Assembly: GCA_023897205.1 (NCBI GenBank)
Contig: JAHWDD010000004.1
Span: forward strand, 4,836,001-4,900,000
DNA: 64,000 nucleotides
Source of the DNA: Exophiala sp. HKRS030
Taxonomy: Eukaryota > Ascomycota > Eurotiomycetes > Chaetothyriales > Herpotrichiellaceae
Direction of reading: 5' to 3'
A program made the position numbers and the translations under genes. Position 1 is the first letter of the stretch, and every line of letters starts with the position of its first letter. Positions 1 to 64,000 of this stretch are shown here, piece after piece. The notes under the pieces were generated by a model that was given only the letters and a program-made list of their open reading frames with translations, searched no databases and was not told the DNA's origin.

Positions 1-1059
1 GTGCGGACAGCGAAAACCTTGGAGACCTTCAGGCAGATTTCTGTGATTCGGAGGCAGCAGGGCTGATGAACGAGTTTCCCTGCGTAGTGATTCGTGACAT
101 GTGCGAATACGTCGATTTCCAGCGAGAACGATGCATGGGCACCTGTATATTGTGATAATTGCTGCCACATACGCAAAGGAGGTTTCCAGTAGATCTCTCC
201 CGCATTGGCCGGCCTCAAAGCTTAGAGATACGTATGAAATCAAGCGGATCTACGCCTACCAATAGTCGGTAAGAATGTGGATGTGGCATAACGTTTCCAC
301 AGAGCCTCTGATTATACGATATGGTCATGTGTGACCGACCCTCCGGGACAGTTGTTGACGTTTCCAGTAGTTGCAACTAGTAAATGACAAAAGCCAGCCT
401 CTTCAGCATCGAAATAGCTTCTAGTCCGACGCCGAATCTGACAGAAATTACGGGATTCTATCGTCTCCGATTGTGTTCTGTACACTGACTTGTCAAGCTG
501 TGATCAGATTCCCGTTGCTTGGTTTTCTTCCTCCATGTTGTCATGACGGTCGTTGTCGTTCCAACGACTTTTCCATCAATAGCACCTAGTTCGTAGTGCG
601 AGTTCTAGCGACCAAGGCGGGCAGTCGATCTATTCCGGCAGAGGTCATAGTTGAGGACGACAATTCTGATTGATCCAAAGGGGGTATCGCATGATATGAC
701 CAAATGGAAGGGTTTACCGAAAAGGTGCATCTCGATCAGCCAGAGGGATTTGAGTTTCTTGCATAGGAAAAGTCGATTTTTCTCCATGGCAAACTGCTTG
801 TTCATCCTTGGGAGTATGATCAGCACTGATCTTGGCAAGCCGTGTCTGTCAGTTCATGCCATTAACTATTGAAGAAAAACTTTGGATGCCACCTGATGTA
901 GGACGGTGAAGACGAGGATTCGTCATTTCTGAGTCGTCTTGTCCATACAATTGGCAGCACGCCAATCTGCTTGCATATGCGGTGGAAAGACAGGACCCGG
1001 ACGATCATGATCATCTGATCAAAATGGATCGTTCCTTGATTTGTGCGTGCACCCTCACG
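1..1059. other. Intergenic or 3' flank, no gene seen
   Basis: Six-frame reading gives only short open frames with no recognisable family. The left part is moderately AT-rich. The last few hundred bases are the 3' flank of the minus-strand trehalose-phosphate synthase gene. Confidence 0.5.
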
Positions 1060-2707
1060 TCAATGGACACCGTCGCTGCGTGGTGTTCGATTTTGCAACG
1101 GCGTGCTTTCGAGAGCATTCAGAAAACTCCGACCCCATCGGATACTGTTCTGTCAGTTTACTCAATCCGGTCTGGATATACTGGTCTCTTACCTGGTGTA
1201 CTTATTGACCACCTTGGCACACTCGTCATACTTTTTGATTCGTTCAGCTGCCGGTAAGGTAAGCGCTTCATTAATGGCCTCCGCACAGCGAGGTGTGTCC
1301 CATGGATTAGTAATAAGTGCCCCTGGAAGCATCTTTGCAGCTCCAGTGTACTGAGATAAAAGCAAGACCCCTTTCCGGTCTTGTTGACATGCGACATACT
1401 CGTAGCTGACCAAATTCATGCCGTCCTGTATTGAGGAGATAAAACAGACATCCGCCATGGCATACAAGGCGCAAAGTTCCTCGAACGGAACCGACTTATA
1501 CATATAGTGGATCGGAGTATAGTCAATTCGTGCTGACGCCAGAGAGTCAGAATCGAGGTATACCAACTGGGATATTTTGGCTTACAATGTTTACCATTGA
1601 TCCTACCCACCTGCCTCTCAACCGCATCCCGTAGTTTTGCATACTCGAGGACGTCGGTTCGACTAGGCACAGCAACTTGAATTAATACAACCTTGCCTAC
1701 CCATTCAGGAAAGTCATCGAGCAGCTTATCGAACGCCGCGAGCCTCTGCGGCATGCCCTTGATATAGTCCAGTCTGTCAACTCCTAAGATGATTTTGCGA
1801 CCAGCAAATGAGCGTTCTGAGAGCGAAATCTGGCTTTGAACGCCTGCGGTATTGACCGTTTCTCTGAAGCTGTCCGGATCGATACCGATTGCAAAATGCT
1901 CGACCATGACTTTCCGGCCATGGTAGTGCAGGTCGTGCGGAGAACAGTGGACTTCCCTTAACGTTTGTCAGAATCAACCATCGCCATAAGGGCATTCCTT
2001 ACTCAAGGACAGCCTCGCATCCACTAATGAGGCGGTCCGCGTAGTCTTTGATGTGCAGCCCTACCAAATCACAGCTGAGAATGCTGTTGCATATCTCTTC
2101 GCGGAGTGGCAAAATGGCAAAAGAGTCCTCTCGCGGAAATGGTGTGTGTAAGAAGAACCCGATTCTGATGACTTTCCTCTTTTCGAGTCGTTCGCGAAGG
2201 ATTCCCGGAAGCAGCAGCAATTGATAATCGTGAATCCAGATTAGATCACCATTTTCAACATGTGGAACAATATAGTCGGCAAAAATCTCGTTGACTTCGC
2301 GGTACTTTGCCAACCATTTGGAGTTGAACAGTGCTTTCTCGGGCATGTTGTGCAACAAAGGCCACAGGACCTGATCTGGTTTTCGTCAGGCTTACATGTC
2401 AGAATGCGCTGTAGCATGACATACTGCAAAACCCGGTGTAATAGTTGCTGGCCGTTTCTTTGGACAGGAAGACAGGGACAGCCTTGCAACGCTCTGCCAC
2501 CTCATGGCTGATCGTGTCTCTGTCCGACCGGTGCACGTCGATACCAGGCCATCCAAACCACTGGAACTTCATCTTTTCCTGCAAACCATGAAGAGAAGAT
2601 GCCAGGCCGCCAGAAGACATTTGGTAGTTGAATGTGCCATCATCTTGCACGGTTATCGTCATAGGTAGCCGGTTGGCCACCACCAGAACCCGGCAGTCAT
2701 CGTCCAT
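1060..2707 (-). CDS. tpsA: Alpha,alpha-trehalose-phosphate synthase (UDP-forming), five exons
   Basis: This glycosyltransferase family 20 enzyme joins UDP-glucose and glucose-6-phosphate to make trehalose-6-phosphate in the cytosol. Predicted exons are 2707-2425, 2375-2003, 1956-1586, 1532-1193 and 1144-1060. They join in frame to 483 codons plus stop, and each intron (46-53 nt) has GT-AG ends. Family landmarks appear in order: VLVVANRLP near the start, SGGLASSLHG, WFGWPG, WIHDYQLLLLPG, FFLHTPFP, FAIGIDPDSF, GVDRLDYIKGMPQRL and DGMNLVSYEYVACQ. The last exon restores the conserved WG-SF segment, which would be lost if the frame simply ran to the stop in intron 4. The length is slightly below the roughly 515 residues of better-known Aspergillus enzymes. 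It may be a second paralogue rather than the housekeeping copy. The frame is unbroken, so it is probably functional. Confidence 0.9.
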
Positions 2708-5700
2708 CGTAGGTGGGCAGATTTACTGTGGTCCTGTGGGAAAGCCGACATGGATGCGGATGTGGCACCTTATAAGATGGAGTTGGCGGTGGCGCGGCGG
2801 CGGCTTGGCCGCTGTAGGACTTACATCATGTGGAGAACAGTGAGACCAATTTTGTGGACCAGGTTCCTGAAGTCCCCTTGAAAGCGGCCACATCAAAGTT
2901 GCTTAGTCGGGTCGAACTTTACCCCGGCGTGGGATGTGTTGAGCTAACCATAACCAATCCGCGGATTGTGTTGTGCCAATTTCACTGGAGTGGCAGCAGA
3001 GGAACCATCTCAGGTCTGTAAGCCTACCCAACCATGACAATACCAGAAGAAAGTGGATAATTGCCTCAGCTAGGCAAAAGATGCACATTAACAAGACGAA
3101 TGTTGCGTTGACGTAGAAAGCATTTAGACCTAATTTAGGCCTAGGCAAGATCAGAACTGCCTGGGCAGAATTGGTAACCCACCCTCGCCCACGGGAACTG
3201 ATTCGCAGCCGGTTACGAGCTAGCTCAATCTCCCTGAATTCCATATGCAAAGTTAGGCGGCGCCAGGCGCCCGTTAGGGACTAGCATATTACGACCTGGG
3301 ATTACTATTCGCTATGACAGATACGCCAGACCGAGCCTGCCCCAGCCCGGCCACAACCTTCACGGACAGCTACAGTTGCGACAACGACACCCTGAGACGG
3401 CCCAGTGGCTACTCAATAGTCAATGTTCGCCGACTGGAAATGCTTGAGATCTTCGTTGCTGTGGCTTCACGGTAGTGGTACGTCGCGACTGCAGAAAACC
3501 ATGCCACAACTGATTGGTCCAACGAAGCGATTTTCTTTCGATTGCCCATAATCACGATTTGCCGACTCTGCCTGGGCATGCATGCGGACAGGCTCGGGGC
3601 ACGTTACTGGAACTCGTTATCTTGTCCTTCTCCACCATGGACCTTCGAATCACTTGACTGTACAGAAGAGGGCGCTTCATGAGTCAGGTAACTTAGATCA
3701 TTTGTTGTCGTGGTTGCCCATTTTCCACCAGGGAGATTTTTCTGGTTGAACAAGTTAAAGTAAGTCTGATGAGGGTTTGAAATTAGATTGATCTCTGGTA
3801 AACCTAGAGAGTGGCTGGGCATGGTGGATTCACAGTCATTGGCATTGGCCATGCAAGGAAGAGCCTATACTCCTCGTTTAACATGGTTCGGGAGGTTGCG
3901 AATAGCGGATGTTGGTGGATGAGATCAACCTCGCAACCCACCAACTCGAATCCACAACCCACTGCGACGAACCGCATAAACGTACAGATGCATAGATAGC
4001 CTATGCTTCGACATTAACTACACAGGGCAGTCGTCGCTCGCGGATTGTTGCGGCGTGTCCGGAATTTTGGCATACTTTCCCCTGGAAATAGTCACGAACT
4101 ATGTCCCCGGGATTGAAATATTGGAGATGTGTCGTTGGACGTGCTACACGGACAATTCGTGATAACAATTACTATTGACTCTTCATACTGCCGCCATATG
4201 CTCGCCGTCTTTTGTCTCCACTCGTCACCAAGCTCAGCCTGTTGACGCAAGAGATCTTCAATACTGATCCAAGACCGAAAGGCCAGAAGCTCCTGAGAGT
4301 TGGCAAATGAGATTTCTAGACTCATGAGAAAGAAGAAGTAACACCCTCTTTGCCCAATAGAATGGAGAGTAAGATGAAGTTGAAACAGACAATCGGCGGA
4401 GACCAGGAACCATCCACTCATGGTGAAGACCACTTGTAGACAGCCAGCCAAAATATACAGTGCTTCTGCCGAAGTAGTCAGTGCAAGGTATCCCTACGGA
4501 TGGTTTAACATATTCTTCCCTTCAACAGCTTACAAGTTAAATTCTCTCTTCGCTTTCCAGTTCCATTCGTTTACTCATCTAATACAAATATGCGCTGGTA
4601 CATTCTAGGATAAGTGGAGTTGATCCACCTCTACGTCTCTTCACGGTTAAGCATGGCGTTTCCCGATCGTTGTTGGATTCCCGAAATGCTCAAATACATC
4701 ATTTTGTGGCTGTCTTTTGGATGGGAGAGAGTTGCCCAGATAATTTACCTTCTGGCTCCGTCGCGGAGAACCCTATAACCTCTGAGGGGCGCTCGGGCTC
4801 TTCCACACAACCCTGTGTATATCATCAGGAAAGCTCCCTCGTCACTTCTCAAGCCTCTACTACCCTCCTAATGAACTTTTTTTTCCTCGAAAGCTATTTG
4901 GCACTTAACCATTCCTAATTCCGGACTTCCCGCTGCGGTGGAACTGATTATTCTAAACCACTCCACATTACATGACATAACCTACGAGCTGTGACGACCA
5001 TGCAGCGAAGTAGCCACAGTCTTCTTGTGCGCCTGACAAGAGTACCGAGACCGCAAATTGTTTGTCACGATGTTAATGGAGTCTCCATTTCCGGACGAAG
5101 ACTGGCCGCCTGCATCGTCTGGGGAAGACTACACGTTCGCGCAGGAGGAGAAGTTCCTCATGCCTGGGAAGCTCCGACTCTTATATTATACTATACACAG
5201 GACAGTTAAGGGCGCTATAGAGCGTTTTCGAGTCTCAATAATCAAGTCTTGATTTTCTGCTGGGGGATTCAGGCGCTTTGACTCAGTTGCGAAGATATTA
5301 AAGCCAGTCTCGCAGCGACTCGGTGGCTTATCACCTGTGAGGTGCTCGTGTTGGGTGTTGTAGAGCATTAGAAGATATCTTTATAATATAAATGGGCATA
5401 GAGAAGACGATGGTGAAGAAAACTCTTTTAAACATCGGTATATAAGGGTTAAGCAGATATAGTACTATCGTGGCCGAGCTAAGGCTGGCCTTAAGAGACG
5501 AGACACAAGGGATTCGACGTTCGATCTAGACGACGAAACGGGTGAGAAGCTACGATAAGAGGCTAGAGACAGCGTGAGTAACATTCTCACACTCATGTCA
5601 GCCCTTCCTCCCGGGGCCCATTTTGGTCCTCGGGGCCCGTTCTGATCCTAGGGGCCCGTTCAAGTTTGATGTTGAATTCAACGGGACGAGATCGATCAGG

Positions 5701-5988
5701 ATGAAGGAGCAGTTCTGGATCCGAACGCTAAACCACCCTGTCAGTCGAAAAGAGAGTCTGGTTGGAAGGAAGGCACGGTTTCCGTATATAACGGATGTCG
5801 CCAAATCTCCGGGAGCCGCTGAAAACGGCCAAAACAGATGCATTCTGAGGAACATCTACTTCATTTGGGTTCCCTCTTGTCCTGAGTCTTCCGCCGCTCC
5901 GATTCGGTTCTACTTCGCTCTGCCTCTTGGAAACCAGCTTTGAAAGAGCGTCCGCTATACAATACTCTCTTGTCACCTTCGAAGAAAA
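2708..5988. other. Long gene-poor stretch
   Basis: No convincing gene was found over about 3.3 kb. One minus-strand open frame at 4092-4451 has a protein-like stretch (around SWISIEDLLRQQAELGDEW), but I could not extend it with splice sites or assign a family. The region around 5360-5560 is AT-rich and low in complexity. A short 19-bp-period repeat lies just upstream of the F-box gene and is listed separately. Confidence 0.4.
5613..5657 (+). repeat. Short tandem repeat, 19-bp period around GGGGCCC
   Basis: GGGGCCC occurs at 5613-5619, 5632-5638 and 5651-5657, exactly 19 bases apart, and each copy is followed by a similar RTTY sequence. It lies about 330 bp upstream of the F-box gene. Function is unknown. 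Confidence 0.75.
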
Positions 5989-7194
5989 ATGGACTTCCAA
6001 CCTCAGCTTCCACCCGAAACATGGACGGAGATCTTCAAGACGCTGTCTAGGATGCGACGTTGGTCACAAGAAAATGACATTAAAAGTGTACGGCTCACTT
6101 GTCGGCTTTTTAACCAGCTTGCGACCCCTTTTCTCATGTCCGAGATATTTTGTGCGCCTTTGTCTTCCACCTTAACGAAACTTACAGCCGTGTTGCATCA
6201 TCCTATTCTCAGTAGATCAATCAAGACAGTTGTCTATGCTTCTAGGCGATATCAAGCAATGGGGTTTCAGGACTACCAACAAGCAGTGGAAGAATCATCA
6301 TGGCCCGGATATTCTTCACCTCAGTGCGAAGCGGATGTTTTAGAGTTGGAGGCGATGTTTTCTCTATACAAACAACATTATCAAGACCAAACCATGATGG
6401 AGAGGTCTGGGGAGCTTACGGCGCGTCTTTGCTCAGCCCTTACGCGGCTGCCAAATGTGGAGAGAGTCATCATATCGCCCAATATCTATTGCTACCTCGA
6501 CAACGCCCTGTCTTCAAACTATTTTCTGGATCCTGAATCTGCTTATGATGAAGCATTTCTCTATGTCTGCCGCATCTTGTCGCTCACAGATACCAAAATA
6601 CGAGAACTCAGGGTTGAAGATGCTGAGACCGAAGATCATGAATGTGGTGGGCTGACTGCAGAGGCCTTCCAAGAAATGTCACTCCTGGATTCCAGCCATT
6701 GTCGTAACGTCTTCCGAGGCATTCGAACCCTGGACCTGACAGCTCAAGATGAGGCAAAAGGTGGTTGGATCATAGGCCAATTGGCAGATTTTCTGTCTTG
6801 CGCCACCGAACTGGAGAACTTATCGATTACTGGTTGCTTTTGTTGTCCCCTTCGCCCAGAACATTTTCTGAGAACAACGACGTGGCGCTGTTTAACTACA
6901 CTGAGCCTCTTTCACACAATTTTTTGTCAAGAAGAACTGTTAGCCTTCCTAAGAAGACACTCAACCACCCTGAAGGACCTTTCATTCTTTTTCGTCGGAG
7001 TGCGAAATGGTTCGTGGAAGGCGGTCTTGACAGGAATGAAGTCTTCACTGTCTCTACAAAGTATCGACGTCTTTGATTTGCATGAGTTAAACGACGACGG
7101 ATATGGAACAGATGTGTTTGTACCAGTAGCTGCGGTACGAGGTTACCTCTTAGGAGATGATTGTCATCCACTCGAGCAGCTTGGCCCGGAGTAG
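5989..7194 (+). CDS. F-box domain protein, single exon
   Basis: This is a continuous 401-codon frame starting at ATG. Residues about 5-55 match the fungal F-box pattern: LPPETWTEIFKTLS, then SVRLTCRLFNQLATPFLMSE. The rest is a leucine-rich body (LRVEDAE, IRTLDLTAQ, LENLSITGC, LTTLSLFHTIF) resembling the irregular repeats of fungal F-box proteins. Such proteins usually act as substrate receptors in SCF ubiquitin ligases, binding Skp1 through the F-box. The substrate cannot be inferred. No signal peptide or membrane segment is seen. These genes form large lineage-specific families in fungi, so orthology is uncertain. The frame is intact and I see no intron need. Confidence 0.8.
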   Translation: MDFQPQLPPETWTEIFKTLSRMRRWSQENDIKSVRLTCRLFNQLATPFLMSEIFCAPLSSTLTKLTAVLHHPILSRSIKTVVYASRRYQAMGFQDYQQAVEESSWPGYSSPQCEADVLELEAMFSLYKQHYQDQTMMERSGELTARLCSALTRLPNVERVIISPNIYCYLDNALSSNYFLDPESAYDEAFLYVCRILSLTDTKIRELRVEDAETEDHECGGLTAEAFQEMSLLDSSHCRNVFRGIRTLDLTAQDEAKGGWIIGQLADFLSCATELENLSITGCFCCPLRPEHFLRTTTWRCLTTLSLFHTIFCQEELLAFLRRHSTTLKDLSFFFVGVRNGSWKAVLTGMKSSLSLQSIDVFDLHELNDDGYGTDVFVPVAAVRGYLLGDDCHPLEQLGPE

Positions 7195-7302
7195 CCACTG
7201 AAAAGAAAGCTGTCGGGAGGCCTAAAAGAGTTGCTGCTGGCCGTCAAGTGGTGAGTAGTATAGGTTTAGTTAGCGTTCAGTACTTCAGGTGTCAAAAGAA
7301 AG

Positions 7303-7864
7303 ATGCTAAAGAATATTCTTCAGAACAAAAAGATCCCAAAGATCTTCTTCGACGTTCGCACCGATTTAGATGCCTTATTTGCGCGTTTCGGCGTTGTGTT
7401 GCAGGGCGTGGAGGATATTCAGCTTATAAAGAGTGCCGTGAGGAAGACTACGGCATCGAGGAAGTTCTTGAGTGGCCTGGCTAAATACGTTGAGGAGAAT
7501 GTGCTTATGTTGCTCGGTAACAAGACGGGCTAGAAGCAAGTGAAGGAGAACGAGGAGCGATTATTCAAAACGGATCATAACGGTATGTATGAGCCAGTGT
7601 CCAATCCTCAAGGATATTATATCTTATCATGTTGGTGATGTCCAGAACCTTCCCCTGAGTTGCGCCATAAGGAAAATGCAGAGCTTTCAGTGGCGAGACT
7701 TAGTCAATGAAGAATCCATGAAGCGCGTCTCGGCGTCTCACAAACCAGAGTACCGGCGCCACGGCTCAGACATGGCTCCGTGGAGTGAAGACAAGAATAG
7801 GACTTTGGACGAGTGGAGTTGGGTTCCTCCTCCTCGTGACTACTTCGGTGACGACGACAATTGA
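7303..7864 (+). pseudogene. Decayed 3'-5' exonuclease (RNase D-like) fragment
   Basis: Two pieces lie in different frames. The first (7303-7533) reads IPKIFFDVRTDLDALFARFG and continues to SGLAKYVEEN, ending at TAG 7531-7533. The same frame then reads KENEERLFK. The second (7589-7864) carries ISYHVGDVQNLP and ends with EWSWVPPPRDYFGDDDN. Together they resemble the DEDD-type 3'-5' exonuclease domain proteins that occur in many copies in fungal accessory DNA. The N-terminal part with the first acidic residues is missing, there is an internal stop, and one frameshift lies between about 7560 and 7620. This is a relic rather than a working gene. Confidence 0.72.
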
Positions 7865-8006
7865 GATTTGGACGAAGATGACGGTTGGGATGGCGATGGT
7901 CTGAAGAGCTGTAGGGATATCAGCAGATGGGACTATTAATATTCCGACTGAGCTTTATGAACTGGTTAACGTATCAATGATTTCAATCACAACCTTCGAT
8001 ACAAAG

Positions 8007-9136
8007 CTAAGAGACTGACAACGCAACCGGGCCCGCCAAGGTTGCGAGGGCCAGGTCATAGTCATTATCAGGCAATTGACTTGTGACCGCTGCAAACACC
8101 GCCCCATTGAGTCCTTGCGGTACATCCGCAACTCCCCTGCCTTGACCAACGATCGATAATACCGTATACATCGGCACATTCAGCTGATTGGTCCAGCCCA
8201 CAAACAACTGTTTTCCCTGCTCGAAAACGAATGGCATCTGCATCGGATCCCACGAGAATGCCATTTCTGACGGAACCACGGTGGTGCTCGCAGCGGTAGC
8301 GGGGCGCGTGGTGGTATTTTGATATGGCGCGATGCTCGACGCTATTCCCGTGGCCGCTGAGGATCTGTTGTCAGCCGTAGTCGGGGCTGACACCGTTAAC
8401 GTGGGCAGAATTGGTAGTGGGAGTTCCGTTGGACACGATCCAGGCACGATAAATGGAAGAGCCAAATTGTATGCCCAGATACTGCTAATCCCGGTGTCAA
8501 ATGGAGCTGGGTTAGGGACTCTGCCACCCACATGGCGGAAGAAGGCGTCGTGGCGGGACTCGACTGTCACGATCGACGACACCGTATTGACAATCCCAGG
8601 ATCAGTGTACGAGGCTCGATCGACCAGCCCGATAAGTGCGCTGATGCCCACTGAGGTGATGATGTCGCCAAGGGCGATGAACTCATCAATGGACGCCACC
8701 GGGAAGGAATACTGGCAAGGAGCAATTACAGGGGCTTCATAGCCGTTGAGCAGATTCGCAATTGTTGCAACGTGTACTTCCTCCTGCTATAGAAGGCACA
8801 AAACATTAGACTGACACAGAACCGGGATGGTCAACTTACCGCCGCGATTGCGCTGAGAACTTCGGTCGTGTCATTTGCGTAGCCCGCCGTTCCCCAGGTA
8901 GAAATATTTTGAAGTCCGCTTTGAAGATAGGATAATTCCAGGTTTTCGAGAAAGAGGGCCAGTTGGAATTCTTTGATCGCTTCCGCTGACACCATGGGAG
9001 GCCCATTGCTGTCTGGAATCCCGCCTCCTGCCGTGTTTATAGCGTCTGGACAGAGTGGTGCGGCTGCCGTAGTCGCCATTCTTGTCAAGATGGGCAGGAC
9101 GAAACAGAAAATTGTGGAACGCGGAGGTGACGGCAT
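8007..9136 (-). CDS. Secreted Ferritin_2 (Rds1-like) protein, two exons
   Basis: Exon 1 is 9136-8840 and exon 2 is 8786-8007, with a 53-nt GTAAGT...TATAG intron in phase 0. The product is 358 residues. Residues about 1-26 form a hydrophobic leader ending near TAAAPLCPD, consistent with a signal peptide. The ferritin-like helices follow: EAIKEFQLALFLENLELSYL, then QEEVHVATIANLL and VESRHDAFFRHVGG, with the E and E..H spacing of this family. The C-terminal part is rich in Ser, Thr, Ala and Pro with several N-x-S/T sites. Homologues include fission yeast Rds1, which is stress- or nutrient-regulated, and fungal sexual-development proteins. The biochemical role is not established. The frame is clean and the gene is probably functional. 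Confidence 0.85.
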
Positions 9137-9954
9137 GACCGCTCTTCAATGTCGAAAATTGTAAATTGCTTGAGGTGTAGAGATTGATCACATCCTCCCA
9201 GCTTCCGAGCTTCATGGAATATAAATCAAGTCGTGTCAGCTTGGACAAGTGCGATCCTTAGTTCCGAAGGGACCAATTCTTGTTCCCTAGGTGCTATTCT
9301 TGTCTCACCTCTCTCACAGCCTCAGACGATCCTAAGAATAGTGGTGGGGTCGAGTGTGGTATACCAATGATCAAGAAGGAAGGTCGCTCCGAAGCATATT
9401 GCCATTACTTTCAAAGTAGTGGGAAGTGACTGGGCGAGTCTTACTCTGTACTGGGCTTTCCCTTCAGAAATAAAGTGCTGAGCCAGATATGCACTTCAAT
9501 AAGAATAGAATAAATTAAGAGGACAAAAGTATCCGTAGAGGCTCTTGGGATACGGGTCTAATGGTTGTGTTAGTGGCCCAAAGTGGCTGGCAAAAGGGGC
9601 AGCCGAAAACGAGGCAACAAGTATGGCTATGCTGGCTCGGACGAGGCTCCGCAAAAGGAGGCCTCTAATTGGTTGCTCGGTCATCCACTGCCCTTATCAG
9701 ATTAAGATTTGTCTGACTACAAGGTCTTGATAGGCATGGAAAACATGGGCGCTTGATTACAGCTACCTTCCCTACCGTACTCTAAGCTCGACTGAAAGCC
9801 ATTGTACGCCTTTAGCACCTGTTTGAGACGGGAGGTAGAGTCACCATCGGATTATATCACCCAGTACAATCGACGGCCACAAGCTACATTTGCCTGGACC
9901 ATATCGCCATCTGCCAGAAACAGAGGGGGCTACGTTCCTTAAAACGCTAGATCG
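9137..9954. other. Intergenic, no gene seen
   Basis: Only short unrelated frames occur here. The region separates the promoter of the Ferritin_2 gene from the 3' end of the PAQR relic. Confidence 0.5.
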
Positions 9955-10646
9955 TCACCCCGTGGGACATGGTAATCCAGTGGCACCCTCTCCTTGCCAG
10001 GCTCGTCCGGCAGAGAGTAATCCTGCCCGATACAGCAGTGCCCCCGCCACGACCATTATGTGCATGACCTGGTGGCTAGAGCCCACGATATCAAAAGCAT
10101 CCAAACAGAACCTTTCTGGAATCCGCATGCAGTAAAAAAACCTCCAATGGCATTCAGGATGATCAGGTTCCTATAGGATGCCAGGAGGACGGGGTGACAG
10201 GCACTCCTTTCCCAGTATCGAGCATCAAGCGACATCATCGGTAGGGTTGCCGAGAGCCCGAGGGCGAAGGAAGTCAATGTGCGCATGGGATGGCTTTCGG
10301 GATCCCTAGACATTGGCCGAGAGACACACAGCGTCGTGAACAGAGCCGCTACCGTTATAACGCCGATGTAGTACACCTGTAATCGGTGGTCGCAATAAAA
10401 GGCGAAATAGAGAAAGGAAACCACTGTGCTCCAGATGAAGGTGACTGTGCCGAAGTGGTCCAGTTGCTGTGTCAAAATCATTGAAGTAAACAAAGAAGGC
10501 GATCGGACAGCGGAGGATGATATGTCGTTCACCGGCGACGGCGACAAATGTACTGACCTCGACTGTGATTTATTCCCATCCCATTGCGCAACCACCCATG
10601 GCGCGATCGGTTCCCTCGATCCAGGAGATGTCGGTGACGACGCCAT
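9955..10646 (-). pseudogene. PAQR/HlyIII-family membrane protein, N-truncated and frameshifted
   Basis: The upstream frame (10646-10056) contains LDHFGTVTFIWSTVVSFLY and several further membrane helices with FALGLSATLP. At about 10130-10140 there is a run of seven T on the coding strand. Adding one base there moves the frame into RIPERFCLDAFDIVGSSHQVMHIMVV, ending at TGA 9957-9955. That tail is the diagnostic PAQR C-terminus with its HxxxH zinc-binding pair (H-QVM-H). The first two or three helices with the conserved Ser and His are absent. PAQR proteins include adiponectin receptors and yeast Izh proteins, which affect zinc, sterol or ceramide metabolism. This copy is probably dead unless the T-run is a sequencing error. 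Confidence 0.75.
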
Positions 10647-11504
10647 GTTCGATCAGTATTTATGCTCGCCTTCACCCTCGCCCTCGCCCACCCCTTCACC
10701 GGACGACACGACCAGCGAATTGAGCGGGTCAACGTTGTTTGATGCCGGACGCGATCCGTCCCATGGTTTCCCGGAGTTGTACACGGAGACACCGAGGAGT
10801 ACAGCTCCAGAAATTTCGCCAGAGAGTGAGATAGCTCGAGATCAAGATGACCCTTGCCACTCCGCGAATGGGACTTGCATCCGTCTGCGAGTCAGAAGGC
10901 CGAAAATTACGCCCGCCTTAAACTCCCGGACAGAGGCCAATCCAGAAAGAAAAAGGAAGGGGACAGCGATCAGGGAAAGGGGCAATCCAGGAACTCAGAG
11001 AGAAGGGCAGGGTGGTAAACGAGACAGATCGGGTGAAGGAGGCGCTCTAATTCCAGACCTGAATAGGCAACTTCTTTAGCGTCCTCCCCATTACCCATAC
11101 TGTACGGAGTACATTGGGATGACAGCTTCATAGCCACTTAAGGCCCAGGAACCTCAAGAATTATGGTAAAGAGAAGGATGCGGTGAGGCTGCTAGAGCCG
11201 GCGGTTGAGATCCGTGAGCGGCTCTTCAACTCCTGTAGTAGTTTCCCTCACCTTTAGCCCTGCTAATATCGACTTATGGAGGGTATCACAGAGGACTTAG
11301 AGACCTTAACTAAAGATCGTCCATAATCGTTTACGGAGCTCTTTGGCTTTTATGACTGAACCATATTACGCCGATGTTCGTAATCTACCTCGAGTGTGCT
11401 TAGTAGTTAGATGTCGATTTGCCAATATGATCATTATTATGGAACGAAATGAGCAAGGGTTTCTAAATTCGTCTCCCTGATCGAAGAGCAGCTAGACGGT
11501 ACGA
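10647..11504. other. Intergenic with possible membrane-protein debris
   Basis: The plus strand has a 217-codon low-complexity frame (10426-11079) rich in Ser-Pro and Arg-Glu that overlaps the PAQR relic. I do not accept it as a gene. The minus strand around 10870-10990 reads a hydrophobic segment (PLSLIAVPFLFLSGLASV) that may be leftover coding sequence from a transporter. Confidence 0.3.
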
Positions 11505-12419
11505 TTAAAACGTGCTGATGAAATCCAATAAAGCGAACAATAATGATGTCTCAACCCGACAACCTTCGTCCTGGTGTTTCCTACGCCGGAAGCCTTTCTT
11601 TAGCCAACCTCGAATAGCGTTTTCATCCATTCCTCGAACATTCTGTTGTGCAATTAAAATGGATGTATGACTACAAGGTACGGTGGATTCGCCTTGGAGG
11701 GAAGGATATGTCTTGCAGTCTGACTCCGGACCTAAGGGGCCCTGAGAGGCGTCCTCGGATTGGCCGGCGATTGTGTCGTCTTTAAGGGCTGATATAGATT
11801 CCATGTCCACCTCTGTCTTATGTTGCGGAATGAGACTGGGTTCTGGAATATGGAAGAGATGCACAGAGGCTGGCGTTATGAAAGCTGGTGATGGTTCCGG
11901 CGGTGAAGCCATTAGGGTGAAGGACCTGTCTACGACCATAGAATTCGTTGCCGCCAGGGAGGGTCGAGACTTGGATGTGGTAGCCATATCGGGTGAGCGA
12001 CTGGTGTCTGGGACCCATAAGGTGGTCTTTAGTGCCCCGTCACCCATTTTCTCTAGATGTTGTTGTCCTTCTGTTGGTGCCAACGACTCCGGAGTCACAT
12101 CTCCATCAGGATGCTCCTTAGCAGCCCGGTACTTCCAGTATCTGCAATTACTTTCTAGTTCCGCAATCCTCGCTCTTGCCTGTACGAGAAGATGTTCGCT
12201 ATGGTCAACCTTCTCTTCAAGGAAGGCGATATACTGTCGTCGTCGCTCACGGTGACGTCGCTGATTGTTCCGCACTCGGATCAGCGTGTGTGTAGGTGTT
12301 TTGTTTTGCGTCAGCCCGATAGAGGTAAATTGATTATCCGTTAGATGCATCTTGCCCCCGGAAAAAGAATTAGATGGATTGAACCGGAGGAAACTAACAA
12401 TGCTTGCGATTGAGATCAT
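11505..12419 (-). CDS. bZIP transcription factor
   Basis: This is a 304-codon frame starting at ATG 12419, with an alternative ATG at 12350 (MHLTDNQF). The basic region at about residues 48-63 is RVRNNQRRHRERRRQY, followed by a leucine-zipper-like coiled coil (AFLEEKV...LLVQARARIAELE). The middle is Ser/Thr/Pro-rich. The C-terminus GCRVETSLLFALLDFI resembles the end of the other bZIP protein near 50 kb (SCRVPNISVFELMD), so both may belong to one fungal subfamily with a conserved C-terminal Cys. Related bZIPs often regulate nearby gene clusters, but here the neighbours are pseudogenes. The target is unknown. Confidence 0.75.
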   Translation of the reverse strand: MISIASIVSFLRFNPSNSFSGGKMHLTDNQFTSIGLTQNKTPTHTLIRVRNNQRRHRERRRQYIAFLEEKVDHSEHLLVQARARIAELESNCRYWKYRAAKEHPDGDVTPESLAPTEGQQHLEKMGDGALKTTLWVPDTSRSPDMATTSKSRPSLAATNSMVVDRSFTLMASPPEPSPAFITPASVHLFHIPEPSLIPQHKTEVDMESISALKDDTIAGQSEDASQGPLGPESDCKTYPSLQGESTVPCSHTSILIAQQNVRGMDENAIRGWLKKGFRRRKHQDEGCRVETSLLFALLDFISTF

Positions 12420-12848
12420 AAGAGACGTTTCAAAAAGTCAAAACCTGGATAACGTCGCCAAGACTGGTGACATATCGACATGCATCACGCCACCACCGTA
12501 AAGAGGATAGCTCTTTACGATTCGCAGCAGGTCTGACATTTCTGCCAAGGGCCCCCAGAATTGCGGCCCTCTCCTTGAGAGATGGGATCAACGAATTAAG
12601 CGCACAATAAAAATCACTTGGCGGGATTGGTTGGAAGGTGAACATCAAGCGAGGAAGGGGAGGAAATGTCGAGGCCGCATATGGAACGGTACGAAGGCCG
12701 AAGCGTGTGCTTCTTGCCTCAGTGAATTGACAGCCTTCGTTCCAAATTCTGCATTACCTACAGACGCCGGAGGAGACATGTGAGCTACCAGAGCCACTGA
12801 AATCCTTACAACTGCAAGTTCCCACTGCACGAGACTCAAGGCAGAGTC
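12420..12848. other. Intergenic, no supported gene
   Basis: Two minus-strand frames (12430-12648 and 12645-12860) look moderately protein-like but match no family I know and have no obvious splice link. They may be promoter-side debris between the bZIP gene and the plus-strand relic. Confidence 0.35.
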
Positions 12849-14320
12849 TAAGATTTGCAATCAGTTATTCCTATATCTATCCATGGATCGGCACCTCTCG
12901 ACTTGCCTTCTGATGTACGACCCGGCAACCTCGACCCGCCATGCTTAGGGACTGCGATGGACCTCGATATATTACCCAATACTTAGCATCTGAGCCCAGA
13001 ACACGAGCCTGACCTTGTCGCTGATGGCGTAATCACCCTTTAGGACGCAGAAGGGTTTTTCACTTCATATTGCCAACATCTCGATCGGTTCCTCTACAAC
13101 GTCCTAGAAGAACATGATTCACTGACTAGCATCCGTAAAAGTTCTCCGCTCTTGACCGCCGTAATCTGTGTTGTCGGCGCCCTTCACACTTTTTTACCTC
13201 AATATCAAGCATGTTACGAGCATTTTGTTCAATTGGCATCTATCCGGCTATTCTCAAAGAAAAATACGTCCGACGACATCCGTGCCCTTTATATAGCCGC
13301 ATGCTGGCTCGGCGACATATCCTCTAGTCTCATTGGAGCAGGCAGGTTTCGCCATCACTCTCGATCTACTAGACCATATACTAACCTTACGATGATGTAG
13401 CGGTTCGTCTTGCAAGCGAACTAAGCATCCATCGGCATATACAGAACGCCGGCCATCAGAGAGACTGCTATCGAAATACTCGTTTATTCTACCTTGTATA
13501 CGTTTGCGACCGCCAATTATCGATTACCCGCGGAAGGCCCCCATTGGCCTGGGACTTCGGCTCCATTATTTCTCCTAAAGAGTTGCTTCAATCTGAATAT
13601 GCGACCAAGCTTGATGAGAGCCTCGTCAGTCAATTGGAACTTTGGTCTATAAGCACTCAAATCTTTGACCGATTTTACCTTGACCCCGACGATGACCTGC
13701 CAAATAGCTGGATTCCTCTAACCCAGCGTCTACGTACCGCCATAGAGACCTGGAAAGTCGAATGGGATGACAAACTCCTCGTCAATGAAATCGAGGCCGG
13801 CTTCGCATCCAAAGCAATCCCCTTGCAATATTACTTTACGAGATTATACCTATGTTCCGTTGCATTTCGGAGGCCGGCTATTTCACAAAGCAATCATCCT
13901 CGCTCGGAACTTGGTCTCGAATTTGCAGCAACTGCGATGCATTCTGCAGCCACAATTCTACAAGTAATCTTAACCGACAAGGAAATTCAATCTTACTTAT
14001 GCGAACTACCTGTTTACTTCAATGATATGATTGCCTTTACAATTACCTTCCTCTGTGAGGCGACGACGAAATATCTAGCCAATACGTGGATCGACAATGT
14101 TGAGATCAACGCCGAATTGGATGAACTGGTTCACGTTTTCCACCACAGTGCAGCTATCATCCAGCCTAAGCTTCCGTTGGCTGGTGTTATGAGCAGCATG
14201 CGACATTTAGTTGGCCGATTATAAACTCTTCGCCAGGCACAGGAAGAAGGGCATAGTCATCACCAGCAGACGCTATAGGATCAATCTTGTCAGCTGCTTA
14301 TTCAAAATAAGCAGCTGCCA
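12849..14320 (+). pseudogene. Decayed fungal-specific transcription factor (Fungal_trans type)
   Basis: The reading frame gives PDLVADGVITL, a stop, then DAEGFFTSYCQHLDRFLY and ALYIAACWLGD. After an intron (about 13346-13398, GTTTCG donor, CTAAC branch, TAG acceptor) it continues AVRLASELSIHRH and LFYLVYVCDRQLSITRGRP, then MAWDFGSI to MSSMRHLVGRL. This matches the middle homology domain of Zn2Cys6 regulators. The zinc cluster itself is not found. In-frame stops occur at 12984-12986 and 13041-13043, and the tail continues past the stop at 14222-14224 (TLRQAQEEGHSHHQQTL) and another TAG. All four can be derived from CAA or CAG by C-to-T change at CpA. This is a relic. Confidence 0.75.
14291..14317. 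repeat. Inverted repeat, 12-bp arms, 3-base loop
   Basis: CAGCTGCTTATT is followed by CAA and then AATAAGCAGCTG, a perfect hairpin. It lies at the 3' end of the transcription-factor relic. Confidence 0.8.
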
Positions 14321-14921
14321 GGTTAAAGGAAACGTTTAGCAGTAAGGGGCATTAGCATAACCTACAAAGGTTGTCAATTACTGATAATTAAGCAGCGAAA
14401 TTTCTTATGCCTTCTGCGCATAGCAATGACGTCGAAGGCGTTCGGGCAGGTGACTAATAAAGACTTAACAGTTGTCACCGCCTATCCATAATTGGCTCGT
14501 GAAATCGGAACATAGCCTCCCGCTTTCGCGACTTGCCTTCTATAGCACCCGCTCATAAGATAGTTAAGACGGACTATTTAAAGACGAGCTACCCAAGATC
14601 ATCGCATCAAATTTATTTCCGATTGTGCCGGAGCCTGCAGTATTTATCACTCGCATATCTAGGATCTCCCTGCCTTATATATCATTTCCTCATCAAAATG
14701 CACGAAAGCCAGGGCGCCAGCGATGGGTGCAATTTTATATGTCGGCTGAGAAGGACCGGTCCCAAAGATAAGATAACCGGGGCCAACAATACATATCAAG
14801 GAATAATTTCTGGGTAGAGGATGTTTCGCTCCTGCCTTCGAGAACCATGTGCAGAATTCCTCGGGACCCTAGTTATATATCAAACCCGCTCATGAATTAA
14901 ACAATCAACTAAAAGACTGGA

Positions 14922-16085
14922 TTACAGATAGTACTATTTCTAGAGGGTGTTGTTACCCAAGTCACCATTTCCGATCGAAAAGGTGGCTCGTATTTGTCGA
15001 TCAGCATTATCATAGGCATCGCGGTCATATTGGGGATGTTGATTGCGGGCCCGGTCTCAGGGGCCTATCTGAATCTAGCGATTACTTTTGCTTTTGTCGT
15101 ATTCGGGCGGTTCCCTCTTCAGGAACGGAAGGTATGGCGGAAGGAACAACCAGGGAGACAGCCTCGCTGGCAAGGCTGAAGTTACAGGTCACGTGATATG
15201 GACTGTGGATGGACTGAGTGGACTGCAGCGGTCCACCCGCTATCCCACAGTCCAGCTTGATAGAGGGCTATATAGGCATAGGACGGACCGCTCCTGAGGG
15301 AACGGTCTGTAGTCAACCTCGTTATCAATCCGACCCCTACCTTCTAGGTTTAGGATTATCTGATACAGATTCCTGTCTACTATACCTGTGGGCCCGTGCC
15401 CAGTATAGTTCCAGCATTGTCACTTCACTTGTCCCACTTATCAGTAAACGATAAGTCCCCGTTGCTCCCGCGAGTATCAGGTTCTTAACAGAAGGGCTCC
15501 TAGATTTATCATCTCTTAGGTACGTTTTCATAAATGCTGGAGCTCGCTATAATTTTGTTTTCCTTCTCTTTCTTTTTTTTTCAGTAGATACTAATCTCTT
15601 TAGCTTCTGGGTGGCTTTACTGGAGCAGCCCTAGTTTATACCAACTATAGAAGCGGCATTGATTTCGTTGAAGGACACAATATTCGCACCCATAAAACAG
15701 CAGTCATATTCAGCACTTATCCCCAGCCATATCTTACCAAAGTTAGTCAGCTATTCTCAGAGTTTCTGGCTACAGCTCTTCTCAGTATAGGCATATTCTC
15801 GATTTCGAATACTGAGCATACACAAGTAATCCGTGATTTGGCGCCTTTATAGGTTTTTCTGCTCATCCTATGCATCGGTGGTGCACTCGGCCTCGAGACG
15901 GGTTACGCTATGAATATGGCTAGAGACTTTGTCCCTCGTTGCTTTGCGTAAGCCCAACAGCAACCTATGATTTGAAAGGAGACTAACAGCATCGTAGCTA
16001 TTTTGCTGGTTACGGGCCTGAAGTAGCGTCTTATTTGGAGGACTCGTCTACAAGGCCTTTATGTACGATGACGATTTATCAGTTA
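14922..16085 (+). pseudogene. Aquaglyceroporin relic split by an LTR insertion
   Basis: The upstream part (about 14922-15115) reads EGVVTQVTISDRKGGSYLSI and then GPVSGAYLNLAITFAFVVF, the first half of a fungal aquaglyceroporin. The NPA box has become N-L-A, as a C-to-T change would produce. After inserted LTR-like DNA, the downstream part (about 15595-16085) reads GAALVYTNYRSGIDFVEG, then QLFSEFLATALL and GGALGLETGYAMNMARDF, interrupted by TAG near 15850. It ends with SYFAGYGPEV and, in another frame, GLVYKAFMYDDDLSVK. Aquaglyceroporins conduct glycerol, water and in some organisms arsenite, which is interesting beside an arsenic region, but this copy is clearly broken. Confidence 0.8.
15133..15490 (+). 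mobile_element. Decayed solo LTR inside the aquaglyceroporin relic
   Basis: The 3' half resembles the LTRs at 26963 and 30409: it shares GGTCACGTGA, TAGTCAAC-TCGTTA, CACTT-TCAGTAAA-GATA and the terminal CTTAACA, ending at 15490. GAAGG flanks both sides (15128-15132 and 15491-15495), a plausible 5-bp target duplication. The left end starts TA rather than TG, so the left boundary is uncertain. Confidence 0.6.
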
Positions 16086-16089
16086 AGTA

Positions 16090-16673
16090 AATACTATATT
16101 ATTTCTACCCACCACGGAGGCCCAGCACATCTCAACTTAACCTCAGTCGAATCGCTCGAACAATCCCGCTTTCTCGAGTGCTCACAGCAAGGTATTCCCT
16201 GCCGTCCCTAGGCCTACACCCGTTGTGCTGCTTTGACACATCTTTCCTTTGGTAACGGGACAGCAATTTCGGATCAAGGAAGTGTGATGGATTGCGGGAC
16301 AAAATGATATCCTCATGAGATGCCAAAATGTCGACAGCTTTATCGTCGGGCAAGCAACATGCTCGCCATAGTTCTAGCTATACAAAAAGCCGACGCGCTC
16401 TAATACCCGACTCCCCTATGAAGAGATCTTACAGTGACCAGATTATATCGCCTATTTCTGAGAACCCTCAGGCTACTCATCGTCCTCGAGTAAGCTCTTC
16501 TTCTAGCTAGCCTACAGCAAAGACTCTTCTATGGTCAACTAGACCCTGCTTAATATTCCTCCCCACAAGAAAATTGAATCACCTAACGTAGCCCGGAAGA
16601 ATATCGTGGGAATTTTGCTGTTCTGTATCAGAAAACGATCACACACAGCCGCCGAGGCAATATAGGATCCAAA
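16090..16673. other. Intergenic, no gene seen
   Basis: A 60-codon Ser-rich frame on the plus strand (16328-16510) has no family match. The right edge is the 3' flank of arrestin gene A. Confidence 0.4.
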
Positions 16674-18322
16674 TTAACTTACTCGGGGAGTAGAATCTTG
16701 GATAGGCGAATCATCATCGCAGAGGAGCGATTTGACCACGTCAGAGTTGTGCTTGTTGTGACTTTTCTCAATATTATACACGATCTGTAGTGGCACCTCG
16801 AGCACAAAATCTTTGACGTGCGCACCTGATATTTTGGCCCTGAGAACCAGACTGTATTGTCGCGAGGCGACTGCGCTGCAGAAAGATGGAGGGAGATCCA
16901 TTGGTACTCTCGCGACGATCGGGACGTTTGTAAACAGGAACGCAGATGTGGGGATGTTCTTGGACTGCTGTTGGTATGATATTTGCGCGTCGGAACTCAA
17001 TCTGCGCTCACTGGAGTCCGCTCCCAAGGATGGGAAAGCTATACTCTGTACGGACCAGGACCGTATAATATGCTTGACGGGAGGCAATGGTATGACTGCG
17101 TCATAAAGTCTGTGCGGGCCATTTATGGTGAGCATAGATTGACCTGGCAGTTTCGGAAAAGGTCGCATGGAGTAGAAGGTTTTCGCACGTAACCCAAGGA
17201 CGATCTTGACCTGAATTTGGTGGAACATCGCCATTAGTCGATAGGGATCCGCTCCTGAGCGTGAATCTTCCATTTTGATGGACACGTTGGTACTGATGAT
17301 CCCTGGTGAGTTTCTGTCGCTGAAGGTAATAGCAGGAGGTTCAGCCGTGGTAAGAGTCATCCTGTATTTGTCCGATCGTAATCTGTGCAGACGACACGAA
17401 AGTGTCTGACTCTCGACAAATTCTCCCGGGAAATCCCCGGTGTCGAGCGGGGGATTGGCCGCTCTAGAGACCCAGATAGGTATCTCCTGTATAGCCGTGA
17501 TGGTCGTTGGTTCTTGATCCGCATTGTGAATTTCTGCTTGGGCGATTAGGTGGTAGCCAATATTTGGCTGTGCATAAATTTTGCCCCCAACGTCATCTTT
17601 GAGTACCGGGCCTACACAAAGTGTTGGTGGAAGTTGGAGGCATTGTTGTGGTACGTGGGTTCCTTTTGTCAACACCTGGCGAGAGATGGTAAAATCGAAC
17701 GGCACCGTCGCGTTTACACCACTTGTCTCACTGTGTAAACCCATAGGCACGTTCTCGGGGATCAAGTCCTGGTGTTGGGATAAAAACTGCCCTTTTGTTA
17801 CCGTCTTCCCTTAAAATTTCGGTAAGCAATTTCGTAATTACCTTGTACGCAGATAAAGTTGGAATTTTTGCTGCTATACCGCCTGAATCTACCTTTTTTA
17901 TGTGAATACGTGAAACACCTACTAATTCATTAGCCACTTGCTGCTCGCGGTAAGTGAGAGCCTAGGGTCAAAGTGGTCTTACCGTCCAGCCTGATTCGGG
18001 CGTGAGCTAGAGTGATTGGGTCCTTGCTTTCAATCGAAAGGGTCCCAGTAACTCGCTCGCCTGGAAGCCAGTAGTTCTGTACGGAGGTCTTGGTCATCCG
18101 TCCCGGAGCTTTGTCTTCATCCACCGTGATCTTCATTCGAACTCGGCTGGGCGAGACTTCAGCTCTCGGCAGCAAAGCATGATGTGAACCAGCTGCAGCA
18201 AACAGGTGCTGGTTCATATCTTCAATCGTGCAGTCGTTAAATATTGAAAAGAACGTCATCTTCGAGGTCCGTTTGAGCTTATTGTCGGCGAGCCTTGCTG
18301 CCGTAAGATGAGACTGAAACAA
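16674..18322 (-). CDS. Arrestin-like protein A, three exons
   Basis: Exons are 18322-17983, 17918-17842 and 17768-16674 (introns of 64 and 73 nt), giving 503 residues. A later start at 18259 (MTFFSIF) is possible. The N-terminal arrestin fold reads NYWLPGERVTGTLSIESKD, then LAHARIRLDG just before intron 1. The middle has VPFDFTIS and QQCLQLPPTL, and the C-terminal domain has RAKTFYSMRPFPKLPG, PPSFCSAVASRQYSLVLRAK and FVLEVPLQIVY. This is the layout of fungal alpha-arrestin-like proteins, which in yeast bring ubiquitin ligases to nutrient carriers. No PPxY motif was found. The stop overlaps a GTAAGT, so a further 3' exon cannot be excluded. The same two intron positions recur in proteins B and C. 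A GTGACAAAGT copy lies about 230 bp upstream. Confidence 0.8.
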
Positions 18323-18548
18323 GTAGGCGTAGCTAGGCTACCACTGTCTTGTTGACCACGACCAACTGCGGCATCGCTGGGTTGATGTGTCGACCGAAGT
18401 GTTCGCTTCGTGCAATAGAGAACTGGTATATATAAACGCGGCGGCAAGGCCAATCCTGGCTAATCCCCCAATGAGCTCTTAGAAGGGTAACACGGGGAAG
18501 GGAAGAGGTCAAATGCCAAGACTAAATCTATCCAATTGGCAGGGCTGC

Positions 18549-18558
18549 GTGACAAAGT
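18549..18558 (+). promoter_or_regulatory. Candidate operator GTGACAAAGT upstream of arrestin A
   Basis: This is one copy of the recurrent GTGACWAAGY sequence of the island. It lies 227 bp upstream of the arrestin A start in otherwise non-coding DNA. Confidence 0.5.
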
Positions 18559-19149
18559 GCCGAGACATATACGCCTAGTCAGAACAAGTTCCACTAGCTC
18601 GTGAATTCGGATCTGGAAGGCTGGATTGTTGCTTTGTAAGGTAGCTCAGGGAGACCAGGCGTACAACGAAAAGCCAGGTTTAGCCCCCAGGGAAGGTGCA
18701 GAGATTTCATAAGATGAAAGCAGCGATGCATGGCCAATACTACTAGTAACCCAGCCCACGACCAGGCCATACCAGATCCGGGATTCGAGAAGCACGCCCC
18801 AATGACATATGCTCCCGAATGGAATCGTTTGGCCTTTCACTAAACTTGAGTCACTTTTCACGCTTAGGCTGCTCAGGATTTCGCTGGTCTGACTTGCATC
18901 TGGGTCAAGTAAATCTTGCAGACAGGCTGTTCGTGTGTTTGGTCGCTGACCGGTTCAGATTTATCATGCTTTGACCATCAGCGGCGGTCTTCAACGCGCA
19001 AAAGCTTTCAACGAGCACCCTTGGTTCAGAGAGATCGTGTTATTCTGCAATTAAATACCTGGTCTGGCGCTGACCACTATCACCGAATCACACAGATGGC
19101 GCCGGACTAGGAAATATGTCGGACTCTTGAAGTTTTCTCGAACTATGAG

Positions 19150-19477
19150 AACATTCGGCATGGGACTTTGTCTCAAGTTGGATTGAACTATTCCGATGAG
19201 TTCACTTCTCAAGTTTTCTTAAACGGGAGCGGCATAAGTTAGGGGAGCGAAGCGCGCCGAAGTAATCTGGTCCTTGAAATACAAGAATTGGAAACCACGG
19301 TGGCGCAGGCTCAACTTGCCGCGGCTTCACAGTCTAAAACAAGCTCGGAAGACAGAGACAGTTAGTGCTGCGATAGCCTTGATTCGAAGACTTCGGGACA
19401 AGGTAGACGAGCTGGAAGAGCAACGTCGTCAGGAAGAGCGTCGACAGGAACAGGAGAGTCGAGTTTGCCAAACCTGA
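19150..19477 (+). pseudogene. bHLH regulator relic
   Basis: Read across two frames, the sequence gives GLNYSDEFTSQVFLKRERHK and LGERSARRSNLVLEIQELE, then, after a frame change near 19350, TVSAAIALIRRLRDKVDELE. This aligns with the bHLH proteins at 27.5 kb (KKERHKLDERARRS) and 32.6 kb (GLNYPESFVSDTFSKQRTHA). The basic region keeps the His/Glu/Arg signature, but the frame is broken by stops. It sits between arrestin A and the MFS relic. Confidence 0.65.
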
Positions 19478-20798
19478 CAAGAGAGTCTAGCGCCACTTTT
19501 GTACTTCCACGCTCTTGCTTTGCTGGATCAGAGTCCTCGACAGGGTCCTTGGCCATTTGTAATTTTATTCTCTTCTTTAATTATCATTTTTCGCAACGCA
19601 GACTGAAGATTTAGATAGTGAGGGGTGGCAGAGAGCGACAAAGGTGGTGCTTCCCGGCTGCTTGTTTGTCGCTCTGTCATGCGTACAATATCATTGGCTG
19701 GTCCGCGACTTTAGCGCAAGACCCGGACATCCTCCTAACCAGCTCCCCCCTTAGCCTCCCCCTACGAGCATATGGCTTGCTGATCGGCTTTCACGTGGAG
19801 TGCGAGATGTGCAGACACCCTGTCGAAGCATGGAAATTGACGGTCTGAATGAACGCCAGGATCCTCCACCGCGAGAGCGCCAATGAAGTTCCATTGCACG
19901 AGAGGCTACCCTGTAGGGGCTGCCTGGTCTCGTGACAGTCACATGGTCGGCAATCTACCCTGCAGAGACGAAAATCGCTGAAGCCGACCCCGTTGGTCAT
20001 CACCCCGGACTAGCTGAATCTTTCGAGACAGGATTGGATACAGAGCGACCGCCTTGGACAGAAAGGCGTCGTCTTGGCTTTGTCACTGGACCAAAAGTCA
20101 TTTGCTTTAAAACAGAGGGGTTGCTTCTTGGAGCAAGATGCGAACCCCTGGTGCATAATCTGTACCCCCCCGACTGTGTCTTGGCGTCTTGTCAAAGAAC
20201 CTGAACGACTCGGATCCTCGATCTAGTAATGGCTTCGCTCTCATGTCGCCAAGGCTGACCGTGGGGAACCTCAAACTGCCCCACATGGCTGGTCAAAATG
20301 CCTCGCCTTCTGCCATTGCAGGAAACCTACTATTTGAGTGCCCTGCTGAAGCAATAGCAACGATACCCCAGGTCATTTTACGCTTGGGCGATCCTGGTTG
20401 CACATTTAAATATTGTGGCCGCTGTATTTAAGAGAGAACGGCCGGAAACCCCAATGTGCTGGTACTTCTGGCTCCTCTCATTCTTGCTACAGGTTGCTTG
20501 GGTTCAAGCACTGGATACCCCTGTCAAATTAAGAGTTTGCAAAGACAGGTTCGGGCGACTCCACGAGCAAATGCAACCTTCCACCTTGTCAATTGTAATT
20601 TGAATGCTTCGCTCCTGGAGCACCCACTTGCGCAGTAGACGGGCTTCAACTGGCACTCGGACTCTCAGATGCACATGGAGATCAAAAGAAAAAAGTTCGA
20701 AAACTTGCCCGATGTGTGGGTATGTGTGCTAGATATAGGGAGGCTGTACTTCCGGAGCAAAAACCTTACAATCCAGCACTCTACCAACACCATCCAGC
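19478..20798. other. Intergenic with one operator-like copy
   Basis: No supported gene. The complement of GTGACAAAGC lies at 20077-20086. CACGTG occurs near 19795. The DNA upstream of the MFS fragment contains short frames without family match. Confidence 0.4.
20077..20086 (-). promoter_or_regulatory. Candidate operator GTGACAAAGC
   Basis: Reverse-strand copy of GTGACWAAGY, about 710 bp upstream of the truncated MFS gene. A nearly identical local context (CTTGGCTTTGTCACTG) occurs at about 28285 upstream of the phosphate permease, suggesting duplicated promoter DNA. Confidence 0.45.
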
Positions 20799-21404
20799 AT
20801 GCATTCACCACTGGCAACAATTAAACACAACTGGAGGGCTTTCAGTCCGCATGAGAAGCGAAACATCGTAATTTACATTATCGGTATCATGCTGTGCAAG
20901 TTTGGTCTGGAAGCATTTACCGGCTCCATCATTGCCCTGGCTACCAATCGGTACGATTACGATGCTGCCAGGCAAAATACCACGCCAATCACCTTTGAAC
21001 GCATCGGTCTTCTTACGGGTCTGAATCAATCTTTCCAGTGCGTTGGATCGATTATTATCGCTCCCTTGGTGCGGCGGTTCCCTACCAAGAACGTCTTGGC
21101 GGCTGCCATCTTCATTTTCGGACTCTTTTCCGCCATAATACTCATCGTGGATGGGAGTACTGGTGGACGCATCAAACCATCAAACTGGTCACAGACTCAT
21201 GACGAGGAGGACTTCGCTTATTACGGAGACTACAATACCGACGGCATGATTCCCATCTATTGTTTTACAGGCATAGGTTACGGAATGGTGGAGCTTATTC
21301 GAAGGATCACCCCCAGGGACATTGTGGGTGGCGACGTGGAGAAACTACGGTGCATGGATGCAAAAATATCAGAGGCTGGGTTCCGCGGTTGGAGGCTAGC
21401 CTAG
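20799..21404 (+). pseudogene. MFS transporter, C-terminally truncated
   Basis: The frame starts MHSPLATIKHNWRAFSPHEK and reads a first helix (NIVIYIIGIMLCKFGLEAF), TGSIIALATNRYDYDAA, FERIGLLTGLNQ and IIAPLVRRFPTKNVL, then GDYNTDGMIPIYCFTGIGYG, ELIRRITPRDIVGGD and KLRCMD. This is the N-terminal half of a major-facilitator protein. Homology ends at about residue 190 and the frame stops at 201, whereas full proteins have around 450 or more residues. No downstream half is present before arrestin gene B. A second, shorter copy lies at 30818-31123. The substrate is unknown. Both are probably non-functional. Confidence 0.72.
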
Positions 21405-21594
21405 ATCCTGGGGTGTGAGTGTGTCACTGGGCACGTTTGATTGGAACCTGAGCAACCATCCCCCTCTCCAAGGGCATCATGTATCAAGCGCCACCTTATG
21501 ACCGGAATGATGGGGTAATGGCGTCGTAAAATTTTGGAAAGACCTCGACAACAAACGAGCTCTCTCGTGATAACTATTTTTCGATCATATACCC

Positions 21595-23345
21595 GTGGAC
21601 TGTCTCAAGAAAATTTATCACAAGCAAAGTAACGGGGCCAAAAACAAGAGTCTCAGCACGGCATGGGCAGAGATGCCAGAACTTAGCCTTGTATTGGGCA
21701 GCAGTCCTGAGGTAAACGGGTTGAAGAAGAATGCGACTGTGGCTCTGAGTCCTGGGGATGCGGTTCATGGACGTTTAGATATCACTTGCAAGAGGAGTTT
21801 TCACGTCCGTAGGGCAAGCATCTTCCTTGAAGGTGGCCAAGAATCATCTGTTGTCGTCTTCAGTTTCAACTGACCGGTCATAGGGATTTCGAGGAATTGG
21901 ATTTCAACTGCTGTGGAAAATGAAATTTTCCTTGACATCACAAAGGCCGAACGAAAAGTACGTATCATAGACGGAGAACATTCCGGTAGAATCCATGATC
22001 TGTGTTTAGTAGTACTTACCCTCATTTCCAGTTCCTAAGTCAAACCATAGACATTCCGAATTCCGACATCTGCAACGTCGTGGTGTCAAAGGAAGGATTT
22101 CACATGTCCATACCCTTCTATTTTATCGTTTCAAAGAAGATCCCATCCTCGGATCCACAGTCACCAGAGCACTGCTTACAGCTTCCACCCTCCATCGAGC
22201 TTGGTGCCGTCATTGTTGACGAGACCGGAAAGCGATTTGCTCAGCCAAGCATATCATATGCATTGAGAGCTAAAGTTTGCTTCGCTGCCAGGACTGACGA
22301 TGAGACAATGCCACCGGTCGAGTCCTCCTTACCACTCATTCTACGGCCGCGAACAAAAGAATTTCCGCCTACCGATACTATCGACTTCCCCACAGAGTTT
22401 AAGTTACAGGTATCAAAATCTGTTCGACGGTCATTGTTTGCTCGAAACCTTGGGACTCTGACCGTGTCTATACAAGAGCCACGGCCACTCATCTACGATG
22501 CTTCTTCTATGGGTAGCCTAACGGAGTGTCATGTGGGACTTGAGCTTTTGGCCCTCGATTCGGGAGACGTTCACCAAGCCTTACAGGCAATGGAGATTTC
22601 GATACATTCGTGGGTCCGGGTCAAGACGTTCTATTCCGTCAAGTCGTTCTCTCAGCTTCCAAGTCAAACCCTCCTGAGTTCCGATGGAAAGACACGACTG
22701 CGAGACGATTTTCTCAAACTCGAGACACGGAATCTTCCTCACGTTTCGTGGAGTTACCAGTATCACTCGGTGGAATCTGGTGGTGACGACGCTAATAACG
22801 GGTCGACCACGCAACCCGATAGTGGCTCAAGTTCCTGTTCTGGACCTGCCAGTCCTTCTCAAGCACCCAGCGGAAGATGGACAGCCAGATTTACGCATCC
22901 AATCCGCGTCCAAAGCAGGGTTCTACCGACATTTTGCAGTGCTATTGTTGCACGCCTATACACCGTCATTGTCCGCCTAAAGGTTTCCGGGATCAGGAGA
23001 GAGTCGTTCAATTTAGAAATCCCTCTTCAAGTAGTCCACGCGTCCTCCAACGATGCTTCGGACGAGGAATATCCTTTCATCAGACCCCTTGAAGAAGACA
23101 GAACGTCAATGGATTTCCGGAGAGCGTCGACAACCTCTTGGTTTAGCGATGAGTCCCTCGCAAGTAGCACCCTCTTCCGAAATTTCATCCCATTAATCCT
23201 TCTCAGGATCGCGTCGATCAGCCTCCTCACTATCACCCATAAACAGCGTTGTGCAGATGCGACTCTTGCCAAGACGACTCTTTATAGAGAGTCGACTCTT
23301 TGCTCCCAGCCCTGGTGGCCGCCAGGAGTCCACAATGGCGTATGA
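21595..23345 (+). CDS. Arrestin-like protein B, three exons, 3' end fused to hAT element
   Basis: Exons are 21595-21832, 21884-21957 and 22032-23345, joining in frame to 541 residues. Intron positions match those of A and C: after FLEG and after the short second exon. Landmarks are ATVALSPGDAVHGRLDITCK, VRRASIFLEG, FLSQTIDIP, HCLQLPPSIELG, RVKTFYSVKSFSQLP, PTFCSAIVARLYTVIVRLK and FNLEIPLQVVH. The last 34 codons (from 23244) are the terminal inverted repeat of the hAT element, so the original C-terminus has been replaced. Whether the shortened protein is stable is unknown. An alternative start is MPELSLVLG. No PPxY motif is visible in the remaining part. Likely role: arrestin-type adaptor for carrier turnover, by family only. 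Confidence 0.75.
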
Positions 23346-25791
23346 GTAGATGGTAGGCAATCTCTTACCTTCTACCCATTATTCAAGTAGATTCCTTGCT
23401 GTTTCACACGTAAAATGTCTTTGCCAGCGGTTCCAAGCATCGAAAACACTATCTCGTACTCTCGACGAAGCGATGAACGTCGTATTAGAGGGGTCAACTG
23501 GCGCAGAGTCGGTCGTTAGCCAAACGTCTATAGACGTAATACTTCCTCTGTTGTCTGGGAGCATGGCGACAATTATCTCAAAGTTTCCTCGCCTGGAACA
23601 CCACCACATTGGCTTTGCGATTACTGTGACGTCGTAATCAAGCTACAGAGGAATGGTTCCACCAACAACCATAGTCGACACCTACAGACCAAGCATCACA
23701 TTGGCCTACAATCGATTGAGGCCAGTAATGACGGCGTGGACGTAGAGAACGACGAAGATTATGACCATCAAAGTCAAGCATCCTCGACTAACTCCTTACG
23801 TCCACCGTCTCAGTTCGCAGCGTTGGATACAACCATCAATATTGATCGATTCCGCCTCCTCTTCCTGCGACTCTTTATTCGGTGCCAAGTCCCATTCTCG
23901 ATTGTTGAGCGCGACGAGTTCCGAGAGCCTATACTGTATATACAACCAACGATCGAATGTTATTTGGTGGACTCACATTGTACAATAAGTCGATGGGTGG
24001 CGGAGGAATTCAAACAGGGCCAGATGGCCTTGATTAAGTTGATGGCGCAGGCAAAATCGAGGGTCCACCTAAGCTTTGATATATGGACTGCACCAACTGG
24101 CGCACCAATACTGGATATTTGTGCTCATTTCCTTGATGAAGACCTCCAGTTTCGATATCCTCTTCTGGCACTTCGATTCCTTGCGGGACACCATACTGGA
24201 GTGGCCATGGCTGAAATAATTGAAAGTGTAATGGCTCAGTTCGAAATCATCGATAAATGGGGAGTATGCGTCTCAGATAATGCCGACAATAACGACACCA
24301 CCTGCAAAGCATTAGTTGAAGCTCTCCGACCAAATGAACCCACCACAGCGAGGAGAGCAAGGTGCTCTGGCCATGAGGTGAAACAGGCCGCTAAAGCGTT
24401 CATTTATGGCAAGAGTAATGAAGGTTTCATCGCTCAAGCTGAGAGAGTGATGACTCTATCGAATCGCGACCAGATCGCAGTTCAAGAAGAGATGCAACGT
24501 TGGCGGCGGCGACGCTCATTTGGAAAGTTCCACAACGTCGTCAAGCATATCAGGAACTCACCAATTCGTCGACAGAAGTTTGAGCGATTGTTGATGGGTT
24601 TTATAAGCCCTCAGGTCGATGTTGGAGTTGCTTCAATTCAATCTGGTGTCGATGGTAAGTTATTATATAGAACTTGCGCAACTTGACGAAATCTATCGAG
24701 AGGAGTCTTCAACTGAAACTTGACAACGTAACTCGGTGGAACTCAGCCTTTATTTCTTATACAACGTGGCCTGAGACTAAAAGAGGCTCTCGTTGCTTAC
24801 TTAGCAACTGAGTCAGAGCTCTCGGAACTCGATAAACTTGACGATGACGACTGGGCGCAGTTGCAAGCCATCTACCATGGACTGAAGCCTTTTTGGGAGA
24901 TCACTGAACGCCTACAGAGTTATGCCACATCAGGCTCTCATGGAGTCGTTTGGGAGGTCCTCCCAGGCCTTGAGATGCTCCTCAGTCATGTTGAAACTAA
25001 GAGAGATGAACTTACTCTACAACAGCAAGTTCCACAACCTCAGCGACGTCGCCGCACTAATGCTCCTCCTCGTCCTACAGACGAACAATCGCTCAGTCCA
25101 AGTCCGCTGCTGGTGTGTTATCAAAATACTTGGGAAGTCCTTAATAAATATAATAACTTGACAGACAATAATCACGAGATCTATGCCCTGGCCACCCTCC
25201 TTAATCCCTGCCTGAAAAAGCAATATTTTATCGCGTCCTGGACAAATACTGCCGCAGACCAGATTCAGCCTATGCTTGCAAAGAACAAGGGTATCTGGGA
25301 GTCTATCTACGGCCAAAATGTGCCTACGCCAGTCTCTGAGATAGCTAGGTCATCATTATCGGTATATATGGCCAACATGAGTGCATCTATAGCCAGTTAC
25401 ATCAAAATGACGACTTCGCGCAGTATATCAACACCATGCTTGTTGCTTCCCTGGCCTTCGTCAGTTAGCGTTTGATGCTCTATCAGTGCCTGCAATGTCA
25501 ACTGAACTTGAGAGAGTCTTCAGTCAGGCCAAGAGGTTCTATACAGACGATCGCAATTATACAGACGATCGCAATCGTCTGTATACTGACTCTTTTGAAG
25601 CTTTACAATGTCTAAAGCAATGGTCGCAGCAAAAAGTCTATGACATCATGGATGCGGAGCGGATGAACGATACCCCAGCCAATGGGAGAGCTCTGTTTGC
25701 TTAGTAAGGAGTCGACTCGGGAGTCGACTCCTAGCAATATCGAGAAAAGACTAGGAGTCGGACTGGTGGGAGTCGCATCTGCACAACGCTG
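23244..25791 (+). mobile_element. hAT-type DNA transposon, 2.55 kb, 22-bp terminal inverted repeats
   Basis: The left end CAGCGTTGTGCAGATGCGAC (plus TC) is repeated as its exact complement at the right end. Subterminal GAGTCGACTC palindromes occur near both ends, as is common in hAT elements. The interior encodes a BED-finger and hAT-dimerisation protein. The flanks CCCATAAA and GTAAAACA do not form a clear 8-bp target duplication, so the insertion may be old or the ends rearranged. It lies in the 3' end of arrestin gene B. Confidence 0.85.
23580..25704 (+). pseudogene. hAT transposase, probably defective
   Basis: The frame from about 23580 carries a BED-type finger (PPHWLCDYCDVV, then NNHSRHLQTKHH). 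A long frame to about 24650 follows with VHLSFDIWTAPTGAPILDIC and VCVSDNADNNDTTCKAL (RNase H-like part), then a possible GTAAGT intron. The next part (24861-25475) contains YHGLKPFWEITERLQS and ALATLLNPCLKK. The dimerisation end LRQLAFDALSVPAMSTELER lies in another frame with a shift near 25450. An 18-bp direct duplication (ACAGACGATCGCAATYRT unit) repeats TDDRN inside this end. No start codon is certain. It is probably no longer active. Confidence 0.75.
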
Positions 25792-25804
25792 GTAAAACAT
25801 GGTC

Positions 25805-26741
25805 TATTTACCTTCGATCATAGAGTAGTGGCTATAAATCCTTATAGTCTCGTTATTATACGAAATAGAAAAAGCGAGAATCTCCCGATAAAGCTCTTAC
25901 TCGCGCTTCACAAGCCGAAATAGTTCTATAACCCCTCGAATAGCGAGCGTTATACTATACGCGTTCTATCGATTAGCCACGTCAAGTGCGGCCGTACCGC
26001 ACTTCACTTCGCTTAAGAAGAAGGGGAAGTATATGTACCATATTCCTATAAAGAAGGAGTTGTTGGGGAGGTCGCTAATGAATGGCTAAAGTTTCTAAAG
26101 CTGGGTCTTGGTGAATGCTTCTCGTCGGAAACCGACGGAATAATCAGGTTATGGGCGAGTTTTCGTTAATGGAATAGAGTTGTTTTAGCCTTCGTTGGTG
26201 CTTTCAATTAAGCAATTAAGGGCACCGGCACCATATGTCATAAAGATTTCTGCAGAGGGCACGATCAACTGAGAAATTGTCTCGGATAACCCGGGTTTCA
26301 TTTCTGTTCCGTATCTTACGGAAGGTCGAGCTAAACAGGTCGTCACGAAACAACGAGTCGTTTGGTACAGGCTACGCTTTCTCTAGTAGGGCTCGTTTAA
26401 GAGTCTTGCTTTTCTCGTCGACGCCAAAGTCTAATGCATCCATGAAACTCCCTTTACCGCGAGTAGAGCTTCATAACGTGCGTCCTTATAAGGAGCACTC
26501 TTCTCCTCCCTAGTCTTTTGGTCACTCGGTGTTGTTGAACTAGGTGCGTGTCATGAACGGGGTTCTGACAAGCATATAAGCTAAGAGGTCCAAATACTGG
26601 CATGAATTGCCAGGATTCTAGTCTTTTTAGGCGATCCCTAAGGGACTGTGGACCTCTTCCTGACAGTGCGCCAGACTCGCTATCCGATCGCTTGCGGCGG
26701 AGTGAGGCGGAGGATTTCTTTCTCGCCAATAAATAACTCAT
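25805..26741 (-). pseudogene. DUF7924-like fungal protein relic
   Basis: Pieces in several frames resemble a protein family that is multi-copy in Aspergillus and Penicillium: SSASLRRKRSDSESG at the N-terminus, then EKSKTLKRALLEKAYPVPND, SLFRDDLFSSTFRKIRNRNE, YIYFPFFLSEVKCGTAALDV and NAYSITLAIRGVIELFRLVK, then EILAFSISYNNETIRIYSHY. Several stops and shifts interrupt it. The family name is from memory (probably DUF7924). The function of such proteins is unknown. They are common in repeat-rich accessory DNA. Confidence 0.65.
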
Positions 26742-26825
26742 TTCTCCACTTTCGTAATAGCTAGGGGGGCTATCCTGAGTCCTCTAAGACGATAGTGCCG
26801 TCTACGATAGTATAAATGAGTAAAC

Positions 26826-26847
26826 TAAGCACTTTATAAAGTGCTTA
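26826..26847. repeat. 22-bp perfect palindrome
   Basis: TAAGCACTTTA is followed directly by its complement TAAAGTGCTTA. It lies between the DUF7924-like relic and the next LTR. It could be a transposon end or footprint. Confidence 0.8.
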
Positions 26848-26962
26848 ATCAATGCCACTCATGGCGACCGAGGGAATCCCGATTGTTCCACCTTTTCACA
26901 GAACACCCTGCAAGGGATATCTCAATATTGACTCCTCCCGGAATCCCCAAATTGATGTCACC

Positions 26963-27376
26963 TGTTACGAACGCCAACTGGCCCGGGCTGACCAGGTGCT
27001 TACGTGACCATGAATCGGGAAGGTAGGGCGGTGCCAGGGTACCAGTAGAAAGCTGGCCACGGAGGGACCAATCAAGGGGGAAATCACGTGATCGACTCAG
27101 GCTCGGTATGGCTCAGTGCGCTCAGTCCCTGAGCCATACTAAGCCACACTGAGCCATGAGAAGGGGCAGTACTATATAGTCAGGAAGGATCGGCCCATGC
27201 CTTGGGGCGATCCGTAGTCAACTTCGTTACCATACTAACACATACCTTTGGACCCTCAGTATACTTGATACAGTTCCTGCCTAAGCAGACATCCCTGTTG
27301 CATTGTTCACCGTTGACGCCCCACTTGTCAGTAAATCTGATAGGTCTGACAGCTTCCGAGTTGTCAAGCCTTAACA
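26963..27376 (+). mobile_element. Solo LTR, 414 bp
   Basis: Starts TGTTACGA and ends CCTTAACA, with flanks TCACC and TCCCC (one mismatch). The last 165 bases are nearly identical to the LTR at 30409-30823, while the 5' half differs. No internal retrotransposon sequence is attached. Same orientation as the 30-kb copy. Confidence 0.85.
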
Positions 27377-27482
27377 TCCCCCCCACATTTCACGAGCACT
27401 CCAATTAAATCATCCGAGTGACAAAGCAGCCAAGGCTTGGCGCCGTTCCGTCCAATTGAGCGTGCCCTTGCAGACCCATTCC

Positions 27483-27764
27483 TCAAGAAGCTTGGCATTT
27501 ACGACTTCCTAGGCGGTTCACTTCGTCTCGGAGTTCTTTGATCAAGGTGATGGCTGCCTCAATGGTCTCGGCAGCAGATCTTGCTTTGAGGTGGGGCGCC
27601 GCAGTGAAGTTCGGACTGATCAGGACGGTTTGTAATTCACGGATTGCGAGAGCTAACTGTGATCGACGTGCTCGCTCGTCCAACTTATGTCTCTCTTTCT
27701 TCACGAAAACTTGAGACGTAAAAATCGTCAAGATATCATAGATCAACTTGACGAAGTGTGCCAT
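27483..27764 (-). CDS. Short bHLH protein, probably N-truncated
   Basis: This 93-codon frame carries a helix-loop-helix domain: basic part KKERHKLDERARRSQLALAI, a loop around SPNFTAAPHLKARSA, then AAETIEAAITLIKELRDEVN RL in the second helix. It is similar to the bHLH relic at 19.2 kb and the larger bHLH at 32.6 kb. The His-x3-Glu-x3-Arg pattern of E-box binders is present as H-KLD-E-RAR-R. The first about 18 residues look like read-through of intron or decayed exon sequence. No upstream exon was found, so it may be a fragment. Neighbours are a solo LTR on one side and the phosphate permease on the other. Confidence 0.5.
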   Translation of the reverse strand: MAHFVKLIYDILTIFTSQVFVKKERHKLDERARRSQLALAIRELQTVLISPNFTAAPHLKARSAAETIEAAITLIKELRDEVNRLGSRKCQAS

Positions 27765-28559
27765 CGCGAATGATTTTGTAATTGGATGAGCTCAGGAGCG
27801 TTTTACGACGTCTTTCTTGGCCCACCCGCATTCTTCGTGGCTGCTGTGGATTATGAAAAGGCGATCGCAGCCTCTAGGATGACGACACTCGTAAGATTGC
27901 ATCAGAGACATTCATTGTACTAAATACATAGATGAGCAGGGTTGTCTCTACGATGGCAAATGCATGTGCCCAAGAAGTAGGAAGGTCTTGCTAGTTCTTA
28001 CGGTAAGACCGAGTCGATACAGCTAGCTATATAAGCCTAACTTACTTCATATCGTCTACGCAATACACAGGTCGACGGAAGAACTCCCCGTTGCAGATCA
28101 AGTCTCGTAGTTCAAAAGCATTACTAAAAGCTCCTCTCCTTCTAGCTGGAACTCTTGGAACAGAAGCAATATATACAGAGCGTTGGCATTCTGGTCGCCA
28201 ATGCTAGCTGGAACTTTACTAGACACATACAGCAGGTTATGCCGAGTGAGGCGATACCAGGTCTTGATTTCCGCCACGCTCATCTTGGCTTTGTCACTGC
28301 GCCGATTGTATTGACTCATAAGCACATAGTTGAGATAAACTTGGACCAGTTGGATCCTAAGAGGTAGCACGGGCACAGATTTCGCTTCGTGATTTGTTTA
28401 CGCTGGCATCTTGAGGTTGCAATGCTTCTAGAGACACTGAGCTGCGTAGAAGTACCAGAGTATATATACTTTGTAAGATAGCAGTATTATGTCTCGTGTA
28501 TCCAGACAGATCACATCTTTCTCAGGAAACAGAACTTTATACCTACAGTACGATTCAAC
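27765..28559. other. Promoter region of the phosphate permease
   Basis: No gene supported. The complement of GTGACAAAGC lies at 28288-28297, about 260 bp before the permease ATG. No CACGTG was found here. A minus-strand frame at 28098-28376 is not recognised. Confidence 0.4.
28288..28297 (-). promoter_or_regulatory. Candidate operator GTGACAAAGC upstream of phosphate permease
   Basis: Copy of GTGACWAAGY on the minus strand, 263 bp upstream of the permease start. Confidence 0.5.
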
Positions 28560-30278
28560 ATGGCATCCTCAGCAACAGCACCATACGAGTGGCTACTCGC
28601 CATAATATCGGTGGCATTCATTTTTAGCTCATTCGGCAATGGGGCTAATGATGTGGCCAATTCATACGCAACTTCTGTCGCAGCGCGGACCCTAACCATG
28701 GCACAAGCGGGTCTTCTTGCTGTCGCGACCGAGTTTGTGGGCGCAGTTGCACTGGGAGCTCGTGTGACCAGCACGATCAAAAACGGGATCATCACCATCG
28801 ACCGCTTCGACAATCGTCCTGGCGCCTTGATGTTGGCGATGACTTGTGCAGAGATAGGCAGCGCCGTGTGGCTTATGGTTGCTAGCGGATTGGGCTTGCC
28901 AGTCTCGACGACACATACAGTCGTGGGCAGTCTGATAGGAGTCGGCTACGCCTCCCAGTCGGCAATCAAATGGCAGTGGCAGTCTGGCAGCGCTTCCCAA
29001 ATAGGAGCGTCCTGGGCGATCGCGCCCTGTATTGCTGGCGCCATTTCCGCATTGCTCTACGGAGTGTTGAGGCTATCAGTCCTTGATCGATCGGATCCAT
29101 TCAAATGGGCCATGCGCCTCATTCCTCTATATCTTGCTTTCACGGCAAGTGTCCTGGCACTGTTTATCGTCATCGAACTACCAACCGCACCATCACTAGA
29201 GGAATTCGGCGCCGGAAAAGCTGTTGGGATTATTCTTGGCACTTTTTTCGGCGTATTGGCCATTGCTTTCATATTTTTCAAGCCTTATTTTCATCGCCGC
29301 ATTGTCCAAAAGGATGCCAGAATCGAGTTCTGGCATATTCCCCTTGGACCTTTGCTTTGGAAAGAAGATCCACCACTTTATTTCCCAGGAAAGGCGAAGA
29401 AGGAGGTACGAAACTATTACGCACTTACTTTGGACACCGAAATGAACGCCCAAACTTTGCATACCCCCGGAAATCCGGAAACCCTGGAAACGAACCAGGA
29501 AGCTCCCACACATAATGTTGAGAAGGTCTCCCCAGGTCAGTCCGACGCTGTGCCGGTCGAAAGACGTTCTTCGATGATAGTGCGTGTGGAGCTTGGTCCT
29601 CACGAGAGATTTCTTGCCCCGGTGAGGCACCTGCCTTGGACACACTATCGACGATGGATTGGCTATATAAAATTCGGCCTCTTTCAGGGTGTCACACGTG
29701 AGTGTGTTGCGTATAAGGCTGACACCATGGTGCACTTTCATGCACATGCAAAGAGGAGTGACCTTCGTGTTGAGCATCTGTGGACCTACTGCCAAGTGGC
29801 ATCAGCAATAATGATGTCCATCGCCCATGGAAGTAACGATGTTGCCAATGCGGTGGGCCCCTGGGTTGCTACCTACCAGACATACGTCAACGGCGTTGTT
29901 TCGACACGCTCATCAACACCTGTCTGGATCTTGGTCGTGGCTGGCTTCTTACTCGGAGCAGGATTTTGGGTCTATGGATTTCACGTGGTAAGGTCCTTGG
30001 GCAATCGAATCACCCGAATGTCACCCACACGCGGATACTGCGTTGAGCTGGGGGCAGCCATCACCGTTCTCCTTGCCTCCCGGCTCGGACTGCCAGTGAG
30101 CACTACACAATGTTTGACGGGTTCGGTATTGGGCGTATCGCTGATGAATTTTGACATGCGCGCGACTAATTGGAAACATATGGGATTTATCTTCCTTGGA
30201 TGGCTCCTAACGTTGCCCGTTGCCGGTCTAATCTCTGGCCTGCTCTGCGTTATGGCATTGAACTCCCCCAGCTTGTGA
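28560..30278 (+). CDS. PHO-4/PHO89-family phosphate permease
   Basis: Single exon, 572 residues, clean frame. It carries the two signature repeats of the PiT family: GNGANDVANSYATSVAARTL at about residues 26-45 and HGSNDVANAVGPWVA at about 422-436. Many membrane helices surround them, with the paired LPVSTTHTVVGSL and LPVSTTQCLTGSVLG segments and a charged central loop (about 285-360). The family moves phosphate with Na+ or H+ across the plasma membrane. Neurospora PHO-4 and yeast Pho89 are examples. Starvation control by the PHO pathway is typical. Here a GTGACAAAGC copy lies upstream and bHLH genes flank it, suggesting island-specific control. Two solo LTRs bracket the gene. Confidence 0.92.
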   Translation: MASSATAPYEWLLAIISVAFIFSSFGNGANDVANSYATSVAARTLTMAQAGLLAVATEFVGAVALGARVTSTIKNGIITIDRFDNRPGALMLAMTCAEIGSAVWLMVASGLGLPVSTTHTVVGSLIGVGYASQSAIKWQWQSGSASQIGASWAIAPCIAGAISALLYGVLRLSVLDRSDPFKWAMRLIPLYLAFTASVLALFIVIELPTAPSLEEFGAGKAVGIILGTFFGVLAIAFIFFKPYFHRRIVQKDARIEFWHIPLGPLLWKEDPPLYFPGKAKKEVRNYYALTLDTEMNAQTLHTPGNPETLETNQEAPTHNVEKVSPGQSDAVPVERRSSMIVRVELGPHERFLAPVRHLPWTHYRRWIGYIKFGLFQGVTRECVAYKADTMVHFHAHAKRSDLRVEHLWTYCQVASAIMMSIAHGSNDVANAVGPWVATYQTYVNGVVSTRSSTPVWILVVAGFLLGAGFWVYGFHVVRSLGNRITRMSPTRGYCVELGAAITVLLASRLGLPVSTTQCLTGSVLGVSLMNFDMRATNWKHMGFIFLGWLLTLPVAGLISGLLCVMALNSPSL

Positions 30279-30408
30279 AAGGACGTCGGGGTTGAATGGT
30301 GCCTTCCTCTGCCAAAGATCTCAGCTACTCAAACGATCACACTCGCATGAACGTGCGACATTAAATTGATATGGCGAAGGCATTGACGAGCACATAACAG
30401 AATGGTGG

Positions 30409-30823
30409 TGTTACGAACCGACCTTCATACGGCCTGCCGGGCAATGACAGGAGGAAGGTCGGGCGACGAAAGCAGCCTCGATGGCAAGGCTGTCTCGGGT
30501 CACGTGACGAACCAATGGGGAAACATCACGATGCGGTGATGCACGGGTGCAAGGCCAAGACCATGCATCAATGCATCAACACAGCGCCCAGACCTACCTA
30601 GATAGGAAGCACTCATTAATTATATAGACGGGGCGTGTCCTCCTTATGAGGCACGGCCTGTAGTCAACTTCGTTACCATACTAACCCATTCCTTTGGACC
30701 CTCAGTATACTTGATAAGAGTTCCTGCCCAAGCAGACATCCCTGTTGCATTGTTCACCGTTGACGCCCCACTTGTCAGTAAACCTGATAGGTCTGACAGC
30801 TTCCGAGTTATCAAGCCTTAACA
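30409..30823 (+). mobile_element. Solo LTR, 415 bp, with GGTGG target duplication
   Basis: Begins TGTTACGAACC and ends CCTTAACA. GGTGG directly precedes it (30404-30408) and directly follows it (30824-30828), a perfect 5-bp target-site duplication. Contains GGTCACGTGA and TAGTCAACTTCGTTACCA. Ty1/copia or gypsy origin cannot be decided from the LTR alone. Confidence 0.92.
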
Positions 30824-31123
30824 GGTGGCGCGAGGGAGCTCTACATCCGTACTTGCAAGTTCTATTATAATTGAGCCAACGCACTGGAAAGCCTGATTTA
30901 AGCCTGTAAGAAGACCGATCCGTTCAAAGGTGATTGGTGCGGCGGAGCGAATGGCAGCATCGTAGTCGTACCGATTGGTAGCAAGGGCGATGATAGAACC
31001 GGTGAATGCCTCCAGACCAAACTTGTAAAACATGATCCCAATAATATAGATGATGACATTTCGTTTTTCCAGGGGACTAAAGGCTCCCCAGTTGTGTTTA
31101 ATTGTTGCTAGTGGTGATTGCAT
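30818..31123 (-). pseudogene. MFS transporter N-terminal fragment (second copy)
   Basis: Reads MQSPLATIKHNWGAFSPLEK, then IIYIIGIMFYKFGLEAFTGS and FERIGLLTGLNQAFQCVGS. It is highly similar to the truncated gene at 20799-21404. Homology stops near 30867, about 40 bp from the solo LTR, and nothing matching the rest of the protein lies beyond the LTR. A deletion and the LTR insertion destroyed this copy. Confidence 0.7.
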
Positions 31124-32559
31124 GTTGGAAGGTGCTGAGTAGTGTAAATGTCTGGATTGTGCTGGATTGTGAAATTCTGGCTTCTAAGCCCTACTCTTTA
31201 TGTCGAGCAAGTGTACCCATCTTGCCACCTTTTTCTTTATCTTTTATGATCTTCATGTGCATTGGAACTGGAATACCCGTTGAAAGTCGTCCACTATGCA
31301 CGTGGACAATCCAAGAATGCGGCTTTGAAGCTTCTCAATGATACCTTTCAATGGTACTGTTTGCAAGGTAGAATGGATCCGTTGGATCCTAGCATAAAGT
31401 ATGATTGGAAACTCTCAATTGGTCGCAACCCTCCAACTAGAATAGCTCGCAGCAATTGTGTCTTGGAACGTGGTAAGAAAAAGCCAAGCCTCTGCCAAGG
31501 AGCACACGGCCGAGTGGGAGACTCTTTAGTGTCTCCCCAGTCTTACGGTCAAAAGAGTCCAGAGCCAAATAGTGATTGTCCAGGGGCAAAGCATGGTTGC
31601 TGTTGTGAGCGCAGGTATGAATCGTGTACTTGTTTTTGTAGTGGTCGGGGTTGAAATATTGAGTTGCTCCCAGGTCCAGCTTTTCGCAACATACAGTCGC
31701 AGGCCAAGTTGTAACTCCACGGATTGGGATGCCAAGATGACGGATAGACTTGGCCCTTTCGTATTGCTGTTCGGCACTCAAGATGTGTCAAATTGATCGA
31801 ACCAAGCCCCAGAAATGACAAAGCCAGGATCTAGCAAGTTTCGAAGGGCCAGTCTCCATCCCAGCCTGATGAGACCACGAAGGAAGACAGACACTCCATG
31901 GAGGCGAAGATGAGCCGCCTTCTGTGCTTCCCGGGGACCACGCCATCGAGCAACGGATCACGGCCCCTCTGTGTTGATGGTCTTTCAGGAGTTATCTGCA
32001 CGCAGCCGCGACAGCAAGCAGCTGAAAATTTGGAGCTCACGTTGACCATTCCTCAGTGCATACTTCGTTTCGGATCAGGGAACCAGAAATGCCTAGAAGG
32101 TCCTGATCGGAGATGACGAGGATATCCCCTTCACTGGTAGAGGGGTATTTCCGTATACCTGTGGACTACTATTACTACTTGTGTTTTGTTGTCACCCTAG
32201 CACATTTTCTGCAAATTCAAAATGCGAGGTGCGTGGAAGTCCTTCTTTCAGCAATCAACAAACCACACCATATAGCGGGCGACTCAAATTGGGTGCAGGT
32301 AGTGCAGTTCGCGGCCGAGAAAGACTGTTCGTATACGGTGATGTCACATGGTAGCACCCACGGAAGGAGCGCGCCGCATGAAAAGCCCATGAATGAACTC
32401 TTAAGAGCGAAAATAGGGTGAAGGCTAGGTAGCTATAGTCGTAACCTCGAAAGCTGGGTATCCATTGCGAATAATGAACTTCATTAATCCTATGCTAAGG
32501 ATCAGCGATCCAGGGCCCATTAGCGGGATCCCAAGCATTGTACAGAAAAGCCCATAGCT
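31124..32559. other. Intergenic, one unrecognised open frame
   Basis: The minus-strand frame 31437-31781 (114 codons) has a protein-like look, with TTWPATVCCEKLDLGATQYF and HALPLDNHYLALDSFDRKTG, but I do not recognise it and found no partner exons. ATGACAAAGC, a one-mismatch form of the island motif, lies at 31815-31824. The remainder shows no gene. Confidence 0.35.
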
Positions 32560-33012
32560 TCAACTACAGGCGGGATTGTTGGATGCTGGTTTCGGGTCGG
32601 AGAGATTCTCGGCGTCTTGAGTAATGGCCGAAGATTCTTTGCGGAGTCGATCCACTTCTCGCTGAAGTGTAACAATATATTCGATTGCCTTTTCCACCGT
32701 AATCGCTCTAGGTGGCCCTTTCTTCTGCATTTCGACCGAATCCATTTGCGGGACTACGCTTTGGAGGGCTCGAATTGCTTGAGAAAGCCGGTCTCTGCGA
32801 TTTCGTTCGTTTATCGCATGTGTTCTCTGTTTCGAAAATGTGTCGGAGACAAACGATTCTGGATAGTTGAGGCCATGATCGGAGTGGCTTCCGTCCCTGA
32901 TGCATCCATAGTTTGACTTGACAGCCAGAGAATGGGAGGCAGATTGTGTTGCGGACTTTCCTTGGGCGATATTAGACATCTCAACTGAAGGTAAGTGGAT
33001 TAGGCTTATCAC
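32560..33012 (-). CDS. bHLH transcription factor, PHO4/NUC-1-like domain
   Basis: The frame gives 150 residues from ATG 33012. The ATG at 32979 (MSNIAQGK), which follows a TTCAG that could be a splice acceptor, is an alternative, so an upstream exon is possible. The bHLH domain at about residues 60-125 reads SKQRTHAINERNRRDRLSQA in the basic part and first helix, then ITVEKAIEYIVTLQREVDRL in the second helix. H-INE-RNR-R fits E-box (CACGTG) binding. Related fungal regulators include Pho4 and Neurospora NUC-1, which switch on phosphate-acquisition genes, but this protein is much shorter. CACGTG and GTGACTAAGT lie 334 and 407 bp upstream. It is the only member of the local bHLH family that looks complete. 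Confidence 0.75.
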   Translation of the reverse strand: MISLIHLPSVEMSNIAQGKSATQSASHSLAVKSNYGCIRDGSHSDHGLNYPESFVSDTFSKQRTHAINERNRRDRLSQAIRALQSVVPQMDSVEMQKKGPPRAITVEKAIEYIVTLQREVDRLRKESSAITQDAENLSDPKPASNNPACS

Positions 33013-33345
33013 GTACGAGGTCCAACCTGCTTCGTCCGACCTTTTCTTTCACTCATTAAAGGCAAATATATGCTTTGGGTGACGCTTGAATCATGCGTTG
33101 TCTGCTTGAAATAGGTTGGTGTACTTCTCAAACATTATGGGAACAGTAATGCTAAGTTGAAGAAATAAAACTGACCTCTGGGATACACATGACCATTGAG
33201 GCACGGAGGAGGGAAGCAAAATGCATGCCAATAGGTTTAGTAGAGCAACAAAATCGAGGCCCTTTCCAAGGCATCGGGTATCGCGTGGGGTGGTGTGTCA
33301 CCGTCGCCGTTAGATTCGCTGCCTGAAGGACGAGAAACTGGGTGT

Positions 33346-33351
33346 CACGTG
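33346..33351. promoter_or_regulatory. E-box CACGTG upstream of bHLH gene
   Basis: CACGTG in the context GTGTCACGTGCAG, 334 bp upstream of the 33012 start. This is the known core target of PHO4-type bHLH proteins, so autoregulation is possible. A single site may be chance. Confidence 0.35.
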
Positions 33352-33418
33352 CAGAGAATTCGTGCGAGGCAAAAAGGAGGTGTGTAGAGGAAATACATGA
33401 GCGAATAGGACCTTATCG

Positions 33419-33428
33419 GTGACTAAGT
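33419..33428 (+). promoter_or_regulatory. Candidate operator GTGACTAAGT upstream of bHLH gene
   Basis: Copy of GTGACWAAGY, 407 bp upstream of the bHLH start. Confidence 0.5.
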
Positions 33429-33859
33429 ATCAGCCTTTCCCGGGGAACGAGAATCTCCGTGAAAGGCAAGATCAGAGGGATAGATATAGCAAGGGTACTC
33501 ACAGAAAAAAGTACCGACCGCTTTGACTCTGTTTAGGTTAGCGCCACCATTAGCCGCAAGTCAATATCATGGGGATCCTTATTGGCGGTTACGCCCGATT
33601 GCGGCCAGTCGAATTGGGGGTGGCCAAATGCCCGATGGAGACCAGCGCTTCGTCACTGAACCCTCCTGATTCGTTGTTCTTTAACCCACCGTTTGACTTG
33701 GGGCAGGGCATTTTGACAGTCTTTTCGAATACGCTGCCTCTAGGCACGGACCAAGAGGCAAGCAAGTACAGAATCCGTGGGTGTGTCAGTTTACAGAAAA
33801 CACCTAGCAATCATCTGTGGCCCGGGACAAAAGTCTCTCTGCTGACAGGGGACATATTC

Positions 33860-34214
33860 CGCTCTTGGGGCCTTTTGGTGCCCTGTCAACGCTCTGCGGT
33901 GCATCTTTTCTGCCTCTTCGTACTTCTTCTGATCTTGAAGCACCATGGCAAGATTGCCTACACAAGTCAGCGTGTCAAGTTGGTCTGCTCCTAAGGCCTT
34001 TGTGTACCCTACCAGCGCTCGTCGATTTATCTCCTCTGCCTGCTCGTACTTTCCTTGTATTTGAATCACTGTCGCCAGGTTGCTCACGCATATCAGCGTA
34101 TCCGGTCGATCCAGTCCCAGTGCTTTCTTCATAACTTGCCAGCACTCGCCGGCTAATTTGCTCCGCCGCCTCGTACTTTCCTTGCTGTTGAAGTACTTGC
34201 CCCAAGTTTTTCAT
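33860..34214 (-). pseudogene. TPR-repeat (kinesin-light-chain type) fragment
   Basis: Two frames join around 34128: NLGQVLQQQGKYEAAEQISR in one, then KALGLDRPDTLICVSNLATV, QGKYEQAEEINRRALVGY and YEEAEKMHRRALTGHQKA in the other. These are 42-residue TPRs typical of the C-terminal part of fungal NLR-like proteins. Only about 2.5 repeats remain and the frame is broken, so it is debris. Confidence 0.7.
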
Positions 34215-35020
34215 CCTTGTCAGCGTGACTGTTCACGGTGTGAGTCCAGATAGAACAAGGAAGCTGTATCAGAATAACTTACACTCGTCTTGGTGGCTCT
34301 CCTTGTCGGTAGTCGGACATATTCCATCATTTTGTAGGCACGAGGTTCGAATGTTCGATCCCATTCTTGCAAGCACCGAAACGAGTGTTTCATGGCGCAA
34401 ATGAGAGTTGTTCACTCCTGTTGTTGAAATTGAAAGGACGAGGGCAGAGTAAATGTAGCCTCGTAGATAGAGTCACCAAGATTACATTTCTTTTCCCCCT
34501 TGGGTCGCTGTCATTCATCCGCAGTCGCCATTGTATCTGCTATTACCGCCTATAGATAAGGCACGAGGTACAGTCGAACCGATATCTATCAACCACTCCG
34601 CAGGCCAAGCGAGTCCACTGGGCGAAGCCCGTAGCATTGTAGAGCGAGCGTCGTTGCCCGCGTGAAAGTGAGAAGACCGGCTCTGTCCTAGCGAATCAGG
34701 CGTCTTATGCGACAAAGTATTAGCCAACGCTTACCCCTGTGGCCGACTGCGGTGACGTTGACGCTGAATATTTTGGGCGAGGACAAACCTGTCCCACGCC
34801 CAAATCGAGCTCATCATCAAGGGTGATTTTGAATCGGCATGACCCAACTGTGGAGCAGAGAGGGTGTTGGTGGGTCTCCGGCACAGTACGAAGCGATCAG
34901 TGAAGCCGCGTGGACAGAGCATACCACCCCGTAAAGTAAAGATGGTTTCTGCTTTGAGTCTAGCGGTCCCATGGCCTGCGGGGGCACATGATACAACTGA
35001 GCGCGAATTAGGTGTGTTCA

Positions 35021-35030
35021 GTGACAAAGT
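35021..35030 (+). promoter_or_regulatory. Candidate operator GTGACAAAGT
   Basis: Copy of the island motif, 571 bp upstream of the RING gene. The motif is inside the unrecognised 34731-35207 frame. Confidence 0.4.
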
Positions 35031-35245
35031 GATAGACTCAACTAGATCCGTCTGTGGCGCAAAATTCATCGAGACATTGGTGAAGGATCCGGTTGTATTG
35101 GTCAGCAAAGGACAATCCAGACCCTTTCTGATATACCACTTTCTGATCCGCGTTGATTCACGCCGTAGATAGTAAAATGCCAATGACTTGGCATGCGCGG
35201 GCCACAAGGCAAGCTATTCTTCTTGGCGCTCGGAAGGAGTCTAGC

Positions 35246-35255
35246 GCTTTGTCAC
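35246..35255 (-). promoter_or_regulatory. Candidate operator GTGACAAAGC upstream of RING gene
   Basis: Minus-strand copy of GTGACWAAGY, 346 bp upstream of the RING protein start. Confidence 0.5.
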
Positions 35256-35600
35256 TAAGCGTCCATAATTGGCTCTATTCAAGTCCCTTCCTCGATGTCA
35301 ACCCTATATGCTCGATAATGAATGCGGAAGTCTTGTCAAGCAGTGTTTCCCGCCCCGCAGAAATGGATGCTGACAAGAACCAGTAGCAATACGGAGGGGT
35401 AGTGGGAAAACATCGCTCGACGTCTGGGCCGATAAGCTCTGTAGACGAGGAAAGGCCTAGATGGATGCAGTTCCTATAGACGCGGAATCTCAACAACGAA
35501 TCGATGGGATTTATAGTAGCGGACGTCAGCGTAGGCACGAAGGCCGAGACACTCTCAAAATATATGGGACGCATGTGATGAGGCACTCAGTCATTTCGAA

Positions 35601-36338
35601 ATGTCTGGCCATGGCTCGCTGGATGGCCGATGGGTCTTCGTGATCACCACACTTGCCATCTTCCTTGCCATTCTCCTTCTTACCTTTGTGATCCAACGAC
35701 GGCAGCGCACCCTCCTCTCCCTGCGCATCGCGAGGGGCGAAGTTGACCTTGAAGCTCTCGGAATCACACGCCTCAACGTTCCTCAAGATGCCCTAGACAA
35801 ATTGCCGAAATATACTTACATCTCGAAAGCAGAAGGTGTCTCATCCACGCCCGGCAAAGCAGCCACATGTCAAGAACCATTTTTTCAGCCAGCCTGTCCC
35901 ATCTGCCTCAACGATTTCATCCATAGCGAAACTACCATCCGCGAACTCCCTTGCAACCACATCTTCCACCCCGAATGCATCGACCTCTTTCTCCGCAACA
36001 ACTCCTCCTTATGCCCCATGTGCAAGAAATCAGCCTTACCACCAGGCTACTGTCCCGTTAATGTGACGAATCTGATGGTTCACCGAGAACGACTCACACG
36101 ACAAATGCGCCAGCAAAACCACGAAGAAACGACAAGTCGGATGGCTGCGGTCGGAACAACTCAAGGACCCGTTAGGACACTATCGGCTCTGAGTGCACCT
36201 ACTGCCATGATTCACAATAGTCGCGTTCACGGTCATGGTGCTTATAACGGAGATATGGAGATGACTGCAGTGATTGGCACGGGTAATCAGAGGACCATGC
36301 ACCCCAGCCGTTGCACATTGTCATTTATTGGAACATAG
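35601..36338 (+). CDS. Membrane-anchored RING-H2 protein (likely E3 ubiquitin ligase)
   Basis: Single exon, 245 residues. A membrane helix at about residues 11-31 (WVFVITTLAIFLAILLLTFV) is followed by a basic stretch. A RING-H2 domain at 99-141 reads CPICLNDF, then LPCNHIFHPECI and CPMCK, with all eight zinc ligands in the C3H2C3 order. Such proteins pass ubiquitin from an E2 enzyme to membrane or membrane-associated targets. Its place among arrestin and phosphate-carrier genes suggests, but does not prove, a part in carrier turnover. The C-terminal 90 residues are Thr/Met-rich without a known domain. The frame is intact. Confidence 0.85.
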   Translation: MSGHGSLDGRWVFVITTLAIFLAILLLTFVIQRRQRTLLSLRIARGEVDLEALGITRLNVPQDALDKLPKYTYISKAEGVSSTPGKAATCQEPFFQPACPICLNDFIHSETTIRELPCNHIFHPECIDLFLRNNSSLCPMCKKSALPPGYCPVNVTNLMVHRERLTRQMRQQNHEETTSRMAAVGTTQGPVRTLSALSAPTAMIHNSRVHGHGAYNGDMEMTAVIGTGNQRTMHPSRCTLSFIGT

Positions 36339-36814
36339 GGTAGTCCTCTAAGCAAATAGGCATTGTCTATCTAAGTATCTATATTCTGTTCTACGTCCCT
36401 ATGCTTCGGGTTAACCATCTAGGATACCTCTGTCTGAAGCAGATGCGAACAAGACACTGAGACAACCGGTTGCATATAACAGGGTCAGCAGTGAGAGATT
36501 TTATTCATATACACGTCGTCTCCTCCTTCGACTAGCGTGAGCAGACGTAAGCGGTCAAAAACCCCGTCCATATCAGATATCGGAAGCATTTGCCAATAAA
36601 CATCACCGCTGTGAGCGTGTCGATAGTTTGAACCGTGGCATTTGGACGAATGATAGGCTGTCACGAAACGGTCATGCACTTATTCCCTTCTGCCAGCGTA
36701 GTCATGGCACGTGCACAAAGTAATGTTATGAAACGCTTCTTTAGAGAGTCTTCTCGTGATAAGCAGCTCGATCGAGCTCTAGGCCTTGTTAACCACTCCA
36801 ACTTCGATTTCGAG
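36339..36814. other. Intergenic, no gene seen
   Basis: Short frames only. CACGTG occurs at 36708-36713, about 465 bp upstream of arsenate reductase 1. Confidence 0.45.
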
Positions 36815-37673
36815 GATATCCCGGCAGCAGAAATTGGCAACGTCATTGAGCAAGGCGTTGACTAGCATAAGAATGATCGGAAATTGGATGATGTGTTACG
36901 AACTGGCTTGAAGGGTGACCAGCCCTTCCGTCAGAATAATCGTCTTTTGGTCTCGGTCAGTGAAGATTTCCTAGCTTGCCCTCGGATACGGTTAAGCCTT
37001 TGTCATGGCTGAATTGTGATTAGTCAAAACCTGCACAGACGGCTTAGACAGACCCACCCCCTTTCGAAAATTTTACTTTTTCGTTCTCATATACGAAGAG
37101 TATGTAAAGCGGCCCCTCATAATGCATTATTTTAGTTCACGGTTGTCCTAGCAGATGATTCTTACACGTTGTTCTAATGCTTGCGCGAATCAGCAGTAGC
37201 CGTGTATCCTGCACGACATCACGATCTCTTATAACCCAGCGTTTTCAACTACTACATATAACGGTCAACATTAATACATATCGACGCTTTAACGCATCTT
37301 CAGCACAAACTCACAAGATAGCAGCTAACAAGGAATGGCATGACGCCTACCCTAATCCTCGCAACCAATCACCCAATGCTATCACACGGGAAGATTTGCT
37401 CGAGCGCCTACAGAAAGACCAAAAACCTGGCGTGGACTTTCTGCTGGTCGATCTCCGAAAGGCAGACTATCAGGTAAGAGGACCTTCCGTTCCGAGTACG
37501 CCGAGTCTGCTCTGACGGACCAAAGGGTGGGACAATCAAGGGAGCACTAAATCTGCCTGCTCAGAGTCTCTACTATTCGCTCCCAACTCTGCTAAACATC
37601 TGCCAGCATGCCAGCATTAAATCAGTGATTTTCTACTGTGGTGAGCAGTATCTTGCTAACTTCTGGGTGATCA
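36815..37673 (+). repeat. Segmental duplication, left copy (partner 46775-47550)
   Basis: Long shared stretches with 46775-47550 include GCATAAGAATGATCGGAAAT, CTTGCCCTCGGATACGGTTA and, at the end, GAGCAGTATCTTGCTAACTT. The block spans the promoter and the first two exons of arsenate reductase 1. The right copy has several deletions. Confidence 0.85.
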
Positions 37674-37884
37674 GGTGACTAATTCGTATTATCCAGGCTC
37701 GTCCCAGCATCGCGGCAGTCGGGCTGCTGGGTGGTTCGACGATTTAATCAAGGACCGCCAAGTGGTTGGTGTTCAGAGCTTTATATTGCGTGATGGTGTC
37801 GGCGGCTGGGCTTGCGCAGGAGACGAATACACCCGATTGATGGACGAGTACGATACTCAAACCTGGACTAGTAAACAGAGTTGA
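37177..37884 (+). CDS. Arsenate reductase 1 (Acr2/rhodanese-like), with presequence
   Basis: Exons 37177-37473, 37526-37640 and 37697-37884 join to 199 residues. The core matches arsenate reductase 2 at 49 kb (exon boundaries identical): KEWHDAYPNPRNQSP, GVDFLLVDLRKADYQ, GTIKGALNLPAQSLY, then the Cys-x5-Arg loop FYCGSSQHRGSRAAGWFDDL. Like yeast Acr2 and Cdc25-type phosphatases, it should reduce arsenate to arsenite using glutathione or thioredoxin systems. An added N-terminus of about 50 residues (MLARISSSRVSCTTSRSL onward) is rich in Arg and Ser and lacks Asp and Glu, as in mitochondrial targeting sequences. The second gene has no such extension. A motif variant (complement of CCTTTGTCAT) lies about 180 bp upstream. 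Confidence 0.85.
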
Positions 37885-37984
37885 TTTGGCATCTTGTTTT
37901 GCTCTTGTAGGCCGGTCTTTACTGTACTAAGTGGTGAATGAGTGGCTTATGCAGAGGATGTGTAATGCTTTTCCTGTGGCGGAT

Positions 37985-38170
37985 GTTTACCCATCCCTAA
38001 CCAGTCATCGGTTCCGCAGGCCTATACCTTATTTACATACGAGGATGCTGAAGAAGTCGGGTCGAGGTAGATGCCAGGTGAAATATACGATGATGCGGCC
38101 GCACTTCGCCTTCTTTGGTGATCGTTACCGTGAGCGAGAGCCACTGACCAAGAACCAATATAGGCTAGGG
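37985..38170 (+). pseudogene. arsH C-terminal relic
   Basis: Reading across frames gives SSVPQAYTLFT and EDAEEVGSR followed by a stop, then a deletion of about 50 bases relative to the intact arsH at 51.5 kb, and then VKYTMMRPHFAFFGDRY. At the DNA level TGATGCGGCCGCACTTCGCC matches the intact gene closely. Only the last quarter of the gene remains. Confidence 0.75.
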
Positions 38171-38453
38171 AGCCTCTGCTCGGGGGTGTGGCAAGCACGC
38201 AGGTTATATTAGATTAGATATTCACATAGAAAAGCACTAGGACTAAGGCAACGGCTGCCAGAGCGGGCTTTAAGATTAGTGCTGCATTCGTCAAGCAGCA
38301 GTACGTAGCTTATGATTTTTGTACAATCACTTTTAACCTCCCAGAAATGACAGGTTTTTTACGACAACAGGAGACCAATTCACACTCTACTAAATTCTAG
38401 GAAACAGATTGCGCACGCTTCGATGACACCCAAGAAAGATGCCAAGCAACCTC

Positions 38454-39805
38454 TCAACTCCTTCGTACTCCTTTCGACTCGTCTTTCCAGTCCCAACGAC
38501 GGGCAACCCATCTCACAAGATACACAAGCGAGATCAGAACTGGCACCTCAATCAGCGGCCCAACGATGCTAGCCAGCGCCTCATCGCTGTTAGCCCCGAA
38601 TGTGGCTACCGCGACAGTAATAGCCAGCTCGAAGTTGTTGCTGGCTGCCGTGAAGCTCTGAGTAGCTGCTAGTTTGTATCCAAATCCGAGACGCTTTGTG
38701 ATTAATAACATCAAATAGAAGATGATCACAAAGTATACTAGGAGAGGGGCAGCGACTCGGACAACAGAAACAATTTGATGGACAACTTGCTTCCCCTGAG
38801 AGGCGAACAGGACGAGAATTGTGTAAAGAAGCCCGTAGAGACCACGGAGTAATCCACTTAAGGAATTTTCGCTCGTACCAAGTGGCGTTAATAGGCACGG
38901 AGGATGAAGCGGGTCGCGATGGTAGCTTCGAGAGGTATTCCAAGAAAAACTCTGACACTCCTAGCGATAGTGGAGTATGAAACTTGGGAGGCTTCGCCAT
39001 GACTTGTAACATTGACGAAGAGGATTGCCAAGGGTGTGTAGAGGATCATTTGAAGGATTGAATTGAATGCTACAAGAATGGCGCAATACTCCTCGTCACC
39101 CCCAGTAAGGCCTGTCCAGATCAGGACCTTTTGAGCAGTCTTATCAGCGTATATCCAATGAAAAGATTATGACTTAGGCGCTTACCATGGTAATGCAACG
39201 TGCCAGACCCACGAATATGAGGCCGTTCCGAAGTTCGGGCTTGTCGGGTAGGTAAGCCTAAGCAAGTCCAAGCTTTCTCATTAGCGTATGACTGGATAAA
39301 GAAGGGTTTCGTGGAGCTGAGCATACCATAAGAAGAGGTGCGATGATCCAGTTGGCCACAACGCTGAAAGCCAGTTGAATCCAAATCTGACGATGGGCAA
39401 AAACGCGATGCAAGGTCTCATATTTAACTTTGCAAAGGATCGGGTACATCATTACCAGCAAACCAACAGCTATATCACGAGAGTCCAGTTAGCTAGTGAA
39501 GAGATAAAAGAGGCGTGGATGATTCCTGCCTATTGGGACCGAGACGTCGACAAATTTGCCTTCTGAAGAGCTGGTCCAACGCCGTCGACGAAATTGCCAA
39601 GTAGGATGCCGACAACAATCGCCAATATGATCCAGAGGACAAGAAGTCTGTCTAACCACCCAAGACCCGCATATACTGATTTCTTGTGCTCAAATTTTTC
39701 TTGACTTGATAGATTCTCGAGGTCATCTTTGGTAGGTAGACTTGAGGTGTGTCGTAGACTGTCTTAATCGACCCCGATATTCGGATCTCCGCGAGGGGTT
39801 GACAT
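38454..39805 (-). pseudogene. acr3 arsenite transporter relic
   Basis: Same exon order as the intact acr3 at 53-54.4 kb. The N-terminal exon starts MSTPRGDPNIG, has an in-frame TAA soon after, then KKSVYAGLGWLDRLLV. One base is missing before FVDVSVPIG. LLVMMYPILCKVKYETLHRV follows, then NGLIFVGLARCI. Another shift lies before INATWYERKFLKW and a third after ITPWSL. The end RLGFGYKLAATQSFTAASNN is in a third frame. One stop and at least three frameshifts make it non-functional. Confidence 0.85.
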
Positions 39806-40002
39806 TCTGACGTACCGAATATGCTTTGTCGCACTGCGATCGAAAGACGATAACCTTAGCCGATGGACGGTAAGATGTATGCCGTAGAGTATGATCAACC
39901 CACGGTCCCACGCAGACAAGGGGGATGAAAACTACCCTCGTACTAATCGGGCGTCATCCACTGAGGCCTCTTGGTTTAAACAGAAGAGGTACGAGTGCTA
40001 AC

Positions 40003-40012
40003 GCTTTGTCAC
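40003..40012 (-). promoter_or_regulatory. Candidate operator GTGACAAAGC between acr3 relic and cyclin gene
   Basis: Minus-strand copy of GTGACWAAGY in the divergent region between the acr3 relic (198 bp from its former start) and the cyclin gene. Confidence 0.5.
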
Positions 40013-40458
40013 TGCCCGGCAACTATTAGCTGTGTTTGGAGAAGTCCCCGATTCGGACTATGCACTAACGTCGATTTGCATGATGCAGACCCCACTCCGG
40101 TTAGCTCTCATTGGTATCAGAATTTCCTTCGAAGAATGACCACCGCACACCTCTCCCTGGGATTGCAATCAAGATGTATGTACGACTGGCTATCAAATAT
40201 GCTCCTCGCCTTCCATATAACAATTCAAAAGGTGCGGCAAGTGCCCAACCTCACCCTACTCCTCGAACCAATCAAACCTTAAATGTCAATTAGGGTTTGC
40301 TCTCTCAATCCATATGTATCGTTTAATATCAGGTGAGTAGACAATTCGTGCCTCCTCATCTAAGACTCGAATTAAACGGATCGACGCAAGCGCGCAGTAT
40401 TCACCATCGAACCACTGCATCTCACTTTCTCCAAGTGAAAAAGACAGTAGTGACGAAT

Positions 40459-41235
40459 ATGGATGGGATGGGTAAAATGAAAGAGCACGAAGAATTGTTA
40501 AAAAGCTCGGTCGCCTGTATGTCGGTGGTGCAACGATCTAACAAGCAAAGAAATCACTGCCCCGAGCGCGAAGGAAGCCAGGAGCCTAACATAGCACTGG
40601 CACATGCGGAAAAAGAGTGCAAAACTGTCTATCCTACGATAGACTTGCCAACTCTAACAAAGGAACTCGAAACGTGCCGATGCAAAGCCTCAAGCTATTC
40701 ACCGTCCGAGCAAGCATGCCCAGATGCTCCCCCTCCAAGATCAAAGCCGTTGCACTACGAGACATGCCCCACACGGGACTTAGTCATATCGATATCTTCT
40801 ATGATCGCGAAACTCGTCCGATATAACGATGCTATGTCCTCGAGTGGATATCTTGTTACTAGATTTCATTCACGAACGCCTCAGAGCATTTCTATACATG
40901 ATTATCTGCAACGCCTTACAACCTACACCAAGCTTTCTCAATCTGCACTACTGAGTATGGCGTGCTATGCCGACAGGATTTGTGCGTTTTATCCTGGGTT
41001 CGCTGTCACTAGCTTAACAGTGCATCGATTCCTTATCGCTAGTGCGATCGTTGCAAGTAAAGTGTTGAATGACGCCTCCCCTCAAAACAAGATATTCGCC
41101 GAAGTCGGCGGTGTCAGTACCAAAGAGCTTGCTATCCTGGAACTAGAATTTTTGACGAAAATGGAATGGCGGGTCGTCTTGAACGCAGAATTATTAAATG
41201 ACTGTTATCAGTCTCTTATTGAAGGGAACCCCTAA
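40459..41235 (+). CDS. PHO80-like cyclin
   Basis: The frame is open from 40333, but the first ATG is at 40459, giving 258 residues. GTG is not a likely start in fungi. An upstream exon could exist because CAG/GTGAGT precedes the open part. The cyclin box at about residues 115-250 reads DLVISISSMIAKLVRYND, then FHSRTPQSISIHDYLQRLT, LTVHRFLIASAIVASKVLND and ELAILELEFLTKMEWRVV, the PHO80/PCL signature. Yeast Pho80 and Neurospora PREG bind a cyclin-dependent kinase and keep the phosphate activator inactive when phosphate is plentiful. This copy is next to the left arsenic core and arrestin C. It may be a second, island-specific PHO80. No frame damage was seen. Confidence 0.85.
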   Translation: MDGMGKMKEHEELLKSSVACMSVVQRSNKQRNHCPEREGSQEPNIALAHAEKECKTVYPTIDLPTLTKELETCRCKASSYSPSEQACPDAPPPRSKPLHYETCPTRDLVISISSMIAKLVRYNDAMSSSGYLVTRFHSRTPQSISIHDYLQRLTTYTKLSQSALLSMACYADRICAFYPGFAVTSLTVHRFLIASAIVASKVLNDASPQNKIFAEVGGVSTKELAILELEFLTKMEWRVVLNAELLNDCYQSLIEGNP

Positions 41236-41512
41236 TTTGAGTTGGATAGTCAAAAGACATACAGCAAGTATCACCCAGGTGTTGAGAACTGCCAAGGTCA
41301 AGGATATCGCAAGGTATTAGCTCCTGGAGGGTTCAAGGTCACAACAGTATCTTATATTGTTCCTAAAGAGTCTTTAAATCTTGAGTGGCGCTCACATCTG
41401 GAAGAAGAGCTCATGAATCCCAGATATTGCAACGTTACCCTGCTGACGCCTTAATGGTGATGTGGTCTGGATAGTCTACTATCTTTTGCTATGGACCACT
41501 CTCAAGGATTGA

Positions 41513-43075
41513 CTACATGTATTTTGGTGGCGGCTCATTGTCATTCTCCGATACCATTTCAAACATATTCTGGTAACATTGCAATGGTCGAGTGTTTTCT
41601 TCGGAAACTTCGGAGAAGCAGTCCACTGGTTCACTTAAATCTGTCAAGCTTGAGTGGATGGGAGCAGACACAAATTGGACCGGCACTTCCAAAACGAAGT
41701 CGTCGACATGGACACCAGTGGCTTTCAGCAGGATAATCAGGCTGTACTGCCTCGAGGCAGTGGCGCTGCAGAACGTTGGGGTAACGTCATTGGGCACTTT
41801 GATGGTGAAGGAGATTTCGCTCTGCCATTCTGCAAGCAACGACTGGCATTCTCTCATCGGATGGACCTTGTGTTCACTTGTTGACCCAGGGATATCGCAT
41901 TTTCCAGTTAAAGGGTCAGCATCAGTCTCCACAAATCGCCACGAAGTCAAGGGTCGACTTGTTTGCTCCAGCTTTAGAATCTGGTCGTGGAGTCGATGGG
42001 GGCCATCCACCGTCAGAAGAGCTTGTACAGGCAGTTTCGGGAACGGTTGAGTAGAATAAAACGTTTTTGCTCGCAATCCTGGTACGATTCTGAAACCAAT
42101 TCTTTGCAAAAGCATGACAAACTCCCGAGTATCGACATTGTTGATTGACCGTGTAACACTGACCCGAATTGCAATTTCCGTACTTTCGGACGTATGGCCC
42201 TCCCCCATAAGTATAGGAGCAGGTTCAGCCGCGGTAAGACTCATCGTATATTTTTGGAAGCAAAAGATTGATGGTCGAAGTGGATGGCTTTGCTGGGTCA
42301 CAAAGTCATTGAAAAAGTCATTGGTATCGTATGGAGGAAACACCTCAGACGCGGCGCGAATAGGAATCTCCAAATGGTGATATAATTTGACCATCCCTTC
42401 CGTCTTGTGCAAGTTAGTGAGAGCCGCTACAACTCTAAGATTGTATTCGATCAGCGGTTGAGCGTAGGTAGTAGCGTCCACATCGTCCGTCAAGATAAGT
42501 CCATGACAAAAGGTTGGGGGAAGGACAAGGCACTGTCTCGGAGCATTGCCGCTTTTTGGTGTCGCCCATTGAGAAATAATGAAGCGAAACTGAGTGGAGT
42601 AGAAATAAATTCCGGACTCTGCATCGTTTGATATTTCAAAATTCACCAGGTCGAGTGATTGGGTTAGAAACTGGACGAGGATCATTAGATAATCCTTATT
42701 TTGCTGGTTCATGACCCACTTTGTATATGGATTTCAAGGTTATGGTGTTTCTTTGATCCTCCTTGTCGAGGCTTTGAGTATGAACCCTGGATTCCCCTAT
42801 GGTAATTCGATGTGTTAGCTATATGACCTTCGAGGCAGCCCGGGAGGCATCCTACCTTCAAAGCTAATTTGAACCTGCTGTATAGTGAGGAGCACCCTGC
42901 TTGTAATCTTCACGACGCCGCTGATCTCCTGTAGTGGGCTCCAGATGTCAACATTTGATGTCCTTTCAAGGCGACCAGCGACCATATAGAGCGGACTGTT
43001 CAGTGTGATAGAGATGCTAGGTTCCGAATCCGGTTCCTGCGATATAGGCAAAGCAGGTATGGTAGTGCGGCGCAT
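41513..43075 (-). CDS. Arrestin-like protein C, three exons, C-terminal PPKY
   Basis: Exons are 43075-42856, 42796-42720 and 42670-41513, joining to 484 residues. Intron positions equal those of proteins A and B, and the second exon has the same 77-nt length as in A. Landmarks are SISITLNSPLYMVAGRLERT, VQISFEG, FLTQSLDLVNF, QCLVLPPTFCHG, RAKTFYSTQPFPKLPVQALL, PTFCSATASRQYSLIILLK and FVLEVPVQFV. The last residues EPPPKYM contain PPxY, the motif by which alpha-arrestins bind WW domains of Rsp5/Nedd4-type ubiquitin ligases. In yeast such adaptors trigger endocytosis of carriers including phosphate permeases. The PHO84-type gene lies 1.5 kb away. Intact. Confidence 0.85.
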
Positions 43076-44541
43076 GGGAATAGAAAATAAAGGAACAGCC
43101 GGGCTTTCACTTCACAGGAGCGCCTTTTCCTTAGGGAAGGGATGAATGCAAAGTCTGTCCGAGTGTGCAATCATGCCTATGATCAGACAGCGTCCGTGAA
43201 TGGAGGCTACTATAAGAGTCAAGGGTCTGCACCCTCGAAAGGGTTTCAGCCCGAATGGAGCTGGAGGCAGCTGATGGATGCCAGCCCATGCGGGCTGAAC
43301 AGGATCCGCCGAAAGGCGAGAAATCAGTATGCCGAGGGATCCTGCCTTGGTTTGAATGAGATGCTATTTGGTGTGTCAGCGCCTCCATCTAATTGGTACT
43401 GACTGCGTAAATTGTGAACATCCCATGCCGGATTCCAGCAGAAGTCGACCCCAAGGCATGTGTCGTGCGACACTGTGCCGGACTCGCTTCGTGAAAGCGA
43501 GCTATGAGAGACCTGGCAAGGGTTATTGGCAAATGATTTTCGTAGCAAACCGAGCGATACTCCTTTTGTCTGAGAGGGGAGGGAGCGTTTTCGCGAAGCA
43601 ATCAGGTGCCAGTAGTGACAAACTCTTAACCACGGCCTAGAACACACCCCGTAATAATGTGGCTGTCGCTAACTATTGACCAATATGCTTCTACACTCTA
43701 CGGCGTGAAGGCAGGGTATCCCCTTCCCAAAATACTCAGCAATTATTCGGACCTGATTGCACCTGATGTTCAAGGGCTTATCGTTATAGGATCAGGGTGC
43801 TAAAGGTGCACTATTCATGAGCTCGAGACATTTGTGCAAAAGGCCGATTGCGTGCCGCTCCGGCCTCAAATCTCCTATTACATAGTTTTGCGCTAAACCC
43901 CACTCATACTTTCGGTCCTTTGTCATTGCTTGCTATTGATTGGCTTCAGTCCATGACCACTTGGAAGAAGCTCCACCAAGGCTAAGCGCCAAGAAAATTA
44001 GCGGGAGCTTCTGGTGCTTGTTGAACTATAACATCAGTAGCGAGATGTGACCTGGCTAGTATTGTGCTTGCCAAGACACTTGGACTTGGATGCTGTCATT
44101 TGCTACCTGGACACATGTAAAACCCGTTAATGGATGGGAATTGATTTTAGGATCGTCCACAGTCGTTGACGGCCACCGGAGCAGTATCATGTCAATGGGA
44201 GGTTTACAATGCATAGGTAGTATTCTGTTTTAGCGATCGAGCCATTTAGCTTCCATGGATTTCGTGTTAACGTTTTCTGCGCCGCCACCGAAAGGGCGAT
44301 AACTATCACTGGAAATGATTGGCTTTGGCTGGTCTTCTACATCCTCACACGTATGGATCGTCGTGGTTGCATCCACGTGCGCACATCATTGGTATGGACT
44401 CAATGAGGAAGTCAACAAAATTTTATCGTTGTGGCCGTCATTGTCTTATATATCTCAAGATGCCCTTGTTCTTGACCCTCAACCGCTTTTTATCCTGCAG
44501 AATTCTTTATCTTCCAGTGAAGCTGAAACAAGCTTTTCATA
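43076..44541. other. Long intergenic region before PHO84-type gene
   Basis: No supported gene. Motif variants are GTGACAAACT at 43615-43624 and the complement of ATGACAAAGG at 43917-43926. CACGTG is at 44374-44379. The DNA at 43140-43640 has several overlapping short frames that I consider chance. Confidence 0.4.
44374..44379. promoter_or_regulatory. E-box CACGTG upstream of PHO84-type gene
   Basis: CCACGTGCGC, 163 bp before the ATG. CACGTG is the PHO4/NUC-1 target in promoters of phosphate permeases, so the position fits starvation control. Confidence 0.5.
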
Positions 44542-46300
44542 ATGGATTTAAATACCCTCCCTACCAAGGAAGCGGTCATCAAGGACGCCGCTCCCAATCC
44601 TCATGCTTCCAGATTGAGTGTACACGATCAAAGACGCAAGTCTTTGGCGGAGGTAGACAGCGCTCCCGTGGGTCTGTCGCATCTGCGGATTGTTCTTGTC
44701 GCTGGCACTGGCTTCTTTACCGATGCCTACGACCTTTTCAGCGCAAACTTCATCACAGCACTCATTGGGCTGGTATATTTTCCGGGACACAAGATTCCTA
44801 CATCTGCCGATACCGCGATCAAGCTTTCAACAACGGCAGGTGCTGTCATTGGCCAAGTCTTCTTTGGATGGCTTGCAGATAAATTGGGAAGAAAGAAAAT
44901 GTATGGCCTCGAATTGATCATAATGTTGGTCGGCACATTTGGTCAAACAATATCAGGTCGTGGCCCTGGGGTTTCCTTCTTAGGACCCTTGATATTTTGG
45001 AGGGTTGTAATGGGTGTTGGTGTTGGGGGAGACTATCCTCTTTCTTCAGTCATCACTTCGGAATTCGCAACCGTAAAATGGCGCGGGGCGTTGATGAACG
45101 CCGTATTTGCAATGTAAGAACTCGAAGAATTGCAGGCGGAGACAGTTTGCTAATACCAAAGCTGCAGGCAAGGATTCGGAAATCTGGCGGCGGCGCTGGT
45201 TTCTTTTATTTGCGTTGTCGCTTCGAAGGACGCCTTGTTACCGGCCGCCACAGCTGCGCAGTGCGACGAGCGATGCCAGCTCGCCGCCGACAAGATGTGG
45301 CGCAGTATTGTCGCCTTCGGCACAGTCCCAGCTCTTTTGGCGGTGTACTTCCGCTTGACAATCCCAGAAACACCACGGTATACCGCAGATATCACCATGG
45401 ACGTGGAGAAGGCCCGGGCAGATGCTGAGGCATACCTCCGCGGTAAGAGACAGGGGAAGGCGGAGGAAAGCCATACTTATGCCGCCGAGACCCGCAGGAA
45501 AAATGCAACGCCAAAGGCCACCTGGTCTGAATTCTTTGCGCACTTTCGGCAATGGCGCCATGGGAAGATCTTGCTTGGGACAGCGGGGTCATGGTTCTTC
45601 ATCGACGTCGCCTTCTGGGGCTTAGGCTTGAACAATTCTGCTATCCTAGGCGCAATAGGATATGCCAGCTCCAAAAACGTCTACGACAACTTGTACAACA
45701 CCGCTGTTGGCAATTTGATTCTCGCTGTCGCTGGTAACATACCGGGATACTGGGTTTCAGTTGCACTCATCGACACTATCGGCCGCAAACCCATTCAAAT
45801 GGCCAGCTTCATTATTCTCACAATCTTGTTCTGCATCATCGGATTTGCTTACCATTCATTATCAGCGCATTCTCTTCTGGCGTTGTACGTTCTCTGCCAA
45901 TTCTTTTCCAACTTCGGAGCGAATTCCACAACATTTATTGGTAAGTTGAAGAGCGAGGTCCTACAGTTTAGCGCTAACAGATTCAGTCCCTGGCGAAGTG
46001 TATCCTACACGTTTCCGCTCAACAGCGCACGGTATTTCGGCTGGTGCCGGAAAAGTTGGCGCTGTGCTTGCCCAAGCATTGATTGGACCGTTAAGGAACA
46101 AGACTGGAACCAACAAGTGGTTGAATCACGTCATGGAAATTTTCGCTCTTTTCATGCTCTGTGGAATTTTCACAACGCTGCTCATTCCAGAGACAAAACG
46201 CCGAACGTTAGAGGAACTGGCAGAGACATATCACGGAGATAATGAAAGCATGACTGTGTCGACGCAAACCGAGCAAGAAGTCACCACAAAGGTCAAATGA
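44542..46300 (+). CDS. PHO84-type inorganic phosphate/H+ symporter
   Basis: Exons 44542-45113, 45168-45940 and 45987-46300 join to 552 residues. Family landmarks of the phosphate:H+ symporter group of MFS are present: GTGFFTDAYDLFSANFIT near residue 55, DKLGRKKMYG, GVGVGGDYPLSSVITSEFA around 155, IPETPRYT, DVAFWGLGLNNSAILGAIGY, NFGANSTTFIVPGEVYPTRF and HGISAGAGKVGAVLAQ. It should import phosphate across the plasma membrane and, like its relatives, may also admit arsenate. The N-terminal region is charged and the C-terminal tail (EQEVTTKVK) is Lys-containing, possible sites for ubiquitin. Arrestin C lies upstream on the other strand. Intact. Confidence 0.92.
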
Positions 46301-46774
46301 GAATCCAAGAAGATGCCGTTATAGGGAATCTGAGGAAGCCGGATTTCTGGATCAGTGACGATCGGCGTGGTGCTCTACAGAAGCCACGCTTGTCATTGAA
46401 ATACCGCCAGTTACAAAGGGTTAGCCGACATGTTTCGCAGGCACAGGGGGTCTGCCGTCATAGAGGCATGCTGTCTAGCCATTCCGTTTTTATGTTGCTC
46501 GTGCTTGAAATGAGATGTAGCTCTTTGTTTAGTAATATTTATTGGATATATTCTTCGTACCTAGTACCGATAAGCAATGATAACACTAAGACACTCGGCA
46601 AACACCGCCCATTAAAATACCAACTGTGAAGTTCTTAGACCTAATACTCCGTACTGGTTGTAATCCCCTCGTCGAAGGCAGCTCTGTGATATCAACACCG
46701 GAATCAGAATTTCTAAAAGTTTTGACTTGAAGTATCGCAGCCTGCGGCTGGCTTGCATGAAGGTGCTTCGACGG
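46301..46774. other. Intergenic, no gene seen
   Basis: 3' flank of the phosphate symporter gene. Short frames only. Confidence 0.5.
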
Positions 46775-47550
46775 TAGAAATTGGCTGCGTTATCGAGCCA
46801 GGCATTGACCAGCATAAGAATGATCGGAAATTGGATGACCAGCTCTTTCGTCAGAATAATCGTCTTGTCTCGGTCAGTGAAGCTTTGCTAGCTTGCCCTC
46901 GGATACGGTTAAGCCTTTGTCATGGCTGAAGCACAGACAGCTGGACAGGCCCGCCCTCTTTTCAAAAATTTTACGTTTTCGTTCTCCATTGGTGAAGTAT
47001 GCGAAGATTAGATATAGGTTGTTTACCAGTATGTAAAGCGGCCCCTCATAACGCATCCTTTTAGTTGACGGTTGTTCTAGCAGATGATTCTTGCACGTTG
47101 TTCTAATGCTTGCGCGAATCGGCAGAAGCCTTGTAACCTGAAGGACGTCACGATCGCTCATAACTCAGCGTGTTCAACTACCAGCTATAACAGTCAAAAT
47201 TGATAATATCGACGCTTCAACGCGTCTTCAGCACAAACTCGCAAGATGGCAGCTAATAAGGAATAGCACCAATCACCCGATGCTATCACTCGGCAAGATT
47301 TGCACGAGCGCCTACAGAGAGACCACAAGCCTGGCGTGGACTTTCTGCTGGTCGATCTCCGAAAGGCAGACTATCAGGTAAGAGCACATTCCGTTCCGAG
47401 GAAGCCGACTCAGCTCTGACGGATCAAAGGGTGGGACGGTCAAGGGGTCGCTGGCTCCCAACTCTGCTGAACATCTGCCAGCATGCCAGCATTAAATCGG
47501 TGATTTTCTACTGTGGTGAGCAGTATCTTGCTAACTTCTAGATGATCTAG
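46775..47550 (+). repeat. Segmental duplication, right copy (partner 36815-37673)
   Basis: Degenerate copy of the left arsenate-reductase block with several internal deletions. The copy ends where the ATPase relic begins. Confidence 0.85.
47106..47550 (+). pseudogene. Third arsenate reductase, relic
   Basis: Starts MLARIGRSLVT then stops. Later DNA matches the left gene: CACAAGCCTGGCGTGGACTT encodes the GVDF-type segment, and ICQHASIKSVIFYCG is still readable at the end. GAATGG has become GAATAG, and about 25 bases are missing after it. Exon 3 is absent. Non-functional. Confidence 0.8.
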
Positions 47551-48824
47551 AGTCGTCGGGGATCGATGGTTGAATAAGCGAATGTCTGATTCTAATTGTA
47601 GCGATGATCGCACGTCTACGCCTGTTGAGGGGATAGTGGTAGACCTGCATGCATTTCGGGAGATTCTGGAACAACTCCAACACCTGGGGGCTCTCTTCCG
47701 GTGCAGTCGTTATTTCTGTAGAGCTAGAATCTTGGGTCACTCTCGGCCCAAGCTCCTGTTCTGGTTTGGTGGTCATTCCAAGGCTGGACACTGACTGCCC
47801 AGATGCTTTGGACACTGGATGCTTGTTGCTCCTCACCATCGTCATGATTATAGAGAGCATGGCGTCTTGATCAGCTATGTCCGTGGGAAAGATCAACTCT
47901 TGCACAACTTCGAGGCTCGGCTCAGTGAGGTTTCCTGTCTTGCCAAAGACCATATCGGTGACTTTGAAGCCGCGGTGGATGATATCTGCATTTTTGATGA
48001 TCACGCCTCCACGAGCAGCCACCCCTCTAGCGACCACCGAGTACCATCGGAACTGCCAATCCCAGCGCAACAGGGACAACTGGTGGCCAGAACAGCGACA
48101 CAATAGTTTATGGTCGGTTCCGATGGCGTCGCCGGCAGATTGTTCTCGAACCTTCGGACCAACCAAGACCCAAATCACCGAAGACAATGAGAGCTACCGA
48201 TTCTGTCCCCGTATTGAAGTGATGCGCATCAATCTCAATGACTCGGCCTATGGTCTGGTCGATGAGCATAGCTATCGACGCTTGCAGAGACCTCAACGAC
48301 ACCGCCTTCACTGCTCTTTTGCGAGCCCGAGCCACAAGAAGTCGACCAAGCAGGATCAAGGTGATCAGCAGTGTACTTGTTTCGAAGAAAGGTTTGGTAT
48401 CTAGGTCACTGCCGGCGAAGAAGAGACCTGTAATGCTGATGACCACAAGCATATCCATTTCCACGACTTTGTTGTATATCAAGGACGATATGGCAGGAAT
48501 GTAGAACTCCGGGACGGCAATTGCTTGAACCATCGTGGCGAGGATTACGGCAATTATGAAAGTGGTATGCTCGGAAACGCCAGAAGGACTTCTGCATTCG
48601 AGTACGACCGGCGCTGTTGGGATGAAGGCCCCGGTGGTCAAAACAAAGACTCGCATGAGCCTGCGCTTTCCTTCGTCAAGATAGGAGTCGCTGCGGACAG
48701 GTCCAAGTTGAGCGTCGATGCCAACGAGCATGTCTCTGGCACCAATGATGCACGGGTCATAGCTGATCTCGTACATTGTCTTGGAAAGCTTCTCTAATTC
48801 AGTGACTGAGAGAATTTCCTTCAC
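47531..48824 (-). pseudogene. Heavy-metal (P1B) P-type ATPase relic
   Basis: Two overlapping frames, 48824-48108 and 48187-47531. The first has YEISYDPCIIGARDMLVGID, TGAFIPTAPVVLEC and PFFETSTLLITLILLGRLLV, typical of Cu/Cd-type ATPases (yeast Ccc2, Pca1 relatives). The transmembrane CPC metal site reads V-P-V in VVPVALGLAVPMVL. The phosphorylation motif DKTGTLT reads GKTGNLT, so the catalytic Asp is lost. The nucleotide-binding half beyond about 47560 is missing or unrelated. It is dead as a pump. Confidence 0.82.
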
Positions 48825-49259
48825 ACATCATTCAAACTCAGATCAACCACATCAAACCTTCGCAAAGCACTAGGATCCTATGACATGACTTGTTCTTGCA
48901 TCTCCAACAGCGCACTAGCAGCGCATCAAACAACTACCCGTTTGCGACAGTCTTCGTGTCACGCATCTCCTTTGCTCCAGATTCAGTAGTAAATCGGAAG
49001 TATCCACCTGAGACAAAAGTGATGCCATAGGCAGTCTGCCATTCTTTGCCACTGTACAACTTATGTCATTCAGTGTGACACAAGCAAAAAGAGGGCGGCA
49101 GTAGCAACGGCTCCCACGCGGGGGCTATCTTTGCCAATGACAAGCCCTCGGTGACAAAGCCAATATATTACGTAGTGGCCACTTCCACCTAACACTTTCA
49201 TCTTCAGACTTTACGGCCTTTTCTTGCCCTCCCATCTTTTCTTCGCATTTGACATCAGC
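48825..49259. other. Promoter region of arsenate reductase 2
   Basis: Contains GTGACAAAGC at 49151-49160 and TTACGTA at 49168-49174, a bZIP-like site also seen at 51007-51013. No gene. Confidence 0.5.
49151..49160 (+). promoter_or_regulatory. Candidate operator GTGACAAAGC upstream of arsenate reductase 2
   Basis: Copy of GTGACWAAGY 109 bp before the ATG, followed by CAA. The acr3 promoter copy at 54570 has the same GTGAC-W-AAGCCAA context. Confidence 0.6.
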
Positions 49260-49857
49260 ATGTCCAAACTCCCAGCATGGCACGAAGCCTACCCGCCGCC
49301 GCGAAATAAAAACCCTTTGACGATCGAACGACAAGATCTACTGAACGAACTACAAAGAGGCAAAAAGTCAGGCATTGACTTTCTTCTCGTCGATTTACGC
49401 AGGACTGATCATGAGGTATTTGAGAAAATCAATTGATCATTTCTTCATCGAGTCCAGAGCCCGCTTAATTCTGGACAGGGTGGCACAATCAAAGGATCCA
49501 TCAACCTCCCGGCGCAAAGTCTGTACCCTAGCTTACCTACGTTACTGGACTTATGTCAAGCCGCTGGTGTGAAGCGGGTGATCTGGTACTGTGGTAAGCT
49601 CTTGACATGGAAAGGGAAAACCATAGTTAATTGACCCATCGTGTTTTGTTTCGACAATAGGTTCTTCGAGAGGACGTGGAAATCGTGCCGCAGGCTGGTT
49701 TGATGATCTTATCAAGGATCGAAACATTGAGGAAATTAGCAGCATTGTCCTCACTGATGGTGTCGCAGGTTGGGCAAATGCCGGAGAAGACTACGTCTCT
49801 CTTATGGAAGAATACAAAGTCGATGCTTGGGGCTCTCCAAAGCAAGAAGGAAAATAG
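49260..49857 (+). CDS. Arsenate reductase 2 (Acr2/rhodanese-like)
   Basis: Exons 49260-49415, 49479-49593 and 49661-49857 join to 155 residues. It reads MSKLPAWHEAYPPPRNKNP, GIDFLLVDLRRTDHE, GTIKGSINLPAQSLYPSL, WYCGSSRGRGNRAAGWFDDL, and VAGWANAGEDYVSLMEEY at the end. The Cys-x5-Arg catalytic loop is C-GSSRG-R. It lacks the N-terminal extension of copy 1 and is probably cytosolic. It should convert arsenate to arsenite for export by the neighbouring Acr3. The frame is intact. The gene converges with the bZIP gene, and a GTGACAAAGC site lies 109 bp upstream. Confidence 0.9.
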
Positions 49858-50061
49858 ACTCCTCTGTTCTAGTTAGCAATGGCTCCAGTGGAATTCACTG
49901 TGCAGCGATTAATAAGACTGAGGTCCAAAAATTCTTTATCCAACTCGCGTCGGGCTGACAGCCACTGGCGGTGAGGTTACGGACAAAGGTAGGCTAGCGT
50001 CCGACGCCTAATATGGTGCCTATGGGAGGGAGATTAATCATGTCTATATCGTGCTTTGTAA

Positions 50062-50970
50062 TTAAGCCTTATCCATGAGTTCGAAGACCGAAATATTCGG
50101 CACCCTACAGCTTTGCTTGGCTCTACAGCCAAGTTCACTCCACATATCGTCATCGACATTGCAGCCGCGTAGACTCGCAATTATCTTCGCGGCCTCCACG
50201 CACGATGTTTCCCCAGCGTGAGCATCGGCTCGCGTCTCAGACGGAGAGGAACCTCCAGCAGTCTTCCTGTTGGATGGAGAATGATGAGGATAAGAGGGCT
50301 CCTGTTCATGGCGATTATCATATTCTTCGAGTTCCACGGGAGACGCCTCTTCGAAAACCATCCAGGTCACAGCGTGAGGTAATTCAACATGTGACTCAGC
50401 GTGTACAGACTGTGACGAGTCTGTGTCTGGTGGTGGGGGAATAACAGACGTCCATTCGCACTCAGGTGATTGCGATGCTGCTACAAGGACTGGCGGTGGC
50501 TCTTCATCCGTCCTCACTGATCCTATTACGGTAGGCTCCTGGCTCTCTTTCGTGCTGACCACCTCCTCAGGTCTGACTGGAAATATCTGGCTTGACACCT
50601 CAGGTCTGGCTGGAAATATCTGACTTGACACGGATTCCTTGGACCTTGTAGATGCATAATCTTCATCCACATTCCGGTGAAACCTGTGTGTGCAAACATC
50701 CGTAGCGCAGATACTTCCAGCAAGATATTCGTTCAATTGGGAGTCGCTGACACCAAACTGCGTTCTGAGCAGCAATCGCAGGAGCCGGTTCTCGTTGTCC
50801 ACGCGCTGAGCTGCAATTTGGACTTCTTTCGTTGCCCGAACTCCATCGTTGTCTAGTTGCTGCAGACGCTGCTCCAATTCTTGGATATATGCTTGACGCC
50901 GGGCGCGAAAATTGCGCTGGTTAACACGATTTCTGTCGGTTGCTTGTCGCTGGAACGAGTCCTTGGACAA
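50062..50970 (-). CDS. bZIP regulator of the arsenic core (5' end unresolved)
   Basis: About 302 residues are readable. The frame has no ATG before the bZIP: position 50970 is TTG, and the frame extends further up as PSGPVAHLS, so a first exon must lie in about 50985-51240. The basic region is RQATDRNRVNQRNFRARRQA, followed by a zipper (YIQELEQRLQQLDND). A direct repeat VSSQIFPARPE/VSSQIFPVRPE lies in the middle. Cys residues occur at about 88 and 93 (C-ATDV-C), and several occur in the last 50 residues, ending SCRVPNISVFELMD. Yeast Yap8 binds arsenite through Cys, so this is a plausible As(III)-sensing activator. It is divergent from arsH and convergent with arsenate reductase 2. Confidence 0.75.
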   Translation of the reverse strand: MSKDSFQRQATDRNRVNQRNFRARRQAYIQELEQRLQQLDNDGVRATKEVQIAAQRVDNENRLLRLLLRTQFGVSDSQLNEYLAGSICATDVCTHRFHRNVDEDYASTRSKESVSSQIFPARPEVSSQIFPVRPEEVVSTKESQEPTVIGSVRTDEEPPPVLVAASQSPECEWTSVIPPPPDTDSSQSVHAESHVELPHAVTWMVFEEASPVELEEYDNRHEQEPSYPHHSPSNRKTAGGSSPSETRADAHAGETSCVEAAKIIASLRGCNVDDDMWSELGCRAKQSCRVPNISVFELMDKA

Positions 50971-51006
50971 ATGAGCAACCGGACCTGAAGGCTTGAGAGA
51001 TGGATA

Positions 51007-51013
51007 TTACGTA
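51007..51013. promoter_or_regulatory. TTACGTA site upstream of bZIP gene
   Basis: ATTACGTACT here and ATTACGTAGT at 49167-49176 share a bZIP-like core. They lie near the bZIP gene and arsenate reductase 2 starts. It could be a site for the bZIP itself or another Yap-type factor. Confidence 0.3.
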
Positions 51014-51268
51014 CTCCTGCAGCCATGCTGTAGAACAGAAATGCCAGGTGGGTTCGAATAGTCGCGTGGTTCTATTTTGCCTCGTGGAATTGTGCAAGTA
51101 TAACAGCGGAGCGTCTTCAACAGTGGTGTCATGATGGGCCACAGAAAGAGCTGAAAAGTACGGAGAAGATCCAGAACCCCGGCTCGGTTGTGGCGAGTGG
51201 AGCATCCGTGATTCTGAGTGACGCTCCCAGTGCATCCGAAACCAACATCAACCAATTATAATCGTTGA

Positions 51269-51278
51269 ATGACTAAGT
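51269..51278 (+). promoter_or_regulatory. Operator variant ATGACTAAGT upstream of arsH
   Basis: One mismatch from GTGACWAAGY, 249 bp before the arsH ATG in the bZIP-arsH divergent region. Confidence 0.4.
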
Positions 51279-51517
51279 GTCCCTTTCCCAGCCAGACATT
51301 TCTCATCTCTCGGCTGAGGCAATCTTTGTTCGAACCATTTGCAAAGGTCGCTGCTGTTGTTACTTTTAGTGACCTTCCGCACTCTATGAAATTGAAGAGT
51401 GGCATGTGCTACCTCAATATTGGCGAGAAACGACACTTAATCCCTCGTTCTCTGCCCGTTACGCAGCCCTTTGTCGCTCTCAGTCCTGGAACGACATTTA
51501 CATCCACATACAGAGCA

Positions 51518-52503
51518 ATGACGGCCGCTACCACGCTTGAAGATCATTCTACTTCTTGCAAACCGCAGGATCCCATGCCTCCGAATCTCAAAACCCCGTC
51601 AATGAATGGAGACCTTAATAATACAGCATCCATGAGGGTGGTCCTCAAACCTCAGCGTCATCCAGATTTTGCATTTCGATCACTTGCTATACCGGCATCT
51701 ATTGACCATTCTACGCTTCGCTCGAGATACCGACCTTTTCTTCTTCCCGACAAAATCCAATGCGATGACTGGGTCAGCAGACTGGAACTCGCAACTGTGA
51801 CTGAAATGGCGTACAATGACTTCAAAATAACAGGCGAGAGGATAAAGGTTTTGATTTTATATGGGAGCCTGCGTCAGAGGTAAGACAGTCTTTCTGGACG
51901 TATCAGTATATTGTGTACTAATTGCATAGATCCTACTCGAAATTATTGGCCTTCGAAATCTCTCGCATCCTGTGGCGGCTTGGGTGTGATGTACGTGTCT
52001 ATGATCCTCAGGGCCTACCTGTCAAAGACGATGAACAGCACAACCATCCAAAAGTACAGGAGCTACGAGAGCTCAGTCGCTGGAGCGATGGACATTTCTG
52101 GGTGTCTCCGGAGCAACATGGCAATTTGACTGCCGTGTTCAAGAACCAAATCGACTGGATTCCTCTCAGTACAGGGTCGGTACGGCCAACACAAGGACGG
52201 ACCTTGGGACTGGCGATGGTCTCCGGTGGCTCTCAGTCATTCAACACGATTAACAGCCTTCGCATCTTGGGCAGATGGATGAGGATGTTCACGATCCCAA
52301 ATCAATCGTCAGTTCCGCAGGCTTACACTTTGTTTACGGATAAGGATGCTGAAGAAGGCGGATCGAGATTGATGGCAGGAGGCAATCGAGATCGGCTGGT
52401 CGATTGCGCTGAGGAATTTGTGAAATACACCGTCATTATGCGGCCGCACTTTGCCTTGTTGAGTGATCGTTTCAGCGAACGGGACGCTTTTGTAAAGAAC
52501 TGA
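51518..52503 (+). CDS. arsH: ArsH, NADPH-dependent FMN-type flavoprotein
   Basis: Exons 51518-51879 and 51930-52503 join to 311 residues. The FMN phosphate loop reads YGSLRQRSYSKLLAFE (split by the intron), followed by YDPQGLPVKDD, ELRELSRWSDGHFWVSPEQH and AVFKNQIDWIPLSTGSVRPT with QGRTL, all typical of ArsH. ArsH proteins are NADPH:FMN oxidoreductases that in bacteria oxidise trivalent organoarsenicals and help resist arsenic and oxidative stress. The N-terminal 75 residues are variable and Ser/Pro-rich. The C-terminus MRPHFALLSDRFSERD is the part that survives in the relic at 38 kb. Intact. It is divergent from the bZIP gene and convergent with acr3. Confidence 0.92.
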
Positions 52504-53048
52504 ACTAGAGCAAAAGTCCCTACGCGCTAAGATACATGAGCAGCAGCTGGAATCGCTCATAGATTGAATTTTTGCTTAGAATGAAATCAGATTCTGGTGT
52601 TCATAGACGAATAGACTTCCCAATAAGAGAAATCGCCTGGCGAACCGCGATTGAAAGAAACACGAACCATGTCGTCGCCGAAAAGAAGAGATGCCAAAGC
52701 TCTTACCCAACCTCACTTGTCTACAACAAAGGCGGGATTGAGTGGAAATTCGTCCCGAAACGTAGGCTCAAGTTTCGCAATTTCTTGAAGGGATGGTGTC
52801 CAGAATAGTGTGGTATAGTCCTCACGGAAATCGGATGGCACCAAAAAAAGGCTAGTTTTTGATGAATGGAGCGAGCGCATTTTGCTCTACCGAACACAGC
52901 CTCGACAGGCATTCTAATTCTAACCCCGAAGTACCGAGGCATCGGAACACTTTTTCTAAAGGTCATCAACCTCCTCTAGTCTTGATAGGTAATCTGAAAC
53001 TTGAATAAAAACGGATGCTTCAAGGCTGGGATCAAAGTTACCATGCCA
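52504..53048. other. 3' region between arsH and acr3
   Basis: The two genes converge here. Only unrecognised short frames were seen. Confidence 0.45.
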
Positions 53049-54381
53049 TCAATCCCTCCAATTCCAACGGCCGGCAATCCATCTCACGACATAGACCAAT
53101 GAAATCAGAACTGGAACCTCAATCAAGGGCCCAACAGTGGTTGCGAGTGCCTCATCGCTGTTGGCTCCGAATGTAGCTACCGCCACAGCGATAGCAAGCT
53201 CAAAATTGTTGCTGGCCGCAGTGAAGCTCTGAGTAGCCGCAAGTTTGTAGCCAAATCCGAGGCGTTTCGTGACCAGAAGGGTCAGAAAGAAAATGATGAT
53301 AAAGTATACAACAAGTGGAGCAGCAACCCGGACCACAGAAACAATTTGGTGGATAACTTGCTTTCCCTGCGAAGCGAACAGAACCAGAATCGTGTAAAGA
53401 AGTCCCAGGAGTGACCAGGGAGCAATCCACTTCAGGAATTTCTGCTCGTACCAGATGGCGTTGATGGCCCGGAGGATAAAGCGAGTAGCAATCGCAGCTC
53501 CAAGAGGTATCCCAAGGAAGACTCCGACGCTCCGTGCGACGGTAGAGTAGGAAACTTGGGAGGCTCCGCCGCCACTGATGACGTTGACAAAGAGAATAGC
53601 GAGGGGTGCGTAGAGGATCATTTGGAGGATAGAGTTGACGGCCACAAGAATAGCGCAATATTCCTCATCGCCCCCAGCAAGCCCTGTCCAGATAAGTACC
53701 TATGATGTACTCGGTCAGTCCACGTGCAATAATAATATCACAAGCTTGGGTGGGCTTACCATGGCAATACAGCGTGCCAACCCAACGAATATCAGTCCAT
53801 TCCTGAGTTCAGGTTTATCAGGTAGGAAAGCCCATGCCAACCCAAGCTCCACCGACGTCAGTAAATTGAGTGAGGAAGGGTTCGCAGAGCGAAAAATACC
53901 ATGACAAGAGGTGCAACAATCCAATTGACCAAAATGCTGAAGCCGAGCTGGATCCAAATTTGCCGATGGGCAAAAATGCGATGCAAGGTCTCATATCTGA
54001 CTTTGCATAGAATTGGATACATCATCACTAGCAGACCCACGGCTACACGGTAGACATTCTCATTAGCTTCGAATATAGAAGGGGGACGGGTTTGTCTCAA
54101 CTCTTACCAATGGGGACCGAGACGTCAACGAATTTGCCCTTCTGAAGAGCCGGGCCGATGCCGTGAACGAAATTGCCCAGCAGAATGCCCACGATGATTG
54201 CTAACAAGATCCAGATGACGAGCAATCGGTCTAACCAGCCCAGGCCAGCATATACCGATTGCTTCTGATTGACCTGTTCTCTCTTCTGTTGTGTTTCGAT
54301 ATCGCCGTTGAGGGCAACTGGTGGGGGTTCGGAAGGACTGTGATCGAGCCCAATATCTTTGTCTTCTGGAGAGTTCGCCAT
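53049..54381 (-). CDS. acr3: Acr3 arsenite efflux transporter, four exons
   Basis: Exons 54381-54108, 54042-53900, 53846-53760 and 53699-53049 join to 384 residues. The start MANSPEDKDIG was chosen by comparison with the relic copy; the frame is open further upstream to 54459. Conserved parts are SVYAGLGWLDRLLV, VGLLVMMYPILCKVRYETL, LPDKPELRNGLIFVGLARCI (with the conserved Cys), LAGGDEEYCAILVAVNS and GYKLAATQSFTAASNNFELA. About ten membrane helices are expected, with a charged N-terminal tail. Acr3 expels arsenite across the plasma membrane. It is the final step after arsenate reduction. A GTGACTAAGC site lies 189 bp upstream. Intact. Confidence 0.93.
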
Positions 54382-54569
54382 TCTGAGGTGCGCAAAGAAG
54401 TAGTCGAAACCCGTCTCACTGGTTACTGACTTTGGAATTTTTGAATGAACAGGATGCAAGACGGCAAGCCAAGGAGACTTCCTTTATGCTTCGTCAAGAC
54501 CGTTCCTCGCCGTGTCCTGAAAAACGTTGTTGATTGGTGCTAATATTTTCAGCGAATTGAAATATGCGA

Positions 54570-54579
54570 GTGACTAAGC
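54570..54579 (+). promoter_or_regulatory. Candidate operator GTGACTAAGC upstream of acr3
   Basis: Copy of GTGACWAAGY, 189 bp before the acr3 start, with the same following CA as the arsenate reductase 2 copy. Confidence 0.6.
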
Positions 54580-55587
54580 CAAGACCGTCACGTCACGGCG
54601 AAGTACGAAGTACTCCACTCACTCACAGAATGTTCCCGGCCCGTCTCTCGGGGCAGAGTGTCGTCTGCATTTTGATCCTGCCCATCCGTACGACTTATGG
54701 TCCAGGTGCTCCCTTTGGTACGATGCACGCGCAAGTCCGTAAAACAGTCATTGGCAGTGGTTGATTGACTAGAAAATCTACCGTGAGGTAATGTGAGAAA
54801 AGTTCAGGCTGAACGCCTCCTAATTTGACCTCCTCAGAGTTGCTCTTGAGAAGAAGCAAATGTTTCGACCTAGATGGAAATTCGACCGACCCTTCTTCAT
54901 ATAAAAGCACTTCATTTTGAGACCAAATATCAATGAATACTAATAGTAGTTGGCAGGGTCGTTGTATATACATTCTCACCCACAGTCCGTCATCATTGAT
55001 GTAGTATATAAAGGTGCCTGTCTTCGCAGAATCTCTTATGAACCTTTCAGTACTGTAGATTCGACACCGACTGGGGTTAGATCCCTTTCGAGGTTTGCCA
55101 ACTTCCAATTGTTTACTGACCACCCTTGACAGCGACGGCGAGAACGCAAAGGAAACAACATCCCGCTTGCTTTCGTTTTCCCCGAACCTCTTGCCTAAGA
55201 TTCGACAGCCATTTTAGGCCCTGTCAGGTCGACTCGAGGTGTGGTATGCCTCTAGGGGGACTCGTGTTTATTCACAGACTGAGCCGATGCAGGCACGCAG
55301 GAGGCATTGAAGCGGGCGGCAAGCTGCAGAGATGTCGGTAGCTAATCAGCGTCTAGCAGCCGAGTGGTTCCCCCGAAGGGTCTCAATAGGAACTGAAGGA
55401 TGTATTCTGCTCATAAGAAAAGCTTGGAACCGAGTTTTCGAAGGTGGGAAACTATATCCAAGAGTTGGTAATTTGAGAGGGACGCCCAGTGAAACAAAAA
55501 GCTATTCGCGTCTCTTAAGATTAAGATACCGGGTTCCGTTGATGCCGGAATGTCCAACCTTTGGACAGGAAATTTATGAAAAGGGAT
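54580..55587. other. Intergenic, right edge of the arsenic region
   Basis: No gene supported. Short frames do not match any family. No further exact copy of the island motif was seen to the right of this point. Confidence 0.45.
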
Positions 55588-57632
55588 CTAGTCGCCATCC
55601 TCTGACAAGTTGAGAAACTCGTCCTCGTAGCTGGCATTGCAGGGTTCCGAGCCAGTGTAGATGGCGGCGCTGTCGTGATACTGGTCATATGAACAATTCG
55701 TCGATGTGGATGCTTGATGTGATGCATCAGTGCTGGGTGCATCTATGACCAGCGACGGCACCATGGGAGACATGGCCAGGAGTGCGTCGATGTCCACGCC
55801 CAAACTGTCTGTCCCTTCACTTGGAGGTAGTGGGAAGCCATCATGCCTGGACACGAAGGCGGAACAGAGGTCGGGCGACCGATCTGTCTCTCCAGCAAGA
55901 TGTGACAGGAAGGTGGTGTAAGGGGCCTCCCAAACGGTTTCGTGGGGGGCCAGAGCGAATTGCGAAGATGACTCGCCTGTGTATAGGCCCAGCTCCATCG
56001 CATCCATGGGTGAGTCGACAACAAAACCAGATTCGGCATACTGCTGGTCAACATCGCATGATTGCTTCAAAGGACTCCAAGACGCTGCGTCTCCATCGCA
56101 AAAAGCGGACGGTAGGTCTGGGTCGGCCTTCCAGACTTGTGCATCCGTCCTTTCGCATTCGATGAGCCACGAAGGGTATTCTTCCGAGAGCTAATGGTGA
56201 GGTAGAGCATGGTTGATGCAGATAGAATCGACCAAGGATGTCAATGTCTGCAACCAATTTGTCAGGCCTGCCACTCGTAACTCTACACGATCCAGAAAAG
56301 CTGATAGAGTGGCTTTTGACATGGTTCGCAAACTGTTTCATTTTGCTTTAGCATAGGACGCCTGATTCGAAAGGGCCATCTTCGTGTGGGAGAACTTACT
56401 ATGCGTCCGACACTTCGTCGGGTATCAGCAGAAGCATTCCTTTACCAAAGCGCGTGATGATGTTGGCCCACGGCTGTCCCGTCGCCCTCCAGTTCTGAAT
56501 CTTCCTGGCGGCCGCGTATCTAGTCACCATACCTCCTTTCCGCGCCGCCCTCTTCGCCTTGCTGCTCGGTAACGCGCTGGGGAATAGAATGTTCACGAAA
56601 TGATCCATGGCTGCTCGTTTATGCTGCGAATTGCGAGCGTCACGACCAGTTGACGTCTTAGGTGCCCGTTGCCCCGGTCTCGACCGCGGGCGCTGAGGAT
56701 TGCTCTTCACATCCATATATCGCAAGGCACACGCGTCGTATGCATGAGAGAACTCCGCCAGAGTTAATCTTTTCCGAAGTCGATATATCTGCTCATTCGT
56801 CTCGGTGAGGATAAGTTCTTCTTTTAGGAGCCATAATTTCCGTATCGACTCGGGTTGATCTGTCAAATGCTTCGGAATGCTTTGACTGCATTGTTCGTTG
56901 AAATTTTGTTTATCCTGCTGCGCCCGAACAGTCAACTCGGCGATGGTGTCTTTCAATCCTTCCAGCACCTGGATCCCCCCTATGCGGTCGATGGTTTGCA
57001 GCATATCTGCAGTCAGAAGGCCGTCGTGGCTCGCCACTCGGTTTGACTTGGGCTCTTTGAGACGGGAGCCCACCGTTTTCGGCAATGTCTTTTCCCTTGG
57101 CCGTTTGAAATCCGAGCTTTTTGCCGTGACATCTGTCGGTGGTCCCCAGCTCAGAATCACTGGGAGTTGATCTTGATCCGACAGTCGCTGGGCCCCATTC
57201 AGCACCGTCTTAGATTCTTTCACTTCACCGTGGCCACAATAGCCATCAACTACTATCGACTCCACCACCTCTGAATCTTTTGGTGGCAGAGTTGGCACGC
57301 TCGTTAGGGGGATGGGATGTCCATGGGCGAATTGGCCATGAGGTTTAGCGCTGGAATGTTCATCCGCGTCGTAATTTCGCGGTTGCTCGTGGCCGTCATT
57401 GGGAGCACGATCTTGGGCGAGCACACTTTGTAGCACGGATAGTATCGTATCATGGTGGCTAGGGTTAGATTCCACCCACAGGAGAAGGTATGAATGGAAC
57501 TTGACGATACCCACGGTCAGCGTAATTGGACAACATGGCGACAGGCGGACTCACATCATCGAGGCTAAAGGATAGATCTAACGAAGGGTGGTTGGCCTGC
57601 GGCAGAGTGCCGATTTGGATTTTTAGGGCCAT
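55588..57632 (-). CDS. Unrecognised 626-residue protein, four exons
   Basis: Exons 57632-57555, 57499-56400, 56332-56233 and 56190-55588 join in frame (the last donor, GTCGAT, is weak). The product starts MALKIQIGTLPQANHPSLDL. The middle has long charged, mostly helical stretches (LKEELILTETNEQIYRLRKR), then a basic region (SSKAKRAARKGGMVTRYAAA) and WRATGQPWANIITRFGKGML with LLIPDEVSDAYLRTMSKA. The tail is acidic and Ser/Asp-rich, as in activation domains. No catalytic motif, signal peptide or membrane segment is seen. A nuclear or scaffold role is possible but unproved. It belongs with the three following minus-strand genes, which look equally lineage-specific. Confidence 0.6.
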
Positions 57633-58842
57633 AGAATTCAGGATGTTAGCTAGCGTAAAAGGTCGAGGAGTCAGGAGATAACGAGGCGTCCACGGGGTGT
57701 AGGCGGCTTCGTTCGCCTCGTGAATCAGCAGATACGCAGTTTCGGCTCGGGTGGGAAGAACGAAGGTGAGGCGTCTGCTCGTAAACAGAAGAAAGACACA
57801 AAGAATGCAGTTCAGAACTTGGGGCCTTCATTCCCCCCCGAAAAGCGTATAATAGTTAACCGTCTTTTATCAACTTCGACGAAGTTGATAATTCAAAGGG
57901 GAGGCTTCCATAATGGGCCCCGCTCCAAACCCTGGCGCTTGGTGGAGTCTCATGCTGAAATAGCCCTTCCAGAGACTGCTATTCATAGCATGATCAGAGT
58001 CCCATTTTGGTCCCATACCACACTGAGCGCGAGAGCAGACACGGTCGATCGTGGAGGGTTGACGAAGGACGCTGTTGAGTTATGCATCGCATCAGCCAAC
58101 TACGGCGGATTCCTGCGCCGTCGACACCATTCCTTTTTCGTTGCCCAAGCGTCTAACGAGCCCATCTGACGGTGTGGCGGCCCCAGCGCATAGCCCCCGT
58201 GCTAAGAGCAAGTGCGCGCTCTGACACCTGCTCACCATGTTGTCCATCGAGTGTTTGTGGGCCTGTCACTCAAGCTGAACCTCAAGATTCCGCCCTCGAA
58301 GATTTCTCCTCTGTCCCCGGCAATCACGATCCTACCCCGAGATCTCGGTTTCGCGCACCAGACGCGCCCGAAAAGCCCTATCACGACCACCTTCACCTCT
58401 GATGTACGTGCGGACGACTTGAAGCGAACGGAATATATTCATCACTACCTGTATCTATTGGAAGTCTATGAAGGCGAAGGAATGACAAATATCAGCTGCC
58501 TTTGACAAAGGGACTCATCAAGAGAGCGGATTCAACCAATAAACCAAAAGAGCGTATGCTTGCGAATCAGAGCCTATTGTCGTCGGCCCCTCTGTTGGTA
58601 GTCGGTGCCAGCCGGGCACTGACAAGCAAGCTGAAAAACAGACAACCAGGAGATGGGTTGTCTGGAAGCAGTGTCGGCGGTGAAAAGAGCGACTGGCGCA
58701 CCGACGGTCAGTCTAACAACCCGTCACCCACTCTCCGAGTGGCCCAGAGAATGGAGGTCGTCACCCGTCGAAATTTCGATGAAGGTGGTCCATTTTCACC
58801 GATTATTCAGGTTCGTCCCAGCTTTCGTCCCTCCGCGCCTCC
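57633..58842. other. Intergenic, contains a 25-bp palindrome
   Basis: Plus-strand frames at 57720-58169 and 58502-59128 have no family match, and the second is largely the complement of the next gene. Not accepted as genes. Confidence 0.4.
57867..57891. repeat. 25-bp near-perfect palindrome
   Basis: TTATCAACTTCG, one central A, then CGAAGTTGATAA. Located about 235 bp upstream of the 626-residue protein's start. Could be a dimeric protein site or a former transposon end. Confidence 0.8.
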
Positions 58843-60580
58843 CTATCGGGCTCGTCGCCGCGGTTTTGACCTTTTCGCGCTCGACGAACGTCTGCTTCTC
58901 GCAGTTCCCTGTTCCAACCTTTTCATTTCCTCTCTTAGATATCGCAATCTGGTTGCTTTGTCTTCTCCTTCCTCATCATCGTCACTTTCTTCCGCTTCGT
59001 CCTCATCTATGACGGCTCGAGGGAGCTGCCCTGCCTTCCTCCTAAAGGTGTTCAACTTTTCGTCCACCGCGTCGATTCCAAATTCTTCCCCCAGATATGA
59101 GCGCCAGTACCAGGTTGGTTCGCTCTGAGGAAATGCCACCCAAGCCATTAACATCGCCTCGTCGTCGAAGTCGGTTCTGACGGGAGCGACCCCAAAAATG
59201 GACACCTGCTTCCAGCTTATTCCCCGTAATGAGGCTTTGGTTCCGGCCTTGATCTCTGTCCCGCTCAACACGTTCTGGTTCCTCTCGACAAAGTTTTTTC
59301 CGAATTTGCTCGCCCTGACGAACTCGAAGATGTCGTACCCGTTTTGTCTATCCTGTCGAAGTAGGACTCGATGTCCGTACCCCGCCTTCACATAACCGTA
59401 CAATTCTTTCTTTATCCCTTCTTGGAGGATATATCCATCCTTTTCGTTGAAGGCTAGGGGTTTCGGCAACCTCTCCGACCGAGTTCGGGTTGCTGTTGAG
59501 GCAGTTGACTGCACGGGCGGCTTTGGGATGGACTGCGTCGGCGCCTCTGGTATGTTGATTTTCCAACCTGCAGGGTAACCGCGCTCCTTGATGAATTTTT
59601 CGAGCCACTGGTTCATCGTCTCAAGCTCCGCCTGAGCTTTTTCATCGGAGGTTTGCTTCCATTGCTCGAGGAGAGGAAGTGCCTTCTTGAACACCCCTTA
59701 ATAGACCTTGAAATCGATCACGAATCGTTCTGAGTTGGGGAAGCCATTCGCCGCGTTGATTTCCAATATCTTTCGGTTCACCTCTTGCAGGCCGTTGATA
59801 ACTTTCTCGTCATCGGGGTTGTCCGAGAGGACTTGCAGCAGCCCCCAAGAGACATCGAACGCATGACGGTGAGCATCGGTCATTTGTGGGATCGTGGGCT
59901 GATCGGAGCCTCCCATGTCCGTGTCTTGTCCGTTCGATGGCGCCTCACCGGAGCTCACGTGGCTTGTGTCATTTGCTGGCAGGGTGAGATTGTCCTCTAC
60001 GCCATCCCAATCTCTCATCGTCGCTATAGCAGCTTCGTTGATTCCGAGGTGCTTTGCCGCATCGTTGACTCCTGCGTCCCGGGGAGGCGTGCCATGTCAG
60101 TTTGAAGTTTTCCAACGTCGGGGGAAAATTCAAGAGGTCATACTGACTGTGAAATGCCTCCGCGGCATGATTCACCTTGTTATATTTTTCATGCGTTAAG
60201 CACCCAAGCTTCTTGAAGGCCGCCATCACGTCCTCTGTACTTAGGTTCTTGTCTAGGATACCGAGGATGTGTTGGTAATCCGTCTGCAAGCATTTCATCA
60301 CTCTCTCCACGGCATCAATCTGCTCCTGGGTCGCACCATTGTTCCCTTCCGTGGCACCACCTGCCCCTTCTCCAGAAGACGGCGGGCTCCCAGTACTTGC
60401 CCCTTGTCCTTGGTCCGTGGTGGCTTGATTTGCAGCCTGACGCCTCTTCTCGTCTTCCTTCAGACGGGCAGTGTCAGGTTCTGGGGTCTGTTCTGGCGTT
60501 GCCAGGCCATGGGCTTGTCGCGTCGCATTATTCTTCTCACCAGCAACAGATTCGGAGGGAGTGTCGCTCACTGTCGCCAT
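58843..60580 (-). pseudogene. Unrecognised protein gene with one frameshift and one in-frame TAA
   Basis: The first part (60580 to about 60085) reads MATVSDTPSESVAGEKNNAT and later STEDVMAAFKKLGCLTHEKY. Near 60085, in CCCCGGGACGC, one extra base moves the frame. The sense frame continues AAKHLGINEAAIATMRDWDG and LQVLSDNPDDEKVINGLQE. TAA at 59700-59698 then interrupts between FKVY and GVFKKALPLLEQW. The last part has KDGYILQEGIKKELYGYVKA, RTDFDDEAMLMAWVAFPQSE and WYWRSYLGEEFG, and an acidic-then-basic tail (EESDDDEEGEDK, RSSSAKRSKPRRRAR). The TAA can derive from CAA by one C-to-T change. No known domain. About 570 residues if intact. Confidence 0.65.
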
Positions 60581-61870
60581 GTTCAGCTACAAACTTGGCC
60601 CAGGGCCGAGATGTGCAACGTAAATATCTCTGAGAGAAAAAGAATTTAGACTGGTTTTCCGTGTACAACGTACACCACTCGGACGCCGATATTGAGGCTC
60701 TAGACGGACCAACATCTAGAAAGGCAGTTAGAAGTGAGAGTCCGTGGACAGCGATCATATATAGGACGCAGCTTGGGAAGCGTTCGAATTGGACTTCTCT
60801 TGCGCGTCTCGGCCATTACCTATTGGCACACTGTTTGGGTGCCCTTGTTGCCCGCCACTCTCGAGTTTAGGAGCCGAAATGGGCTCCGACGCGCCATGAC
60901 ATTCGATGCCTGAGGTCCGAATTGGGCCGCTTAGTTGGGAGGGACGATGCAATCGCGACCACACAGCCGTAGCAGGTGTCGAGGTTCCCTCGATGGTCCA
61001 TCCAAACTCGTGTCTTATTTCGTCACCTCACATCTGCGGTGGCAGCTCTTCCGTAGTAGAGAGGTTCGAGAGAAAGCCTGTGTTGAGCACCGGACATGAG
61101 ATTCAGCCAATTCCTCGTGATCCTTTTCTTTGCACATGCCGCATGTCGAGCCCTCTGCTATGTCATCGACGTTGCGATTCTCGCGATTCGCACGGGGATA
61201 TTCTTCTACCTCCTGAGCTTCGCTGCGTGTGGCGACGTGGGACGGCGTTTACCAAGGACGAACGGGTGAGGAGGTGATAGGAGAATCAATGCTGAATATT
61301 TCACGGGAGGTGTAAAGAACAAGTTAGGAGACTACCCAAATCTAAAAGCCACCATCTTCTTACTTCCAACCTAGTCTTTCCCCGATTCGGCGACTCAACA
61401 CTTTCCACGCCAATAGAACGATCAGACTCTGGATTGAAGGACCCCTCTACACCCCCGAGGCCGCGGAACAACCACGATGTCTTTCTCCATTTTCCTGCAG
61501 TATTTGCCGCTGAGATAGGTTGCCTTAGGGTCTCCATCAGTTCTACTGATTGCTACGGTGTGCCTTTAGGCCTCAGGATGGCGATGACATCTTCGACCCT
61601 CCGAAATTTCAAAGTTTCGCGCATCCACTTTGTACTATACCGTGTCATGCTGTGAGAAGTGACGAAGTGTGTTATACTGCAGGGCAGTGAGAGGGGAGTC
61701 TGAAACAGATGTAACTTGGGAATGCCGCACGTCGGAATAAGACCACTGAATTCAAAGGGATAGAAGGGCGTATGTCGGTAATCAATTGAGGAACCTTCTG
61801 AGGCCATAATACTGTAGCTACTCTGCACGAAGATTGTAATTTCGTAGCGAGTGGCGTCCGCCATTCGAGG
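60581..61870. other. Intergenic, no gene seen
   Basis: Short frames on both strands without recognisable features. Confidence 0.45.
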
Positions 61871-62287
61871 TCATACGTCACGACTCTGGATGCTAACCTT
61901 AATGCTAGCGGTGTCCACGCCTTGCTGCAAGCTCACGTTGAAATCGGCATCAATTTCCCTCTGGGCTCTTCTCCACTCAAATACCGCCTGCTGGAGTCGG
62001 TCTAAAACCATCCTCATCTCTTCTTTAAATGCTCGATTGGCGCTCTCCTGTCTCTGACATTTGGCAAGCTCTTTTTGCAGTGCTGTCTTCTCCCCGGTGA
62101 GTTGCTCAATTCTTTGCAATGGAGTAGGGCGTATGGCGCGTTTGGAGGCCTCCAGTCGAGACCTAGATGCTTCGAGCGCCACGGATGAGCCTTGGTTGTT
62201 GTCGATCAATGCATCCATCGGACTCGGCACCGGAGGTTGATTCGGTTGGGACGGGCTGTGGATATTGCGTGGACGTGGCATGTTCAT
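61871..62287 (-). CDS. Small coiled-coil protein, unrecognised
   Basis: Frame of 138 residues: MNMPRPRNIHSPSQPNQPPV at the Pro-rich start, then a coiled coil (RIEQLTGEKTALQKELAKCQ, RAFKEEMRMVLDRLQQAVFE). GTTAGC near the end could be an intron donor, so the C-terminus is uncertain. It lies between the frameshifted gene at 59-60 kb and the longer coiled-coil gene at 63 kb, all on the same strand. No family recognised. Confidence 0.5.
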   Translation of the reverse strand: MNMPRPRNIHSPSQPNQPPVPSPMDALIDNNQGSSVALEASRSRLEASKRAIRPTPLQRIEQLTGEKTALQKELAKCQRQESANRAFKEEMRMVLDRLQQAVFEWRRAQREIDADFNVSLQQGVDTASIKVSIQSRDV

Positions 62288-62812
62288 GATGGCATGGAGG
62301 TTATGTTGCCCTTTCGAGGACTCGACTTGTTGTGATAATGATGGCTTTCGGCGACGGTCCTTGTAGATATACTCTACTAAAGCCTGGAATTGGGAGCTAT
62401 TGGTGTTTTGCCTTTTTCTTTTTTTAACGGATCGTCAGCCACGCTAAGCTTTGGGTTCGGAAATAGATTGGCAAGAAAGGGGACCAGGACGGGCTCCCTC
62501 TAGACGAGTCGAAGGAGGTTGTCCTAGTGTTGATAGGCACCAAAGTGAAAGCATGAAAGATTCTACCGAACCCTGCGCTAAATCTGTCAAGGGGACCGCT
62601 GCCGGAATGATGATGGTCCGCCACCTTACAATGTCCTGAAGCTCTCATAGGCAGCCAGGTTAAACCGATACCATTAACTTTCTGCCAAAGACCGTATGAA
62701 TCGGTCTTTGCTCTGAACACGAAAAGGGAACTAAAGACGATGCGTATTAGTAACAAAAGAGCGTAAACAAATCAGATCCCCCAATTCTCCCTTCTCTCTT
62801 CTCCCAGGCCAT
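62288..62812. other. Intergenic, no gene seen
   Basis: Separates two coiled-coil genes. The frame at 62424-62756 is not protein-like. Confidence 0.45.
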
Positions 62813-63781
62813 TCAGTGGCATACCATCCTCATGTCTGGATTTTGGGGCTCTAGCTTCCGCCCCTTTCGAGCTCTCTTTGGCTGCCTTCGACGTCCTCGC
62901 CCAGTGATCTCGTTATCTTCCATTTTGACGTTTTCATCGATGCCTGAAGACAGTGGTTCCCTTTTGACGGCAGGTGAAATGACTAAATCCATCGTCCGGG
63001 TTCTGTCGGTGGTCTGTTCAAACTGCTTCAATTTCTGATCTGCCACCGACAGACGTGCTTCGAGGCCGGATAGTTCGTCCTTGTAGCGTCCCACCATATG
63101 TTCGTAGTCTTGTTCCATTTCCTTTATCCGGGCCTGAAGCTCTAGTGTCCTCACAGTGGTCATTCCGTTTTCGCTCGAGTCCAGTTCGTGAATCGCCGCG
63201 CCCTTCGCATGGTCCGCAGCGCCGGTCGTACTTCCGTGCACGGCAACACCATTTTCCAAGGCGTGGATCCTCTGACGGGCCTGATCCACGTCATGTTGCA
63301 AGAACCTCTGCTGCTCGGCCAGATGCCGGTTCCGGCCTTTAGACTCTTCGGCCTGGCACCGAGCAGACTCGATCTCATCTTGGGCGATTTAGAGCTCTTC
63401 CTGCAAAACGACGCTGTTTTGGGCCATTTCGGTCAGCTCGTCGGCCTTGGAGTTGTATGCCGTATTGATATCCCGCCACGACTTCTCCAAAGCGATCTTC
63501 TGGCCCAGCAACGTGTGGATGTTGGTCCACAGAGTGCGCTGGATATCGCATGACTCTCTTTGAAACCCGGCATACTGCTGGTTGACGAACTGGAGACGTG
63601 TCCAAGTAGCATTCAGGTTATTGACATCCACCGGGACAGGACCAGTCGGCATGAGCCGCCCTCCAGCAGTGCTAGGAGTGACCTACAAGATCAATAAGAG
63701 TTCGAATGGAAGATACCGGGTAACACGTACTCTGACGGCGTCTAGTCCTGCGCTATCCCTTTCGCTTGTTTGAGAAGTCAT
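62813..63781 (-). pseudogene. Coiled-coil protein gene with one in-frame TAA
   Basis: Exon 1 63781-63731 (MTSQTSERDSAGLDAVR) and exon 2 63682-62813 are joined by a 48-nt intron. The frame reads LQFVNQQYAGFQRESCDIQR, then meets TAA at 63391-63389 between LQEEL and IAQDEIESARCQ. It then continues unbroken with long heptad-like helices (DYEHMVGRYKDELSGLEARL) to a basic tail (GRGRRRQPKRARKGRK). Total is about 306 codons including the stop. CAA-to-TAA is one transition. No known domain. The basic end may be a nuclear signal. Confidence 0.6.
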
Positions 63782-64000
63782 ATTTTTTATCGAACGTTTT
63801 GAGCGGCCGTTATTCGTTAGACTTTACCGTCTAACGCGGCTCCTTTTAAAGTAGAAAATACCAAGTTCCTCTTCATCCAACGGCAATATCGGCGGCGACA
63901 ACGGCGACGGCAGCGACAAAGGGCTAAAATTAGTTCACAATGAGCGCACACTGTCCTAAATCTTGAAATAGAAGCGTCGCCCTTCTCGGTTCATAAATAG
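63782..64000. other. Right end, hairpin and low-complexity GGCGAC repeats
   Basis: CGTTAGAC (63815-63822) pairs with GTCTAACG (63829-63836). Imperfect GGCGACAAC-type repeats follow at about 63890-63920. No gene. Confidence 0.5.

Follow-up and report, generated by a model that had tools for sequence, protein, structure and literature searches.

Arsenic-resistance genes beside phosphate importers and extra phosphate-control genes in 38 kb of a fungal chromosome

In 38 kb of a chromosome of Exophiala sp. HKRS030, arsenic-resistance (ars) genes lie beside phosphate importers and additional phosphate-control genes. This island is part of the window, that is, the whole stretch of 64,000 nucleotides that was analysed, to which all coordinates refer unless a contig is named. 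An earlier note on this DNA had proposed a joint phosphate/arsenate island with two phosphate importers of different families, a PHO80-like cyclin, PHO4-like bHLH genes, three arrestin-like genes, a membrane RING protein, two readable arsenate reductases, arsH, acr3 and a bZIP. Every one of these gene types was found where the note had placed it, and the joint interpretation is partly supported. Overlooked at that time were a broken acr3, remnants of arsC and arsH, a PCA1-type fragment and a weak third bHLH remnant.

Arsenic-resistance genes and phosphate importers

An ars cluster is located at 49.2-54.4 kb, where a readable arsenate reductase (copy C, 49260..49857, plus strand), a bZIP factor (50062..51006, minus), arsH (51575..52503, plus) and an acr3 arsenite efflux transporter gene (copy B, 53049..54381, minus) adjoin each other within 5.2 kb. 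ArsH is matched by the FMN_red profile of the FMN reductase family and has a 92% copy on contig C18, Acr3 is matched by the SBF profile, and the bZIP match, at 24.2 bits, falls short of its cut-off (27.6). The exon frames of acr3 copy B are open, one intron boundary having been placed by eye. The splice model of reductase copy C has an exact first intron and an open reading frame, and both this gene and the bZIP have copies on C32. A splice model also supports the other readable arsenate reductase (copy A, 37177..37884, plus), which we take to be of the ACR2/CDC25-rhodanese type; the first exons of the two readable ArsC copies gave no Pfam match, and the family was assigned from sequence.

Other ars copies are damaged. 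Specifically, they comprise an arsH remnant (37979..38180, plus), a second acr3 broken by frameshifts (copy A, 38454..39763, minus) and a truncated arsC remnant (copy B, 46776..47547, plus). Because these second, broken ars copies are present, part of the island is regarded as a worn internal duplication, with a DNA identity of about 76%. A PCA1-type P-ATPase fragment (47531..48827, minus; PF24534) lies beside the arsC remnant. The window further contains MFS fragments and a transposase bearing a BED zinc finger.

The two importers do belong to different families. The PHO89-type (PiT) phosphate transporter (28560..30278, plus) is encoded by one open exon of 572 aa, is covered in both halves by PF01384 (3e-116), matches one PDB chain (6l85) and has paralogues at C5:4.59M and C5:4.72M. 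The PHO84-type H+/phosphate symporter (44542..46300, plus) shows family homology to 7sp5 (4e-96) together with the PHO84 pocket residues, among which we count Tyr328 of PiPT, apart from a Tyr-to-Trp change at one position. Its gene model is open and contains two introns (exons 44542-45113, 45168-45940 and 45987-46300), the second having been set to 45941-45986 from a candidate list. A paralogue is found at C10:1.27M, and an exon with 93% identity at C32:338.6k. Both island copies read DVAFW, with Trp at a position where the C10 paralogue and 7sp5 have Tyr and the 9b47 chain has Phe. Between the window and C32 the PHO84 genes show a dS of 1.0-1.3 and a dN/dS of 0.03-0.08, and between the window and C18 dN/dS is 0.04 for Acr3 and 0.02 for ArsH. 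Purifying selection is strong on PHO84, on Acr3 and on ArsH, each gene taken alone; the regulators evolve faster, with a higher dN/dS (bHLH 0.40, RING 0.39, arrestin 0.25-0.30).

Phosphate-control genes, arrestins and a shared promoter

The cyclin (40459..41235, plus) carries a PHO80-type cyclin box (PF08613, 105.5 bits) and Pho80 is its only match in the PDB at E 0.001 (4e-27). It is a diverged second copy which does not retain all the near-invariant residues of PHO80: it keeps 79 of 114 such columns, against 113 in the core copy and 100 in the lowest of 119 homologues. The core PHO80, at C9:1.59M, is 99.7% identical to Knufia peltigerae Pho80p. Among the matches listed (120 of 279), no relative of the island cyclin exceeds 62% identity except the window's own.

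Two bHLH genes are matched by PF00010. For the short bHLH 1 (27483..27791, minus) PHO4 (1a0a) is the sole PDB match up to E 1, with an E of 1.1e-4. In the case of bHLH 2 (32560..33048, minus; a 162-codon frame), Myc outscores PHO4 in the PDB comparison of the protein itself; its assignment to the PHO4/NUC-1 type comes from 31% identity, over the bHLH and the preceding block (E 4e-18), to a longer core PHO4-type gene at C1:2.08M whose best PDB match is PHO4. A 61% identical copy of bHLH 2 is present on C32. The N-terminal frames of the core homologue comprise 159 and 317 residues, and no matching frame was found in the 1.5 kb upstream of bHLH 2, where a short first exon is possible. Moreover, bHLH 2 contains no Ser-Pro, and hence no site of the kind expected for PHO80-PHO85. 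Judged by its sequence, it looks like a DNA-binding module that lacks the long N-terminal part seen in the core PHO4 homologue. The weak bHLH remnant (19238..19477, plus; E 0.007) is a frame with one stop within the matched stretch (C4:4855120-4855314). The PHO80-, PHO4- and PHO84-type genes are therefore not the sole copies of the genome, others being those on C9, C1 and C10, and the main condition under which the earlier note would have abandoned the island idea, sole housekeeping copies at conserved loci, does not apply. The private copy of the phosphate-control system that had been suggested was an overstatement, in that the cyclin has diverged and bHLH 2 is the DNA-binding end only; the extra control genes seen are of the PHO80 and PHO4 types.

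The three arrestin-like genes are related, with identities of 34-39%. Gene 1 (16674..18337, minus), traced from reading frames, shares 39% with arrestin 3 and has an Rgp1 match under the cut-off; gene 2 (21574..23345, plus), likewise traced from frames, shares 34%; no PPxY was seen by eye in either. Alpha-arrestin 3 (41513..43075, minus) has three exons and 484 aa and ends in PPPKYM, a C-terminal PPxY. Its 88% relative P0121 scores 25.0 bits with Arrestin_N (PF00339; cut-off 24.9), and the first five Foldseek matches of the P0121 structure are ARRD-6, VPS26 (two), TXNIP and visual arrestin (E 6e-10 to 4e-8). The top PDB matches being arrestins, an arrestin fold is predicted, from a model that is weak (pLDDT 58.5, pTM 0.46, TM-scores 0.2-0.35). 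At least 19 relatives of arrestin 3 were found, and by this count it looks rare; of those that are named, four belong to the Chaetothyriales and one is a distant lichen fungus. A C-terminal PPxY occurs in 11 of the 19 listed relatives, specifically in 11 of the 12 close ones (the window's own included) and in none of the seven distant ones; some of the latter sequences stop early.

Arrestin 3 and PHO84 are divergently transcribed, and this arrangement occurs three times in the genome. Each of the three intergenic stretches carries one CACGTG E-box. In the window this box (44374..44379) is separated from the start codon of PHO84 by 162 bp, a gap shared by both copies having a clear codon. Over 1208 aligned columns with 33% identity, the longest run identical three ways is that of the E-box, ATCCACGTGC, and when the columns were shuffled 2000 times a run as long arose anywhere in 25 cases. 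The window as a whole shows no enrichment of CACGTG (12 occurrences, 13 expected). Finally, a membrane RING-H2 protein is encoded at 35598..36338 (plus). Its 73% copy at C5:4.738M has captain genes nearby, and a further copy at C32:449k is stop-ridden.

Recurrence in the genome and possible functions

A second island at C32:334-353k contains a bHLH, an arrestin, PHO84, a bZIP, arsC, acr3, a second arrestin and a piece of PHO84 exon 1; no cyclin match was obtained on C32, and the island has no PHO89 or arsH. It is decaying, as PHO84 exon 1 has one in-frame stop and both arrestins are broken. On C6 and C3, Starship captain genes are directly followed by remnants of PHO84 and arsH. Together, these loci lend support to the co-inheritance expected by the earlier note, and such recurrence is the strongest of the new evidence. 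Captain genes also adjoin arsH (C13), PHO89 and RING (C5) and an acr3 remnant (C26). The captain profile PF11917 has at least 36 matches in the genome, none of them on C4, so that the island has no DUF3435 captain at one end. Outside the window, 29 cross-family pairs within 25 kb were counted among these families and the captain genes, against a mean of 1.1 and a maximum of 7 in 2000 random placements; the pairs are interdependent because duplicated segments are counted more than once.

The reading that we put forward, tentatively and with less than even confidence, is that the island would act as an arsenate-entry switch. The arrestin, the cyclin and the truncated PHO4-type protein would restrain arsenate-permeable uptake, the island's PHO84- and PHO89-type importers are predicted to keep phosphate entering, and ArsC, ArsH and Acr3 to remove the arsenic that does enter. 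In particular, the arrestin may recruit an Rsp5-type ligase, with the paired importer, or alternatively Acr3, as its client; the bHLH module without N-terminus may compete with the core PHO4 homologue; the spare cyclin could still bind the PHO85 kinase; and the Tyr-to-Trp change could alter arsenate handling by the importer. In favour of the switch are the second set on C32, the threefold arrestin/PHO84 pair with its E-box, the purifying selection on PHO84, Acr3 and ArsH, the PPxY of the arrestin family, the shortened bHLH 2 and the DVAFW reading of both island importers. PMC11050377 describes arrestin adaptors as promoting transporter degradation, and terms the route of Pho84 degradation under arsenicals 'ambiguous' in yeast. 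According to PMC9055376, overexpression of TUL1, a yeast Golgi RING ligase and at best a possible relative of the island protein, confers As(V) resistance, and deletion of pho84, pho87 or pho89 raises it; extra importers would therefore be useful only if regulated or selective. The same source reports no visible change of Pho84-GFP location under As(V), and more surface Pho84 yet As(V) resistance upon PHO86 overexpression, results that speak against the switch and lowered our confidence in it. A simple PHO4 brake is likewise disfavoured, since Candida albicans pho4 mutants are arsenate-sensitive. Also counting against the switch are the faster evolution of the regulators, the lack of CACGTG enrichment in the window, the decay of the C32 island and its missing cyclin, the absence of a closer cyclin relative among the matches listed, and the weak arrestin model. 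An extended form of the proposed switch, which we hold to be quite unlikely, is an 'importer swap' by an island that is mobile and self-contained. When arsenate is present, the mini-PHO4 would compete for CACGTG, the dedicated PPxY arrestin would internalise the host importer and the spare cyclin would join the shutdown, while the island's own pocket-altered importer took over and arsenate was detoxified. It would be a eukaryotic counterpart of the bacterial islands that join phosphate and arsenic genes, spread by giant transposons.

Joint function may also be absent. A possibility, to which we likewise give somewhat less than even weight, is that Starship-type elements or remnants with separate ars and phosphate cargo piled up by insertion, duplication and decay. 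The captain-associated copies on C6, C3, C13, C5 and C26 fit such a history, as do the broken genes, BED zinc finger transposase and MFS fragments within the window; moreover, PHO89 and RING on C5 have no acr3 or arsH match, and none of the window's phosphate genes found a match within the 10 kb around the C18 ars genes. However, the order, orientation and E-box of the arrestin/PHO84 pair are kept in three diverged copies, and the purifying selection on PHO84, acr3 and arsH, though measured gene by gene, also argues against mere cargo. The island might instead secure phosphate without any brake, arsenate starving the cell and PHO4-type factors, the short bHLH proteins included as unregulated activators or partners, driving added importers so that phosphate outcompetes arsenate. 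The E-box upstream of PHO84 and the C. albicans phenotype agree with this, together with the surface Pho84 result in yeast and the explanation, in part of PMC3834237, of bacterial pst/phn arsenic islands as securing phosphorus under arsenic. We consider it unlikely, as PHO80 turns the PHO pathway off (PMC4324303), arrestin adaptors favour transporter degradation and no activation region can be seen in the bHLH module. Finally, the arrestin could serve Acr3 rather than a phosphate importer, efflux being tuned as in yeast, where Acr3 is degraded through Art3, Art4 and Rsp5 (part of PMC11050377); this is compatible with the other readings, and acr3 adjoins the arrestin on C32 and is near it in the window. 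We regard it as very doubtful, given that in each of the three copies the gene across the intergenic stretch from the arrestin is PHO84 and not acr3.

Comparison with known systems

Fungal ars clusters include ARR1/ARR2/ARR3 of yeast and arsC-acr3-arsH clusters of filamentous fungi. The window resembles them in its arsenate reductase, Acr3, ArsH and bZIP, as does C18 with its arsH-acr3-arsC cluster. What sets the window apart is the presence of two phosphate importers together with a PPxY arrestin, a PHO80-like cyclin, PHO4-type bHLH genes and a RING protein, additions which recur in part where arsenic genes are found elsewhere in the genome. In bacteria, islands of 5-71 kb (pho, pst, phn) likewise link arsenic genes to phosphate uptake and response, as described by Li et al. 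2013 (PMC3834237); they carry aioBA arsenite oxidase and bacterial transporters, whereas the parts of the window are of eukaryotic type. The resemblance is one of gene logic only. The Starship Hephaestus of Paecilomyces variotii also carries arsenic-resistance genes as mobile cargo, and the word 'phosphate' is absent from the main text of its description (PMC11623301); captains of the present genome adjoin PHO84, arsH, PHO89 and RING copies, and C4 is without a captain match. As in the yeast ART alpha-arrestins, the island arrestin has a predicted arrestin-type fold, a C-terminal PPxY and a gene beside a transporter gene; unlike them, it has at least 19 relatives and is paired to one importer gene. 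The divergent arrestin/PHO84-type pair within arsenic loci is a candidate adaptor-client pair. Such a pair would also suggest that phosphate control and arsenic resistance are packaged together in fungi as they are in bacteria, and that giant transposons may carry regulators as well as pumps.

Island genes and their core-genome counterparts

All the gene types named in the earlier note were found in the window by profile searches and reading frames. The PHO89-type importer (28560-30278) and the PHO84-type importer (44542-46300, second intron end set to 45986) are both open in frame. The PHO80-like cyclin lies at 40459-41235, with Pho80 as its only PDB match at E 0.001, and arrestin 3 at 41513-43075, with a three-exon model of 484 aa and short introns. 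A compact arsC-bZIP-arsH-acr3 cluster occupies 49.2-54.4 kb. In addition, the window contains a second, broken set that is absent from the earlier note and consists of acr3 (38.5-39.8 kb), arsC (46.8-47.5 kb), a piece of arsH (38.0 kb) and a PCA1-type piece (47.5-48.8 kb). The sequence TTAATAATNA, which we take to be the Yap8-type site, had no match in a motif search of the window.

The suspicion that these genes might be the sole housekeeping copies can be set aside: in the genome searched (59.8 Mb, 50 contigs), PHO80-, PHO4-, PHO84- and PHO89-type genes also occur elsewhere. Specifically, a core PHO80 on contig C9 (1.59M) has 99.7% identity to Knufia peltigerae Pho80p across 389 aa and 90% to that of Rhinocladiella similis, which on this single gene makes the fungus most likely K. 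peltigerae or a near relative within the Chaetothyriales; a longer PHO4-type gene, whose best PDB match is PHO4, lies at C1:2.08M; a PHO84-type gene (68% and 48% in two exons) is found at C10:1.27M, and PHO89-type genes are several. Of the 114 columns with a conservation of 95% or more across 119 homologues, 79 are retained in the window cyclin, 113 in the core copy and 100 in the lowest homologue. Among the matches listed (120 of 279) no relative except its own entry exceeds 62% identity, and its FastTree branch is too long for placement. Another Pho80-family cyclin is present as two close paralogues on C1, at 4.99M (L001) and 6.61M (L002).

For bHLH 1 (27.5 kb) PHO4 is the only PDB match (E 1.1e-4). 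For bHLH 2 (32.6 kb) Myc (2e-7) scores above PHO4 (7.5e-4), so its PHO4 assignment depends on the core gene at C1:2.08M, which it matches at 31% (E 4e-18) across the bHLH and the preceding block. N-terminal frames of the core gene run to 159 and 317 residues, with 10 Ser-Pro dipeptides in its two nearer frames, taken as coding; the 1.5 kb upstream of bHLH 2 hold no comparable N-terminal frame, and bHLH 2 contains no Ser-Pro dipeptide.

Between arrestin 2 (21.6 kb) and bHLH 1 lies a transposase-like gene in pieces (23520-25704, plus strand), presumably of hAT type, with a BED zinc finger match below the cut-off. PHO89 is flanked by a 164-bp direct repeat of 95.7% identity (27214-27376 and 30660-30823), more similar than the other duplications, and part of an MFS-like gene occurs as inverted copies (81%; 20778-21058 and 30864-31145), apparently fragments.

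The arrestin/PHO84 pair and the island on C32

An arrestin gene (minus strand) and a PHO84-type gene (plus strand) stand back to back three times, in the window at 41.5/44.5 kb and on contig C32 at 335/338 kb and 349.5/352.5 kb, and each of the three intergenic stretches contains exactly one CACGTG. This E-box precedes the PHO84 start codon by 162 bp both in the window and in the second C32 copy; where PHO84 begins in the first copy on C32 is ambiguous, an ATG 158 bp beyond the E-box being out of the main frame. In the three-way intergenic alignment (1208 ungapped columns, 33% identical) the longest identical run is ATCCACGTGC, of 10 bp, and a run of 10 anywhere arose in 25 of 2000 column shuffles. 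Since CACGTG is not enriched across the window (12 observed, 13.0 expected), only the conserved promoter CACGTG is counted as evidence; window-wide Pho4-site enrichment was rejected, as two motif searches gave 12 and 15 matches where 13.0 and 12.5 were expected. The motif is absent from the examined stretches of C18, C6, C3 and C32:445-455k and of the PHO84 loci on C10.

The stretch C32:332.9-353.1k matches parts of the window, namely the stretch before and at the RING start, bHLH, arrestin, PHO84, bZIP and a TPR piece, and further arsC, acr3, a second arrestin and a PHO84 exon-1 piece, with no match to the window's cyclin, PHO89 or arsH; the tblastx listing in this comparison is noisy and carries no weight. 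Between the two islands PHO84 exon 2 shows 93% protein identity, dS 1.24 and dN/dS 0.03, and the other exons dN/dS 0.04-0.08. The ratio is 0.04 for Acr3 and 0.02 for ArsH against the C18 copies, 0.07-0.18 for arsC, 0.25-0.28 for bZIP, 0.25-0.30 for arrestin, 0.40 for bHLH 2 and 0.39 for RING (against C5), in a set that leaves out the pairs with no computable dS (Acr3 with C32 and with C3, PHO89, cyclin) and ArsH with C7 (8 codons aligned). PHO84 exon 1 on C32 carries one in-frame stop, and both C32 arrestins are broken by stops, not all placeable in introns. Judged from its reading frames, the C32 island is decaying, whereas the window genes recorded with open frames show no such decay. Both island PHO84 copies have a Tyr-to-Trp change at what we assume to be a phosphate-contacting residue in PiPT; the PDB chain 9b47 has Phe there.

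Each island also has a stretch of TPR repeats (window 33791-34232; C32:345.3-345.7k). A 49-bp stretch 5' of bHLH 2 (33394-33442) is 92% identical to C32:333816-333864 and includes TGACTAA, presumably a Yap1-type site.

Arrestin relatives and Starship captains

A search of 5.8 billion proteins gave at least 19 arrestin relatives, a lower bound because scoring was limited to the 7993 candidates sharing most words. Those carrying an organism name are from Exophiala xenobiotica (88%), two Cladophialophora (60%), E. dermatitidis (54%) and a lichen fungus, Xylographa parallela (31%), and among the 19 a C-terminal PPxY is carried by 11 of 12 close relatives (the window's own included) and by 0 of 7 distant ones. 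The structure model of P0121, the 88% relative of arrestin 3, is weak (pLDDT 58.5, pTM 0.46), and its leading PDB matches (ARRD-6, VPS26, TXNIP, arrestins) have good E-values and low TM-scores of 0.2-0.35. Arrestin 1 (16.7 kb) was rejected as housekeeping Rgp1, the Rgp1 match being below cut-off and the gene related to the island arrestins.

The closest relative of the window's PPxY-type arrestin is that of E. xenobiotica (88%), of the first C32 arrestin that of E. dermatitidis (84%) and of the second a metagenome protein (83%). Set against core PHO80 identities of 72% between HKRS030 and E. xenobiotica and 64% between HKRS030 and E. dermatitidis, these differing relatives would fit horizontal movement. 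For the E. dermatitidis arrestin and one E. dermatitidis Acr3 the longest contigs are equal in length (3,672,342), so that the two share, at most, a chromosome.

Matches to the Starship captain (PF11917) number at least 36 in the genome. None lies on C4, the window's contig; therefore a Starship in the window is not claimed, and the idea that the window itself is one was dropped. On other contigs, C6:0.2-5.0k shows 81% identity to C3:7347.0-7351.9k, and both have the order captain, PHO84-type, arsH; the C3 copy has a RIP-like bias (GC 0.376, TA/AT 1.38), and the window has none (0.70). Captains also accompany arsH on C13, surround PHO89 and RING on C5, and stand with an acr3 remnant on C26, and C32:446-454k holds arsH, RING and PHO84 remnants with no captain match nearby. 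With duplicated-segment copies counted separately, cross-family pairs within 25 kb number 29 against a random mean of 1.1, captain pairs 9 against 0.59 and ars-phosphate pairs 9 against 0.26. For this count, matches to separate exons were joined where they belonged to the same gene, weak matches dropped and coordinates placed on one 59.8 Mb line; it took in 3 of 19 RING matches outside the window, 3 of 15 cyclins, the 36 captains merged to 19 loci, and 8 PHO84 loci plus one from the C32/window comparison only. At L055 (C5:4741660-4744444), beside the RING copy, a captain-like frame adjoins a 542-codon frame with what we take to be chromodomain-like sequence.

Arsenate entry, phosphate supply and known systems

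In yeast, arsenate enters mainly via Pho84, Acr3 turnover involves Rsp5 with Art3 and Art4, and Pho84 interacts with Rsp5, its degradation under arsenicals being unresolved (PMC11050377). As(V) resistance is reported upon TUL1 overexpression and in pho84, pho87 and pho89 deletions (PMC9055376). Together with the anatomy of the island, this literature tentatively suggests that the island could be an arsenate-entry switch. That it is a mobile importer swap, shutting host phosphate-arsenate entry on arsenate and putting the island's own importer in its place, seems unlikely. The island importers might instead provide a phosphate supply, not a brake, letting phosphate outcompete arsenate, which we regard as unlikely.

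Contrary to an entry switch, As(V) left Pho84-GFP localisation visibly unchanged in yeast, which lowers the odds of both the switch and the swap and raises those of phosphate supply; moreover, PHO86 overexpression gives more surface Pho84 together with As(V) resistance (both in PMC9055376), and C. albicans pho4 mutants are arsenate-sensitive (PMC4324303).

None of the top-ranked titles and abstract openings surveyed, in a literature with most subscription journals outside it, dealt with genes for phosphate control within an arsenic cluster of a fungus. Bacterial arsenic islands with phosphate genes (PMC3834237) and arsenic cargo in Starships (PMC11623301) are already published, and the island is therefore counted as a variation on known arsenic systems.
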